Positions 1 through 64,000 of a stretch of 64,000 bases of DNA are shown here, one piece after another. The translations under genes were made by a program, and so were the position numbers. The DNA is taken from contig OX637394.1 in assembly GCA_951799425.1 (NCBI GenBank), positions 33,020,001 through 33,084,000 of the forward strand. Direction: 5' to 3'. The stretch comes from Ilex aquifolium. Lineage: Eukaryota; Streptophyta; Magnoliopsida; Aquifoliales; Aquifoliaceae. Each line of letters opens with the position of its first letter. Position 1 is the first letter of the stretch. Under the pieces are notes generated by a model. That model saw only the letters and a list, made by a program, of their open reading frames with translations, made no database searches and was not told where the DNA came from.

Positions 1-1379
1 ACGGTTGAATCGGGTGACGGTGAAGAACAAGTATCCCTTGCCGCGCATTGATGATTTATTTGATCAGTTGAGGGGGTTCTAAGTTCTACTCCAAGATTGA
101 TCTCCGCACCGGGTACCATCAACTGCGTATCAAGGAGGAGGATATTCCTAAGACTGTTTTTCGTACTCGGTATGGTCACTTCGAGTATACGGTGATGCCG
201 TTCGGATTGACTAATGCTCCAGCAGCCTTCATGGATTTGATGCACAGGGTATTCCGGCCATATCTAGATCAATTTGTCATAGTGTTTATTGATGACATAT
301 TGATTTATTCCCGGACACAAGAAGAACATGCACATCATCTCTCGGTTGTGCTACAAACATTGAGAGAACATAAGTTATATGCAAAGAGGAGCAAGTGTGA
401 GTTTTGGATGAAGGAAGTGAAGTTCCTTGGCCATGTTGTGTCCGAGCAAGGGGTAGCGGTTGATTCCTCGAAGATTGAGGCCGTGACGCAATGGGAACCA
501 CCAAAGAACGTGACAGAAATACGTAGTTTCTTGGGGTTAGCCGGCTACTATCGTAGGTTTGTGGAAGGTTTTTCCAAGCTTGCGATGCCGATGACTCGCC
601 TTACCAAGAAGGGGGAGAAATTTGTGTGGACTCAAGCGTGTGAATTAGCTTTTCGCACCTTGAAGGAAAAGTTGACGACGGCACCGATCCTCATTATTCC
701 AAACAGTGGGGAAGGTTACGATGTTTACACCGATGCTTCACTACGAGGCTTGGGATGTGTGTTGATGCAAGGAGGCAAGGTGGTTGCTTATGGCTCGAGA
801 CAACTCAAGATTCATGAGCAGAACTATCCCACTCACGACTTGGAGCTAGCCGCTGTGGTTTTTGCTCTTAAGTTGTGGAGGTGTTACTTGTATGGAGAGA
901 AATTTCAAGTGTTCTCGGATCATAAAAGCCTCAAGTATGTGTTCACACAGAAAGAATTGAATCTCCGGCAGAGAAGGTGGATTGAGTACTTAGAAGATTA
1001 CGACTTCACTCTCAATTATCATCCGGGGAAGGCTAATGTAGTAGCGGATGCATTGAGTAGGAAGTCTCAGGGTGAAATCAATGTCCTTGCGGCTCAACGG
1101 TGGAAAATGATTGATACGTTAGAGGAGTTTGATCTATGGGTCGATGGACCGGAGGATCGACCATGTTTGTTTAACCTTGTAGCTCAACCAATTCTCCGAC
1201 AAAGGATTGTGGAGTTGCAACGGTTAGATCCCGAGTTGACAGAAATTCGGGATAAATTGGAGAGGAATGAGATTGTTGAGGATTGGTCTATAAAGAATGA
1301 GGAGTTACAGTTTCGGGGAAGATTATGCGTGCCAAACGACGACCAAGTGAGGGAAGAAGTGTTGGGAGAGTGCCACTGA
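1..1379 (+). pseudogene. Ty3/gypsy pol, RT-RNase H part (element A, truncated by window)
   Basis: Reverse transcriptase and RNase H of a plant gypsy element on the + strand; the upstream gag, protease and 5' LTR lie outside the window. RT motifs are continuous from about position 2. A run of five G near 79 shifts the frame relative to the downstream ORF (192-1379). In that ORF, FIDD is at residues 32-35, the RT thumb and connection follow, and RNase H acidic positions are visible in YTDAS (D181), LELA (E218) and FSDHK (D243). The ORF ends at an in-frame TGA (1377-1379) placed just before the integrase zinc finger; the integrase continues in the same frame, so this is a nonsense lesion and not a natural end. 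Chromovirus (Tekay-like) assignment rests on the C-terminus of the next feature. Confidence 0.92.
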
Positions 1380-2624
1380 TCGAAGTTCTCTATACATCCA
1401 GGGAGTACAAAAATGTATAGAGATATGAAACGACAATATTGGTGGAGGGGAATGAAGAAGGATGTAGCAAAGTTCATTTCAAGGTGTGTCGTATGTCAGC
1501 AAGTGAAGCTTGAGCACCAACGACCTGGAGGATTATTACAGTCTCTGCCTATCCCGGAGTGGAAGTGGGATCATATCACCATGGACTTCGTGTCGGGTTT
1601 TCCGCGGACTTCAAGAGGGCATAACGCCATATGGGTTATCGTAGATCGACTCACCAAGTCAGCTCACTTTTTGGGGATGAAGACCACAGACTCGTTAGAG
1701 ACCTTGAGCAGACTATACATTCGAGAGATTGTTCGATTGCATGGAGTTCCACTTTCTATCGTGTCGGATCGCGATTCTCGTTTTGTGTCTCGTTTTTGGC
1801 AAAGTCTACAACAAGCTATGGGGACAGAGTTACAATTCAGCTCAGCCTTTCACCCTCAAACAGATGGCCAATCCGAGAGAGTGATACAGATTTTGGAAGA
1901 CATGTTACGGGCTTGCGTGTTGGACTTCAAAGGGAGTTGGAGCGATCACTTACCGTTGGTGGAATTTGCGTACAACAACAGCTACCAAGCGAGTATCAGG
2001 ATGGCACCGTATGAAGCTTTGTATGGAAGACCATGTAGATCCCCGACGTGTTGGTTGGAAGCCGGAGAGAGTAGTATGTTTGGGCCCGAGATTGTGCGGG
2101 AGACAACGGAGAAGATTCAGCTCATTCGGGAGAGATTACGCACAGCACAGAGTCGACAAAAGAGCTATGCGGATAGGAGAAGAAGGCCTTTGGAATTCAA
2201 GGAGGGAGATTTTGTATTTCTCAAAGTGTCACCCAAGAAGGGCGTACTTAGATTCGGCAAGAAAGGAAAACTCGCTCCAAGATACATCGGTCCATTTGAA
2301 GTGATCAAGACAGTGGGCAAAGTAGCATACCAACTTCGGCTACCAGCACCGTCGTCAGGAGTTCATGACGTGTTCCACGTTTCGATGTTGAGGAAGTGTC
2401 AACCAGATACGTCACATGTCGTGGATTTGGAGGATATTGAAGTGCAAGATGGAGTCACCTATGAAGAGCAGCCGGTGAAGATTCTTGATATCAAGGAGAA
2501 AGTGTTTCGCAACAAGGTAATCCAGCTGGTGAAAGTCCTGTGGCAACACCATGGCGTGGAAGAAGCAACTTGGGAACCGGAGTGGGAGATGCGAGAGAAA
2601 TATCCATATTTGTTCGCTACTTGA
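1380..2624 (+). pseudogene. Ty3/gypsy integrase with chromodomain-like C-terminus (element A)
   Basis: Direct continuation of the polyprotein after the TGA; the ATG at 1413 is merely the next methionine. It shows the integrase zinc finger (CVVCQQ) and core with MDFVSG, VSDRD and the QSERV glutamate in D,D(35)E spacing, the conserved FAYNNSYQ stretch, and a C-terminal segment ending [17 protein letters not shown], typical of plant chromovirus integrase tails. The ORF stops at TGA 2622-2624, followed by the polypurine tract and 3' LTR. No other break is seen in this portion. Confidence 0.93.
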
Positions 2625-2650
2625 GGTAAGTTTCGAGGACGAAACTTACT

Positions 2651-2665
2651 TTAAGGGGGGTGGAT
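2651..2665 (+). other. Polypurine tract of element A
   Basis: TTAAGGGGGGTGGAT lies directly before the LTR terminus TGTAACACCCC. A purine-rich run in this position primes plus-strand DNA synthesis in LTR retrotransposons. The same sequence, complemented, lies next to the LTR of element B at 7624-7640. Confidence 0.85.
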
Positions 2666-5269
2666 TGTAACACCCCGCATTTTATTTTATATATGCATAT
2701 AGATTTATAGTAAATAATTGTTGTAAAAATGGGGATATGTGTAGTGATGTGTGTTTGAATTTGGTAGATTGGAAAAGTAGAGATTTAAAATATTAGTGGA
2801 ATTAATAGTTGAAATTTAGTTTTAATAAGTGAAAATATGAAATTTTAGGTCCTAGAACTTGTATTAAATAGGTTTGGTGTAAAAATATGTGTTGGAGAGG
2901 TTTGGGATGGATTGGTTGGCTTAGGAATGGATTGGAAATGGAAAAGGGAGGAAACAGTGAACAGTGCACTGACTGCAACTTCAAGCCCAATTTAGACCTT
3001 GATGCAGTCAATATCTTTCAAAACTCAAAACATGAAAGTTGTAGATCTCTTTCTTAGCATTCCATATCATCTTGAATCATCTCAATCGGAGCTCGGATGA
3101 GAGATTTATACCCAGATAACGAAGCAATGTCGAAACAGTCCGGCAGACTACCTTTCACCAATTTGATCATAACTCTTTGTTGGAAAGTCCAAATTACGCA
3201 CCGTTATTTTTTTTAGAACCCTAACTCGTATATCTTTCCAACCATATAGGTCACAGATACTAGAAATACCTGAGTCAAATCAGTTTATTCTCCGAAGTTG
3301 ACCAAAAATCTGCACTATGATGTTCCTTGGATAGTAATTTTAATGTTTCGAGTGTAAATTTATTTTAGTTTGAAATAAATCATAAAAATAAATGTTTTTA
3401 GGTTAAAATAACATTAAAAATGAATCCGGAACGTCGAAAAACCTTAGGGTACTCATATGGATCAAATTGGAGATTCTTAGTGGCAAAATCGTAAAATTGG
3501 AGAAATCCAAAACAGGCTGTAAACAGTGTTTTTCGGGGCTGCTATGTATAAAATCATTTTCATCTCATTTGCCCTCATTTCTTTCACTCCCCTCACACCC
3601 CCACACCTCTTAACCCTAGGAAAGATTATAGAGGAAGAGAGAAGGATAAAACACAAGATCAAGAGGAGATCTATACTTCAAAGAAGATCAAATCTTCATC
3701 TTCTTCACACTAAACCTAGGTTTTCAAGAACATTGAGGTAGGGTTTTCTTCCATTCTTATCCATTGATGTTAGGGTTATTATACATGTAGAATTTGGCTC
3801 TTAATAGTAAATATTTGTTATGGGTTCCTTGTTCCTTGGTATGTTTACAAACATTCACATGATTTGAACAAAATGATGGTTGGAAATCCATCAAACTCTA
3901 GTTTTTGGGGAAATATGGATTTTTCTCTATATCTTCACATCATCTTGATTTCGAAAATTCTAGAACTTTGTGTTGGGTAGTAAAATGATTGTATTGATGA
4001 TCTCATGCTTATTTCCTTTAAACTTGTCTCTTGTAACATGATTTGCGAAATGGGTATGTTTTCTTAAATTGTTCTATTATGTATCTTGCTTGTGAAAATT
4101 GGGGAAAATCATGGAATTTGCTTGTATATGAGGTTGAGTATATTGTTGGTATGTCACTCTTGTGTATGGTGTTGTGAGGGACTTGGATTGCCGTAGAGCG
4201 TTAGAGGTTAGTTTATCCCAATGGGGGGTGAGATGGTTGCCTAATGCTCGTAGTGGATCATTGTGGTGACAGTGACCACTATTGTTCACGGATACCGGGG
4301 AAAAGGGTTAGTATACTAGACACCTTGGGAGGATCTCGTCAATGTCGTATGAGACGGTACACGCCCTTCCTAAATTGGTCTGTGATTGTTAGTGGAAATG
4401 GGTGAACGAGGTAGAATCGTCGAGTAGATTCATGAGAAGCGACAACCTACTTGAGTGGTACCAAATAGAAATTATTGTTCATTGTACCAAATATTATTTC
4501 TCCAAGAGTTTCGGGTAGTATGGGGTGCCGCGATAACTTGTGGAAATGGTGTATGGTGGAGTGGATTATGTTGGAAATTGTTTGTCAATTAAACGTGGTT
4601 TTATTCTCTTTCAATTCCTTATTATTGTACAAACTTGAGATCTCCTTTAAAATGTCCTTATTTTATTTTAGAAATTTATTTATATGTATGTGCGAAATGT
4701 GACCTACCTGTTTTACTTGATTTCAAAACCTTGAATGGGTTTGGAAGGATCCCCTACAGAGCTTTGTGCTCACCCCCCTTACTTCCCCACCTTTCAGATT
4801 TTGCCTTTGACGAGGGGCTGGGAGTCAAGGGGCCGACACATTGGGAGACTCCGACAGAAGAAAGCGTGGATCGCGAGGTGGACGCGTAGAGCGACCCCCC
4901 CCCCCCCTTTCTTTTGTTATAGACTTGGATAATCTTTTGGGAGAATTGTATAGCCTAGTTTTATTTTGTAAATTCCGCTGTGTATTATAGTACTTTTGTG
5001 GGGATGTAAAGGCCCTAGCTTGGCCTATTCTTTTGGGATAACATGTAAATGTGATGTATTGATTTTATGGTAGTTAAATGGACCCGGTGTGGTCATTACA
5101 GTAGAATTGTACAGGTTGTGTTTTGGGTAGAGCTCCCCGAACAAAGGAGACTCTGCCCGAATTTTTTTAAATTAAGGACCCCCGGTTATTTATGGATTTA
5201 TTAGTTGCTCTCATGATATGAATGGTTATTGAATGTAATGCCGTCCAGGGTGGTATTTGGGGTGTTACA
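2666..5269 (+). mobile_element. 3' LTR of element A (2.6 kb)
   Basis: Begins TGTAACACCCCGC after the polypurine tract and ends GGGGTGTTACA, giving TGTAACACC/GGTGTTACA inverted termini. It contains a candidate TATA box at 3547, a purine/CT-rich leader, a G-rich to C-rich tract near 4897 and, 111 bp before its end, an imperfect stem-loop (5125-5158) shared with other LTR families in the window. The 5' LTR is outside the window, so no target-site duplication can be paired. The base after the LTR opens minisatellite DNA, suggesting insertion into it. Confidence 0.88.
3547..3553 (+). promoter_or_regulatory. Candidate TATA box of LTR A
   Basis: TATAAAA about 880 bp into the LTR, followed by a pyrimidine-rich then purine-rich leader. 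Inference from position and sequence only. Confidence 0.45.
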
Positions 5270-5299
5270 GTAATGGTACATCAAGATAAACATACAATT

Positions 5300-5745
5300 T
5301 AGTTCCGACTTTTATAGGGTAGGGGTTCCAACTGTTGGGGGTAGGGGTTCCAACTCTTGAGGGGATCAGTTCTAACTTTTTTGGGTAGGGGTTCCAACTT
5401 TTTTGGGTAAGCGGTCTAACTTTTTTGGGTAAGAGTTCCAACTTTTTTGGGTAAGGGTTCCAACTTTTTTGGGTAAGGGTTGCAACTGTTTGGGTAGAGG
5501 TTGCAACTCTTGGGGAGGGGTTCCAACTGTTGGGGGTAGGGGTTCCAACTCTTGGGGGAGGGGTTCCAACATTTTTGGGTAGGGGTTCCAACTTTTTTGG
5601 GTAAGTGTTTTAACTTTTTTGGGTAAGGATTCCAACTATTTTGGTAGAGGTTCCAACTTTTTTGGGTAAGGGTTCCAACTGTTTGGGTAGAGGTTCTGGG
5701 GAGGGTTTCAAATTTTTTGGAGGTTCCAACTCTTGGGGTTCAACT
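5300..5745. repeat. 22-bp minisatellite, outlying block
   Basis: About 20 imperfect copies of a unit resembling GGTTCCAACTTTTTTGGGTA, with variants carrying CTCTTGGGGGAG or CTGTTGGGGG. It is the same family as the arrays at 22,341-22,678 and 32,614-33,863 and their mirror copies. The complement strand is open in several frames and produces lysine/proline-rich pseudo-proteins that I do not regard as genes. Confidence 0.92.
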
Positions 5746-5828
5746 CTTGACAATGAATATGTATTGAATGAATTTAATGTTAATAGTTGAATTTAAATTT
5801 TAATTTCATTAATTGAATGTTTATTTTA
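5746..5828. repeat. AT-satellite fragment
   Basis: Short stretch of the AAT/TTGAATG-type AT-rich satellite found at 14,752 onward, lying between the minisatellite and the broken end of the LTR of element B. The satellite-minisatellite adjacency repeats the arrangement near 22,340. Confidence 0.7.
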
Positions 5829-7623
5829 ATTTCCTCCCAAACTCGAACAAGGTTTATAAAAGCATATAAAATGGCCGGTCTCATTTCACAAATAGCATAT
5901 ATAATCTTTGAAGTAAAACAGAGACATTTTAGAATGAATCTCAAGTTTAAGTAACAACATTAATTTAAATGAACAGTAAAAGAAACCAAGATCCAACACA
6001 TATCCATTTCCCTAAATATAAACCATTTTCCCACAAGACCTTGTGGAATCCCATACTCCCACAAGTGCTTGTAGGTAACCATTTTTCACAATAATCCAAT
6101 AATCCATAACTTGAATATCCCACAATCATATGTATATGTATCTCAAACATGATGCGAGGCAAACCCCATGAATCAACACATTGAGTAATATCTAGCCCAC
6201 ACACACACACACAAATCTTATCAAAGATATCCATCATTTAGGAAGGGCGTATGCCATACCAATGGCAGTGACGTATTCAACCCATGTATTAGTATACTAA
6301 CCCTCTGACACGGCACCCGTGAGCAATAGCGGTTTAGTCTTACCAAAGCACTAACCCCACTACGAGTGGTAGGAAAAATGCCAACCCACACGGAGCAAGC
6401 AACACGTCTACCCACTCTACGATATCTCGTCAAAGGTCACCCATGGTCATCCCACACTCATAAGAGATACAATACCAAACCCAATTTCACAATTTACAAG
6501 TATATCTTAAAAACCCCCAAATCTATCACATGACAATTTCAATAAACAATTACAAAATACAAGAGATCACCACAACATCATTTTATTACTCAACACAAAG
6601 CACTATGGTTTCAAAATCAATAATAAAGGAAGAATTTAAGAAGAAAATTCATCACTCTCCAAAAACTAGGGTTTTGAAACACAAAAAGAGATTTCATGGG
6701 TATTCAACCCTAACTTTGTTAAAAACATGTAATCTTTGCCCAAAAGACTAAGAGATGATGATTTCATATCACATATATAACATTTAGAGCAAAACATACA
6801 TATATACATAAGCCCTAACCTCAATGGAAGAGAAAGAGAAGAAATCCCCTACCTTGGTGTTCTTGAAATCTAGGGCTTGAATCTTGAATCACCCTTAAAT
6901 CTTGTGTTTTTCTCCTTTGATCTTGAGTTTCTCTCTTCCTTTCTTTCTCTCCTAGGGTTCTAAAGTGTTTAGGATGAGAGTGGAGTGAAGAATGGGGCAA
7001 ATGAGGGCTTGAGGTGGTGTTTTAAACCCAAAAATCCCGACTTTTTAACTTTTCGGCGAGTGTCAGAGAAAATCGTACCGGTACTCTAAAGCTACTGGAG
7101 TCGGGCGTAACGGTACGCGGTACCGGTACGATTTGGCAGATTTTTTCTCCGACGTCCAGGGCAGTTTTTACTCATTTAGAGGTCGAACTGGAAAATTTTC
7201 ATGAGATACACTTTTGTATCCCTAGATGTCTATTATCTATTCTCCAAATTTTAGATCAATTGGGTATAAGGATAAAAACTTATGACCAAAATAATAGAAG
7301 GTGTCCCAACTCCTTTTTACCCAAATTCTCTCTAAGTGTGTTTTCACTCTGGAATACTTCCTAACTTCCAATACACCCCATATTACCTCTCCCAATGTTT
7401 TTCGACCTCCCGGATTCAATGGAGAACTTATTTTGACCTAAAAAAATTTAAAAACTTTCATAATCCCTCTTCTCAAGTTTACACACCTTCGAAACTCAAC
7501 TTCCCAACCCATTTGTCTCCCTAGTATTTATTCCTACTATTACTACACATATCCATATTTTTTTACAACAATTATTTACTATATGTCTATATACATATAT
7601 AAAAGAAGATGCGGGGTGTTACA
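5829..7623 (-). mobile_element. Truncated 3' LTR of element B
   Basis: On the minus strand this starts TGTAACACCCCGC at 7623 and runs down to about 5829, where similarity to the full LTR at 12,507-14,751 stops abruptly against satellite DNA. The two copies are close: for example 6530-6751 matches 13,642-13,863 with only a few changes, at an offset of 7112. It contains a CCGGTACG-rich block near 7073-7130. The lost end corresponds to about 440 bp of the LTR. Confidence 0.85.
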
Positions 7624-7640
7624 ATCCACCCCCCTTAAAG
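7624..7640 (-). other. Polypurine tract of element B
   Basis: Minus-strand CTTTAAGGGGGGTGGAT adjoining the LTR terminus; nearly identical to that of element A, so A and B belong to closely related families. Confidence 0.82.
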
Positions 7641-7664
7641 AAAGTTTCGTCCTCAAAACTTACC

Positions 7665-8191
7665 TCAAGTAGCGAATATGTGCGGGTACTTCTCTCGCAT
7701 TTCTAGCTCCGATTCCCAAGTAGCTTCTTCCACTCCATGGTGTTGCCACAAAACCTTCACTAGTCGGATGACTTTGTTACGGAGCACCTTCTCTTTGGCA
7801 TCGAGAATCTTCAACGGTTGTTCTTCATAGGTTGCTCCATCTTGAATTTCAATAACTTCCAAGTCTATGAACGGCGTTGCATCCGATTGACACCTTCTCA
7901 ACATGGACACGTGGAACACGTCATGTACTCCAGATAGCTGGGCTGGTAGTTGAAGTTGATATGCCGCCTTGCCTACCACTTTGATTACCTCAAACGGTCT
8001 GGTATATCTTGGCGCTAACTTCTCCTTCTTGCCGAATCGAAACACGCCCTTCTTGTGTGACACCTTGGGAAACATGTAATCTCCCACTTTGAATTTCAAG
8101 GATCTTCGTCTGTGGTCCGCATAGCTCTTATGTCTATTTTGCGCCGTGCGTAGCCTCTCTCGGATGAGTTGAATCTTCTCCGTAGTTTCCC
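7665..8191 (-). pseudogene. Integrase C-terminal fragment of element B
   Basis: About 175 residues matching the end of the integrase of element [18 protein letters not shown], the [13 protein letters not shown] stretch, and a chromodomain-like tail with [17 protein letters not shown]. Homology begins exactly at 8191, where an LTR terminus abuts. The upstream catalytic core, RNase H and RT are absent, so this is a non-functional remnant. Confidence 0.9.
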
Positions 8192-10443
8192 TGTAACGCC
8201 CCAAAAACCCCCTTGGGTGACATTACATTCTAAAAACCATTCACCGCATGAGAGCACTAAGTAAATCCATCATGACGATAGTTTCATTCATCAACCATTC
8301 ATATTTTAACAAAATTTGGGCAGAGTCTCCTTTGTACGGGGAACTCTACCCAAAACACAACCTGTACAATTATATTACAATTGACCACACCGGGTCCACA
8401 TATGCATAACTATTGACCACACCGGGTCCATTTATCCATCATAAAATAAACTTTCATTCACCATATATCATATCCACACTATCATCCCAAAAGAATAGGC
8501 CCAATCTTGGCCTTTACATCTCCAAAATGTAATAATATAACGCAGCGGAAATAAAAAAAAGGAACTAGACTTCAAAAGGATATTCTAAGCATAATCTAGT
8601 CTAGAACAAAATAAAAGTGTCGCTCTAAGCGTCCACCTCGGGATCCACACTCCCGTCAAGCGGAGTCTCCCAATGGGCGGGTTCCTCGGCTCCTAGCTCC
8701 TCCTCAAGTGTGAAAACTGAAAATGTTATTTGTAGGGGGTGAGCACGAAGCTCTGTAGCAAAATCCTCTCAACTCAAACAAGGTTTGGAAAACATAGAAA
8801 ACGGTCGGTCTCATTTCACAACTAACATATATATAGATTTGGAATAAAAACAGTGACATTTTAAAAGAGATCTCAAGTTTAAACAGTAGCAATAATCAAT
8901 TAAAAGAATAAAGTGAGTTTAGCATCGATAAACAAAATTCCAATTTAAGCTATTTAAGAAGGACTTCTCCCCATGCATTGTCCCATACCAATGCATCGGC
9001 AAGAACGACCCAACTCCAGATTCCATGTATTTTTGGTTCATCCCCGTACCATGTATGTTGATTGCTTCCCGTGAATCTACCCAACGATCATACCTAGTCC
9101 ACCAATTACAACCAACAATCACAAATCTTTTTAGGAAGGGCGTGTACCGTCTCCTACGGCATTGACGAAATCCTCCCAAGGTGTCTAGTATACTAACCCT
9201 TTTTCTCGATATATATGTGAACAATAGTGATCGCGGTCACAACAACGATCCACTACGAACATTAGGCAACCATTTCACTCCCACTGGGATAGACTAACCT
9301 CTAACACTCTACGACATCTCTCGAAGATAATCCAAGTCCATCACAACAACCATACAATGAGGAAACCAAGAATATTCACCATTCACAACAATTTCCCAAG
9401 TATAGTAAAAATCCCCAATTTTTCACATTTGTCATATAATCGAATAATCCAAGAAAATATGCAAGAGATCGTAATCTATATCATTTTGTTATACAATATT
9501 CAACACTAAAGTTTTGAAATCAAAGACAAAGAAGAAATTAGGAGAAAATCCCATTTTCTTGAAAACTAGGGTTTTGAAGATAAAAAAATAGAGCTTTGGT
9601 GGTTACCCACCCTTCATATTGTTCAAAACATGACATTTATTACAAATAGAACAAGAATCATGTATTTCATATTATATATATGAGAAGGAGAGTGAAATAT
9701 ATATATATATACCTAGCCTTAATGTGAGAGATTGAGAGAAAATTTCCTACCTTAAATCAAGACTTTGAACTTAGAACTCAAGTTCTTGTGATCTCCTCCT
9801 TCCCTTTTCTCCCTTCTTGATCTTCCTCTAGAGTCCTAACAGAAGTGGGTTGAGAGTGGAATGAAAGAATGGGACAAATGGGGCTAAAAAGGGTGTTTTA
9901 AAACACCAAAATCCCGACTTTTACTGTTTCGGCAAACACCAGACCAGTCTTCGTAGAATGGGCATAACTCTCTCATCCGAGATCCGATTGAGATGATTCA
10001 AGATGATATGGAATTCTAAGAAAGAGCTCTACAACTTTCATGTTTTGAGTTTTTAGAGATATTGACAGCATAAAGGTCGAAATCGCGTTTGAAGTTACAG
10101 CCAGTGCACTATTCACGTGCACTGTTCACAGACTGTTTCATTCCCCTTTTTTTTTTTTTTTTTTCATTTCCAATCCATTCCTAAGCCAACCAAATCCATC
10201 CCAAACCTCTCCAACACATATTTCTACACCAAACCTATTTAATACAAGTTCTAGGACCTAACATTTTCTATTTTCACTTATTTAAAAAACCACATTTCAA
10301 CTATTATTTCCACTAACATTTTAAATCTCTATTTTTCCAATCTACCAAATTCAAACACACATCACTACACATATCCACATTTTTACAACAATTATTTACT
10401 ATATATCTATACACTTATATAAAAGAAAATGCGGGATGTTGTA
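8192..10443 (-). mobile_element. Related LTR lodged inside element B
   Basis: Plus-strand view opens TGTAACGCCCCAAAA and closes ATGCGGGATGTTGTA, the complement of an A/B-type LTR with a decayed terminus. It carries the conserved stem-loop at 8318-8351, 126 bp from its 3' end, and shares body sequence with LTR A. The neighbouring 5-mers (TTCCC at 8187-8191, GTCCT at 10,444-10,448) do not match, so it is not a clean solo LTR. Deletion or recombination probably removed one flank along with most of pol. Confidence 0.78.
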
Positions 10444-11391
10444 GTCCTTACTCCGTTAGTTCGCTGCACACTCTGATATAAATTACAATCCACCAAAGGT
10501 TACAGTTGAAACCTAACCAGACTTGTCCTCCCATTGTAACTTCCAAATCCATATACATTTTTTTTTCAACGAAATAATTTAAGAAAAATTAACATAATAT
10601 CATCGAAAATACCATTTTAGTGGTCACTACCAATCACTAGAGTTTTTGAATTCATGAGCAAATAAACAATCAAGCTTTGGAATCAAGAATAAATGGCTAT
10701 CAAGCTTGGAAATCAAGAACAAAAGAACAAGCAAGGTTTGAAATTAAGAATAAAGTAACAATCGAATCTTGGAGTCAATAACAAAGACATATCAAACTTT
10801 GTAATCAGGAACTAATAAGTCTCAAGTTTCGAACTCAAAAACAAAGAGTAATCAAGTATTGAAATCAATAATAAACGAATATCAAGTTTTGGAACCGAGA
10901 ACGAAGGAATATCAAGTATTGAAGTCAAGAGCAATTGAATGTCAAATCTTGAAATCAATAACCAATAAATATCAAGTATTGAATATCGAAAATAATTGAA
11001 TCACAAGGGTAGAATCAATAACAAACAAATATCAAATTTAGATACCAAGAACAAATGGATCATTAAGCTTAGGAAATTAAGGACAATGAAACAATCAAGT
11101 CTCGAGATCAATAACAACGGATATCAAGCTTGGAATCAGAGATAAAGAAACAATCATATATTGGAATCGATAACAAACGACTATCAAGGTTTGAAATCAA
11201 TGACAAATGCAAGATAAAGAGAAAACACCTCTCCCTTGAAAACTAGGATTTCAAGAGCATACCAAAAGGACTTGGTGGTCACCCACCCATAACATAGCTT
11301 AGAACAAATAATATTTAAGTTCGGGAATCAAGAGTAAAGGAGAAAAACACATCTCCTTTGTAAACTAAGGTTTGAAGGCATAAGAAAAGAT
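10444..11391. repeat. Degenerate internal repeats of element B
   Basis: From about 10,640 to 11,220 the sequence is an irregular run of units containing ATCAAG, TTGAAATCAA and AACAAA. From 11,220 to 11,440 two partial units recur with 'GAAAACTAGG..TTTGAAG' and 'ACCCACCCATAA', which resemble a segment of the nearby LTRs around 9540-9620. It looks like local amplification of LTR-derived sequence; no ORF is supported. Confidence 0.5.
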
Positions 11392-12320
11392 TTAGGGTTT
11401 ACCCAACCATAATATATTTTGGAACAAGGTAGTATTATCCAGAATGGCAAGACATGATGATTCCCTAGCAAGTAGATATAAATTAGAGTCAAAGATTACA
11501 TATAAATAAACCCTACTGGTATCCCCTTGTTTTCCCGTAGGCAAGTTAACATATACAGTAAGTTCTATTTCCTCGAAACTCAATCTCAATTCCACAGCGT
11601 ACACCGTACGTAGAAAAGAATAAGTCGCATAGGAATCCAATATAATTCGGGCCCAAAAATTGTAGAGAAGATCAATATCTTCCACCACGGTGTTGGAGGC
11701 ATCTTCCTCCGGTTGAGTCAAAGCAAAAACCCTTCCTTGATTGGCGCCGCCGGGGGCTTGAGCTTGTAACGGTCTCTGTGGTGGTAGTGGCTGTCGTAGC
11801 GGTGGCCTGTTTGCATTCACTCGCCCAGTTGCTTGGTTGGTCTTGGTAGAAAGCAATGGACAATTATCTATGAAGTGCCCAACACCTCCATAGGCAAAAC
11901 ATCGGCGTGCATCCGTGCCTATTCTCTCTGGTACGCCTCTCGCTCCTCGAGCTATCTGAGGTCTCTGTTGTGCTGGCCTTTGTAGAGGTGGCTTGTTTGC
12001 TGGTACTTGCTCGGTTGCTTGCTTGGTCATTGGGGGAAACGAGGGGCATCTATGTTTGAAGTGCCCATACTCTCCGCATGCAAAGCATTGGCGCGGGTCC
12101 ATGCCTACTCTCGTCTGAGTAACTCCATCTTCTCCAACTGTCTGAAGTCTTTGTTCAACAGCGTCCACATCCACGTACATGTCCACGTTCACGAGATCTT
12201 GTATTCTCGAATTCAGAGTGTAACCAGCTTCTCGCGGATGGAAGGCCTCAAATCTTGTTCAAAGCGTTTAGCCCTCCTTGCCTCAGTGACCACAAACTTG
12301 ATTGCGTAGCGAGACAACTC
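11392..12320 (-). pseudogene. Gag/protease remnant of element B with two zinc knuckles
   Basis: Minus-strand ORF 11,392-12,192 plus degraded upstream gag to about 12,320 (SRYAIKFV, RRAKRFEQDLRPSIREKL in a frame interrupted by stops). Two nucleocapsid-type motifs are visible: CFACGEYGHFKHRC, an intact CX2CX4HX4C, and CFAYGGVGHFIDNC, whose second cysteine is Tyr. A protease-like ILDSYATYSF follows, with the D-S/T-G signature disrupted, then unrelated sequence. Gag would package the element RNA. Double CCHC knuckles occur in some plant gypsy lineages; this copy is clearly inactive. Confidence 0.8.
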
Positions 12321-12489
12321 ATCGAATCCGTACAAATAATTAACCCTTAACCTAAATATACAATGAATCTAACCTATCTGATAAACACATAACTTCAAAC
12401 AAATGCAAGCCTACGGTTCCTTCAACCCAGTCCTACCTTTCCAGTGGTAATCCATAACCTACAGCTCCCATGTAAGACCTAAACTCTAA

Positions 12490-12501
12490 GCTCTGATACC
12501 A
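12490..12501 (-). other. Primer-binding site of element B (tRNA-iMet type)
   Basis: Minus-strand TGGTATCAGAGC, 5 bp from the LTR end at 12,507. This sequence complements the 3' end of plant initiator-Met tRNA and defines the 12,507-14,751 copy as the 5' LTR. Confidence 0.9.
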
Positions 12502-12506
12502 ACTTT

Positions 12507-14751
12507 TGTAACGCCCCAAAAACCACCCTGGACGACATTACATTCTAAAACCATTTACATAATGAGAGCACTAAGATAATCCATCAATAAGAAAAAAATT
12601 TCATTCATCATCCATAGAATTTACAATATCATCTCAAAAGAATAAGCCAAGCTATGGCCACAATATCAAAAGAATATGTCAAACTATGGCATTTACATCT
12701 CAAAGGATCAAACGTAACTTAGCAGCGGAATAACAAAAGAAAACTAAACTTCACATGATTTCAAAATAAATTCTCAAGTCTAGTACAAAAGAAGCTATGT
12801 CTCTACAGGTCCACCTCGGGATCTAGATTCCCCTCGGGTGGGGCCTCCCAATACCCCGGCTCGTCAACTCCGAGATTCTCCTCTAGCACCAAATCTGAAA
12901 ATGTTTAACTGTAGGGGGTGAGCACTAAGCTCTATAGCAACATTCCTCCCAAACTCGAACAAGGTTTATAAAAGCATATAAAATGGCCGGTCTCATTTCA
13001 CAAATAGCATATATAATCTTTGAAGTAAAACAGGGATATTTTAGAATGGATCTCAAGTTTAAGTAACAACATTAATTTAAATGAACAGTAAAAGAAACCA
13101 AGATCCAACACATATCCATTTCCCAAAATATAAACCATTTTCCCACAAGACCTAGTGGAATCCCATACTCCCACAAGTGCTTGTAGGTAACAATTTTCCA
13201 CAATAATCCAATAATCCATAACTTGAATATCCCACAATCATATGTATATGTATCTCAAACATGATGCGAGGCAAACCCAATGAATCAACACATTGAGTAA
13301 TATCTAGCCCCCCTACACACACACAAATCTTATCAAAGATATCCATCCTTTAGGAAAGGCGTATGTCATACCAATGGCAGTGACGTATCCAACCCAGGTA
13401 TTAGTACACTAACCCTCTGACACGACACCCGTGAGCAATAGCGGTTTAGTCTTACCAAAGCACTAACCCCACTACGAGTGGTAGGAAAAATGTCAACTCA
13501 CACGGAGCAAGCAACACGTCTACCCACTCTACGATATCTCGTCAAAGGCCACCCATGGTCATCCCACACTCATAAGAGATACAATACCAAACCCAATTTC
13601 ACAATTTACAAGTATATCTTAAAAACCCCCAAATCTATCACATGACAATTTCAATAAACAATTACAAAATACAAGAGATCACCACAACATCATTTTATTA
13701 CTCAACACAAAGCACTATGGTTTCAAAATCAATAATAAAGGAAGAATTTAAGAAGAAAAATCATCACTCTCCAAAAACTAGGGTTTTGAAACACAAAAAG
13801 AGATTTCATAGGTATTCAACCCTAACTTTGTTAAAAACATGTAATCTTTGCCCAAAAGACTAAGAGATGATGATTTCATATCATATATATAACATTTAGA
13901 GCAAAAAATACATATATACATAAGCTCTAACCTCGATGTAAGAGAAAGAGAAGAAATCCCCTACCTTGGTGTTCTTGAAATCTAGGGCTTGAATCTTGAA
14001 TCACCCTTAAATCTTGTGTTTTTCCCCTTTGATCTTGAATTTCTCTCTTTCTTTCTTTCTCTCCTAGGGTTCTAAAGTGTTTAGGATGAGAGTGGAGTGA
14101 AGAATGGGGCAAATGAGGGCTTGAGGTGGTGTTTTAAACCCAAAAATCCCGATTTTTTAACTGTTCGGCGAGTGTCAGAGAAAATCGTACCGGTACGGTA
14201 CCGTGCCGGTACTCAGTATCGGTACTCCAAAGCTACTGGAGTCGGGCGTACTGGTACGGTTTGGCAGATTTTTGCTCCGACTTCCAAGGCAGTTTTGACC
14301 CATTTAAAGGTCGAATTGGAAAAGTTTCATGAGATACACTTTTGTAGCCCTAGATGTCTACTATCTACTGTCCAAAGTTCAGATCAATTGGGTATAAGGA
14401 TAAAGAGTTATGACCAAAATACTAGAAGGTGTCCCAACTCCTTTTTACCCAAATTCTCTCTAAGTGTGTTTTCACTCCGGAATAGTTCCTAATTTCCAAT
14501 ACACCCCATATTACCTCTCCCAATGTTTTTCGACCTTCCGGATTCAATGGAGAACTTATTTTGACCTAAAAATATTTAAAAACTTCCATAATCCCTCTTC
14601 TCAAGTTTACACACCTTCGAAACTCAACTTCCCAACCGATTTGTTTGCCTAGTATTTATTCCTACTATTACTACACATATCCACATTTTTTTACAACAAT
14701 TATTTACTATATGTCTATATACATATATAAAAGAAGATGCGGGGTGTTACA
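12507..14751 (-). mobile_element. 5' LTR of element B
   Basis: Complete LTR: plus-strand TGTAACGCCCC at 12,507 to GGGGTGTTACA at 14,751, with the primer site adjoining. Its distal 1.8 kb is nearly the same as 5829-7623, supporting pairing as the two LTRs of one element. It contains clustered GGTACCG/CGGTACG words at 14,187-14,260. It abuts AT satellite at 14,752. Confidence 0.87.
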
Positions 14752-17498
14752 AATATAATGTTAATTTAGAGTTGAGTTAACGAATTAAATGTTTATTTGA
14801 TTAATTTTCATATTACTTTGGTTTGGTGTTGATTTGATAAATTAATTTTTTTTTGGATTATTTTGGATGTTAATTTTGATAAATTGAGTGGTAATTGGAT
14901 GAATTGAATGTCGATTTAGTATTAATTTGATGAATTGAATATTAATTGGATGAATTAAATGTTAATTTGATATTAATTTGATGAATTAAATATTAATTTC
15001 ATAAAATTGAATGTCAATTTAATTGTGTTGGGTTAGATTAGGAACAAAATAAAAATAGTGTTATAGTTTAGGGGTGTAAATATAATTTAAACTAAAACCG
15101 GTCCTAGGAATGGTGGACCGATCGTGTGTATAATTACACTTACTTCTCCTATCATATTACATTTTTATCCCTTTGATATTACACTTTTAACCTTTTGATA
15201 TTATAATTCATCAAATTAACATCCAAACTCATCCAATAAATACTCAATTTGTTAAATCAACAAGTAACATGCAATTAATACTCAATTCATCAAATTTACA
15301 CCAAATTAACATTCAATTCTTCAAATCAACATTTAATTTTACGTAATAAACATTTAATTCATCAACGTAACATTCAATCTCATCCAATTTATATTCAAAT
15401 TCATTCAAGTAACATTCAATTCATAAAATTTTACATCAAAAATCCTCGATTTAAAAAATTAACACCAAAGTAACGTGCAATTTCATCCAATAAACGTTTA
15501 ATTTTTCAAATAAATAACAAATTAACATTCAATTCTTCAAATCAACATTCAATTTCATCTAATAAACATTTAATTCATCAACTTAACATTCAATCACATC
15601 CAATTAATATTCAATTCATCAAATTAACATAAAATTAACATTCAATTCATTTAATTTATATTCAAGTGCATTAAATATACACTCAATTTATCAAATTACC
15701 ATCGTTTATTTATTAATTGAATGTTTATTAGATGAAATGTGATGTTAATTTAGAGTTGAGTTAATGAATTAAATGTTTATTTGATTAATTTTCATATTAC
15801 TTTGGTTTGGTGTTGATTTGATAAATTAAATTTTTTTTGGATTATTTTGGTTGTTAATTTTGATAAATTGAGTGGTAATTGAATGAATTGAATGTCGATT
15901 TAGTATTAATTTGATGAATTAAATATTAATTTCATGAAATTGAATGTTAATTTAATTGTGTTGGGTTAGATTGGGAACAAAATAAAAATAGTGTTATAGT
16001 TTAGGGGTGTAAATATAATTTAAACTAAGACCGGTCCTAGGAATGGTGGACCAATCGTGTGTATAATTATACTTACTTCTCCTATCATATTACACTTTTA
16101 TCCATTTGATATTACACTTTTAACCTTTTGATATTATAATTCATCAAATTAACATCCAAACTCATCCAATAAATACTCAATTTATTAAATCAATAAGTAA
16201 CATGCAATTAATACTCAATTCATCAAATTTACACTAAATTAACATTCAATTTTTCAAATCAACATTTAATTTTACCTAATAAACATTTAATTAATCAACG
16301 TAACATTCAATCTCATCCAATTTATATTCAAATTCATTCAAGTAACATTCAATTCATAAAATTAACATCGAAAATTCTCGATTTAACAAATTAACACCAA
16401 AGTAACGTGCAATTTTATCCAATAAACGTTTAATTATTCAAATAAATAACAAATTAATATTCAATTCTTCAAATCAACATTCAATTTCATCTAATAAACA
16501 TTTAATTCATCAACTTAACATTCAAATTATCATATTAACACCAAATTAAAATTCAAGTCATCAAATTAATATTTAATTCATTAAATTAACATTCAATTCA
16601 TCAAATTAAAATATAAAATCATCTAATAAAGATTTAATTCATCAAATCAATACCAAATTAACATTCAATTTAACAAATTAACATTTCATTTCGAATAATA
16701 AACATTCAATTCATTAAATTAACATTTAAATTAACTATTTAATATTCAATTCATCAAATTAACACCAAATTAACTTTCAATTCTTCAAATCAACACCAAA
16801 CTAACATTCAATTCATCAAATTAACACAAAATTAATATTCAATTCATTAAATTCACATTCAATTCTATCTAATAAACATTTAATTCATCAAACTAACCTA
16901 ACATTCAATTTATCAAATATATATTCAAATTCATCCAATTTACACTCAATTCATCAAATTAACATCCAAAATCATCTAATAAAAATTCAATTTATTAAAC
17001 CAACACCAATGTAATATAAAAATTCATTGAATAAATATTTAATTCATCAAAACAACACTAAATTAGCATTCAATTCAACAAATTAACATTTCATTTTGTA
17101 TAATAAACATTTAGTTCATAAAATTAACATTGAAATTAACTATTTAAAATTAAATTCATCAAATTAAGATTCAATTTCATCCAATTAATATTCAATTCAT
17201 CAAATTATCACCAAATTAATATTCACTTCTTCAAATTAACACTAAATTAACTTTGAATTCATAAAATTAACACAACATTAATACTCAATTCATCAAACTC
17301 ACATTCAATTCCATCTAATAAATAATTAATTCATCAAATTAACTTAACATTCAATTCATCAAATAAATATTAAATTAATCAAATTAATACTAAATTAACA
17401 TTCAATTCATCCAATTTATATTCAAAATCATCCAATTAAAACTCAATTCATCAAATTAACATCCAAAATCATCTAATAAAATTCAATTTATCAAACCA
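14752..17498. repeat. AT-rich satellite, left outer block
   Basis: Imperfect tandem array of words such as ATTCAATTCATCAAATTAAC and its complement; no coding potential. Polarity switches: complement orientation at about 14,760-15,060 and 15,720-16,020, direct orientation elsewhere. Segments 14,760-15,700 and 15,745-16,500 are two copies of a longer period (about 985 bp). A conserved non-satellite module (contains CCGGTCCTAGGAATGGTGGA) sits at about 15,023-15,210 and 15,957-16,142. The left palindrome arm begins inside this block at 15,236. Confidence 0.93.
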
Positions 17499-17503
17499 AC
17501 ACC

Positions 17504-20488
17504 TGTGACACCCCAAAATTCGGGGGTCCGTTGATTACCCATCAACCCGCAGAATACCTGTAGATACCTAGTATCTTGATATCACACTGTTATGCCCCAT
17601 TTACCGGGGTCCATAACTTAACGAAATTTGGGCAGAGTCTCCTTTGTATGGGGAGCTCTACCCAATACCCAACCTGTGCAATACACAATTACCAGACCCA
17701 TCCGAGGTCAAATATAAAACAATGGCCGCACCGGGTCCATGTATAAGTAAACATTGGCCACACTGGGTCCAATTAACCATACTTAAATCAAAACATGAAA
17801 GGCTAATCTAACAATAGTCTTTATAAGTTCTATTACAATTATTTTACGCATTACATGCCCCAAAATATAGTTTCTAACATGTAATTACACAAAACATTAA
17901 GTAAAGCCACATGCGGCTTTCTTCAAGCATGAGGGTCCAAAATGGAGCCATCCGCTGGTGTATCTCTCCCACCTGAAATGTGTTCCCGTATAGGGTGAGC
18001 CAACGCCCAGTAGAGAAATTCCTACAGAGGCTACTCCTCAACCTATATGCACATGAAATGTTCACATGCAACATCCATAATTTCCATAACCATTCCAATC
18101 AAGAATGCAATTCAATGATGGAATGCCATTAAGCCATGCCATGAATGAGATGAAATCCACTCATGTACATCCAACCCGAGTCCACCCCGACTCTCTTTAC
18201 ATGCCAATGCCATGTATGTTAAACCGGGCTACCTAAGCCCCATGAATGAGATGAGACTCATGTACTCGACCCGAGCCCTTCCCGGCTCCCACACACACAA
18301 TGCGAATGCCAATGTGTACCACATGCTATGAGTGAGATGAGACTCAATCATGTAACACAACCCGAGTCCTTCCCGACTCCCACAACACAATGCAATGTGT
18401 AATGAACCCGTCTTCGACGGAAAATATGATACTCATTGGATGAGTATATTTTATATCAAAATCTTGTGTCTTGTTGGGCAACGAATTTTGGAATTACACC
18501 GCCGGTTCCGTACACCATGTCACTTTTCTGGAATTTCACCTCAGGGGAGTGACTGAACCAAGTGATTCCGGGTCTTTCACCCGAGGAAGTCGCCATGCCC
18601 CTTCTTGCTATACCCAGACACAAGTTTTACTTATGCAATGCAACCATGCGACTCAAAAAGGATCGTCGATCCACTTTTCTCCCGAGTCCACATATCAAGC
18701 ACCAAACAAGGTGTTGATTAACCATGCACCACCTACACATGCCTCCACTAATGACTAATGTCCATGAATGGAGTTACCAATGTCATGCTCTATATGCAAT
18801 AATGCCAATGAGCAATTTCCATGACCATATGCATTTAATACCACATAGATTGTGGTACAACACCCATGCACAACATCCTTATGACACAATGTCCATGTAT
18901 GTGATGTTCCCGTACATATGTAGTGTAATGACCCATTGCTTCTCTCATGCAAGGTTCATATGTAATGAATGACATATGAACTGTCTCTACCACATTCCAA
19001 CATATGGTATTAACAACAACCATGCACACACACACACACCACTCATGATGTGAATTCCCCGTGCATACGTACATATGCAATGTAATGAACCATTGCTTCT
19101 CTCATGCAAGGTTCATATGTAATGCATGCCATATGGACTAAATTAACATAATCAATTCCATTCCATGGCAATTTACATTATAAACGTATAAATTCCATGC
19201 TTCATCACAACAATTGATATATCAAAATATATATCTGACATTCACAATTTCAACATAAATCATATCGTACACATATGATTTTCATTTACCACATAAGGCA
19301 TAACATGTTATTTATCATATAACAATTTCAATCCATTTAGGTATTTTGTCAAACACCTTCAAGGCAAACAACATGGTAACACATATCATGCCCAATTTCC
19401 ACATAATTCAAGAAATTCCAATAAGCAATTTCTACATACCCATTTAGGATAAAATTATTTTACCTAAATTCCACCAATAGGCAAGTGTAATTTTCTAACA
19501 ACCTACCCACCATCTTCATTATTCCATAACCATATACATATAAATATATGTATACATAGGTCAATATATATAGATATACATATATATATATATATATATC
19601 CAGCCCATTTATCATAGGCATTTCTAGGTAAGAAATCAACCCAAGTAGGAGAACCCCTACCTCTTGTAGCGTGAGAATCCCGTAGGAAGCTCCCAAGACC
19701 CGAAAACCCAACTCGAAGCTTGATTTTTCCAAATCCCGATTTTTCACCTTCGGTGAAAAACTTCATTTTTGGTACCCACGCGTAGCCCTCGTCGACGTGA
19801 TCACTTCTCCCTTCTAGCTCGATGGAATCCGAGCAAAGAAATACACTCGAATCTTGATTTTCGTACACCCCCACCCGTTCACCTTCGGTGAAACTTGTTG
19901 TTTTTGGTACCCACGCATAGCCCTCGTCGCGTAGATGAACTTTGCCTTTTGAATCGACGAATTCCGACGGACGAAACTCCCGGAATCGGAGAAACAAGTT
20001 TGGATTTTTCACTTTTTTTCTCTCCTCCTCACCCACGTTTTCTCACTGGTTTTCAGCTCAAAAATTCTGAAGAAAATCAGATTTTTACCGATATTTATAG
20101 GCAAAAATGTGCGGTCCACATCGCACCGCATATTTTCGACTTTCGGGTCCGTTTTTCGTCCCGAAACGATTCATTAAGTCTTGGATTAAGTCCAAATTAA
20201 TTTTATTGGAACTTTAATCCAATTATAAGGAAATTTTATAAAATCCATTATTGGGGACCTTTAAAATTACATTCGCCACGCAGTCGCCTCGAACGACGTG
20301 CAAAAATCCGACTATCTCGGAATTCGACGAAATTTCTAGTGATTACTAGATTTCGCGTTGCGAATCCAATGGCGCACTCCGTTTCCTCATCCGAGGTCTA
20401 GAACATGATTATTTCAAATACGCATAAGGGTGGAGAATTACCATTTTGCCCTTTTTCAGAAAAAATTCAAATTTTCCCGAGTTTTACA
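17504..20488 (-). mobile_element. Solo LTR C (3.0 kb) with 5-bp TSD
   Basis: Bounded by TGTGACACCCC at 17,504 and GGGTTTTGCA-type terminus ending GAGTTTTACA at 20,488, flanked by ACACC on both sides (17,499-17,503 and 20,489-20,493). No internal region is present, so it is a recombination-derived solo LTR in the AT satellite. On the minus strand it carries TATAAATA, two copies of a conserved 60-bp block (see C'), a stem-loop at 17,630-17,663 and about three imperfect copies of a GAGATGAGACTCA/CCCGAGTCC module at 18,150-18,380. The short TA microsatellite near 19,575-19,600 is much longer in the mirror copy. Confidence 0.95.
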
Positions 20489-20493
20489 ACACC

Positions 20494-22340
20494 AATGTAA
20501 TATAGAAATTTATTGAATAAACATTTAAATATATTGTAATATGTAATATGTTATAGTGTTATAGTGTTATGGGAACAAAATAAAAATAGTGTTATAGTTT
20601 AGGGGTGTAAGTGTAATTTAAACTAAGACCGGTCCTAGGAATGGTGGATCGATCGTGTGTATAATTACACTTACTTATCCTATCATATTACATTTTTATC
20701 CCTTTGATATTACACTTTTAACCTTTTGATATTATAATTCATCAAATTAACATCCAAAATCATCCAATAAATATTCAATTTATTAAATCAACAATTAACA
20801 TGCAATTTCATCAATTTAATACTCAATTCATCAAATTTACACCAAATTAACATTCAATTCTTCAAATCAACATTTAATTTTACCTAATAAACATTTAATT
20901 CATTAAATTAACATTAAAATTCAACTAATAAACATTTAAATTAACATTAAAATTCAACTAATAAACATTTAATTCATCAACGTAACATTCAATCTCATCC
21001 AATTTATATTCAAATTCATTCAATTAACATTCAATTCATAAAATTAACATCGAAAATCCTCGATTTAACAAATTAACACCAAAGTAACGTGCAATTTCAT
21101 CTAATAAACGTTTAATTTTTCAAATAAATAACAAATTAACATTCAATTCTTCAATTCAACATTCAATTTCATCTAATAAACATTTAATTCATCAACTTGA
21201 TAGTCAATCACATCCAATTAATATTAAATTCATCAAATGAACATTCAATTCATCTAATTTATATTCAAATTCATTAAATTAACACTCAATTTATCAAATT
21301 AGCATCGAAAATCATTCAATAAAAGTTCAATTTAACAAATCAACATCAAAGTAACATAGAGTTACATCCAATAAACATTTAATTCATCAAATCAATACTA
21401 AATTAATATTCAATTCAACAAATTAACATTCAATTTCATCTAATAACATTTAATATTCAATTCATCAAATTTATACCAAATAAACATTCAAATCATCATA
21501 TTAACACCAAATTAAAATTCAATTCTTCAAATTAATATTTAATTCATTAAATTAACATTCAATTCATCAAATTAAAATATAAAATCATCTAATAAAGATT
21601 TAAATCATCAAATCAATACCAAATTAACATTCAATTTAACAAATTAACATTTCATTTCGAATAATAAACATTCAATTCATTAAATTAACTATTTAACATT
21701 CAATTCATCAAATTAACACCGAATTAACTTTCAATTCTTCAAATCAACACCAAACTAACATTCAATTCATCAAATTAATACAAAATTAATATTCAATTCA
21801 TTAAATTCGCATTCAATCCTGACCCCTAAAAAAAATGTTCACTTACATTAGAACGAGTCAAGACTTGGATCACTAAGGTAAGCAACGGAGGATTATCAAA
21901 GACAAAGTCAGCAAAAGAGTTTCACATCGCGGACTCAGCAGGGAAGGCAAGACCAGTAACCACAGTGAAAGAGATGGAGGGAAGGCAAGACCAGTAACCA
22001 GTCGTTTAGGCGGGAAAGTGGACCACAATATTCACAATGAAAAAATATATATATATTGTAATATGTTATAGTGTTATGGGAACAAAATAAAAATAGTGTT
22101 ATAGTTTAAGGGTGTAAGTGTAATTTAAACTAAGACAGGTTCTTGGAATGGTGGACCGATCTGTGTATAATTACAATTACTTATCCTATTATATTACACT
22201 TTTATCCCTTTGATATTACACTTTTAACTTTTTGATATTATAATTCATCAAATTAACATCCAAAATCATCCAATAAATATTCAATTTATTAAATTAACAA
22301 TTAACATGCAATTTCATCAATTTAATACTCAATTCATCAA
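20494..22340. repeat. AT-rich satellite between LTR C and minisatellite
   Basis: Same ATTCAATTCATCAAATTAAC-type satellite. Two copies of the CCGGTCCTAGGAATGG-containing module occur at about 20,560-20,750 and 22,065-22,248 (the second decayed to CAGGTTCTTGGAATGG). A non-satellite insert lies at about 21,820-22,040. No genes. Confidence 0.92.
21820..22040. other. Non-satellite insert of unknown origin
   Basis: About 220 bp of higher-GC sequence starting TGACCCCTAAAAAAAATG within AT satellite, containing two copies of GGAAGGCAAGACCAGTAACC about 40 bp apart. No recognisable domain or terminal repeat. Mirror copy at about 56,726-56,946. Confidence 0.6.
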
Positions 22341-22678
22341 TTATGGGTAATAGTTCCAACTTTTTTGGTAAGGGTTCCAACTGTTGGGGTAGGGGTTCCA
22401 ACTCTTGGGGGAGGGGTTCTAACTTTTTTGGGTAGGGGTACCAATTTTTTTTGGGTAGGGGTTCCAACTTTTTTGGGTAGGGGTTCCAACTCTTGGGAGA
22501 GGGGTTCCAACTTTTTTGGGTAGGGGTTCCAACTTTTTTGGATAGAGGTTCCAACTTTTTTGGGTAAGGGTTCCAACTTTTATACGTAGTGGTCCCAACT
22601 TTTTTGGGCAAGGGTTCCAACTTTTGGGGGGGTTCTAACTTTTTTGGGTTTGGGTTCCAACTCTTGGGGAAGGGGTTC
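22341..22678. repeat. 22-bp minisatellite, outer part (left arm)
   Basis: GGTTCCAAC-based array, interrupted at 22,678 by insertion of element D; it resumes at 32,614 after the duplicated GGTTC. Mirror block 56,072-56,425 has one extra unit. Confidence 0.95.
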
Positions 22679-25118
22679 TGTGACGCCCCAAATTTCCGGG
22701 GGTCCTTTATTCACCGTTGATAAACCCATCAACCAGCGGAAATACCCGTGAATGTCGCTTAACCAGACACCACGTCACCACATTCCCTTTACCGGGACTT
22801 ATAATTATATGTAAAAGAATCACAAGTCTAACTTCTTTTGGTTGGTTGACCCATCCGAGGTCAAATATGCCACCATTGGTATCCTATTATTGTTCAATTA
22901 TAACCTTTAAAGGAAGGAAACAATAGCCCAAGGGTTTGGCAAACAAAATTAAAATTTCAGAAAAATTTTGGAGGGCGTACCGGTACGGTATGCCCACTGG
23001 ACCTCGGCGTACCGGTACGCGTACCGGTACGCTCTACCTTCTGGCTGTCGCCGTACCGGTACGGTTCTACCACTTTTGCCTTTTTCCTCTGTTTTTCACT
23101 TCCAATCCATTCAACACACATCTTTTCCATCCAACACATATTTAATTAAGTTTTTCCCATAAAACATGATACATATAAATTCTATTACAAACATTTATAT
23201 GAATTTACATACCAAAACCAAGTTTTTATAATAATTTTACAAAAAACTCAAAATAAAGCCACATTCCGGCTTTCTTCAACCTTGGGGCTCGAAATGGGAG
23301 CCGTCCGCCGGTGTGAACCCAGCACCTGAAATATTTTTCCCACAAAGGGTGAGCCACGCTCAATAGGGTATCTCCTAATGAGGCTACTCCCCAACCTAAA
23401 TGCATATGAAATGCTCACATGCCACAAAACAACAACTCATAACATTCCAAGCAAAGAAATATATTCGATGATGGAATTTGCAATGCCATGCTATGAAATG
23501 AGGTGAGACCCACTCATGCGTATCAACTGAGCCCTTCCCGGCTCCTCTACACATGCAAGTGCCAATGTGTACCAATCCGTCATTTATGTTGCACATCAAA
23601 TGACCTTTCATTCTAGGGTCTATATAGGGGTGGATGTTCATGGACTCACACCAAAGGTCACCCAACCTACACGGAATTCATGGACTTCCACCAACGGTTC
23701 CGCGTACACCGACACACTTTATGGGCTCTTATACCAACGGAGTGCGTATCCAATCACCGGGTCTCTCACCCGAGGGATAGTCTAGCCCTTCTTGCTACCC
23801 CAACCCTATCAACATATAAACCATGCGACTCGACTAGGTCATCGACCCATATTACCCGAGCCCACTCGTCATCCACCACGCGTGGTGAAGACAACCACCA
23901 TGCACACACACCCACTAAATGCGATGTTCCCGTGCATATGCAATGTGATGCTCCATTGCAACAATATTACCATGTTCAATATGCTATGAGGAACACATGA
24001 ACATTCCAATCACATTTTACATATTTCATGGCAAAATTACATCATAAGCATATAATTTCCATAATTCTCTACAATGTCAATATATTATAACATGTATACA
24101 TATACCAACATTTTATCTTGAATAACATCCAAGCATGTCATCAAAAAATCAAGTAATAGCACACTTTAATTCTCATGGCATAATATAAGCACATAGCATG
24201 CCCACAATTCACATAATCCAAGAATTTCATTGGGTCAATCCCATATACCCAATTCTAGAAATTTCATTTAAAAATTTCTAATTACCAACCCAATTAGAAT
24301 TGATCTTTACCCATTTCAATACCTATTTCAACACATTACCAACAATAGGCAAGAGATATACAATCTATCATCCTACCCATTTCATAAAAACATCCTAGGT
24401 TTGGAATAAACCTTAGTAGGAGGGAACCCTACCTCTTGTAGCGTGTAGAATCGTCGTGGGAAGCTCCTAGAACTCAAAGCAAGCTTGAATCATCCACTTC
24501 CAACTTTTCGGCCTCCCAACGTTCGATGAAAGCCGTCGTTTTTGGTACCCACGCGTAGCCCTCGACGCGTAGAGCAACTCTTGTTCTTGGCCCGAGTCGA
24601 TTTGAGCGCTAGAACGGAGTAGATCATAGAGAGAAGGTGGAGTGTTTCTCTCTTTTCCCTCTCTTCTCAATTGGCTGAACAATCAGCTGACACAATGGGG
24701 AAAAATCTAATTTTTTCCCCCTATTTATATTTTAGAATACTTGGCCCACAATTGGCCACACGTCCTATTTAATTTCGGGTCCGTTTTAATCCCGAAACGA
24801 CTAAATTTCGCTCCGGTTCAAGTTCGAATTTTTTTTATTTCAACTTGCCTCTAATATTTCCCCAAACTTTAAAATTTTATAAAAATTTCGTGTACGGGGT
24901 CACCCGAGGCCCGTTCGTCTCGTAAAACGCGAAAAATCCGACTATCTCGGAATTCAACGAAATTTGACAGGGTAATTAGATTTCGCGAGACGAATCCAAC
25001 GGTGATGTCTGTTTCGTCATCCGAGCTCTAGAAAATTTCAGGTTTACAACCTGTACCATAGTGGCAATTTACCATTTTGCCCTTTTTCACAAAAGTTCAA
25101 ATTTTCTCGGGTTTTACA
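22679..25118 (-). mobile_element. 3' LTR of element D (left)
   Basis: 2440 bp, plus-strand TGTGACGCCCC to GGGTTTTACA. Three clusters of CGTACCGGTACG lie at 22,976-23,063; here the doubled copy is at the middle site, a configuration also found in the 3' LTR of D' but not in either 5' LTR. Confidence 0.95.
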
Positions 25119-25135
25119 TTCTTCCCCCCTTAAAA
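25119..25135 (-). other. Polypurine tract of element D (left)
   Basis: Minus-strand TTTTAAGGGGGGAAGAA immediately before the 3' LTR terminus TGTAAAAC. Confidence 0.88.
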
Positions 25136-25212
25136 GAATTTCGTCCCCGAAATTCACACACTCATGCACATACAACCACATGCATATGCAGCAGTCGTAT
25201 AATACTAAATGA

Positions 25213-26643
25213 CTATAAGAATGTACCTCCATCCTCAAATAAGAAAGGATAATTGGCACGTATGGTGTCCTTACGCTCCCATGTTGCCTCCTCCACTCCT
25301 CGGTGCTGCCACAACACCTTTACAAGCCTCACGGTCTTGCCTCGCAAAACTTGATCCCGGCTATCCATGACACGCACTGGTCCTTCCTCGAAGGTTCCAT
25401 CCGTATCAACAACAAGCTCGCCCCAATCCACAACATGCGTCGGATCTGGAGTATACTTCCGAAGCATGGAGACATGGAATACAGCGTGAACGCCCGATAA
25501 AGTTGGCGGTAACGCCAATCTGTAGGCCACAGTGCCCACTTTCTCAAGTATTTCGAAGGGCCCAATATACCTCGGCGACAGCTTTCCCCGCTTGCCGAAT
25601 CTGACCACTCCTCTCTTAGGCATCACCTTCAAGAAGACATGATCCCCCACCTCAAATTCCAGAGGCCGCCGCCGCCTATCGGGGTAGCTCTTCTGCCGGC
25701 TTTGAGTCGTGAGAAGACGCTTCCTTATCAGATCCACCTTCTCCGATGCGTCTCTTATCAATTCTGGACCCGTAGAGGGTCTTTCTCCAACCTCAGTCCA
25801 ACAAACCGGAGAACGACAAGGCCTCCCATAAAGTGCCTCATAGGGTGTCATCTGTATGCTAGCCTGATAACTGTTGTTATAGGCGAATTCCACTAAGGGT
25901 AAATGTTCTTCCCAGCTACCCTTGAGGTCTAGGACGCATGCCCGTAGAATGTCCTCTAATGTCTGGATGGTCCGTTCCGACTGACCGTCCGTTTGGGGAT
26001 GGAAGGCTGTGCTCATCCTCAACTGAGTCCCCATGGCTTGCTGGAAACTCTCCCAAAAGTGAGCCGTAAACCTAGGATCCCGATCCGATACTATAGATAC
26101 GGGTACCCCATGCAACCGGACTATCTCCCTTATGTACAACCTGCAGAATTCCTCCAGAGTGAAGGTCATCCGCAGCGCCAAAAAGTGTGCCGACTTCGTA
26201 AGCCGGTCCACTATCACCCACACCGCATCATGTCCCCGCGATGTCCGTGGCAAGTGGGTCACAAAATCCATGGTGACGTGTTCCCACTTCCACTCAGCCA
26301 CCTCTAATGGCTGGAGCAACCCTGCTGGTCTCTGGTGCTTGGCTTTAATCTGCTGACATGTGAGGCATTTATTGACAAAGTCGCCAATCTGCCTCTTCAT
26401 CCCGCTCCAATAATACTGGCGACGAAGATCATGATACATCTTCGTGCCGCCTGGATGCATCGCAAAACGGGAGCAATGGAACTCCCTGAGGATCTCCTCT
26501 CTCAGATCTGCCGACTGGGGAACCATAACCCTTCCCCTAAACCGAAGACTACCATCCGAGTGAATGGCCCAGCCCTCGTCCAGTACCCGTCTGCACTCGG
26601 TCCCTAATGGACGATAACTCTGGGTCCTGCCCCTGGGACTCAA
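25213..26643 (-). pseudogene. Integrase and chromodomain-like tail, element D (left)
   Basis: Minus-strand ORF of 476 residues. Integrase zinc finger ([10 protein letters not shown] with CLTCQQ) and core (MDFVTH, VSDRD, QSERT) are present, and the tail ends [17 protein letters not shown]. It is in a different frame from RNase H because two bases (present in D') are missing at 26,580/26,581; the first roughly 30 codons before the true frame are spurious. Compared with D', several residues differ (for example QMT versus RMA before PYEALYG), mostly explainable by C/T or G/A changes. Confidence 0.92.
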
Positions 26644-27475
26644 TCACTCTGCTCAGTAGGGAAGGCTTAGCCACCAAGCTCCCTAAAACACCCTGAGTCC
26701 GACCCCGATAATGAAGCCCAAATTGGCCAACGGCCTCATGCATCCGCCACTCCCGGGAAGCCACACTAGCTAAGACACCCCGTGACTTCTGACTAAGTGC
26801 ATCAGCCACCACATTTGCCTTACCAGGGTGGTAATGCAAAGTGAAGTCATAGTCTTCTAGGTACTCCATCCACCTACGCTGCCTCATGTTGAGGTCCCGC
26901 TGAGTGAAGATGTACTTCAGACTTTTGTGGTCTGAAAACACCTCAAATCGTTCACCATACAAATAGTGGCGCCAAGCCTTCAAGGCAAAGACTATGGCCG
27001 CCAATTCCATGTCATGCGTGGGGTAATTCTGCTCGTGATTCTTCAACTGTCGAGAACCATAGGCCACCACTCTCCCGGACTGCATCAAGACACAACCCAG
27101 TCCGTCCTTGGAGGCATCGCAATACACCGTGTAGTTTTGTCCCCTTTCTGGAACAATCAAGATAGGAGCTGAAGTGAGCCTCCTCTTTAGTTCTTGGAAT
27201 GCCTTCTCACACGAATCATTCCACTCGAACTTGACCTCCTTCCAGGTCAATCTAGTCATAGGTGCGGCTAGTCGGGAGAAGTCCTCGATGAACCTCCGGT
27301 AATACCCTGCCAATCCCAAGAAACTACGTATCTCGAAGACTGACTTTGGTCGCTCCCAACTCATCACTGCCTCGACTTTCTCCGGGTCAACTGACACCCC
27401 CGAAGCTGACACAACGTGTCCCAAAAATTTCACCTCCGTAAGCCAAAATTCACACTTGCTGAACTTGGCGTACAA
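26549..27475 (-). pseudogene. RT thumb and RNase H, element D (left)
   Basis: Minus-strand ORF starting after the TAG that separates it from the RT palm. It contains the RT connection ([12 protein letters not shown]) and RNase H with CDAS, DMELA, FSDHKS and VVADALS. It runs out of frame near 26,580 at the 2-bp deletion, ending in about 14 aberrant residues. Confidence 0.92.
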
Positions 27476-29488
27476 CTAATGGTCCCTCAAGGTCTGGAGA
27501 ACAATCCTTAAGTGACCCTCATGCTCCTCCTCTGTCTTGGAGTAAATCAGGATGTCATCAACAAACACTACGACAAACTGATCTAAATAGGGCTGGAACA
27601 CCCAATGCATGAGATCCATGAATGCCGCTGGGGCATTCGTCAACCCAAATGGCATCACCGTGAACTCGAAATGCCCGTACCGCGTTCTGAACGCCGTCTT
27701 AGGGATATCTGACTCCCTAATCCTCAACTGATGGTAGCCCGTGCGGAGATCTATCTTTGAATAGACCCGCGCTCCCCTCAGCTGATCAAACAGATCATCG
27801 ATCCTCGGCAAATGGTACCTATTCTTGATGGTGACCCGGTTCAACTGCCAATAGTCTATACACAATCGAAGGGTCTTATTCTTCTTCTTGGCAAACAGCA
27901 CCGGAGCGCCCCAAGGTGAGGTACTCGGTCTAATAAAGCCCTTGTCCAATAATTCTTGTAATTGGACATTGAGTTCTTGCAACTCAGCTGGCGCCATCCT
28001 ATGTGGAGTCATAGAAATGGGCGAAGTACCCGGATGCAACTCAATGCTAAAGTCCACATCCCTATGGGGAGGTAATCCCGGTAACTCGTTCGAAAAGACG
28101 TCCTCATACTCGCACACCACCCGAGGTAGACTCAATTCTTGTCTTGCCTCGTCCTCCAGGGTAAGGCTCGCAAGCCAACCCATCAATTGCCCATGCCATC
28201 GTGAATCATACACGACTTGAGGCAAAGCATCATGTTTTTCCCCCTGAAACTTGAAACAAACACCGTTCGGGGTATAGGCAGTGACCCTCTTCCTATCACA
28301 ATCAATGACGACCCAATGCGCCGCCAACCAGTCCATCCCAAGGATGACATCGAACTCCGTCATGTCCATAACCTTAAGGTCCACGGTGAGTAGAATCCCC
28401 GAGATCTCCAGCTCACAACCCCGACATATCTGATTCACACACACCCTAGCTCCTAGGGGTGAATTCACATACAACGGCTCTTCCAAGGTATCAACCTCTA
28501 AGCCCAAATCCCTCACATATGATGCAAAAATGAATGAATGTGATGCACCAGCGTCAAATAACACTTTAGCCCATAAGCGAGAAAGTAGAAATGTACCCTG
28601 AATGACCGACTGGTCCACTGGCTCAGCCTGAGGTGTAATGGCGTAGACACGCCCCTGGGTCCCCGAAGTCCCGGCCTGCATGCCCTGTCCTCGGCCTCGA
28701 CCCATGCCCTGGCCCATCTGGCCTGATTGCGGAGTCCCCGCTCGGAAGGTGGTAGGGGCCTGAGTAGTGCCCTGGAATTGATACTGGCTTCCCTGGCCCA
28801 TGGTGGGGTAGGGAGGAATAAGGTGTGTCTGCGACTGTCCCACTGATGACTGGGACTGAGGTGTCCCATAGCTCTGGGATCCTTGCCTCTGCGGACAATC
28901 CCGCTTCATATACCCCGGTTGGTGGCAATGGAAATATGTCTTCTGGCCTGCCTGGTGGGTAGTCCTGAAGTTTCTCCCGCCCTGGAAAAATTGACCTTGA
29001 CCTTGACCTTGGCCCTGATAGCCACGGCCCTGTCCTTGTTGTCCTTGTGGAGTAGAAATCCGCTGCTTCTTCCCCGAACTAGAAGAAGAGGATTGGCCCT
29101 CCTTCTTCTTATCCTTAGCACCCGCCTCACGGATGCTTCGTGCATCATCAACCTCCCTCTCAATGGCCATAGCCGTCTCGACCATAGAGTCCAAGTCTTG
29201 CAGGCGGAGGCCCACAATCTTTCCCCGGATGGACAGTTTCAACCCATCCTCAAACCTTCTTACCTTGGCCATATCCGTGGCCACGTAATCATCAGCAAAT
29301 CGGGCTAATTCGGTGAACTTAGCCACATACTCCATCACGGTCATTAACCCTTGCTTCAAATCTAGAAATTCCCGGGCCTTTGCATGCCGAACGGCCGTTG
29401 GGAAATATTTACCCATGAAGAGTTCCTTAAACTCTCCCCATGTCATGGCCTCTAAGTTCTTCGAGGCCGTCACCCAATCCCACCACAA
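27476..29488 (-). pseudogene. Gag C-terminal half, protease and RT palm, element D (left)
   Basis: Minus-strand ORF of 670 residues with the same domain order as 49,255-51,267. The zinc knuckle has lost its first Cys (Tyr) and, in this arm only, its His (Tyr), giving [11 protein letters not shown]. Protease DAGASHSF and ILGMDW and the RT FVDD are intact. Seven residues differ from the right copy, including MHWVF versus MHRVF. Confidence 0.93.
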
Positions 29489-29502
29489 TTGGGCTTCTCC
29501 TT

Positions 29503-29811
29503 CTAGTTGAATGCAGCTAGTCTTATCTTAGTAGCGTCTGAGGTGACCTCCATCGCCCCTAAGATCTTGTTAACTTGCCGGAACCAATGGTCGGCCACCA
29601 TCGGGTCCGCCCCTCCCATGAAGACTGGAGGTTTGTGTGCTTTAAACTGTTGGAGGTTACTCGCGCCTCCATGTCCGGCATTTGCACTAGCTTGTGCAAC
29701 AGTAGCCGCCATCATGCCCATGGTTTCCGTAAACGCTTGTTGATCGAAGACCGGTGGTGATTGATTATTGTTCCGCCCACCGCCTCGACGTCCTCTTCTT
29801 CCACTTGCCAT
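29503..29811 (-). pseudogene. Gag N-terminal part, element D (left)
   Basis: Minus-strand ATG at 29,811, ORF of 102 residues ending at TAG 29,503-29,505. Homology to plant gypsy gag continues without a gap in the neighbouring frame (WWDW at the start of the next ORF), so the end is a 1-nt frameshift. The same lesion is in the right arm and predates the duplication. Confidence 0.9.
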
Positions 29812-30153
29812 CTACACACACGTCAAATGGCAATGGTACACTAACTTAGTACCCCGAGGTGGGGACCAAAGTTAAAACGTTTATTATTGTCTTGTTGTCT
29901 CACTAGTAGAGCGTATGCCTCTAATAGTAGACATTTATTCTTTGAACTTTCCCGTTCATTTGCTTTACCACTCCCAAGATTAAGTTCTCTAACCCTAGTG
30001 TGTCCATTTCCCATATACAGTCTATCACGCATATAATACACATATCACATATCACATAACATGTAGCAATTTAAGCACAAAACATGTAATGTACAATGTA
30101 TGCAATGGTCTAGACCCATGCCCCATCAAGCCCTAGGTAAATCGCATACCTAT

Positions 30154-30165
30154 GCTCTGATACCA
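30154..30165 (-). other. Primer-binding site of element D (left)
   Basis: Minus-strand TGGTATCAGAGC, 3 bp from the 5' LTR. Complementary to initiator-Met tRNA. Confidence 0.93.
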
Positions 30166-30168
30166 AGC

Positions 30169-32608
30169 TGTGACGCCCCAAATTTCCGGGGGTCCTTTAT
30201 TCACCGTTGATAATCCCATCAACCAGCGGAAATACCCGTGAATGTCGCTTAACCCGACACCACGTCACCACATTCCCTTTACCGGGACTTATAATTATAT
30301 GTAAAAGAATCACAAGTCTAACTTCTTTTGGTTGGTTGACCCATCCGAGGTCCAATATGCCACCATTGGTATCCTATTATTGTTCATTTATAACCTTTAA
30401 AGGAAGGAAACAATAGCCCAAGGGTTTGGCAAACAAAATTAAAATTTCAGAAAAATTTTGGAGGGCGTACCGGTACGGTATGCCCACTGGACCTCGGCGT
30501 ACCGGTACGCTCTACCTTTTGGCTGTCGCCGTACCGGTACGCGTACCGGTACGGTTCTGCCACTTTTGCCTTTTTCCTCTGTTTTTCACTTCCAATCCAT
30601 TCAACACACATCTTTTCCATCCAACACATATTTAATTAAGTTTTTCCCATAAAACATGATACATATAAATTCTATTACAAACATTTATATGAATTTACAT
30701 ACCAAAACCAAGTTTTTATAATAATTTTACAAAAAACTCAAAATAAAGCCACATTCCGGCTTTCTTCAACCTTGGGGCTCGAAATGGGAGCCGTCCGCCG
30801 GTGTGAACCCAGCACCTGAAATATTTTTCCCACAAAGGGTGAGCCACGCTCAATAGGGTATCTCCTAATGAGGCTACTCCCCAACCTAAATGCATATGAA
30901 ATGCTCACATGCCACAAAACAACAACTCATAACATTCCAAGCAAAGAAATATATTCGATGATGGAATTTGCAATGCCATGCTATGAAATGAGGTGAGACC
31001 CACTCATGCGTATCAACTGAGCCCTTCCCGGCTCCTCTACACATGCAAGTGCCAATGTGTACCAATCCGTCATTTATGTTGCACATCAAATGACCTTTCA
31101 TTCTAGGGTCTATATAGGGGTGGATGTTCATGGACTCACACCAAAGGTCACCCAACCTACACGAAATTCATGGACTTCCACCAACAGTTCCGCGTACACC
31201 GACACACTTTATGGGCTCTTATACCAACGGAGTGCGTATCCAATCACCGGGTCTCTCACCCGAGGGATAGTCTAGCCCTTCTTGCTACCCCAACCATATC
31301 AACATATAAACCATGCAACTCGACTAGGTCATCGACCCATATTACCCGAGCCCACTCGTCATCCACCACGCGTGGTGAAGACAACCACCATGCACACACA
31401 CCCACTAAATGCGATGTTCCCGTGCATATGCAATGTGATGCTCCATTGCAACAATATTACCATGTTCAATATGCTATGAGGAACACATGAACATTCCAAT
31501 CACATTTTACATATTTCATGGCAAAATTACATCATAAGCATATAATTTCCATAATTCTCTACAATGTCAATATATTATAACATGTATACATATACCAACA
31601 TTTTATCTTGAATAACACCCAAGCATGTCATTACAAAATCAAGTAATAACACACTTTAATTCTCATGGCATAATATAAGCACATAGCATGCCCACAATTC
31701 ACATAATCCAAGAATTTCATTGGGTCAATCCCATATACCCAATTCTAGAAATTTCATTTAAAAATTTCTAATTACCAACCCAATTAGAATTGATCTTTAC
31801 CCATTTCAATACCCATTTCAACACATTACCAACAATAGGCAAGAGATATACAATCTATCATCCTACCCATTTCATAAAAACATCCTAGGTTTGGAATAAA
31901 CCTTAGTAGGAGGGAACCCTACCTCTTGTAGCGTGTAGAATCGTCGTGGGAAGCTCCTAGAACTCAAAGCAAGCTTGAATCATCCACTTCCAACTTTTCG
32001 GCCTCCCAACGTTCGGTGAAAGCCGTCGTTTTTGGTACCCACGCGTAGCCCTCGACGCGTAGAGCAACTCTTGTTCTTGGCCCGAGTCGATTTGAGCGCT
32101 AGAACGGAGTAGATCGTAGAGAGAAGGTGGAGTGTTTCTCTCTTTTCCCTCTCTTCTCAATCGGCTGAACAATCGGCTGACACAATGGGGAAAAATCTAA
32201 TTTTTTCCCCCTATTTATATTTTAGAATACTTGGCCCACAATTGGCCACACGTCCTATTTAATTTCGGGTCCGTTTTAATCCCGAAACGACTAAATGTCG
32301 CTCCGGTTCAAGTTCGAATTTTTTTTATTTCAACTTGCCTCTAATATTTCCCCAAACTTTAAAATTTTATAAAAATTTCGTGTACGGGGTCACCCGAGGC
32401 CCGTTCGTCTCGTAAAACGCGAAAAATCCGACTATCTCGGAATTCAACGAAATTTGACAGGGTAACTAGATTTCGCGAGATGAATCCAACGGTGATGTCC
32501 GTTTCGTCATCCGAGCTCTAGAAAATTTCAGGTTTACAACCTGTACCATAGTGGCAATTTACCATTTTGCCATTTTTCACAAAAGTTCAAATTTTCTCGG
32601 GTTGTACA
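30169..32608 (-). mobile_element. 5' LTR of element D (left)
   Basis: 2440 bp, plus-strand TGTGACGCCCC to GGGTTGTACA (terminal TGTACAAC instead of TGTAAAAC on the sense strand). The doubled CGTACCGGTACG is at the third site (30,466-30,553 cluster), as in the 5' LTR of D'. The minus strand has TATAAATA about 390 bp from the LTR start, followed by the conserved 60-bp block near 32,010-32,065. Confidence 0.95.
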
Positions 32609-32613
32609 GGTTC

Positions 32614-33863
32614 CAACAATTTTAGTAGGGGTTCCAACTGTTGGGGGGTAAGGGTTCCAACTCTTCGGGGGAGGGGTTCCAACTTTTTTGGGTAAGGGTT
32701 CCAACTTTTATGGTTAATAGTTCCAATTTTTTTGGATAAGGATTTCAACTTTTATGGGTAATAGTTCCAACTCTTTTGGGTAGGGGTTCCAACTCTTGGG
32801 GTGAGGGGTTCCAATATTTTTGGGTAAGGGTTCCAAATTTTTTGGGTGGGGGTTTCAACTTTTTTGGTTAGGGGTTCCAATTCTTGGGGGAGGGGTTCCA
32901 ACTTTTTTGGGTAGATGTTCCAACTTTTTTGGTTAGAGATTCCAACTTTTTTGGGTAAGAGTTCCAACTTTTGGGGAGGGGGGGGGTTCTAACTTTTTTG
33001 GGTTTGGGTTCCAACTCTTGGAGGAGGGGTTCCAACTATTTTAGTAGGAGTTCCAACTGTTGGGGGGTAAGGGTTCCTACTCTTGAGGGGAGGGGTTCCA
33101 GCTTTTTTGGGTAGGTGTTTCAACTTTTTTGGGTAGAGGTTTTAACTTTTTTGGATAAGGGTTCCAAATTTTATGGTTAATAGTTTCAACTCTTTTGGGT
33201 AAGGGTTTCAACTTTTATGGGTAATAGTTCCAACTCTTTTGGGTAGGGGTTCCAACTCTTGGGGGAGGGGTTCCAACATTTTTGGGTAAGGGTTCCAATT
33301 TTTATGGGTGGGGGTTTCAACTTTTTTGGGTAGGGGTTCCAACTCTTGGGAGGAGGGGTTCCAACTCTTGGGGGAGGGGTTCCAACTTTTTTGGGTAGAT
33401 GTTCCAACTTTTTTGGGTAAGGGTTCCAACTTTTATGGGTAATAGTTCTAACTTTTTGGGGTAAGGGTTCCAACTTTGGGGGGGAGGTTCCAACTTTTTT
33501 GGGTAAGGGTTCCAACTCTTCGGGGGAGGGGATCCAACTCTTGGCGGAGGGGTTCCAACTTTTTTGGATAGAGGTTCCAACTTTTTTGGGTTAGGGTTCC
33601 AACTTTGGGGGGGGGGGGTTCCAACGTTTTTGGGTAGATGTTCCAACTCTTGGGGGAGGGGTTCCAACTCTTGGGGGGAGGAGTTCCAACTCTTGGGGGA
33701 GGGGTTCCAACATTTTTAGTAGGGGTTCCAACTGTTTGGGGGGGGTAAGGGTTCCAACTCTTGGGGGGAGGGGTTCCAACTTTTTTGGGTAGGGGTTCCA
33801 ACTTTTTTGGGTAAAGGTTCCAACTTTTTTGGGTAAGGGTTCTAACTTTTTTTGGGTTAGGTT
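32614..33863. repeat. 22-bp minisatellite, inner part (left arm)
   Basis: About 55 imperfect 22-bp units. Total length equals that of the mirror block (44,881-46,130), but internal alignment is displaced by 44 bp over part of the array, showing compensating two-unit indels. Since 22 is not a multiple of 3, all three frames of the GTTGGAACC strand pass in turn and stay largely stop-free. Confidence 0.95.
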
Positions 33864-35278
33864 ATTACCGGTTTAGCAGGTGACCGGTATCCCTTTTAAA
33901 AAAGGTTCCAGGTAACCGGTATTCACTTTAAAAAGTGATCAATGGCTACAAAAATAGAAAAATTCCATCAAAGGTCCAAAATGAATCTCGGTACGGTATC
34001 GAAAAGGGGAATTCGGTATTGTAGCCTAACCCCCCTCCCTATATTCTGTAGTAGCGGGAGCTTATGACACTGAATTTAGTTTTTAGTCAAAAAGACGGGA
34101 TGTGGGCGGGGTGCCAATTATTTGTTGACACATGGACCCCCTTTGCCAAATCAGTGACCTCCCGAGCTACCTGAGGACGAGCACAACACTCGTATTTACT
34201 CCAGATGGAGAAATTTTTTTAGCCAGTTGGCTACTTGCACCCTCGGATGCGTCATGACTTGGGACTGACTGAACATAAACCAGCCTTGGAGAACTTGCTC
34301 TATGCCCATTAATTGACATGATGTGTGGTAGGGAACAAACATCCCTTATCACATTATTATCGGGCTGAAAGCATCTTTAACAAGGTTTTATATTTTAACT
34401 ATTTAAAAATATATTTTTTATATTTTAATTACTCACTTTTTTGATAAATTTTTCAATAAATTTTTTATATTTCAACTATTTTTTTTAAATATTATTTCTC
34501 ATATCTTATACATTTGTTGAGACTATTAAAAGGAGAGAGAAAAAATGGAGAGAAAGACAAAAAGTAGACAAGAGAGATAAAAAATGATAAGAGTAGAAAT
34601 AATATATTTTCAATTATTTATATACAATGTTATAGTGATGTTCTATATTTAGAGCATTAATGTGGCAAAAATATATTTTATTTATTTTAAATATTTTTTG
34701 TTAAAACATGTTTTTTGTCTTTAAATAATTAAATTTTAATTATTATCTCGGATATACTCTAAAGATGGATTCCATAGATGACAGACATAAGACATGTTCG
34801 TTGCTGACGTGAAAATATTGAGTAGCGTCTTGGAGACATCAAAATAAATGCTCGACAACTTGGTCATAAATGCAAAGTATGCTCCACTTGGTGGTCGGCG
34901 AGGCTCAATTGATGCCCAATAGACCCTATTAAATGTCAGGGGTCCTAAAGTCCAATAGTATTGAATGCGCACACTAGGAGAGGAAAAGTCGTTGATGTGA
35001 CAATCTCAGAAGGGAATTTTGATTGTAAGACTTGGAGACATTGTGTGACCCACAAGCCACAAATCTCCTTGCCATAATTGCCCAAAGTATAAATAGTTTA
35101 AGAATTTAGGTCACGGGTAAACACACTTTGAACTAAATTTACAGTGCTCACTACTCTTTGGATTGAACCCGAATGATTTAGCCATTTGAGAGAATACGCC
35201 GGACACGTATTCGACTCTTTTTTAACCATGTTCTTTATTCGTAAGAATCTCAACCTAAAAAATTAAAAATTTAGGGTA
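33864..35278. other. Unclassified single-arm-copy block (left)
   Basis: 1.4 kb between minisatellite and solo LTR E. It starts with GGTAACCGG/CCGGTATCC-type words, has an AT-rich core (about 34,380-34,740), then a TATAAATA at about 35,090 followed by a leader-like stretch. I recognise no protein domain; ORFs of 61-78 codons are unsupported. It could be an old non-autonomous element or LTR remnant. The mirror copy differs at only a few bases. Confidence 0.6.
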
Positions 35279-35283
35279 AAATA

Positions 35284-37633
35284 TGTAAAACCCGGGAAAT
35301 TTTGATTTTTTTGTGAATAAGGGCAAAATGGTCATTTGCCATCCTAATGCTTATTTGAAATACTCATGCTCTAGACCTCGGATGAGGAAACGGAGTTCGC
35401 CGTTGGATTCGTATCGCGAAATCTAGTCACCCTGTCAAATTTCGTCGAATTCCGATATAGTCGAATTTTTTGCACGTCGTTCGAGACGACTGCATGGCGA
35501 ATTTCATTTTAAAGGTCTCCAATAATGGATTTTATAAAATTTCTCTAAAATTAAGTTAAATTTCAAATAAAATTAATTTGAACTTAATCCGTGGTATAAT
35601 GAATCGTTTCGGGACGAAAAACGGACCCGGAAGTCGAAAATATGCGGTGCGATGTGGACCGCACATTTTTGCCTATAAATATCCTAAAAAAATCAGCTTT
35701 TTGAAGAAATATCAGCTGAAACTTCAGCCTTTTCAGCCGCCCAAGACCAAAGAAAAAAAAAATTCTTTAACCTTCCCGCTTCGATTCCGGGAGTTCCGTC
35801 CGTCGGAATTTGTCAGTCCAGAAGTCAAAGTTCATCTACGCGACAAGGGCTACGCGTACATACCAAAAAGAGCTGATTTCACCGAAGATCCAAAGACGGA
35901 ATTTTGGGAAAATCAAAGATTTGGGCTTAAATCTTGTTCTTGGAGGTTCTACCGGTTGTTTTACGCTCCAAGAGCTAGGATTTCCTCCTACTCGGATCTA
36001 TTTCTAACCTATGGTGTCATAAGTAATGGTTAGATGTATAGAGTTGTTATGACTTGTCTATAGTCATGGGAATCATGAAAGGAATATAGAAATGGCCTAG
36101 ATAAATTCCTTGTTAAATTTGGTCTAGGGAAGTTACTTGTGAAATTTTCTTGTAACTTGTTATTATGTGGGCAAATTGTGTGATAACATGATGATTGCGT
36201 TGATGGTGTTTGCTAAATGCCTATGTATAGATAAAGTTTGTTATGACACAATGATGTATAGCATGCTTGGATATTGTAGTGAATGAATTGTTGATATATA
36301 CATGTTTTGATATATTAACATTGTGACAAAATATGGTATTTATATGTTTGTAATATGAATTGCCATGGATATGTTGAAATTGTCGTATGACACCCATTAC
36401 ATATTGAACATGTGATAAAATTTCTCATTGGGCATGATTGCATATTGAGCCTGACATTGACATCACATTCATGGGCTTAGGCATGAGTGTGGGTGTGTAT
36501 GCATAGTTAATCAAACACCATTCTTGGTGATTGATGGGTGGGCTCGGGAAAGTTGGGTTGAAAATCCGACTGAGTCGCATGGCTGCATGAAAGAAAAACT
36601 TGTGTCGGGTATAGCAAGAAGGGGTAGATCCCCACCTCGGGTGCAAGACCCGACGACTTGGTTATACACTCCCCTGTGGTGAAATTCCGGAAAAATGTAG
36701 TATGGTGTACGGAACCGGCGGTATAAAATCCAAAATCCGTTGCCCAACAAGACACAAGATTTTGATTACATAAACACTCATTCAATGGGTAACATCCAAC
36801 AATGATTTGATTTTGCAAATACATGTTTTCAATTCAAACGGTCATTGGATGTATTTTCCATCAGTTGATGGGGTTACTACACATTGGCATTGCATTGTGT
36901 TATATGAGTCGGTAAGGACTTGGGTTAAGATGCATGAGTGAGTCTCACCTCATTTCATGGCATGACATGGTAGCATTCTAACATTGAATGCATATTCTGG
37001 TATGTAATGATTGTTAAATGTTGTTTGTTGCATGTACACATTTCATATGCATCTAAGGTGGGGAGTAGCCTTTGTAGGATATACTCTACTGGGCGTTGGC
37101 TCACCCTATACGGGAACACATTTCAGGTGGGAGAAGTACACCGGTGGATGGCTCCAATTCGAACCCTCATGTTTGAAGAAAGCCGAATGTGGCTTTATTT
37201 TGTGTTAATGTAAAACACTTGTGAAACTTATGTCTTGGGCATGTAATCTTTTGCACGTAATTGTAATAGAACTTATATGAATTATTGTTAAAACAACCTT
37301 GCATGTTTTGACATAGGTAGGGATAAATGGACCCGGTGTGGTCAATGTTTATAAGTATGGATAAATAGACCCGGTGTGGTCAATGTTTACTTATAAATGG
37401 ACCCGGTGTGGTCATTGCTTTATATTGGGCCTCGGATGAGTCATGTGAAAATATATTGCACAGGTTGAGTTTTGGGTAGAGCTCCCCGTACAAAGGAGAC
37501 TCTGCCCGAATTTTGTTAAATTATGGACCCCGGTAAATGGGGCATAACGACGCGATACCGAGTAACCCGGTATCCACGGGTATTCCGCGAGTTGATGGGA
37601 AATCAATGGACCCCCGGGTTTTGGGGCGTCACA
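35284..37633 (+). mobile_element. Solo LTR E (2.35 kb) with 5-bp TSD
   Basis: TGTAAAACCCGGG at 35,284 to GGGGCGTCACA at 37,633, with AAATA at 35,279-35,283 and 37,634-37,638. It is related to but distinct from LTRs C and D. It carries TATAAATA at 35,674, the conserved 60-bp block at 35,831-35,890, TTTCAG at 37,121-37,126, a small hairpin at 37,179-37,196, three tandem GACCCGGTGTGGTCA units (about 37,325-37,420) and the long stem-loop at 37,474-37,507. There is no internal region. Confidence 0.95.
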
Positions 37634-37706
37634 AAATAACAATTGATTCCAAACATTAGTGAGGTTCTAATGGGTATTTCGGGCAAGTACTCAGGTGGGT
37701 GCCTTC

Positions 37707-38476
37707 TGATGAGTCCGAAATTAACTGGGCCAGAGCCAACGAATCAAGAGAGGTTCACGTTATCCCGAAACCCAAGTCATCATGTCAAGGAGAAGTCATC
37801 AAGTCAAAGAGGAGTCCAAGGGACAACCCCAAAGGGGCGTCGCCCCAAGGGGGGCCACCCCAAGGGGATCCCTTCCCTCCTTAGTTCCACGCTCCCTCTC
37901 CTGCGTAGTCCTTTGCCCTCTTGACTTTGTCACTCCAGCTCAAGTCCAACCTAGCTCAGGATCCTCCCCCGACGGAATAGGAGCACGAGGGAGAGAATAT
38001 CGGGATACGCACGAAGATCTAGTCCTACCATGATTATACTTACCAAAATGGTAGAGTCCTACCTTAATTGTACTTACCAAAATAGTGGTAACCGCCTCAC
38101 CGCCTCACCATACCTATATACACCTTCACCACACAGAGGGAGAGAGAGAGGTCCAAGGACCTTGAGACCTCTACAATTTGAGATCCCTACACACACTACA
38201 CCTCCCTACACACATTGTTACGCTCTCCCAAAGCACTGTAATACTCTCGGAGTGCACTCTCCCGGTAACATTGTTCATCAATAAAGATCTCCGAACACCG
38301 CAGCCGTTCCCGAGAGTAGAGTAGGTCACCCGGACCGAACCACTATAAATCTTTGTGTTGACTCTATATTTACTGTTTTGCCATTGATCTGTCATTAATT
38401 ATCTGTTTATTGCTCATTAACCACACCCATTCATATTCTTGACTGTTGATTTTGCGCTATACCGATTTGTGCATCA
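37707..38476 (+). mobile_element. 5' LTR of element F (left)
   Basis: A short LTR inferred from a downstream primer site: it ends GTGCATCA at 38,476 and probably begins TGATGAGTCC at 37,707, giving TGATG/CATCA termini. It contains a TATA-like CTATATACA near 38,113 and AATAAA at 38,280. The start is the weakest point; the intervening 37,639-37,706 is unassigned. No second LTR exists because the element is cut at the palindrome centre. Confidence 0.7.
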
Positions 38477-38480
38477 TCAG

Positions 38481-38498
38481 TTTGGCGCCGTCTGTGGG
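38481..38498 (+). other. Primer-binding site region of element F (left)
   Basis: TTTGGCGCCGTCTGTGGG follows the LTR by 4 bp. TGGCGCC-starting primer sites are common in plant gypsy elements of the Athila/Tat group and differ from the iMet type of elements B and D; I do not assign the tRNA with certainty. Confidence 0.75.
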
Positions 38499-38530
38499 AA
38501 ACGACTAGTTTTCCTGTTCTCTTTCAATAC

Positions 38531-39368
38531 ATGATAATCACTGCCAGATCAATGTTTCAATAATCGGGAGATAACAACCCGACCCATTGGGAGGCGGCTC
38601 CCCCTCCCCTTGTACCCTCGGAATCGTCCACCGCTGCGACTCCTGTCGTCGGGCAGCAACTCTTACAGACCATGCAGCTGCTAGTAAAACAAAACCAGCA
38701 GATCATCCAGTTGATGCTCGCCCAGGGAGGCGCCATCCCTCACCCTGCAGGAGGAGCCCCACTCCCTCCAACGGGAGAGGAGCAGCAACCCCTCCCTTCG
38801 AGGCGCCAGAAAGCCTCTCACCATGGGGCCCCTCGCTAGAATGCCCCAAGGCCACACCAAGGCGCCCCCTCGCCCAACAGTCCCTCCTCAACGTGCCGGG
38901 AGCTCACGTGTATCCCCTCCACACATACCTGCACAGGAGAATGAAGACGGCGAGAACCAATATGGTGACCATGAAAACCAGTACCACCACCCGACGGAGA
39001 ATGTCCCCAACCACTAGGACGAGAAAATCAGAGAGGTACAAAATCAACTCGGTTATGCCCTCAACGCCATCAAGGCACAGGCGCCTGAAACCGTGGACTA
39101 CCTGGTAAGACGCACTGATACACCATTCATTGCTGATATAGTTAACTATCCCCTACCCTCGAAGTTCGAGATGCCTACCATCGAGATCTTCAACGGTACC
39201 AAGGACCCTCTCGACCACCTTGACACATACAAGTCTCTCATGTAACTCCACAACGTGCCTGCAGAGATTATGTGTAGAGCTTTCCCTATTACCTTGAAGG
39301 GGTCTGCTCACCAATGGTTTGCAAAGATCAAGCCCTCCTCCATCCACTCTTTTGCAGAACTGAGTAGA
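38531..39368 (+). pseudogene. Gag of element F, cut by palindrome centre (left)
   Basis: Gag begins at ATG 38,531 and continues as a Q-rich N-terminus (QQLLQTMQLLVKQNQQ), then after a frame change as the ORF at 38,823-39,017, then the conserved core (GYALNAIKAQAPE, FEMPTIEIFNGTKDPLDHL, CRAFPITLKGSAHQWF). Stops interrupt it (TAA near 38,561, TAG near 38,840, TAG 39,015-39,017, TAA near 39,244), mostly where glutamine codons would be expected. The reading ends at LSRSF on the symmetry axis, so the rest of gag and all of pol are missing in both arms. Confidence 0.85.
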
Positions 39369-39398
39369 TCCTTTGTCTACTCAGTTCTGCAAAAGAGT
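39348..39398. other. Palindrome centre with 7-bp spacer
   Basis: The bases flanking 39,369-39,375 (TCCTTTG) are perfect reverse complements: TGAGTAGA on the left and TCTACTCA on the right, and the symmetry then continues for 24 kb. The left side reads in frame as the end of the gag core of element F (residues LSRSF), so the symmetry axis lies inside a coding sequence and not at an element terminus. Confidence 0.95.
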
Positions 39399-40213
39399 GG
39401 ATGGAGGAGGGCTTGATCTTTGCAAACCATTGGTGAGCAGACCCCTTCAAGGTAATAGGGAAAGCTCTACACATAATCTCTGCAGGCACGTTGTGGAGTT
39501 ACATGAGAGACTTGTATGTGTCAAGGTGGTCGAGAGGGTCCTTGGTACCGTTGAAGATCTCGATGGTAGGCATCTTGAACTTCGAGGGTAGGGGATAGTT
39601 AACTATATCAGCAATGAATGGTGTATCAGTGCGTCTTACCAGGTAGTCCACGGTTTCAGGCGCCTGTGCCTTGATGGCGTTGAGGGCATAACCGAGTTGA
39701 TTTTGTACCTCTCTGATTTTCTCGTCCTAGTGGTTGGGGACATTCTCCGTCGGGTGGTGGTACTGGTTTTCATGGTCACCATATTGGTTCTCGCCGTCTT
39801 CATTCTCCTGTGCAGGTATGTGTGGAGGGGATACACGTGAGCTCCCGGCACGTTGAGGAGGGACTGTTGGGCGAGGGGGCGCCTTGGTGTGGCCTTGGGG
39901 CATTCTAGCGAGGGGCCCCATGGTGAGGGGCTTTCTGGCGCCTCGAAGGGAGGGGTTGCTGCTCCTCTCCCGTTGGAGGGAGTGGGGCTCCTCCTGCAGG
40001 GTGAGGGATGGCGCCTCCCTGGGCGAGCATCAACTGGATGATCTGCTGGTTTTGTTTTACTAGCAGCTGCATGGTCTGTAAGAGTTGCTGCCCGACGACA
40101 GGAGTCGCAGCGGTGGACGATTCCGAGGGTACAAGGGGAGGGGGAGCCGCCTCCCAATGGGTCGGGTTGTTATCTCCCGATTATTGAAACATTGATCTGG
40201 CAGTGATTGTCAT
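39376..40213 (-). pseudogene. Gag of element F' (right), mirror copy
   Basis: Mirror of 38,531-39,368 on the minus strand, same frame breaks and stops. I found two substitutions over about 910 bp including the primer-site region: a C/T giving Pro in place of Leu in the proline-rich segment, and one C/T in the leader codons. Gag copies are head-to-head across the 7-bp spacer. Confidence 0.85.
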
Positions 40214-40245
40214 GTATTGAAAGAGAACAGGAAAACTAGTCGTTT

Positions 40246-40263
40246 CCCACAGACGGCGCCAAA
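40246..40263 (-). other. Primer-binding site region of element F' (right)
   Basis: Mirror of 38,481-38,498, identical on the minus strand. Confidence 0.75.
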
Positions 40264-40267
40264 CTGA

Positions 40268-41037
40268 TGATGCACAAATCGGTATAGCGCAAAATCAACA
40301 GTCAAGAATATGAATGGGTGTGGTTAATGAGCAATAAACAGATAATTAATGACAGATCAATGGCAAAACAGTAAATATAGAGTCAACACAAAGATTTATA
40401 GTGGTTCGGTCCGGGTGACCTACTCTACTCTCGGGAACGGCTGCGGTGTTCGGAGATCTTTATTGATGAACAATGTTACCGGGAGAGTGCACTCCGAGAG
40501 TATTACAGTGCTTTGGGAGAGCGTAACAATGTGTGTAGGGAGGTGTAGTGTGTGTAGGGATCTCAAATTGTAGAGGTCTCAAGGTCCTTGGACCTCTCTC
40601 TCTCCCTCTGTGTGGTGAAGGTGTATATAGGTATGGTGAGGCGGTGAGGCGGTTACCACTATTTTGGTAAGTACAATTAAGGTAGGACTCTACCATTTTG
40701 GTAAGTATAATCATGGTAGGACTAGATCTTCGTGCGTATCCCGATATTCTCTCCCTCGTGCTCCTATTCCGTCGGGGGAGGATCCTGAGCTAGGTTGGAC
40801 TTGAGCTGGAGTGACAAAGTCAAGAGGGCAAAGGACTACGCAGGAGAGGGAGCGTGGAACTAAGGAGGGAAGGGATCCCCTTGGGGTGGCCCCCCTTGGG
40901 GCGACGCCCCTTTGGGGTTGTCCCTTGGACTCCTCTTTGACTTGATGACTTCTCCTTGACATGATGACTTGGGTTTCGGGATAACGTGAACCTCTCTTGA
41001 TTCGTTGGCTCTGGCCCAGTTAATTTCGGACTCATCA
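40268..41037 (-). mobile_element. 5' LTR of element F' (right)
   Basis: Mirror of 37,707-38,476; I noted no differences in its translated shadows. Boundaries inferred as for F. Confidence 0.7.
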
Positions 41038-41110
41038 GAAGGCACCCACCTGAGTACTTGCCCGAAATACCCATTAGAACCTCACTAATGTTTGGAATCA
41101 ATTGTTATTT

Positions 41111-43460
41111 TGTGACGCCCCAAAACCCGGGGGTCCATTGATTTCCCATCAACTCGCGGAATACCCGTGGATACCGGGTTACTCGGTATCGCGTCGTTAT
41201 GCCCCATTTACCGGGGTCCATAATTTAACAAAATTCGGGCAGAGTCTCCTTTGTACGGGGAGCACTACCCAAAACTCAACCTGTGCAATATATTTTCACA
41301 TGACTCATCCGAGGCCCAATATAAAGCAATGACCACACCGGGTCCATTTATAAGTAAACATTGACCACACCGGGTCTATTTATCCATACTTATAAACATT
41401 GACCACACCGGGTCCATTTATCCCTACCTATGTCAAAACATGCAAGGTTGTTTTAACAATAATTCATATAAGTTCTATTACAATTACGTGCAAAAGATTA
41501 CATGCCCAAGACATAAGTTTCACAAGTGTTTTACATTAACACAAAATAAAGTCACATTCGGCTTTCTTCAAACATGAGGGTTCGAATTGGAGCCATCCAC
41601 CGGTGTACTTCTCCCACCTGAAATGTGTTCCCGTATAGGGTGAGCCAACGCCCAGTAGAGTATATCCTACAAAGGCTACTCCCCACCTTAGATGCATATG
41701 AAATGTGTACATGCAACAAACAACATTTAACAATCATTACATACCAGAATATGCATTCAATGTTAGAATGCTACCATGTCATGCCATGAAATGAGGTGAG
41801 ACTCACTCATGCATCTTAACCCAAGTCCTTACCGACTCATATAACACAATGCAATGCCAATGTGTAGTAACCCCATCAACTGATGGAAAATACATCCAAT
41901 GACCGTTTGAATTGAAAACATGTATTTGCAAAATCAAATCATTGTTGGATGTTACCCATTGAATGAGTGTTTATGTAATCAAAATCTTGTGTCTTGTTGG
42001 GCAACGGATTTTGGATTTTATACCGCCGGTTCCGTACACCATACTACACTTTTCCGGAATTTCACCACAGGGGAGTGTATAACCAAGTCGTCGGGTCTTG
42101 CACCCGAGGTGGGGATCTACCCCTTCTTGCTATACCCGACACAAGTTTTTCTTTCATGCAGCCATGCGACTCAGTCGGATTTTCAACCCAACTTTCCCGA
42201 GCCCACCCATCAATCACCAAGAATGGTGTTTGATTAACCATGCATACACACCCACACTCATGCCTAAGCCCATGAATGTGATGTCAATGTCAGGCTCAAT
42301 ATGCAATCATGCCCAATGAGAAATTTTATCACATGTTCAATATGTAATGGGTGTCATACGACAATTTCAACATATCCATGGCAATTCATATTACAAACAT
42401 ATAAATACCATATTTTGTCACAATGTTAATATATCAAAACATGTATATATCAACAATTCATTCACTACAATATCCAAGCATGCTATACATCATTGTGTCA
42501 TAACAAACTTTATCTATACATAGGCATTTAGCAAACACCATCAACGCAATCATCATGTTATCACACAATTTGCCCACATAATAACAAGTTACAAGAAAAT
42601 TTCACAAGTAACTTCCCTAGACCAAATTTAACAAGGAATTTATCTAGGCCATTTCTATATTCCTTTCATGATTCCCATGACTATAGACAAGTCATAACAA
42701 CTCTATACATCTAACCATTACTTATGACACCATAGGTTAGAAATAGATCCGAGTAGGAGGAAATCCTAGCTCTTGGAGCGTAAAACAACCGGTAGAACCT
42801 CCAAGAACAAGATTTAAGCCCAAATCTTTGATTTTCCCAAAATTCCGTCTTTGGATCTTCGGTGAAATCAGCTCTTTTTGGTATGTACGCGTAGCCCTTG
42901 TCGCGTAGATGAACTTTGATTTCTGGACTGACAAATTCCGACGGACGGAACTCCCGGAATCGAAGCGGGAAGGTTAAAGAATTTTTTTTTTCTTTGGTCT
43001 TGGGCGGCTGAAAAGGCTGAAGTTTCAGCTGATATTTCTTCAAAAAGCTGATTTTTTTAGGATATTTATAGGCAAAAATGTGCGGTCCACATCGCACCGC
43101 ATATTTTCGACTTCCGGGTCCATTTTTCGTCCCGAAACGATTCATTATACCACGGATTAAGTTCAAATTAATTTTATTTGAAATTTAACTTAATTTTAGA
43201 GAAATTTTATAAAATCCATTATTGGAGACCTTTAAAATGAAATTCGCCATGCAGTCGTCTCGAACGACGTGCAAAAAATTCGACTATATCGGAATTCGAC
43301 GAAATTTGACAGGGTGACTAGATTTCGCGATACGAATCCAACGGCGAACTCCGTTTCCTCATCCGAGGTCTAGAGCATGAGTATTTCAAATAAGCATTAG
43401 GATGGCAAATGACCATTTTGCCCTTATTCACAAAAAAATCAAAATTTCCCGGGTTTTACA
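41111..43460 (-). mobile_element. Solo LTR E' (right) with TSD
   Basis: Plus-strand TGTGACGCCCC to GGGTTTTACA, flanked by TATTT at 41,106-41,110 and 43,461-43,465. The copy differs from E at scattered bases, including one in the long stem-loop (GAGCACTACCC instead of GAGCTCTACCC) that weakens the stem in this arm. Confidence 0.95.
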
Positions 43461-43465
43461 TATTT

Positions 43466-44880
43466 TACCCTAAATTTTTAATTTTTTAGGTTGAGATTCT
43501 TACGAATAAAGAACATGGTTAAAAAAGAGTCGAATACGTGTCCGGCGTATTATCTCAAATGGCTAAATCATTCGGGTTCAATCCAAAGAGAAGTGAGCAC
43601 TGTAAATTTAGTTCAAAGTGTGTTTACCCGTGACCTAAATTCTTAAACTATTTATACTTTGGGCAATTATGGCAAGGAGATTTGTGGCTTGTGGGTCACA
43701 CAATGTCTCCAAGTCTTACAATCAAAATTCCCTTCTGAGATTGTCACATCAACGACTTTTCCTCTCCTAGTGTGCGCATTCAATACTATTGGACTTTAGG
43801 ACCCCTGACATTTAATAGGGTCTATTGGGCATCAATTGAGCCTCGCCGACCACCAAGTGGAGCATACTTTGCATTTATGACCAAGTTGTCGAGCATTTAT
43901 TTTGATGTCTCCAAGACGCTACTCAATATTTTCACGTCAGCAACGAACATGTCTTATGTCTGTCATCTATGGAATCCATCTTTAGAGTATATCCGAGATA
44001 ATAATTAAAATTTAATTATTTAAAGACAAAAAACATGTTTTAACAAAAAATATTTAAAATAAATAAAATATATTTTTGCCACATTAATGCTCTAAATATA
44101 GAACATCACTATAACATTGTATATAAATAATTGAAAATATATTATTTCTACTCTTATCATTTTTTATCTCTCTTGTCTACTTTTTGTCTTTCTCTCCATT
44201 TTTTCTCTCTCCTTTTAATAGTCTCAACAAATGTATAAGATATGAGAAATAATATTTAAAAAAAATAGTTGAAATATAAAAAATTTATTGAAAAATTTAT
44301 CAAAAAAGTGAGTAATTAAAATATAAAAAATATATTTTTAAATAGTTAAAATATAAAACCTTGTTAAAGATGCTTTCAGCCCGATAATAATGTGATAAGG
44401 GATGTTTGTTCCCTACCACACATCATGTCAATTAATGGGCATAGAGCAAGTTCTCCAAGGCTGGTTTATGTTCAGTCAGTCCCAAGTCATGACGCATCCG
44501 AGGGTGCAAGTAGCCAACTGGCTAAAAAAATTTCTCCATCTGGAGTAAATACGAGTGTTGTGCTCGTCCTCAGGTAGCTCGGGAGGTCACTGATTTGGCA
44601 AAGGGGGTCCATGTGTCAACAAATAATTGGCACCCCGCCCACATCCCGTCTTTTTGACTAAAAACTAAATTCAGTGTCATAAGCTCCCGCTACTACAGAA
44701 TATAGGGAGGGGGGTTAGGCTACAATACCGAATTCCCCTTTTCGATACCGTACCGAGATTCATTTTGGACCTTTGATGGAATTTTTCTATTTTTGTAGCC
44801 ATTGATCACTTTTTAAAGTGAATACCGGTTACCTGGAACCTTTTTTAAAAGGGATACCGGTCACCTGCTAAACCGGTAAT
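43466..44880. other. Unclassified block (right), mirror copy
   Basis: Mirror of 33,864-35,278 with at least two substitutions near 43,550-43,600 (one A/T, one G/T). No supported gene. Confidence 0.6.
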
Positions 44881-46130
44881 AACCTAACCCAAAAAAAGTT
44901 AGAACCCTTACCCAAAAAAGTTGGAACCTTTACCCAAAAAAGTTGGAACCCCTACCCAAAAAAGTTGGAACCCCTCCCCCCAAGAGTTGGAACCCTTACC
45001 CCCCCCCCCAACAGTTGGAACCCCTACTAAAAATGTTGGAACCCCTCCCCCAAGAGTTGGAACTCCTCCCCCCAAGAGTTGGAACCCCTCCCCCAAGAGT
45101 TGGAACATCTACCCAAAAACGTTGGAACCCCCCCCCCCAAAGTTGGAACCCTAACCCAAAAAAGTTGGAACCTCTATCCAAAAAAGTTGGAACCCCTCCG
45201 CCAAGAGTTGGATCCCCTCCCCCGAAGAGTTGGAACCCTTACCCAAAAAAGTTGGAACCTCCCCCCCAAAGTTGGAACCCTTACCCAAAAAAGTTGGAAC
45301 ATCTACCCAAAAAAGTTGGAACCCCTCCCCCAAGAGTTGGAACCCCTCCTCCCAAGAGTTGGAACCCCTACCCAAAAAAGTTGAAACCCCCACCCATAAA
45401 AATTGGAACCCTTACCCAAAAATGTTGGAACCCCTCCCCCAAGAGTTGGAACCCCTACCCAAAAGAGTTGGAACTATTACCCATAAAAGTTGAAACCCTT
45501 ACCCAAAAGAGTTGAAACTATTAACCATAAAATTTGGAACCCTTATCCAAAAAAGTTAAAACCTCTACCCAAAAAAGTTGAAACCCCTACCCAAAAAAGC
45601 TGGAACCCCTCCCCTCAAGAGTAGGAACCCTTACCCCCCAACAGTTGGAACTCCTACTAAAATTGTTGGAACCCCTCCTCCAAGAGTTGGAACCCAAACC
45701 CAAAAAAGTTAGAACCCCCCCCTCCACAAAAGTTGGAACTCTTACCCAAAAAAGTTGGAATCTCTAACCAAAAAAGTTGGAACATCTACCCAAAAAAGTT
45801 GGAACCCCTCCCCCAAGAATTGGAACCCCTAACCAAAAAAGTTGAAACGCCCACCCAAAAAATTTGGAACCCTTACCCAAAAATATTGGAACCCCTCACC
45901 CCAAGAGTTGGAACCCCTACCCAAAAGAGTTGGAACTATTACCCATAAAAGTTGAAATCCTTATCCAAAAAAATTGGAACTATTAACCATAAAAGTTGGA
46001 ACCCTTAACCAAAAAAGTTGGAACCTCTACCCAAAAAATTTGAAACCCCTACCCAAAAAAGTTGGAACCCCTCCCCCGAAGAGTTGGAACCCTTACCCCC
46101 CAACAGTTGGAACCCCTACTAAAATTGTTG
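44881..46130. repeat. 22-bp minisatellite, inner part (right arm)
   Basis: GTTGGAACC-oriented array. It holds two extra units (44 bp) near 46,010-46,060 relative to the left arm and lacks two elsewhere, so the total length matches. It ends at GAACC, the target site of D'. Confidence 0.95.
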
Positions 46131-46135
46131 GAACC

Positions 46136-48574
46136 TGTAAAACCCGAGAAAATTTGAACTTTTGTGAAAAATGGCAAAATGGTAAATTGCCACTATGGTA
46201 CAGGTTGTAAACCTGAAATTTTCTAGAGCTCGGATGACGAAACGGACATCACCGTTGGATTCATCTCGCGAAATCTAGTTACCCTGTCAAATTTCGTTGA
46301 ATTCCGAGATAGTCGGATTTTTCGCGTTTTACGAGACGAACGGGCCTCGGGTGACCCCGTACACGAAATTTTTATAAAATTTTAAAGTTTGGGGAAATAT
46401 TAGAGGCAAGTTGAAATAAAAAAAATTCGAACTTGAACCGGAGCGAAATTTAGTCGTTTCGGGATTAAAACGGACCCGAAATTAAATAGGACGTGTGGCC
46501 AATTGTGGGCCAAGTATTCTAAAATATAAATAGGGGGAAAAAATTAGATTTTTCCCCATTGTGTCAGCCGATTGTTCAGCCGATTGAGAAGAGAGGGAAA
46601 AGAGAGAAACACTCCACCTTCTCTCTACGATCTACTCCGTTCTAGCGCTCAAATCGACTCGGGCCAAGAACAAGAGTTGCTCTACGCGTCGAGGGCTACG
46701 CGTGGGTACCAAAAACGACGGCTTTCACCGAACGTTGGGAGGCCGAAAAGTTGGAAGTGGATGATTCAAGCTTGCTTTGAGTTCTAGGAGCTTCCCACGA
46801 CGATTCTACACGCTACAAGAGGTAGGGTTCCCTCCTACTAAGGTTTATTCCAAACCTAGGATGTTTTTATGAAATGGGTAGGATGATAGATTGTATATCT
46901 CTTGCCTATTGTTGGTAATGTGTTGAAATGGGTATTGAAATGGGTAAAGATCAATTCTAATTGGGTTGGTAATTAGAAATTTTTAAATGAAATTTCTAGA
47001 ATTGGGTATATGGGATTGACCCAATGAAATTCTTGGATTATGTGAATTGTGGGCATGCTATGTGCTTATATTATGCCATGAGAATTAAAGTGTGTTATTA
47101 CTTGATTTTGTAATGACATGCTTGGGTGTTATTCAAGATAAAATGTTGGTATATGTATACATGTTATAATATATTGACATTGTAGAGAATTATGGAAATT
47201 ATATGCTTATGATGTAATTTTGCCATGAAATATGTAAAATGTGATTGGAATGTTCATGTGTTCCTCATAGCATATTGAACATGGTAATATTGTTGCAATG
47301 GAGCATCACATTGCATATGCACGGGAACATCGCATTTAGTGGGTGTGTGTGCATGGTGGTTGTCTTCACCACGCGTGGTGGATGACGAGTGGGCTCGGGT
47401 AATATGGGTCGATGACCTAGTCGAGTTGCATGATTTATATGTTGATAGGGTTGGGGTAGCAAGAAGGGCTAGACTATCCCTCGGGTGAGAGACCCGGTGA
47501 TTGGATACGCACTCCGTTGGTATAAGAGCCATAAAGTGTGTCGGTGTACGCGGAACTGTTGGTGGAAGTCCATGAATTTCGTGTAGGTTGGGTGACCTTT
47601 GGTGTGAGTCCATGAACATCCACCCCTATATAGACCCTAGAATGAAAGGTCATTTGATGTGCAACATAAATGACGGATTGGTACACATTGGCACTTGCAT
47701 GTGTAGAGGAGCCGGGAAGGGCTCAGTTGATACGCATGAGTGGGTCTCACCTCATTTCATAGCATGGCATTGCAAATTCCATCATCGAATATATTTCTTT
47801 GCTTGGAATGTTATGAGTTGTTGTTTTGTGGCTTGTGAGCATTTCATATGCATTTAGGTTGGGGAGTAGCCTCATTAGGAGATACCCTATTGAGCGTGGC
47901 TCACCCTTTGTGGGAAAAATATTTCAGGTGCTGGGTTCACACCGGCGGACGGCTCCCATTTCGAGCCCCAAGGTTGAAGAAAGCCGGAATGTGGCTTTAT
48001 TTTGAGTTTTTTGTAAAATTATTATAAAAACTTGGTTTTGGTATGTAAATTCATATAAATGTTTGTAATAGAATTTATATGTATCATGTTTTATGGGAAA
48101 AACTTAATTAAATATGTGTTGGATGGAAAAGATGTGTGTTGAATGGATTGGAAGTGAAAAACAGAGGAAAAAGGCAAAAGTGGCAGAACCGTACCGGTAC
48201 GCGTACCGGTACGGCGACAGCCAAAAGGTAGAGCGTACCGGTACGCCGAGGTCCAGTGGGCATACCGTACCGGTACGCCCTCCAAAATTTTTCTGAAATT
48301 TTAATTTTGTTTGCCAAACCCTTGGGCTATTGTTTCCTTCCTTTAAAGGTTATAAATGAACAATAATAGGATACCAATGGTGGCATATTGGACCTCGGAT
48401 GGGTCAACCAACCAAAAGAAGTTAGACTTGTGATTCTTTTACATATAATTATAAGTCCCGGTAAAGGGAATGTGGTGACGTGGTGTCGGGTTAAGCGACA
48501 TTCACGGGTATTTCCGCGGGTTGATGGGTTTATCAACGGTGAATAAAGGACCCCCGGAAATTTGGGGCATCACA
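46136..48574 (+). mobile_element. 5' LTR of element D' (right)
   Basis: 2439 bp, TGTAAAACCCGAG to GGGGCATCACA. A single-base deletion near 47,529 accounts for the 1-bp shift against the left arm. It contains TATA at 46,525, the conserved block at 46,681-46,735, a possible splice donor AAGAG/GTAGGG at 46,821/46,822, a TTTCAG at 47,922-47,927, a hairpin at 47,980-47,998 and the CGTACCGGTACG cluster at 48,190-48,277. Confidence 0.95.
46525..46532 (+). promoter_or_regulatory. Candidate TATA box in 5' LTR of D'
   Basis: TATAAATA 390 bp into the LTR, followed by AGGGGGAAAA and a CT-rich leader. The same TATAAATA occurs at a similar depth in LTRs C', E and G, which supports a promoter role. It implies a short U3 and about 2 kb of transcribed R/U5. 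Confidence 0.6.
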
Positions 48575-48577
48575 GCT

Positions 48578-48589
48578 TGGTATCAGAGC
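48578..48589 (+). other. Primer-binding site of element D' (right)
   Basis: TGGTATCAGAGC, 3 bp after the 5' LTR; complementary to initiator-Met tRNA. Confidence 0.94.
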
Positions 48590-48931
48590 ATAGGTATGCG
48601 ATTTACCTAGGGCTTGATGGGGCATGGGTCTAGACCATTGCATACATTGTACATTACATGTTCTGTGCTTAAATTGCTACATGTTATGTGATATGTGATA
48701 TGTGTATTATATGCGTGATAGACTGTATATGGGAAATGGACACACTAGGGTTAGAGAACTTAATCTTGGGAGTGGTAAAGCAAATGAACGGGAAAGTTCA
48801 AAGAATAAATGTCTACTATTAGAGGCATAGGCTCTACTAGTGAGACAACAAGACAATAATAAACGTTTTAACTTTGGTCCCCACCTTGGGGTACTAAGTT
48901 AGTGTACCATTGCCATTTGACGTGTGTGTAG

Positions 48932-49240
48932 ATGGCAAGTGGAAGAAGAGGACGTCGAGGCGGTGGGCGGAACAATAATCAATCACCACCGGTCTTCGAT
49001 CAACAAGCGTTTACGGAAACCATGGGCATGATGGCGGCTACTGTTGCACAAGCTAGTGCAAATGCCGGACATGGAGGCGCGAGTAACCTCCAACAGTTTA
49101 AAGCACACAAACCTCCAGTCTTCATGGGAGAGGCGGACCCGATGGTGGCCGACCATTGGTTTCGGCAAGTTAACAAGATCTTAGGGACGATGGAGGTCAC
49201 CTCAGACGCTACTAAGATAAGACTAGCTGCATTCAACTAG
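48932..49240 (+). pseudogene. Gag N-terminal part, element D' (right)
   Basis: ATG at 48,932, about 340 bp after the primer site. 102 residues with a basic RGRRGGGRNN start, an Ala-rich stretch and the gag-core entry KPPVFMGEADPMVADHWF. It ends at TAG 49,238-49,240 because one base is missing at about 49,234; gag homology continues in the adjacent frame. The break is shared with the left arm. Confidence 0.92.
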
Positions 49241-49254
49241 AAGGAGAAGCCCAA

Positions 49255-51267
49255 TTGTGGTGGGATTGGGTGACGGCCTCGAAGAACTTAGAGGCCATGA
49301 CATGGGGAGAGTTTAAGGAACTCTTCATGGGTAAATATTTCCCAACAGCCGTTCGGCATGCAAAGGCCCAGGAATTTCTAGATTTGAAGCAAGGGTTAAT
49401 GACCGTGATGGAGTATGTGGCTAAGTTCACCGAATTAGCCCGATTTGCTGATGATTACGTGGCCACGGATATGGCCAAGGTAAGAAGGTTTGAGGATGGG
49501 TTGAAACTGTCCATCCGGGGAAAGATTGTGGGCCTCCGCCTGCAAGACTTGGACTCTATGGTCGAGACGGCTATGGCCATTGAGAGGGAGGTTGATGATG
49601 CACGAAGCATCCGTGAGGCGGGTGCTAAGGATAAGAAGAAGGAGGGCCAATCCTCTTCTTCTAGTTCGGGGAAGAAGCAGCGGATTTCTACTCCACAAGG
49701 ACAACAAGGACAGGGCCGTGGCTATCAGGGCCAAGGTCAAGGTCAAGGTCAATTTTTCCAGGGCGGGAGAAACTTCAGGACTACCCACCAGGCAGGCCAG
49801 AAGACATATTTCCATTGCCACCAACCGGGGCATATGAAGCGGGATTGTCCGCAGAGGCAAGGATCCCAGAGCTATGGGACACCTCAGTCCCAGTCATCAG
49901 TGGGACAGTCGCAGACACACCTTATTCCTCCCTACCCCACCATGGGCCAGGGAAGCCAGTATCAATTCCAGGGCACTACTCAGGCCCCTACCACCTTCCG
50001 AGCGGGGACTCCGCAATCAGGCCAGATGGGCCAGGGCATGGGTCGAGGCCGAGGACAGGGCATGCAGGCCGGGACTTCGGGGACCCAGGGGCGTGTCTAC
50101 GCCATTACACCTCAGGCTGAGCCAGTGGACCAGTCGGTCATTCAGGGTACATTTCTACTTTCTCGCTTATGGGCTAAAGTGTTATTTGACGCTGGTGCAT
50201 CACATTCATTCATTTTTGCATCATGTGTGAGGGATTTGGGCTTAGAGGTTGATACCTTGGAAGAGCCGTTGTATGTGAATTCACCCCTAGGAGCTAGGGT
50301 GTGTGTGAATCAGATATGTCGGGGTTGTGAGCTGGAGATCTCGGGGATTCTACTCACCGTGGACCTTAAGGTTATGGACATGACGGAGTTCGATGTCATC
50401 CTTGGGATGGACTGGTTGGCGGCGCATTGGGTCGTCATTGATTGTGATAGGAAGAGGGTCACTGCCTATACCCCGAACGGTGTTTGTTTCAAGTTTCAGG
50501 GGGAAAAACATGATGCTTTGCCTCAAGTCGTGTATGATTCACGATGGCATGGGCAATTGATGGGTTGGCTTGCGAGCCTTACCCTGGAGGACGAGGCAAG
50601 ACAAGAATTGAGTCTACCTCGGGTGGTGTGCAAGTATGAGGACGTCTTTCCGAACGAGTTACCGGGATTACCTCCCCATAGGGATGTGGACTTTAGCATT
50701 GAGTTGCATCCGGGTACTTCGCCCATTTCTATGACTCCACATAGGATGGCGCCAGCTGAGTTGCAAGAACTCAAGGTCCAATTACAAGAATTATTGGACA
50801 AGGGCTTTATTAGACCGAGTACCTCACCTTGGGGCGCTCCGGTGCTGTTTGCCAAGAAGAAGAATAAGACCCTTCGATTGTGTATAGACTATTGGCAGTT
50901 GAACCGGGTCACCATCAAGAATAGGTACCATTTGCCGAGGATCGATGATCTGTTTGATCAGCTGAGGGGAGCGCGGGTCTATTCAAAGATAGATCTCCGC
51001 ACGGGCTACCATCAGTTGAGGATTAGGGAGTCAGATATCCCTAAGACGGCGTTCAGAACGCGGTACGGGCATTTCGAGTTCACGGTGATGCCATTTGGGT
51101 TGACGAATGCCCCAGCGGCATTCATGGATCTCATGCATAGGGTGTTCCAGCCCTATTTAGATCAGTTTGTCGTAGTGTTTGTTGATGACATCCTGATTTA
51201 CTCCAAGACAGAGGAGGAGCATGAGGGTCACTTAAGGATTGTTCTCCAGACCTTGAGGGACCATTAG
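49255..51267 (+). pseudogene. Gag C-terminal half, protease and RT palm, element D' (right)
   Basis: 670-residue ORF. Gag core at about residues 1-125; a Q/G-rich linker; one zinc knuckle at about 184-198 ([14 protein letters not shown], first Cys replaced by Tyr); protease with DAGASHSF at about 312-319 and ILGMDW at about 382-387; RT from about 515 with [23 protein letters not shown] and FVDD at about 642-645. In LCIDYWQLN a Trp stands where family members usually have Arg. It ends at TAG 51,265-51,267 between palm and thumb; the next ORF continues in the same frame with no missing sequence. Confidence 0.94.
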
Positions 51268-53532
51268 TTGTACGCCAAGTTCAGCAAGTGTGAATTTTGG
51301 CTTACGGAGGTGAAATTTTTGGGACACGTTGTGTCAGCTTCGGGGGTGTCAGTTGACCCGGAGAAAGTCGAGGCAGTGATGAGTTGGGAGCGACCAAAGT
51401 CAGTCTTCGAGATACGTAGTTTCTTGGGATTGGCAGGGTATTACCGGAGGTTCATCGAGGACTTCTCCCGACTAGCCGCACCTATGACTAGATTGACCCG
51501 GAAGGAGGTCAAGTTCGAGTGGAATGATTCGTGTGAGAAGGCATTCCAAGAACTAAAGAGGAGGCTCACTTCAGCTCCTATCTTGATTGTTCCAGAAAGG
51601 GGACAAAACTACACGGTGTATTGCGATGCCTCCAAGGACGGACTGGGTTGTGTCTTGATGCAGTCCGGGAGAGTGGTGGCCTATGGTTCTCGACAGTTGA
51701 AGAATCACGAGCAGAATTACCCCACGCATGACATGGAATTGGCGGCCATAGTCTTTGCCTTGAAGGCTTGGCGCCACTATTTGTATGGTGAACGATTTGA
51801 GGTGTTTTCAGACCACAAAAGTCTGAAGTACATCTTCACTCAGCGGGACCTCAACATGAGGCAGCGTAGGTGGATGGAGTACCTAGAAGACTATGACTTC
51901 ACTTTGCATTACCACCCTGGTAAGGCAAATGTGGTGGCTGATGCACTTAGTCGGAAGTCACGGGGTGTCTTAGCTAGTGTGGCTTCCCGGGAGTGGCGGA
52001 TGCATGAGGCCGTTGGCCAATTTGGGCTTCATTATCGGGGTCGGACTCAGGGTGTTTTAGGGAGCTTGGTGGCTAAGCCTTCCCTACTGAGCAGAGTGAT
52101 TGAGTCCCAGGGGCAGGACCCAGAGTTATCGTCCATTAGGGACCGAGTGCAGACGGGTACTGGTGACGAGGGCTGGGCCATTCACTCGGATGGTAGTCTT
52201 CGGTTTAGGGGAAGGGTTATGGTTCCCCAATCGGCAGATCTGAGAGAGGAGATCCTCAGGGAGTTCCATTGCTCCCGTTTTGCGGTGCATCCAGGCGGCA
52301 CGAAGATGTATCATGATCTTCGTCGCCAGTATTATTGGAGCGGGATGAAGAGGCAGATTGGCGACTTTGTCAATAAATGCCTCACATGTCAGCAGATTAA
52401 AGCCAAGCACCAGAGACCAGCAGGGTTGCTCCAGCCATTAGAGGTGGCTGAGTGGAAGTGGGAGCACGTCACCATGGATTTTGTGACCCACTTGCCACGG
52501 ACATCGCGGGGACATGATGCGGTGTGGGTGATAGTGGACCGGCTTACGAAGTCGGCACACTTTTTGGCGCTGCGGATGACCTTCACTCTGGAGGAATTCT
52601 GCAGGTTGTACATAAGGGAGATAGTCCGGTTGCATGGGGTACCCGTATCTATAGTATCGGATCGGGATCCTAGGTTTACGGCTCACTTTTGGGAGAGTTT
52701 CCAGCAAGCCATGGGGACTCAGTTGAGGATGAGCACAGCCTTCCATCCCCAAACGGACGGTCAGTCGGAACGGACCATCCAGACATTAGAGGACATGCTA
52801 CGGGCATGCGTCCTAGACCTCAAGGGTAGCTGGGAAGAACATTTACCCTTAGTGGAATTCGCCTATAACAACAGTTATCAGGCTAGCATACGGATGGCAC
52901 CCTATGAGGCACTTTATGGGAGGCCTTGTCGTTCTCCGGTTTGTTGGACTGAGGTTGGAGAAAGACCCTCTACGGGTCCAGAATTGATAAGAGACGCCTC
53001 GGAGAAGGTGGATCTGATAAGGAAGCGTCTTCTCACGGCTCAAAGCCGGCAGAAGAGCTACCCCGATAGGCGGCGGCGGCCTCTGGAATTTGAGGTGGGG
53101 GATCATGTCTTCTTGAAGGTGATGCCTAAGAGAGGAGTGGTCAGATTCGGCAAGCGGGGAAAGCTGTCGCCGAGGTATATTGGGCCCTTCGAAATACTTG
53201 AGAAAGTGGGCACTATGGCCTACAGATTGGCGTTACCGCCAACTTTATCGGGCGTTCACGCTGTATTCCATGTCTCCATGCTCCGGAAGTATACTCCAGA
53301 TCCGACGCATGTTGTGGATTGGGGCGAGCTTGTTGTTGATACGGATGGAACCTTCGAGGAAGGACCAGTGCGTGTCATGGATAGCCGGGATCAAGTTTTG
53401 CGAGGCAAGACCGTGAGGCTTGTAAAGGTGTTGTGGCAGCACCGAGGAGTGGAGGAGGCAACATGGGAGCGTAAGGACACCATACATGCCAATTATCCTT
53501 TCTTATTTGAGGATGGAGGTACATTCTTATAG
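51268..53532 (+). pseudogene. RT thumb, RNase H, integrase and chromodomain-like tail, element D' (right)
   Basis: 754-residue ORF in frame with the preceding one. RT thumb (1-100); RNase H with D119 (CDAS), E157 (DMELA), D182 (FSDHKS) and D225 (VVADAL); integrase zinc finger with H341, C371 and C374; catalytic D404, D465 and E501 (35 residues between D465 and E501); C-terminal [10 protein letters not shown] and a chromodomain-like end [17 protein letters not shown] at about 720-740. All catalytic residues I looked for are present. Followed by a 94-bp spacer with the polypurine tract. Confidence 0.95.
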
Positions 53533-53609
53533 TCATTTAGTATTATACGACTGCTGCATATGCATGTGGTTGTATGTGCATGAGTGTGTGAATTTCGGGG
53601 ACGAAATTC

Positions 53610-53626
53610 TTTTAAGGGGGGAAGAA
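53610..53626 (+). other. Polypurine tract of element D' (right)
   Basis: TTTTAAGGGGGGAAGAA directly before TGTAAAACCCGAG of the 3' LTR. Confidence 0.9.
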
Positions 53627-56066
53627 TGTAAAACCCGAGAAAATTTGAACTTTTGTGAAAAAGGGCAAAATGGTAAATTGCCACTATGGTACAGGTTGTA
53701 AACCTGAAATTTTCTAGAGCTCGGATGACGAAACAGACATCACCGTTGGATTCGTCTCGCGAAATCTAATTACCCTGTCAAATTTCGTTGAATTCCGAGA
53801 TAGTCGGATTTTTCGCGTTTTACGAGACGAACGGGCCTCGGGTGACCCCGTACACGAAATTTTTATAAAATTTTAAAGTTTGGGGAAATATTAGAGGCAA
53901 GTTGAAATAAAAAAAATTCGAACTTGAACCGGAGCGAAATTTAGTCATTTCGGGATTAAAACGGACCCGAAATTAAATAGGACGTGTGGCCAATTGTGGG
54001 CCAAGTATTCTAAAATATAAATAGGGGGAAAAAATTAGATTTTTCCCCATTGTGTCAGCCGATTGTTCAGCCGATTGAGAAGAGAGGGAAAAAAGAGAAA
54101 CACTCCACCTTCTCTCTACGATCTACTCCGTTCTAGAGCTCAAATCGACTCGGGCCAAGAACAAGAGTTGCTCTACGCGTCGAGGGCTACGCGTGGGTAC
54201 CAAAAACGACGGCTTTCATCGAACGTTGGGAGGCCGAAAAGTTGGAAGTGGATGATTCAAGCTTGCTTTGAGTTCTAGGAGCTTCCCACGACTATTCTAC
54301 ACGCTACAAGAGGTAGGGTTCCCTCCTACTAAGGTTTATTCCAAACCTAGGATGTTTTTATGAAATGGGTAGGATGATAGATTGTATATCTCTTGCCTAT
54401 TGTTGGTAATGTGTTGAAATAGGTATTGAAATGGGTAAAGATCAATTCTAATTGGGTTGGTAATTAGAAATTTTTAAATGAAATTTCTAGAATTGGGTAT
54501 ATGGGATTGACCCAATGAAATTCTTGGATTATGTGAATTGTGGGCATGCTATGTGCTTATATTATGCCATGGGAATTAAAGTGTGTTATTACTTGATTTT
54601 GTGATGACATGCTTGGGTGTTATTCAAGATAAAATGTTGGTATATGTATACATGTTATAATATATTGACATTGTAGAGAATTATGGAAATTATATGCTTA
54701 TGATGTAATTTTGCCATGAAATATGTAAAATGTGATTGGAATGTTCATGTGTTCCTCATAGCATATTGAACATGGTAATATTGTTGCAATGGAGCATCAC
54801 ATTGCATATGCACGGGAACATCGCATTTAGTGGGTGTGTGTGCATGGTGGTTGTCTTCACCACGCGTGGTGGATGACGAGTGGGCTCGGGTAATATGGGT
54901 CGATGACCTAGTCGAGTCGCATGGTTTATATGTTGATAGGGTTGGGGTAGCAAGAAGGGCTAGACTATCCCTCGGGTGAGAGACCCGGTGATTGGATACG
55001 CACTCCGTTGGTATAAGAGCCCATAAAGTGTGTCGGTGTACGCGGAACCGTTGGTGGAAGTCCATGAATTCCGTGTAGGTTGGGTGACCTTTGGTGTGAG
55101 TCCATGAACATCCACCCCTATATAGACCCTAGAATGAAAGGTCATTTGATGTGCAACATAAATGACGGATTGGTACACATTGGCACTTGCATGTGTAGAG
55201 GAGCCGAGAAGGGCTCAGTTGATACGCATGAGTGGGTCTCACCTCATTTCATAGCATGGCATTGCAAATTCCATCATCGAATATATTTCTTTGCTTGGAA
55301 TGTTATGAGTTGTTGTTTTGTGGCATGTGAGCATTTCATATGCATTTAGGTTGGGGAGTAGCCTCATTAGGAGATACCCTATTGAGCGTGGCTCACCCTT
55401 TGTGGGAAAAATATTTCAGGTGCTGGGTTCACACCGGCGGACGGCTCCCATTTCGAGCCCCAAGGTTGAAGAAAGCCGGAATGTGGCTTTATTTTGAGTT
55501 TTTTGTAAAATTATTATAAAAACTTGGTTTTGGTATGTAAATTCATATAAATGTTTGTAATAGAATTTATATGTATCATGTTTTATGGGAAAAACTTAAT
55601 TAAATATGTGTTGGATGGAAAAGATGTGTGTTGAATGGATTGGAAGTGAAAAACAGAGGAAAAAGGCAAAAGTGGTAGAACCGTACCGGTACGGCGACAG
55701 CCAGAAGGTAGAGCGTACCGGTACGCGTACCGGTACGCCGAGGTCCAGTGGGCATACCGTACCGGTACGCCCTCCAAAATTTTTCTGAAATTTTAATTTT
55801 GTTTGCCAAACCGTTGGGCTATTGTTTCCTTCCTTTAAAGGTTATAAATGAACAATAATAGGATACCAATGGTGGCATATTGGACCTCGGATGGGTCAAC
55901 CAACCAAAAGAAGTTAGACTTGTGATTCTTTTACATATAATTATAAGTCCCGGTAAAGGGAATGTGGTGACGTGGTGTCTGGTTAAGCGACATTCACGGG
56001 TATTTCCGCGGGTTGATGGGTTTATCAACGGTGAATAAAGGACCCCCGGAAATTTGGGGCGTCACA
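53627..56066 (+). mobile_element. 3' LTR of element D' (right)
   Basis: 2440 bp, TGTAAAACCCGAG to GGGGCGTCACA. TATAAATA at 54,016. Shares 3'-LTR-specific variants with the left 3' LTR (for example the doubled CGTACCGGTACG at the middle site, 55,682-55,769). Confidence 0.95.
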
Positions 56067-56071
56067 GAACC

Positions 56072-56425
56072 CCTTCCCCAAGAGTTGGAACCCAAACCCA
56101 AAAAAGTTAGAACCCCCCCAAAAGTTGGAACCCTTGCCCAAAAAAGTTGGGACCATTACGTATAAAAGTTGGAACCCTTACCCAAAAAAGTTGGAACCTC
56201 TATCCAAAAAAGTTGGAACCCCTACCCAAAAAAGTTGGAACCCCTCTCCCAAGAGTTGGAACCCCTCTCCCAAGAGTTGGAACCCCTACCCAAAAAAGTT
56301 GGAACCCCTACCCAAAAAAAATTGGTACCCCTACCCAAAAAAGTTAGAACCCCTCCCCCAAGAGTTGGAACCCCTACCCCAACAGTTGGAACCCTTACCA
56401 AAAAAATTGGAACTATTACCCATAA
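56072..56425. repeat. 22-bp minisatellite, outer part (right arm)
   Basis: Mirror of 22,341-22,678 with one extra unit of about 21-22 bp (two adjacent CTCTCCCAAGAG units at about 56,240-56,280 where the left arm has one). Confidence 0.93.
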
Positions 56426-58272
56426 TTGATGAATTGAGTATTAAATTGATGAAATTGCATGTTAATTGTTAATTTAATAAATTGAATATTTATTGGATGA
56501 TTTTGGATGTTAATTTGATGAATTATAATATCAAAAAGTTAAAAGTGTAATATCAAAGGGATAAAAGTGTAATATAATAGGATAAGTAATTGTAATTATA
56601 CACAGATCGGTCCACCATTCCAAGAACCTGTCTTAGTTTAAATTACACTTACACCCTTAAACTATAACACTATTTTTATTTTGTTCCCATAACACTATAA
56701 CATATTACAATATATATATATTTTTTCATTGTGAATATTGTGGTCCACTTTCCCGCCTAAACGACTGGTTACTGGTCTTGCCTTCCCTCCATCTCTTTCA
56801 CTGTGGTTACTGGTCTTGCCTTCCCTGCTGAGTCCGCGATGTGAAACTCTTTTGTTGACTTTGTCTTTGATAATCCTCCGTTGCTTACCTTAGTGATCCA
56901 AGTCTTGACTCGTTCTAATGTAAGTGAACATTTTTTTTAGGGGTCAGGATTGAATGCGAATTTAATGAATTGAATATTAATTTTGTATTAATTTGATGAA
57001 TTGAATGTTAGTTTGGTGTTGATTTGAAGAATTGAAAGTTAATTCGGTGTTAATTTGATGAATTGAATGTTAAATAGTTAATTTAATGAATTGAATGTTT
57101 ATTATTCGAAATGAAATGTTAATTTGTTAAATTGAATGTTAATTTGGTATTGATTTGATGATTTAAATCTTTATTAGATGATTTTATATTTTAATTTGAT
57201 GAATTGAATGTTAATTTAATGAATTAAATATTAATTTGAAGAATTGAATTTTAATTTGGTGTTAATATGATGATTTGAATGTTTATTTGGTATAAATTTG
57301 ATGAATTGAATATTAAATGTTATTAGATGAAATTGAATGTTAATTTGTTGAATTGAATATTAATTTAGTATTGATTTGATGAATTAAATGTTTATTGGAT
57401 GTAACTCTATGTTACTTTGATGTTGATTTGTTAAATTGAACTTTTATTGAATGATTTTCGATGCTAATTTGATAAATTGAGTGTTAATTTAATGAATTTG
57501 AATATAAATTAGATGAATTGAATGTTCATTTGATGAATTTAATATTAATTGGATGTGATTGACTATCAAGTTGATGAATTAAATGTTTATTAGATGAAAT
57601 TGAATGTTGAATTGAAGAATTGAATGTTAATTTGTTATTTATTTGAAAAATTAAACGTTTATTAGATGAAATTGCACGTTACTTTGGTGTTAATTTGTTA
57701 AATCGAGGATTTTCGATGTTAATTTTATGAATTGAATGTTAATTGAATGAATTTGAATATAAATTGGATGAGATTGAATGTTACGTTGATGAATTAAATG
57801 TTTATTAGTTGAATTTTAATGTTAATTTAAATGTTTATTAGTTGAATTTTAATGTTAATTTAATGAATTAAATGTTTATTAGGTAAAATTAAATGTTGAT
57901 TTGAAGAATTGAATGTTAATTTGGTGTAAATTTGATGAATTGAGTATTAAATTGATGAAATTGCATGTTAATTGTTGATTTAATAAATTGAATATTTATT
58001 GGATGATTTTGGATGTTAATTTGATGAATTATAATATCAAAAGGTTAAAAGTGTAATATCAAAGGGATAAAAATGTAATATGATAGGATAAGTAAGTGTA
58101 ATTATACACACGATCGATCCACCATTCCTAGGACCGGTCTTAGTTTAAATTACACTTACACCCCTAAACTATAACACTATTTTTATTTTGTTCCCATAAC
58201 ACTATAACACTATAACATATTACATATTACAATATATTTAAATGTTTATTCAATAAATTTCTATATTACATT
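56426..58272. repeat. AT-rich satellite (right arm)
   Basis: Mirror of 20,494-22,340, including CCGGTCC-type modules at about 56,518-56,700 and 58,018-58,205 and the non-satellite insert at about 56,726-56,946. No genes. Confidence 0.92.
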
Positions 58273-58277
58273 GGTGT

Positions 58278-59164
58278 TGTAAAACTCGGGAAAATTTGAA
58301 CTTTTTCTGAAAAAGGGCAAAATGGTAATTCTCCACCCTTATGTGTATTTGAAATAATCATGTTCTAGACCTCGGATGAGGAAACGGAGTGCGCCATTGG
58401 ATTCGCAACGCGAAATCTAGTAATCACTAGAAATTTCGTCGAATTCCGAGATAGTCGAATTTTTGCACGTCGTTCGAGGCGACTGCGTGGCGAATGTAAT
58501 TTTAAAGGTCCCCAATAATGGATTTTATAAAATTTCCTTATAATTGGATTAAAGTTCCAATAAAATTAATTTGGACTTAATCCAAGACTTAATGAATCGT
58601 TTCGGGACGAAAAACGGACCCGAAAGTCGAAAATATGCGGTGCGATGTGGACCGCACATTTTTGCCTATAAATATCGGTAAAAATCTGATTTTCTTCAGA
58701 CTTTTTGAGCTGAAAACCAGTGAGAAAACGTGGGTGAGGAGGAGAGAAAAAAAGTGAAAAATCTAAACTTGTTTCTCCGATTCCGGGAGTTTCGTCCGTC
58801 GGAATTCGTCGATTCAAAAGGCAAAGTTCATCTACGCGACGAGGGCTATGCGTGGGTACCAAAAACAACAAGTTTCACCGAAGGTGAACGGGTGGGGTGT
58901 ACGAAAATCAAGATTCGAGTTGTATTTCTTTGCTCGGATTCCGTCGAGCTAGAAGGGAGAAGTGATCACGTCGACGAGGGCTACGCGTGGGTACCAAAAA
59001 TGAAGTTTTTCACCGAAGGTGAAAAATCGGGATTTGGAAAAATCAAGCTTCGAGTTGGGTTTTCGGGTCTTGGGAGCTTCCTACGGGATTCTCACGCTAC
59101 AAGAGGTAGGGGTTCTCCTACTTGGGTTGATTTCTTACCTAGAAATGCCTATGATAAATGGGCT

Positions 59165-59246
<82 letters not shown>

Positions 59247-61314
59247 CTATATATATTGACCTATGTATACATATATTTATATGTATATGGTTATGGAATA
59301 ATGAAGATGGTGGGTAGGTTGTTAGAAAATTACACTTGCCTATTGGTGGAATTTAGGTAAAATAATTTTATCCTAAATGGGTATGTAGAAATTGCCTATT
59401 GGAATTTCTTGAATTATGTGGAAATTGGGCATGATATGTGTTACCATGTTGTTTGCCTTGAAGGTGTTTGACAAAATACCTAAATGGATTGAAATTGTTA
59501 TATGATAAATAACATGTTATGCCTTATGTGGTAAATGAAAATCATATGTGTACGATATGATTTATGTTGAAATTGTGAATGTCAGATATATATTTTGATA
59601 TATCAATTGTTGTGATGAAGCATGGAATTTATACGTTTATAATGTAAATTGCCATGGAATGGAATTGATTATGTTAATTTAGTCCATATGGCATGCATTA
59701 CATATGAACCTTGCATGAGAGAAGCAATGGGTCATTACATTGCATATGTACGTATGCACGGGGAATTCACATCATGAGTGGTGTGTGTGTGTGCATGGTT
59801 GTTGTTAATACCATATGTTGGAATGTGGTAGAGACAGTTCATATGTCATTCATTACATATGAACCTTGCATGAGAGAAGCAATGAGTCATTACATTGCAT
59901 ATGTACGGGAACATCACATACATGGACATTGTGTCATAAGGATGTTGTGCATGGGTGTTGTACCACAATCTATGTGGTATTAAATGCATATGGTCATGGA
60001 AATTGCTCATTGGCATTATTGCATATAGAGCATGACATTGGTAACTCCATTCATGGACATTAGTCATTAGTGGAGGCATGTGTAGGTGGTGCATGGTTAA
60101 TCAACACCTTGTTTGGTGCTTGATATGTGGACTCGGGAGAAAAGTGGATCGACGATCCTTTTTGAGTCGTATGGTTGCATTGCATAAGTAAAACTTGTGT
60201 CTGGGTATAGCAAGAAGGGGCATGGCGACTTCCTCGGGTGAAAGACCCGGAATCACTTGGTTCAGTCACTCCCCTGAGGTGAAATTCCGGAAAAGTGACA
60301 TGGTGTACGGAACCGGCGGTGTAATTCCAAAATTCGTTGCCCAACAAGACACAAGATTTTGATATAAAATATACTCATCCAATGAGTATCATATTTTCCG
60401 TCGAAGACGGGTTCATTACACATTGCATTGTGTTGTGGGAGTCGGGAAGGACTCGGGTTGTGTTACATGATTGAGTCTCATCTCACTCATAGCATGTGGT
60501 ACACATTGGCATTCGCATTGTGTGTGTGGGAGCCGGGAAGGGCTCGGGTCGAGTACATGAGTCTCATCTCATTCATGGGGCTTAGGTAGCCCGGTTTAAC
60601 ATACATGGCATTGGCATGTAAAGAGAGTCGGGGTGGACTCGGGTTGGATGTACATGAGTGGATTTCATCTCATTCACGGCATGGCTTAATGGCATTCCAT
60701 CATTGAATTGCATTCTTGATTGGAATGGTTATGGAAATTATGGATGTTGCATGTGAACATTTCTTGTGCATATAGGTTGAGGAGTAGCCTCTGTAGGAAT
60801 TTCTCTACTGGGCGTTGGCTCACCCTATACGGGAACACATTTCAGGTGGGAGAGATACACCGGCGGATGGCTCCATTTTGGACCCTCATGCTTGAAGAAA
60901 GCCGCATGTGGCTTTACTTAATGGTTTGTGTAATTACATGTTAGAAACTATATTTTGGGGCATGTAATGCGTAAAATAATTGTAATAGAACTTATAAAGA
61001 CTATTGTTAGATTAGCCTTTCATGTTTTGATTTAAGTATGGTTAATTGGACCCAGTGTGGCCAATGTTTACTTATACATGGACCCGGTGCGGCCATTGTT
61101 TTATATTTGACCTCGGATGGGTCTGGTAATTGTGTATTGCACAGGTTGGGTATTGGGTAGAGCTCCCCATACAAAGGAGACTCTGCCCAAATTTCGTTAA
61201 GTTATGGACCCCGGTAAATGGGGCATAACAGTGTGATATCGAGATACTAGGTATCTACAGGTATTCTGCGGGTTGATGGGTAATCAACGGACCCCCGAAT
61301 TTTGGGGTGTCACA
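58278..61314 (+). mobile_element. Solo LTR C' (3.04 kb) with 5-bp TSD
   Basis: TGTAAAACTCGGG at 58,278 to GGGGTGTCACA at 61,314, with GGTGT at 58,273-58,277 and 61,315-61,319. TATAAATA at 58,677; conserved 60-bp block at 58,828-58,883 and a second diverged copy at 58,966-59,025; AAGAG/GTAGGG at 59,101-59,110; TTTCAG at 60,840-60,845; hairpin 60,898-60,915; long stem-loop 61,155-61,188. It is 52 bp longer than C, almost all in the TA tract. A 195-codon ORF from 58,730 spans the block but runs into the microsatellite. Confidence 0.95.
59167..59240. repeat. TA microsatellite in LTR C'
   Basis: About 36 TA units; the equivalent tract in LTR C (about 19,573-19,599) has about 12. It is the largest length difference between the arms outside the minisatellite. 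Confidence 0.97.
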
Positions 61315-61319
61315 GGTGT

Positions 61320-63581
61320 TGGTTTGATAAATTGAATTTTATTAGATGATTTTGGATGTTAATTTGATGAATTGAGTTTTAATTGGATGATTTTGAATAT
61401 AAATTGGATGAATTGAATGTTAATTTAGTATTAATTTGATTAATTTAATATTTATTTGATGAATTGAATGTTAAGTTAATTTGATGAATTAATTATTTAT
61501 TAGATGGAATTGAATGTGAGTTTGATGAATTGAGTATTAATGTTGTGTTAATTTTATGAATTCAAAGTTAATTTAGTGTTAATTTGAAGAAGTGAATATT
61601 AATTTGGTGATAATTTGATGAATTGAATATTAATTGGATGAAATTGAATCTTAATTTGATGAATTTAATTTTAAATAGTTAATTTCAATGTTAATTTTAT
61701 GAACTAAATGTTTATTATACAAAATGAAATGTTAATTTGTTGAATTGAATGCTAATTTAGTGTTGTTTTGATGAATTAAATATTTATTCAATGAATTTTT
61801 ATATTACATTGGTGTTGGTTTAATAAATTGAATTTTTATTAGATGATTTTGGATGTTAATTTGATGAATTGAGTGTAAATTAGATGAATTTGAATATATA
61901 TTTGATAAATTGAATGTTAGGTTAGTTTGATGAATTAAATGTTTATTAGATAGAATTGAATGTGAATTTAATGAATTGAATATTAATTTTGTGTTAATTT
62001 GATGAATTGAATGTTAGTTTGGTGTTGATTTGAAGAATTGAAAGTTAATTTGGTGTTAATTTGATGAATTGAATATTAAATAGTTAATTTAAATGTTAAT
62101 TTAATGAATTGAATGTTTATTATTCGAAATGAAATGTTAATTTGTTAAATTGAATGTTAATTTGGTATTGATTTGATGAATTAAATCTTTATTAGATGAT
62201 TTTATATTTTAATTTGATGAATTGAATGTTAATTTAATGAATTAAATATTAATTTGATGACTTGAATTTTAATTTGGTGTTAATATGATAATTTGAATGT
62301 TAAGTTGATGAATTAAATGTTTATTAGATGAAATTGAATGTTGATTTGAAGAATTGAATATTAATTTGTTATTTATTTGAATAATTAAACGTTTATTGGA
62401 TAAAATTGCACGTTACTTTGGTGTTAATTTGTTAAATCGAGAATTTTCGATGTTAATTTTATGAATTGAATGTTACTTGAATGAATTTGAATATAAATTG
62501 GATGAGATTGAATGTTACGTTGATTAATTAAATGTTTATTAGGTAAAATTAAATGTTGATTTGAAAAATTGAATGTTAATTTAGTGTAAATTTGATGAAT
62601 TGAGTATTAATTGCATGTTACTTATTGATTTAATAAATTGAGTATTTATTGGATGAGTTTGGATGTTAATTTGATGAATTATAATATCAAAAGGTTAAAA
62701 GTGTAATATCAAATGGATAAAAGTGTAATATGATAGGAGAAGTAAGTATAATTATACACACGATCGGTCCACCATTCCTAGGACCGGTCTTAGTTTAAAT
62801 TATATTTACACCCCTAAACTATAACACTATTTTTATTTTGTTCCCAATCTAACCCAACACAATTAAATTAACATTCAATTTCATGAAATTAATATTTAAT
62901 TCATCAAATTAATACTAAATCGACATTCAATTCATCCAATTACCACTCAATTTATCAAAATTAACAACCAAAATAATCCAAAAAAAATTTAATTTATCAA
63001 ATCAACACCAAACCAAAGTAATATGAAAATTAATCAAATAAACATTTAATTCATTAACTCAACTCTAAATTAACATCACATTTCATCTAATAAACATTCA
63101 ATTAATAAATAAACGATGGTAATTTGATAAATTGAGTGTATATTTAATGCACTTGAATATAAATTAAATGAATTGAATGTTAATTTTATGTTAATTTGAT
63201 GAATTGAATATTAATTGGATGTGATTGAATGTTAAGTTGATGAATTAAATGTTTATTAGATGAAATTAAATGTTGATTTGAAGAATTGAATGTTAATTTG
63301 TTATTTATTTGAAAAATTAAACGTTTATTGGATGAAATTGCACGTTACTTTGGTGTTAATTTTTTAAATCGAGGATTTTTGATGTAAAATTTTATGAATT
63401 GAATGTTACTTGAATGAATTTGAATATAAATTGGATGAGATTGAATGTTACGTTGATGAATTAAATGTTTATTACGTAAAATTAAATGTTGATTTGAAGA
63501 ATTGAATGTTAATTTGGTGTAAATTTGATGAATTGAGTATTAATTGCATGTTACTTGTTGATTTAACAAATTGAGTATTTA
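61320..63581. repeat. AT-rich satellite, right outer block
   Basis: Mirror of about 15,237-17,498. A CCGGTCCTAGG module lies at about 62,677-62,861. Polarity reverses at about 62,860 and again near 63,115, matching the left arm. Ends at ATTTA, a candidate target site for LTR G. Confidence 0.92.
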
Positions 63582-64000
63582 TGTAAAACCCGGGAAATTT
63601 GGATTTTTTTTTTTTAAAAAGGGCAAAATAGTAATTTGCCACTACAATGCGTATTTAAAATACTCATGTTTTAGACCTCGGATGAGGAAACAGAGTTCGA
63701 TGTTGAATTCGTATCGCGAAAACGAGTCACCTTGTCAAATTTCGTCGAATTCCAAGATAGTCGGATTTTGCACGTCGTTCGAGGCGACTGCGTGGCGAAT
63801 GACCTCACGAACGTCCCCATAAATGAGTTTTATAAAATTTCCTTAAAATTAAGTTTAAGTTTAAGTTTAAATAAAATTAATTTGAACTTAAACCGGGACC
63901 AAATAAATCGTTTCGGGACGAAATCGAACCCAATTAAGCGAGGGACACGTGGCACGACGTAGGCCGAGTATTTAAAACTATAAATAGGGGTAAATATCTA
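63582..64000 (+). mobile_element. LTR G, 5' end only
   Basis: TGTAAAACCCGGGAAATTTGG opens an LTR of the C/D/E superfamily: it shares GGGCAAAATAGTAATTTGCC, the CCTCGGATGAGGAAAC block and TATAAATAGGGG at 63,979 in the expected order. It is not present at the equivalent site of the left arm (15,236). The rest is beyond the window, so solo or full-length status is unknown. Confidence 0.88.

Follow-up and report, generated by a model that had tools for sequence, protein, structure and literature searches.

A palindrome of at least 508 kb around a seven-base loop in an Ilex aquifolium assembly, and its possible origin by fold-back

The window, a 64,000-nucleotide stretch of Ilex aquifolium DNA (contig OX637394.1, here C4, positions 33,020,001 to 33,084,000), is the interior of a single palindrome of at least 508 kb, apart from an insert at 63582-64000. 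Each arm is about 240 kb long (at least 237 kb), and the two lie on either side of a 7-bp spacer. Judged from the sequence, there is about an even chance that the palindrome is a real inverted duplication formed by fold-back. A stronger and rather more doubtful proposal is that such a large palindrome is natural and has endured in a plant chromosome despite its 7-nt loop, gaining 0.39% divergence, TE insertions and repeat-unit changes while its centre stayed intact.

Geometry and extent of the palindrome

Positions 15236-39368 and 39376-63582 are reverse complements of each other centred on 39372, and paired coordinates near the axis sum to 78,744. MAFFT alignment of the two gave 24,083 aligned columns with 92 substitutions (0.38%) and 12 indels, a similarity far above chance. 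The inner piece of the arms scored 98.5% by BLAST, a lower value that probably reflects how BLAST aligned a 22-mer array with two offset 44-bp indels, which MAFFT placed. A preliminary description had reported two reverse-complement arms of about 24.1 kb with this spacer and coordinate sum, and the same arrangement was found with BLAST and MAFFT. Its nested retrotransposons are likewise borne out, by Gypsy-type pol and gag domains, an element at 22679-32608 with LTRs and a TSD, and a truncated gag element at the axis. The features of the window are as follows (window coordinates unless marked C4).

1-39368, + strand: left arm (A), extending leftwards outside the window and reaching C4:32,822,001 or further
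1-15235: part of the left arm with its mirror outside the window, on the right side, at about C4:33,093,674-33,108,948
22679-32608, - strand: Gypsy LTR retrotransposon in the left-arm 22-mer array, with 2.44-kb LTRs and TSD GGTTC
32609-33857, + strand: 22-bp minisatellite array, mirror at 44887-46135, with unit-length indels between the arms
35284-39375, + strand: truncated Gypsy element, left copy, with LTR (35284-37633), 5' internal region and gag start; gag homology ends at the axis
39366-39378, + strand: junction AGA-TCCTTTG-TCT, a 7-nt loop closed by a 3-bp stem, laid out the same way in six unbroken genomic copies
39369-39375, + strand: spacer TCCTTTG, which forms the unpaired axis loop and is collinear with the left-arm gag
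39376-43460, - strand: truncated Gypsy element, right copy, with LTR 41111-43460 from mirror coordinates (sum 78,744)
39376-63582, - strand: right arm (B), inverted copy, interrupted by a retrotransposon at 63582 and resuming to at least C4:33,330,225
46136-56066, + strand: Gypsy element, right-arm counterpart of 22679-32608, with pol and gag domains read on this copy
63582-64000, + strand: start of an LTR retrotransposon found in the right arm only, in whole 10,092 bp (C4:33,083,582-33,093,673), TSD ATTTA

Pairing goes on outside both 15236 and 63582, which had been taken as the ends of a near-perfect palindrome of 48 kb; that palindrome is present in the sequence, but its size was put about tenfold too small. 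In the right arm, pairing picks up again beyond the 10,092-bp LTR retrotransposon, and the region C4:32,964,327-33,184,000 is mutually paired except at inserts and at a small number of short segments that lack a match. Six outer probes were also paired, as far as C4:32,822,001 with C4:33,330,225, and these positions bound the minimum extent, which is partly continuous and partly sampled by probes. No N was present within the window or in any other sequence piece examined, and the axis join is gap-free.

For the outermost paired probe (32.82 Mb), the mirror was the second-best match, listed at 94%, with unrelated copies at 92-93%; when the sequences themselves were compared, probe and mirror differed by 7 substitutions in 1,329 aligned bases and by gaps of 1 and 70. 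A mirror of the 32.80-Mb probe was not found among the 40 of 16,648 candidates scored, and an insert spanning the whole probe is possible. The palindrome therefore looks finite, and on this search mirror symmetry of the whole chromosome was set aside; a search of the same kind did find the 32.82-Mb mirror.

The axis junction

The axis sits within multi-copy gag. Among the 40 of 1,216 candidates scored for a 351-bp query across the axis, other copies mostly matched from 1 to 177-182 (left arm, spacer and TCT) and, on the opposite strand, from 177 onwards with the spacer excluded. Judged from these genomic copies, the loop is collinear with one arm only, the left. The closest other copy in this set is 97% alike; a purged assembly need not keep the unbroken allele.

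Six unbroken gag copies (L003, L005, L006, L014, L022 and L027) read AGTAGA-(7 nt)-TCTCCCAC, whereas in the window the loop is followed by TCTACTCAG, the strand switch falling just past TCT. The AGA/TCT inverted repeat borders the loop in all six copies, two of which are the mirror pair of one element. These copies thus define the axis as a 7-nt loop with a 3-bp AGA/TCT stem. A stem of 3 bp is short, with a chance of about 1 in 64, and alone it supports fold-back weakly. The Retrotrans_gag profile matched the axis gag only up to position 38 of 97, and homologs of this gag read on past that point with SHFIGG or similar. By the layout of the six unbroken copies, the left arm and loop are ancestral and the right arm is the copy, as fold-back would leave them.

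In such an event, a broken or stalled end within the gag of a Gypsy element would fold onto itself, its last three bases, TCT, pairing with the AGA that ends directly before the 7-nt loop. Synthesis primed by this hairpin would run back along the left arm and copy about 240 kb of it, and the new outer end would then join other sequence. We infer that the plant carries the junction, that an end broke or a fork stalled, and the way in which the outer end was healed.

Differences between the arms

Out to 217 kb, the arms differ at 448 of 113,750 bp (0.39%), counted without blocks shorter than 600 bp and without blocks on the coordinate sum of tandem LTR units (66,144,661). When the LTR-unit sum is included, the listed blocks from 19.8 kb outwards give 392 of 85,897, in which one block (63/5,410) is an LTR-unit cross-match. 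The 448 substitutions comprise 300 transitions and 148 transversions, and those in CG context (88 against 39.8 expected) and CHG context (60 against 30.9 expected) are in excess (p = 5e-25). This spectrum is of germline type.

Divergence is homogeneous across 22 blocks (chi2 29.1, df 21, p = 0.11), as a single event would leave it; between recombining haplotypes, divergence along the sequence is often less even. The arms differ as close to the spacer as 200, 552 and 833 bp, at window positions 39168/39576, 38816/39928 and 38535/40209, and a single folded molecule therefore fails to explain the two of them. The inner 8 kb holds 18 differences compared to 30.8 expected (p = 0.004, with a cut-off picked post hoc); a gradient of identity toward the axis is weak on this count and absent at block level, and nothing was built on it. 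At a rate of 1.3e-8 substitutions per site per year, the divergence corresponds to about 150,000 years, over which the centre would have stayed intact if the palindrome is that old. At 2.5e-9 per site per year, the rate quoted in the excerpted text of PMC7023750, it corresponds to about 790,000 years.

The two LTRs of the element at 22679-32608 differ by 25 substitutions. Across the four LTRs of this element and its right-arm counterpart, 37 columns follow an abba pattern and one follows aabb (gap columns included). The LTRs therefore pair across the arms, which indicates an insertion older than the arm split and rules out two independent insertions. The 10,092-bp retrotransposon, with its TSD and an empty site in the left arm, inserted after the split.

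Origin of the palindrome and comparison with known systems

A real inverted duplication has against it that long palindromes are held to be unstable when their loops have only a few bases, and 0.39% divergence would mean an old palindrome with an intact centre, at odds with that instability. The differences are also allele-like, combining substitutions with presence or absence of TEs, and thus fit two haplotypes of one plant, a further point against duplication; old duplicates would show them equally. Somewhat short of an even chance, but a serious possibility, is a head-to-head assembly join in which the left arm is one haplotype and the right arm the other, reversed. The axis would be bridged by a snap-back chimera derived from one haplotype, and arm length would be the length of the retained haplotig. 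Such a join sidesteps the instability problem, the substitutions and several large TE indels match allelic divergence, and the axis lies in multi-copy gag, where assembly graphs tangle. Snap-back junctions may arise in vitro: foldback reads make up about 0.55-0.6% of ONT genomic reads in the excerpted text of PMC12870357, but the HiFi data described there are virtually without them, and the read type of this assembly may differ. A bridging read could cause the shortfall of differences in the inner 8 kb, yet a bridging molecule would leave identical arms beside the axis, where the differences at 200, 552 and 833 bp lie. The evenness of divergence across 217 kb and the gap-free axis, which a scaffold join would not leave, also speak against a join.

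An unlikely alternative origin is a real but young palindrome between homologues, in which the partner chromosome served as template for extending either the fold-back end or a broken homologue, and the 0.39% is older heterozygosity. This would square the intact 7-nt centre with the divergence, and the lower divergence near the axis would mark the part templated by the same molecule. However, an extra template switch is required, block rates are homogeneous overall and the arms differ 200 bp from the spacer. A fold-back read of one molecule, if it entered the assembly, would be expected to produce a palindrome whose spacer is tiny, but it is in effect excluded, because its arms should be identical or show indel-rich errors, whereas these arms are separated by transition-rich, CG/CHG-biased substitutions, whole 22-mer-unit indels and a right-arm TE insertion with a TSD, over a span of more than 500 kb that is beyond ordinary read lengths. 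The preliminary description had offered fold-back and double-strand-break repair among its origins, next to a head-to-head join of two haplotypes; for fold-back, the 7-nt loop and the 3-bp inverted microhomology in unbroken relatives are support, and the fold-back read that the description also named is contradicted by the arms.

A fold-back inverted duplication of this kind would resemble human cases, in which the inverted copy is likewise joined via a single-copy spacer. The excerpted text of PMC3907307 (Hermetz et al. 2014) gives inverted microhomology of 2-8 bp for 13 of the 21 human disomy-inversion junctions that were sequenced, compared to 3 bp here. The human spacers, however, are 766-70,466 bp rather than 7 bp, and those rearrangements adjoin terminal deletions or translocations, none of which was seen here. 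In yeast, according to excerpts of PMC7467729, foldback inversions fall into two classes, one of which arises from hairpins with short loops (<15 nt) that Mre11/Sae2 suppress. The loop here falls within that size, and a hairpin at a resected or broken end would similarly act as the primer for synthesis. Unlike the present palindrome with its diverged arms, the yeast inversions occur typically in mre11 and sae2 mutants, with secondary rearrangements stabilising them, and four-bp stems are less used there, whereas the stem here is 3 bp. Interrupted inverted repeats, 2-14 bp long, also mark the junctions of ODIRA inverted amplicons in yeast, as excerpted from PMC10766183, but most repeats plus spacer used there span 40-80 bp and flank SUL1 and its origin, compared to 13 bp here, and no second junction was seen here.

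Large plant palindromes are described in the excerpted text of PMC7023750 for the willow W chromosome. W.P1 has 20-kb arms and a 3,586-bp spacer, against arms of at least 237 kb and a 7-bp spacer here, and W.P2 has arms of 84-93 kb (two pieces per arm summed from its table) with the spacer unidentified. The willow palindromes bear genes and show partial gene conversion, whereas only TE domains occur in the window proteins tested here. Foldback read artefacts, as excerpted from PMC12870357, share the inverted copy with almost no spacer, but their arms come from one molecule and those here are diverged sequences. No plant palindrome of such size with a few-base loop was met in the literature searches, which is not proof of absence. 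If real, the palindrome is larger than those met in these searches, its junction is fine enough for base-by-base reading of the fold-back event, and it tests the survival of tiny-loop palindromes in the germline. If its persistence is also true, plant chromosomes would put up with palindromes of a kind held not to be maintained in bacteria, yeast or mammals. An assembly join would represent a class of error in which hairpins hundreds of kb long, gap-free and haplotype-diverged, inflate gene and repeat counts and would be missed by checks seeking only identical arms.

Nine translated pieces from the window were scanned (7 of the 16 ORFs of at least 150 aa and two gag pieces), and the only domains among them were those of TEs. 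Six carried retrotransposon domains, one gag piece had a sub-cut-off DUF5039 match only, and two were without any domain. Rfam gave no match at the gathering score, and the 56 pattern matches to gag in viral contigs included none confirmed by tblastn. For pol, the named relatives among the 120 listed of 7,955 matches are flowering plants.

Extent of the palindrome

Self-comparison of the window showed reverse-complement arms centred on position 39372 and separated by seven unpaired bases, TCCTTTG, with 92 substitutions and 12 indels over the 24,083 aligned columns of 15236–39368 and 39376–63582. The preliminary description, a 48-kb near-perfect palindrome at 15236..63582, was correct in its arms, its 7-bp spacer and its coordinate sum of 78,744 near the axis, which the pairing of arm positions bears out, but not in size: pairing resumes beyond 63582, and the palindrome spans at least 508 kb. 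At 63582 the right arm turns into TGTAAAACCCGGG, the LTR start of a 10,092-bp insertion with ATTTA on either flank, and the matching site in the left arm has a single ATTTA without the element. Past this insertion, the right arm pairs with window 1–15235 and then farther left.

The window corresponds to C4:33,020,001–33,084,000 of an assembly that comprises 800 Mb in 103 contigs. In 200 kb retrieved around the window, pairing reaches 32,964,327 with 33,184,000 (positions on C4, the sequence containing the window), interrupted only by inserts and by a few short segments that find no partner. Symmetry from 33,184,000 to 33,330,225 was sampled at six places. All fetched pieces contain zero N bases.

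Outer probe pairs on C4, as mirror-image positions across the axis
32,920,931 and 33,237,987: 99.55%
32,880,001 and 33,272,190: 99.43%
32,842,001 and 33,310,244: BLAST 97.5% with gaps; 26 substitutions in 8,156 aligned
32,822,001 and 33,330,225: listed at 94%; 7 substitutions in 1,329 plus a 70-base gap

A further probe of 3 kb, at 32,800,001, recovered itself and copies elsewhere of at most 98% but no mirror among the 40 of 16,648 candidates scored, and its outermost stretches, about 460 bases on the left and 155 on the right, were nearly unmatched. Since the 32,822,001 probe pairs and no mirror was found for this one, the left end of the palindrome probably lies between 32,803,000 and 32,822,001. 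In the willow W palindromes described in PMC7023750 the arms measure 20 kb and about 84–93 kb, palindromes of poplar and willow sex regions are named in PMC9636151, and the Arabidopsis VIM4–VIM2 and PAI inverted repeats in PMC13213937 are gene-sized.

The axis junction in a Gypsy gag

The frame running into the axis from the left arm is a Gypsy gag. Its Pfam Retrotrans_gag match (E 1e-4; 22.9 bits, slightly below the curated cut-off of 24.1) covers profile positions 2–38 of 97 and stops there. Among 17 protein relatives, those extending to the axis point read LS[RK]SFV-SHFIGG or similar; the window instead reads LSRSFV-YSVLQK. Matches to gag copies in the same genome run through the left arm and the spacer and take in three further bases, most stopping at query 177–182. 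Unbroken copies at six of six distinct places, two of which form one element's mirror pair, have AGTAGA, seven bases and then TCTCCCACTTC, with TCCTTTG itself present in one. The window has AGTAGA, TCCTTTG, TCT and then ACTCAG, which is the left arm reversed. Comparison of these layouts indicates that the ancestral sequence had AGA...TCT around a 7-base loop and that the strand switch came after TCT. The left arm and loop are therefore ancestral, and the right arm is the copy.

A real inverted duplication primed from a hairpin in gag is a reading to which we give an even chance. A broken or stalled end within gag would fold back on three bases, and the folded end would prime an inverted copy of 240 kb. 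Three-base inverted homology arises about 1 in 64 times by chance, so the stem by itself is weak evidence; its placement at the switch point is a prediction of fold-back. This reading fits the junction, the evenness of the divergence and the apparently finite size. Counting against it, a centre with a 7-base loop would have to last some 150,000 to 790,000 years, and long palindromes with tiny loops are considered fragile. Arm age was calculated with a substitution rate of 1.3e-8. A rate of 2.5e-9, as quoted in PMC7023750, was also used. At 13 of 21 junctions, the human fold-back duplications in PMC3907307 show 2–8 bp of inverted microhomology; their spacers, however, are at least 766 bp long versus 7 bp here. 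The yeast short-loop hairpins of PMC7467729 agree in loop size.

Among 40 candidates scored, the six copies most similar to the axis gag, the axis itself excluded, fall within a stretch of about 450 kb of this chromosome.

Best non-axis gag copies (95–97%)
C4 32,974,998
C4 33,123,096
C4 33,173,109
C4 33,333,760
C4 33,392,582
C4 33,427,254

The other copies among the matches listed, whether on different contigs or more distant on C4, are at 91–94%, and no left-arm mirror of the 33,333,760 copy appears among the matches listed. The clustering suggests that gag copies spread locally or that a larger neighbourhood was duplicated.

Divergence between the arms

Out to 217 kb from the axis, the arms differ by 448 substitutions in 113,750 bp (22 blocks; 300 transitions versus 148 transversions). 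Against an expectation drawn from composition, transitions are over-represented at CG (88 versus 39.8) and at CHG (60 versus 30.9), with p = 5e-25 for the excess, a spectrum that is the mark of ageing methylated plant DNA, unlike sequencing error. In the 22-bp arrays, several indels correspond to entire repeat units. The substitution rate is homogeneous across blocks within error (chi2 29.1, df 21, p = 0.11). The inner 8 kb per arm (window ~31369–47380) has 18 differences versus 30.8 predicted from site composition (p = 0.004, at a cut-off picked after inspection of the data).

The overall level of divergence between the arms also agrees with an assembler having joined two haplotypes head to head via a snap-back molecule, a possible but somewhat doubtful origin that sidesteps the fragility problem. 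However, the junction is gap-free, and differences between the arms occur already at 200, 552 and 833 bases from the spacer, although a bridging molecule would be expected to leave the arms alike so close to the axis. In PMC12870357, foldback reads make up about 0.55–0.6% of ONT genomic reads and are virtually lacking in the HiFi data presented. A recent palindrome formed between homologues would resolve the conflict between age and intact centre; we consider it quite unlikely. A single folded molecule is in effect ruled out by the CG/CHG-biased divergence, the unit-length indels and the retrotransposon insertion after the split.

Insertions and repeat arrays

The nested element (window 22679–32608, mirror 46136–56066) has the target-site duplication GGTTC and LTRs separated by 25 substitutions. 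Of the variable columns among its four LTR copies, 37 group by position and one by arm, which indicates that it predates the arm split. The order of events is nested insertion, arm split, and then the new right-arm insertion and further arm changes. One of the later changes is an apparent 8.3-kb loss from the left arm; C4 33,115,125–33,123,387 holds 8.26 kb that only the right arm has, and no clear target-site duplication flanks it. An LTR-internal unit was either gained in the right arm or lost from the left, and such a surplus would be the outcome expected from LTR–LTR unequal exchange. At C4 33,131,126–33,148,415, the right arm has three LTRs at 7,467-bp spacing and the left arm two.

A 22-bp minisatellite (GTTCCAACTTTTTTGGGTAGGG) occurs at several sites (window 5302–5696, 22353–22678 and 32609–33857, plus mirrors), one array being split by the nested retrotransposon. 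AT-rich arrays with a unit of about 20 bp (AAATTAACATTCAATTCATC) lie at 15302–17495 and 20735–21807, plus mirrors, and with them is a longer duplication with ~930-bp spacing near 14.9–16.6 kb.
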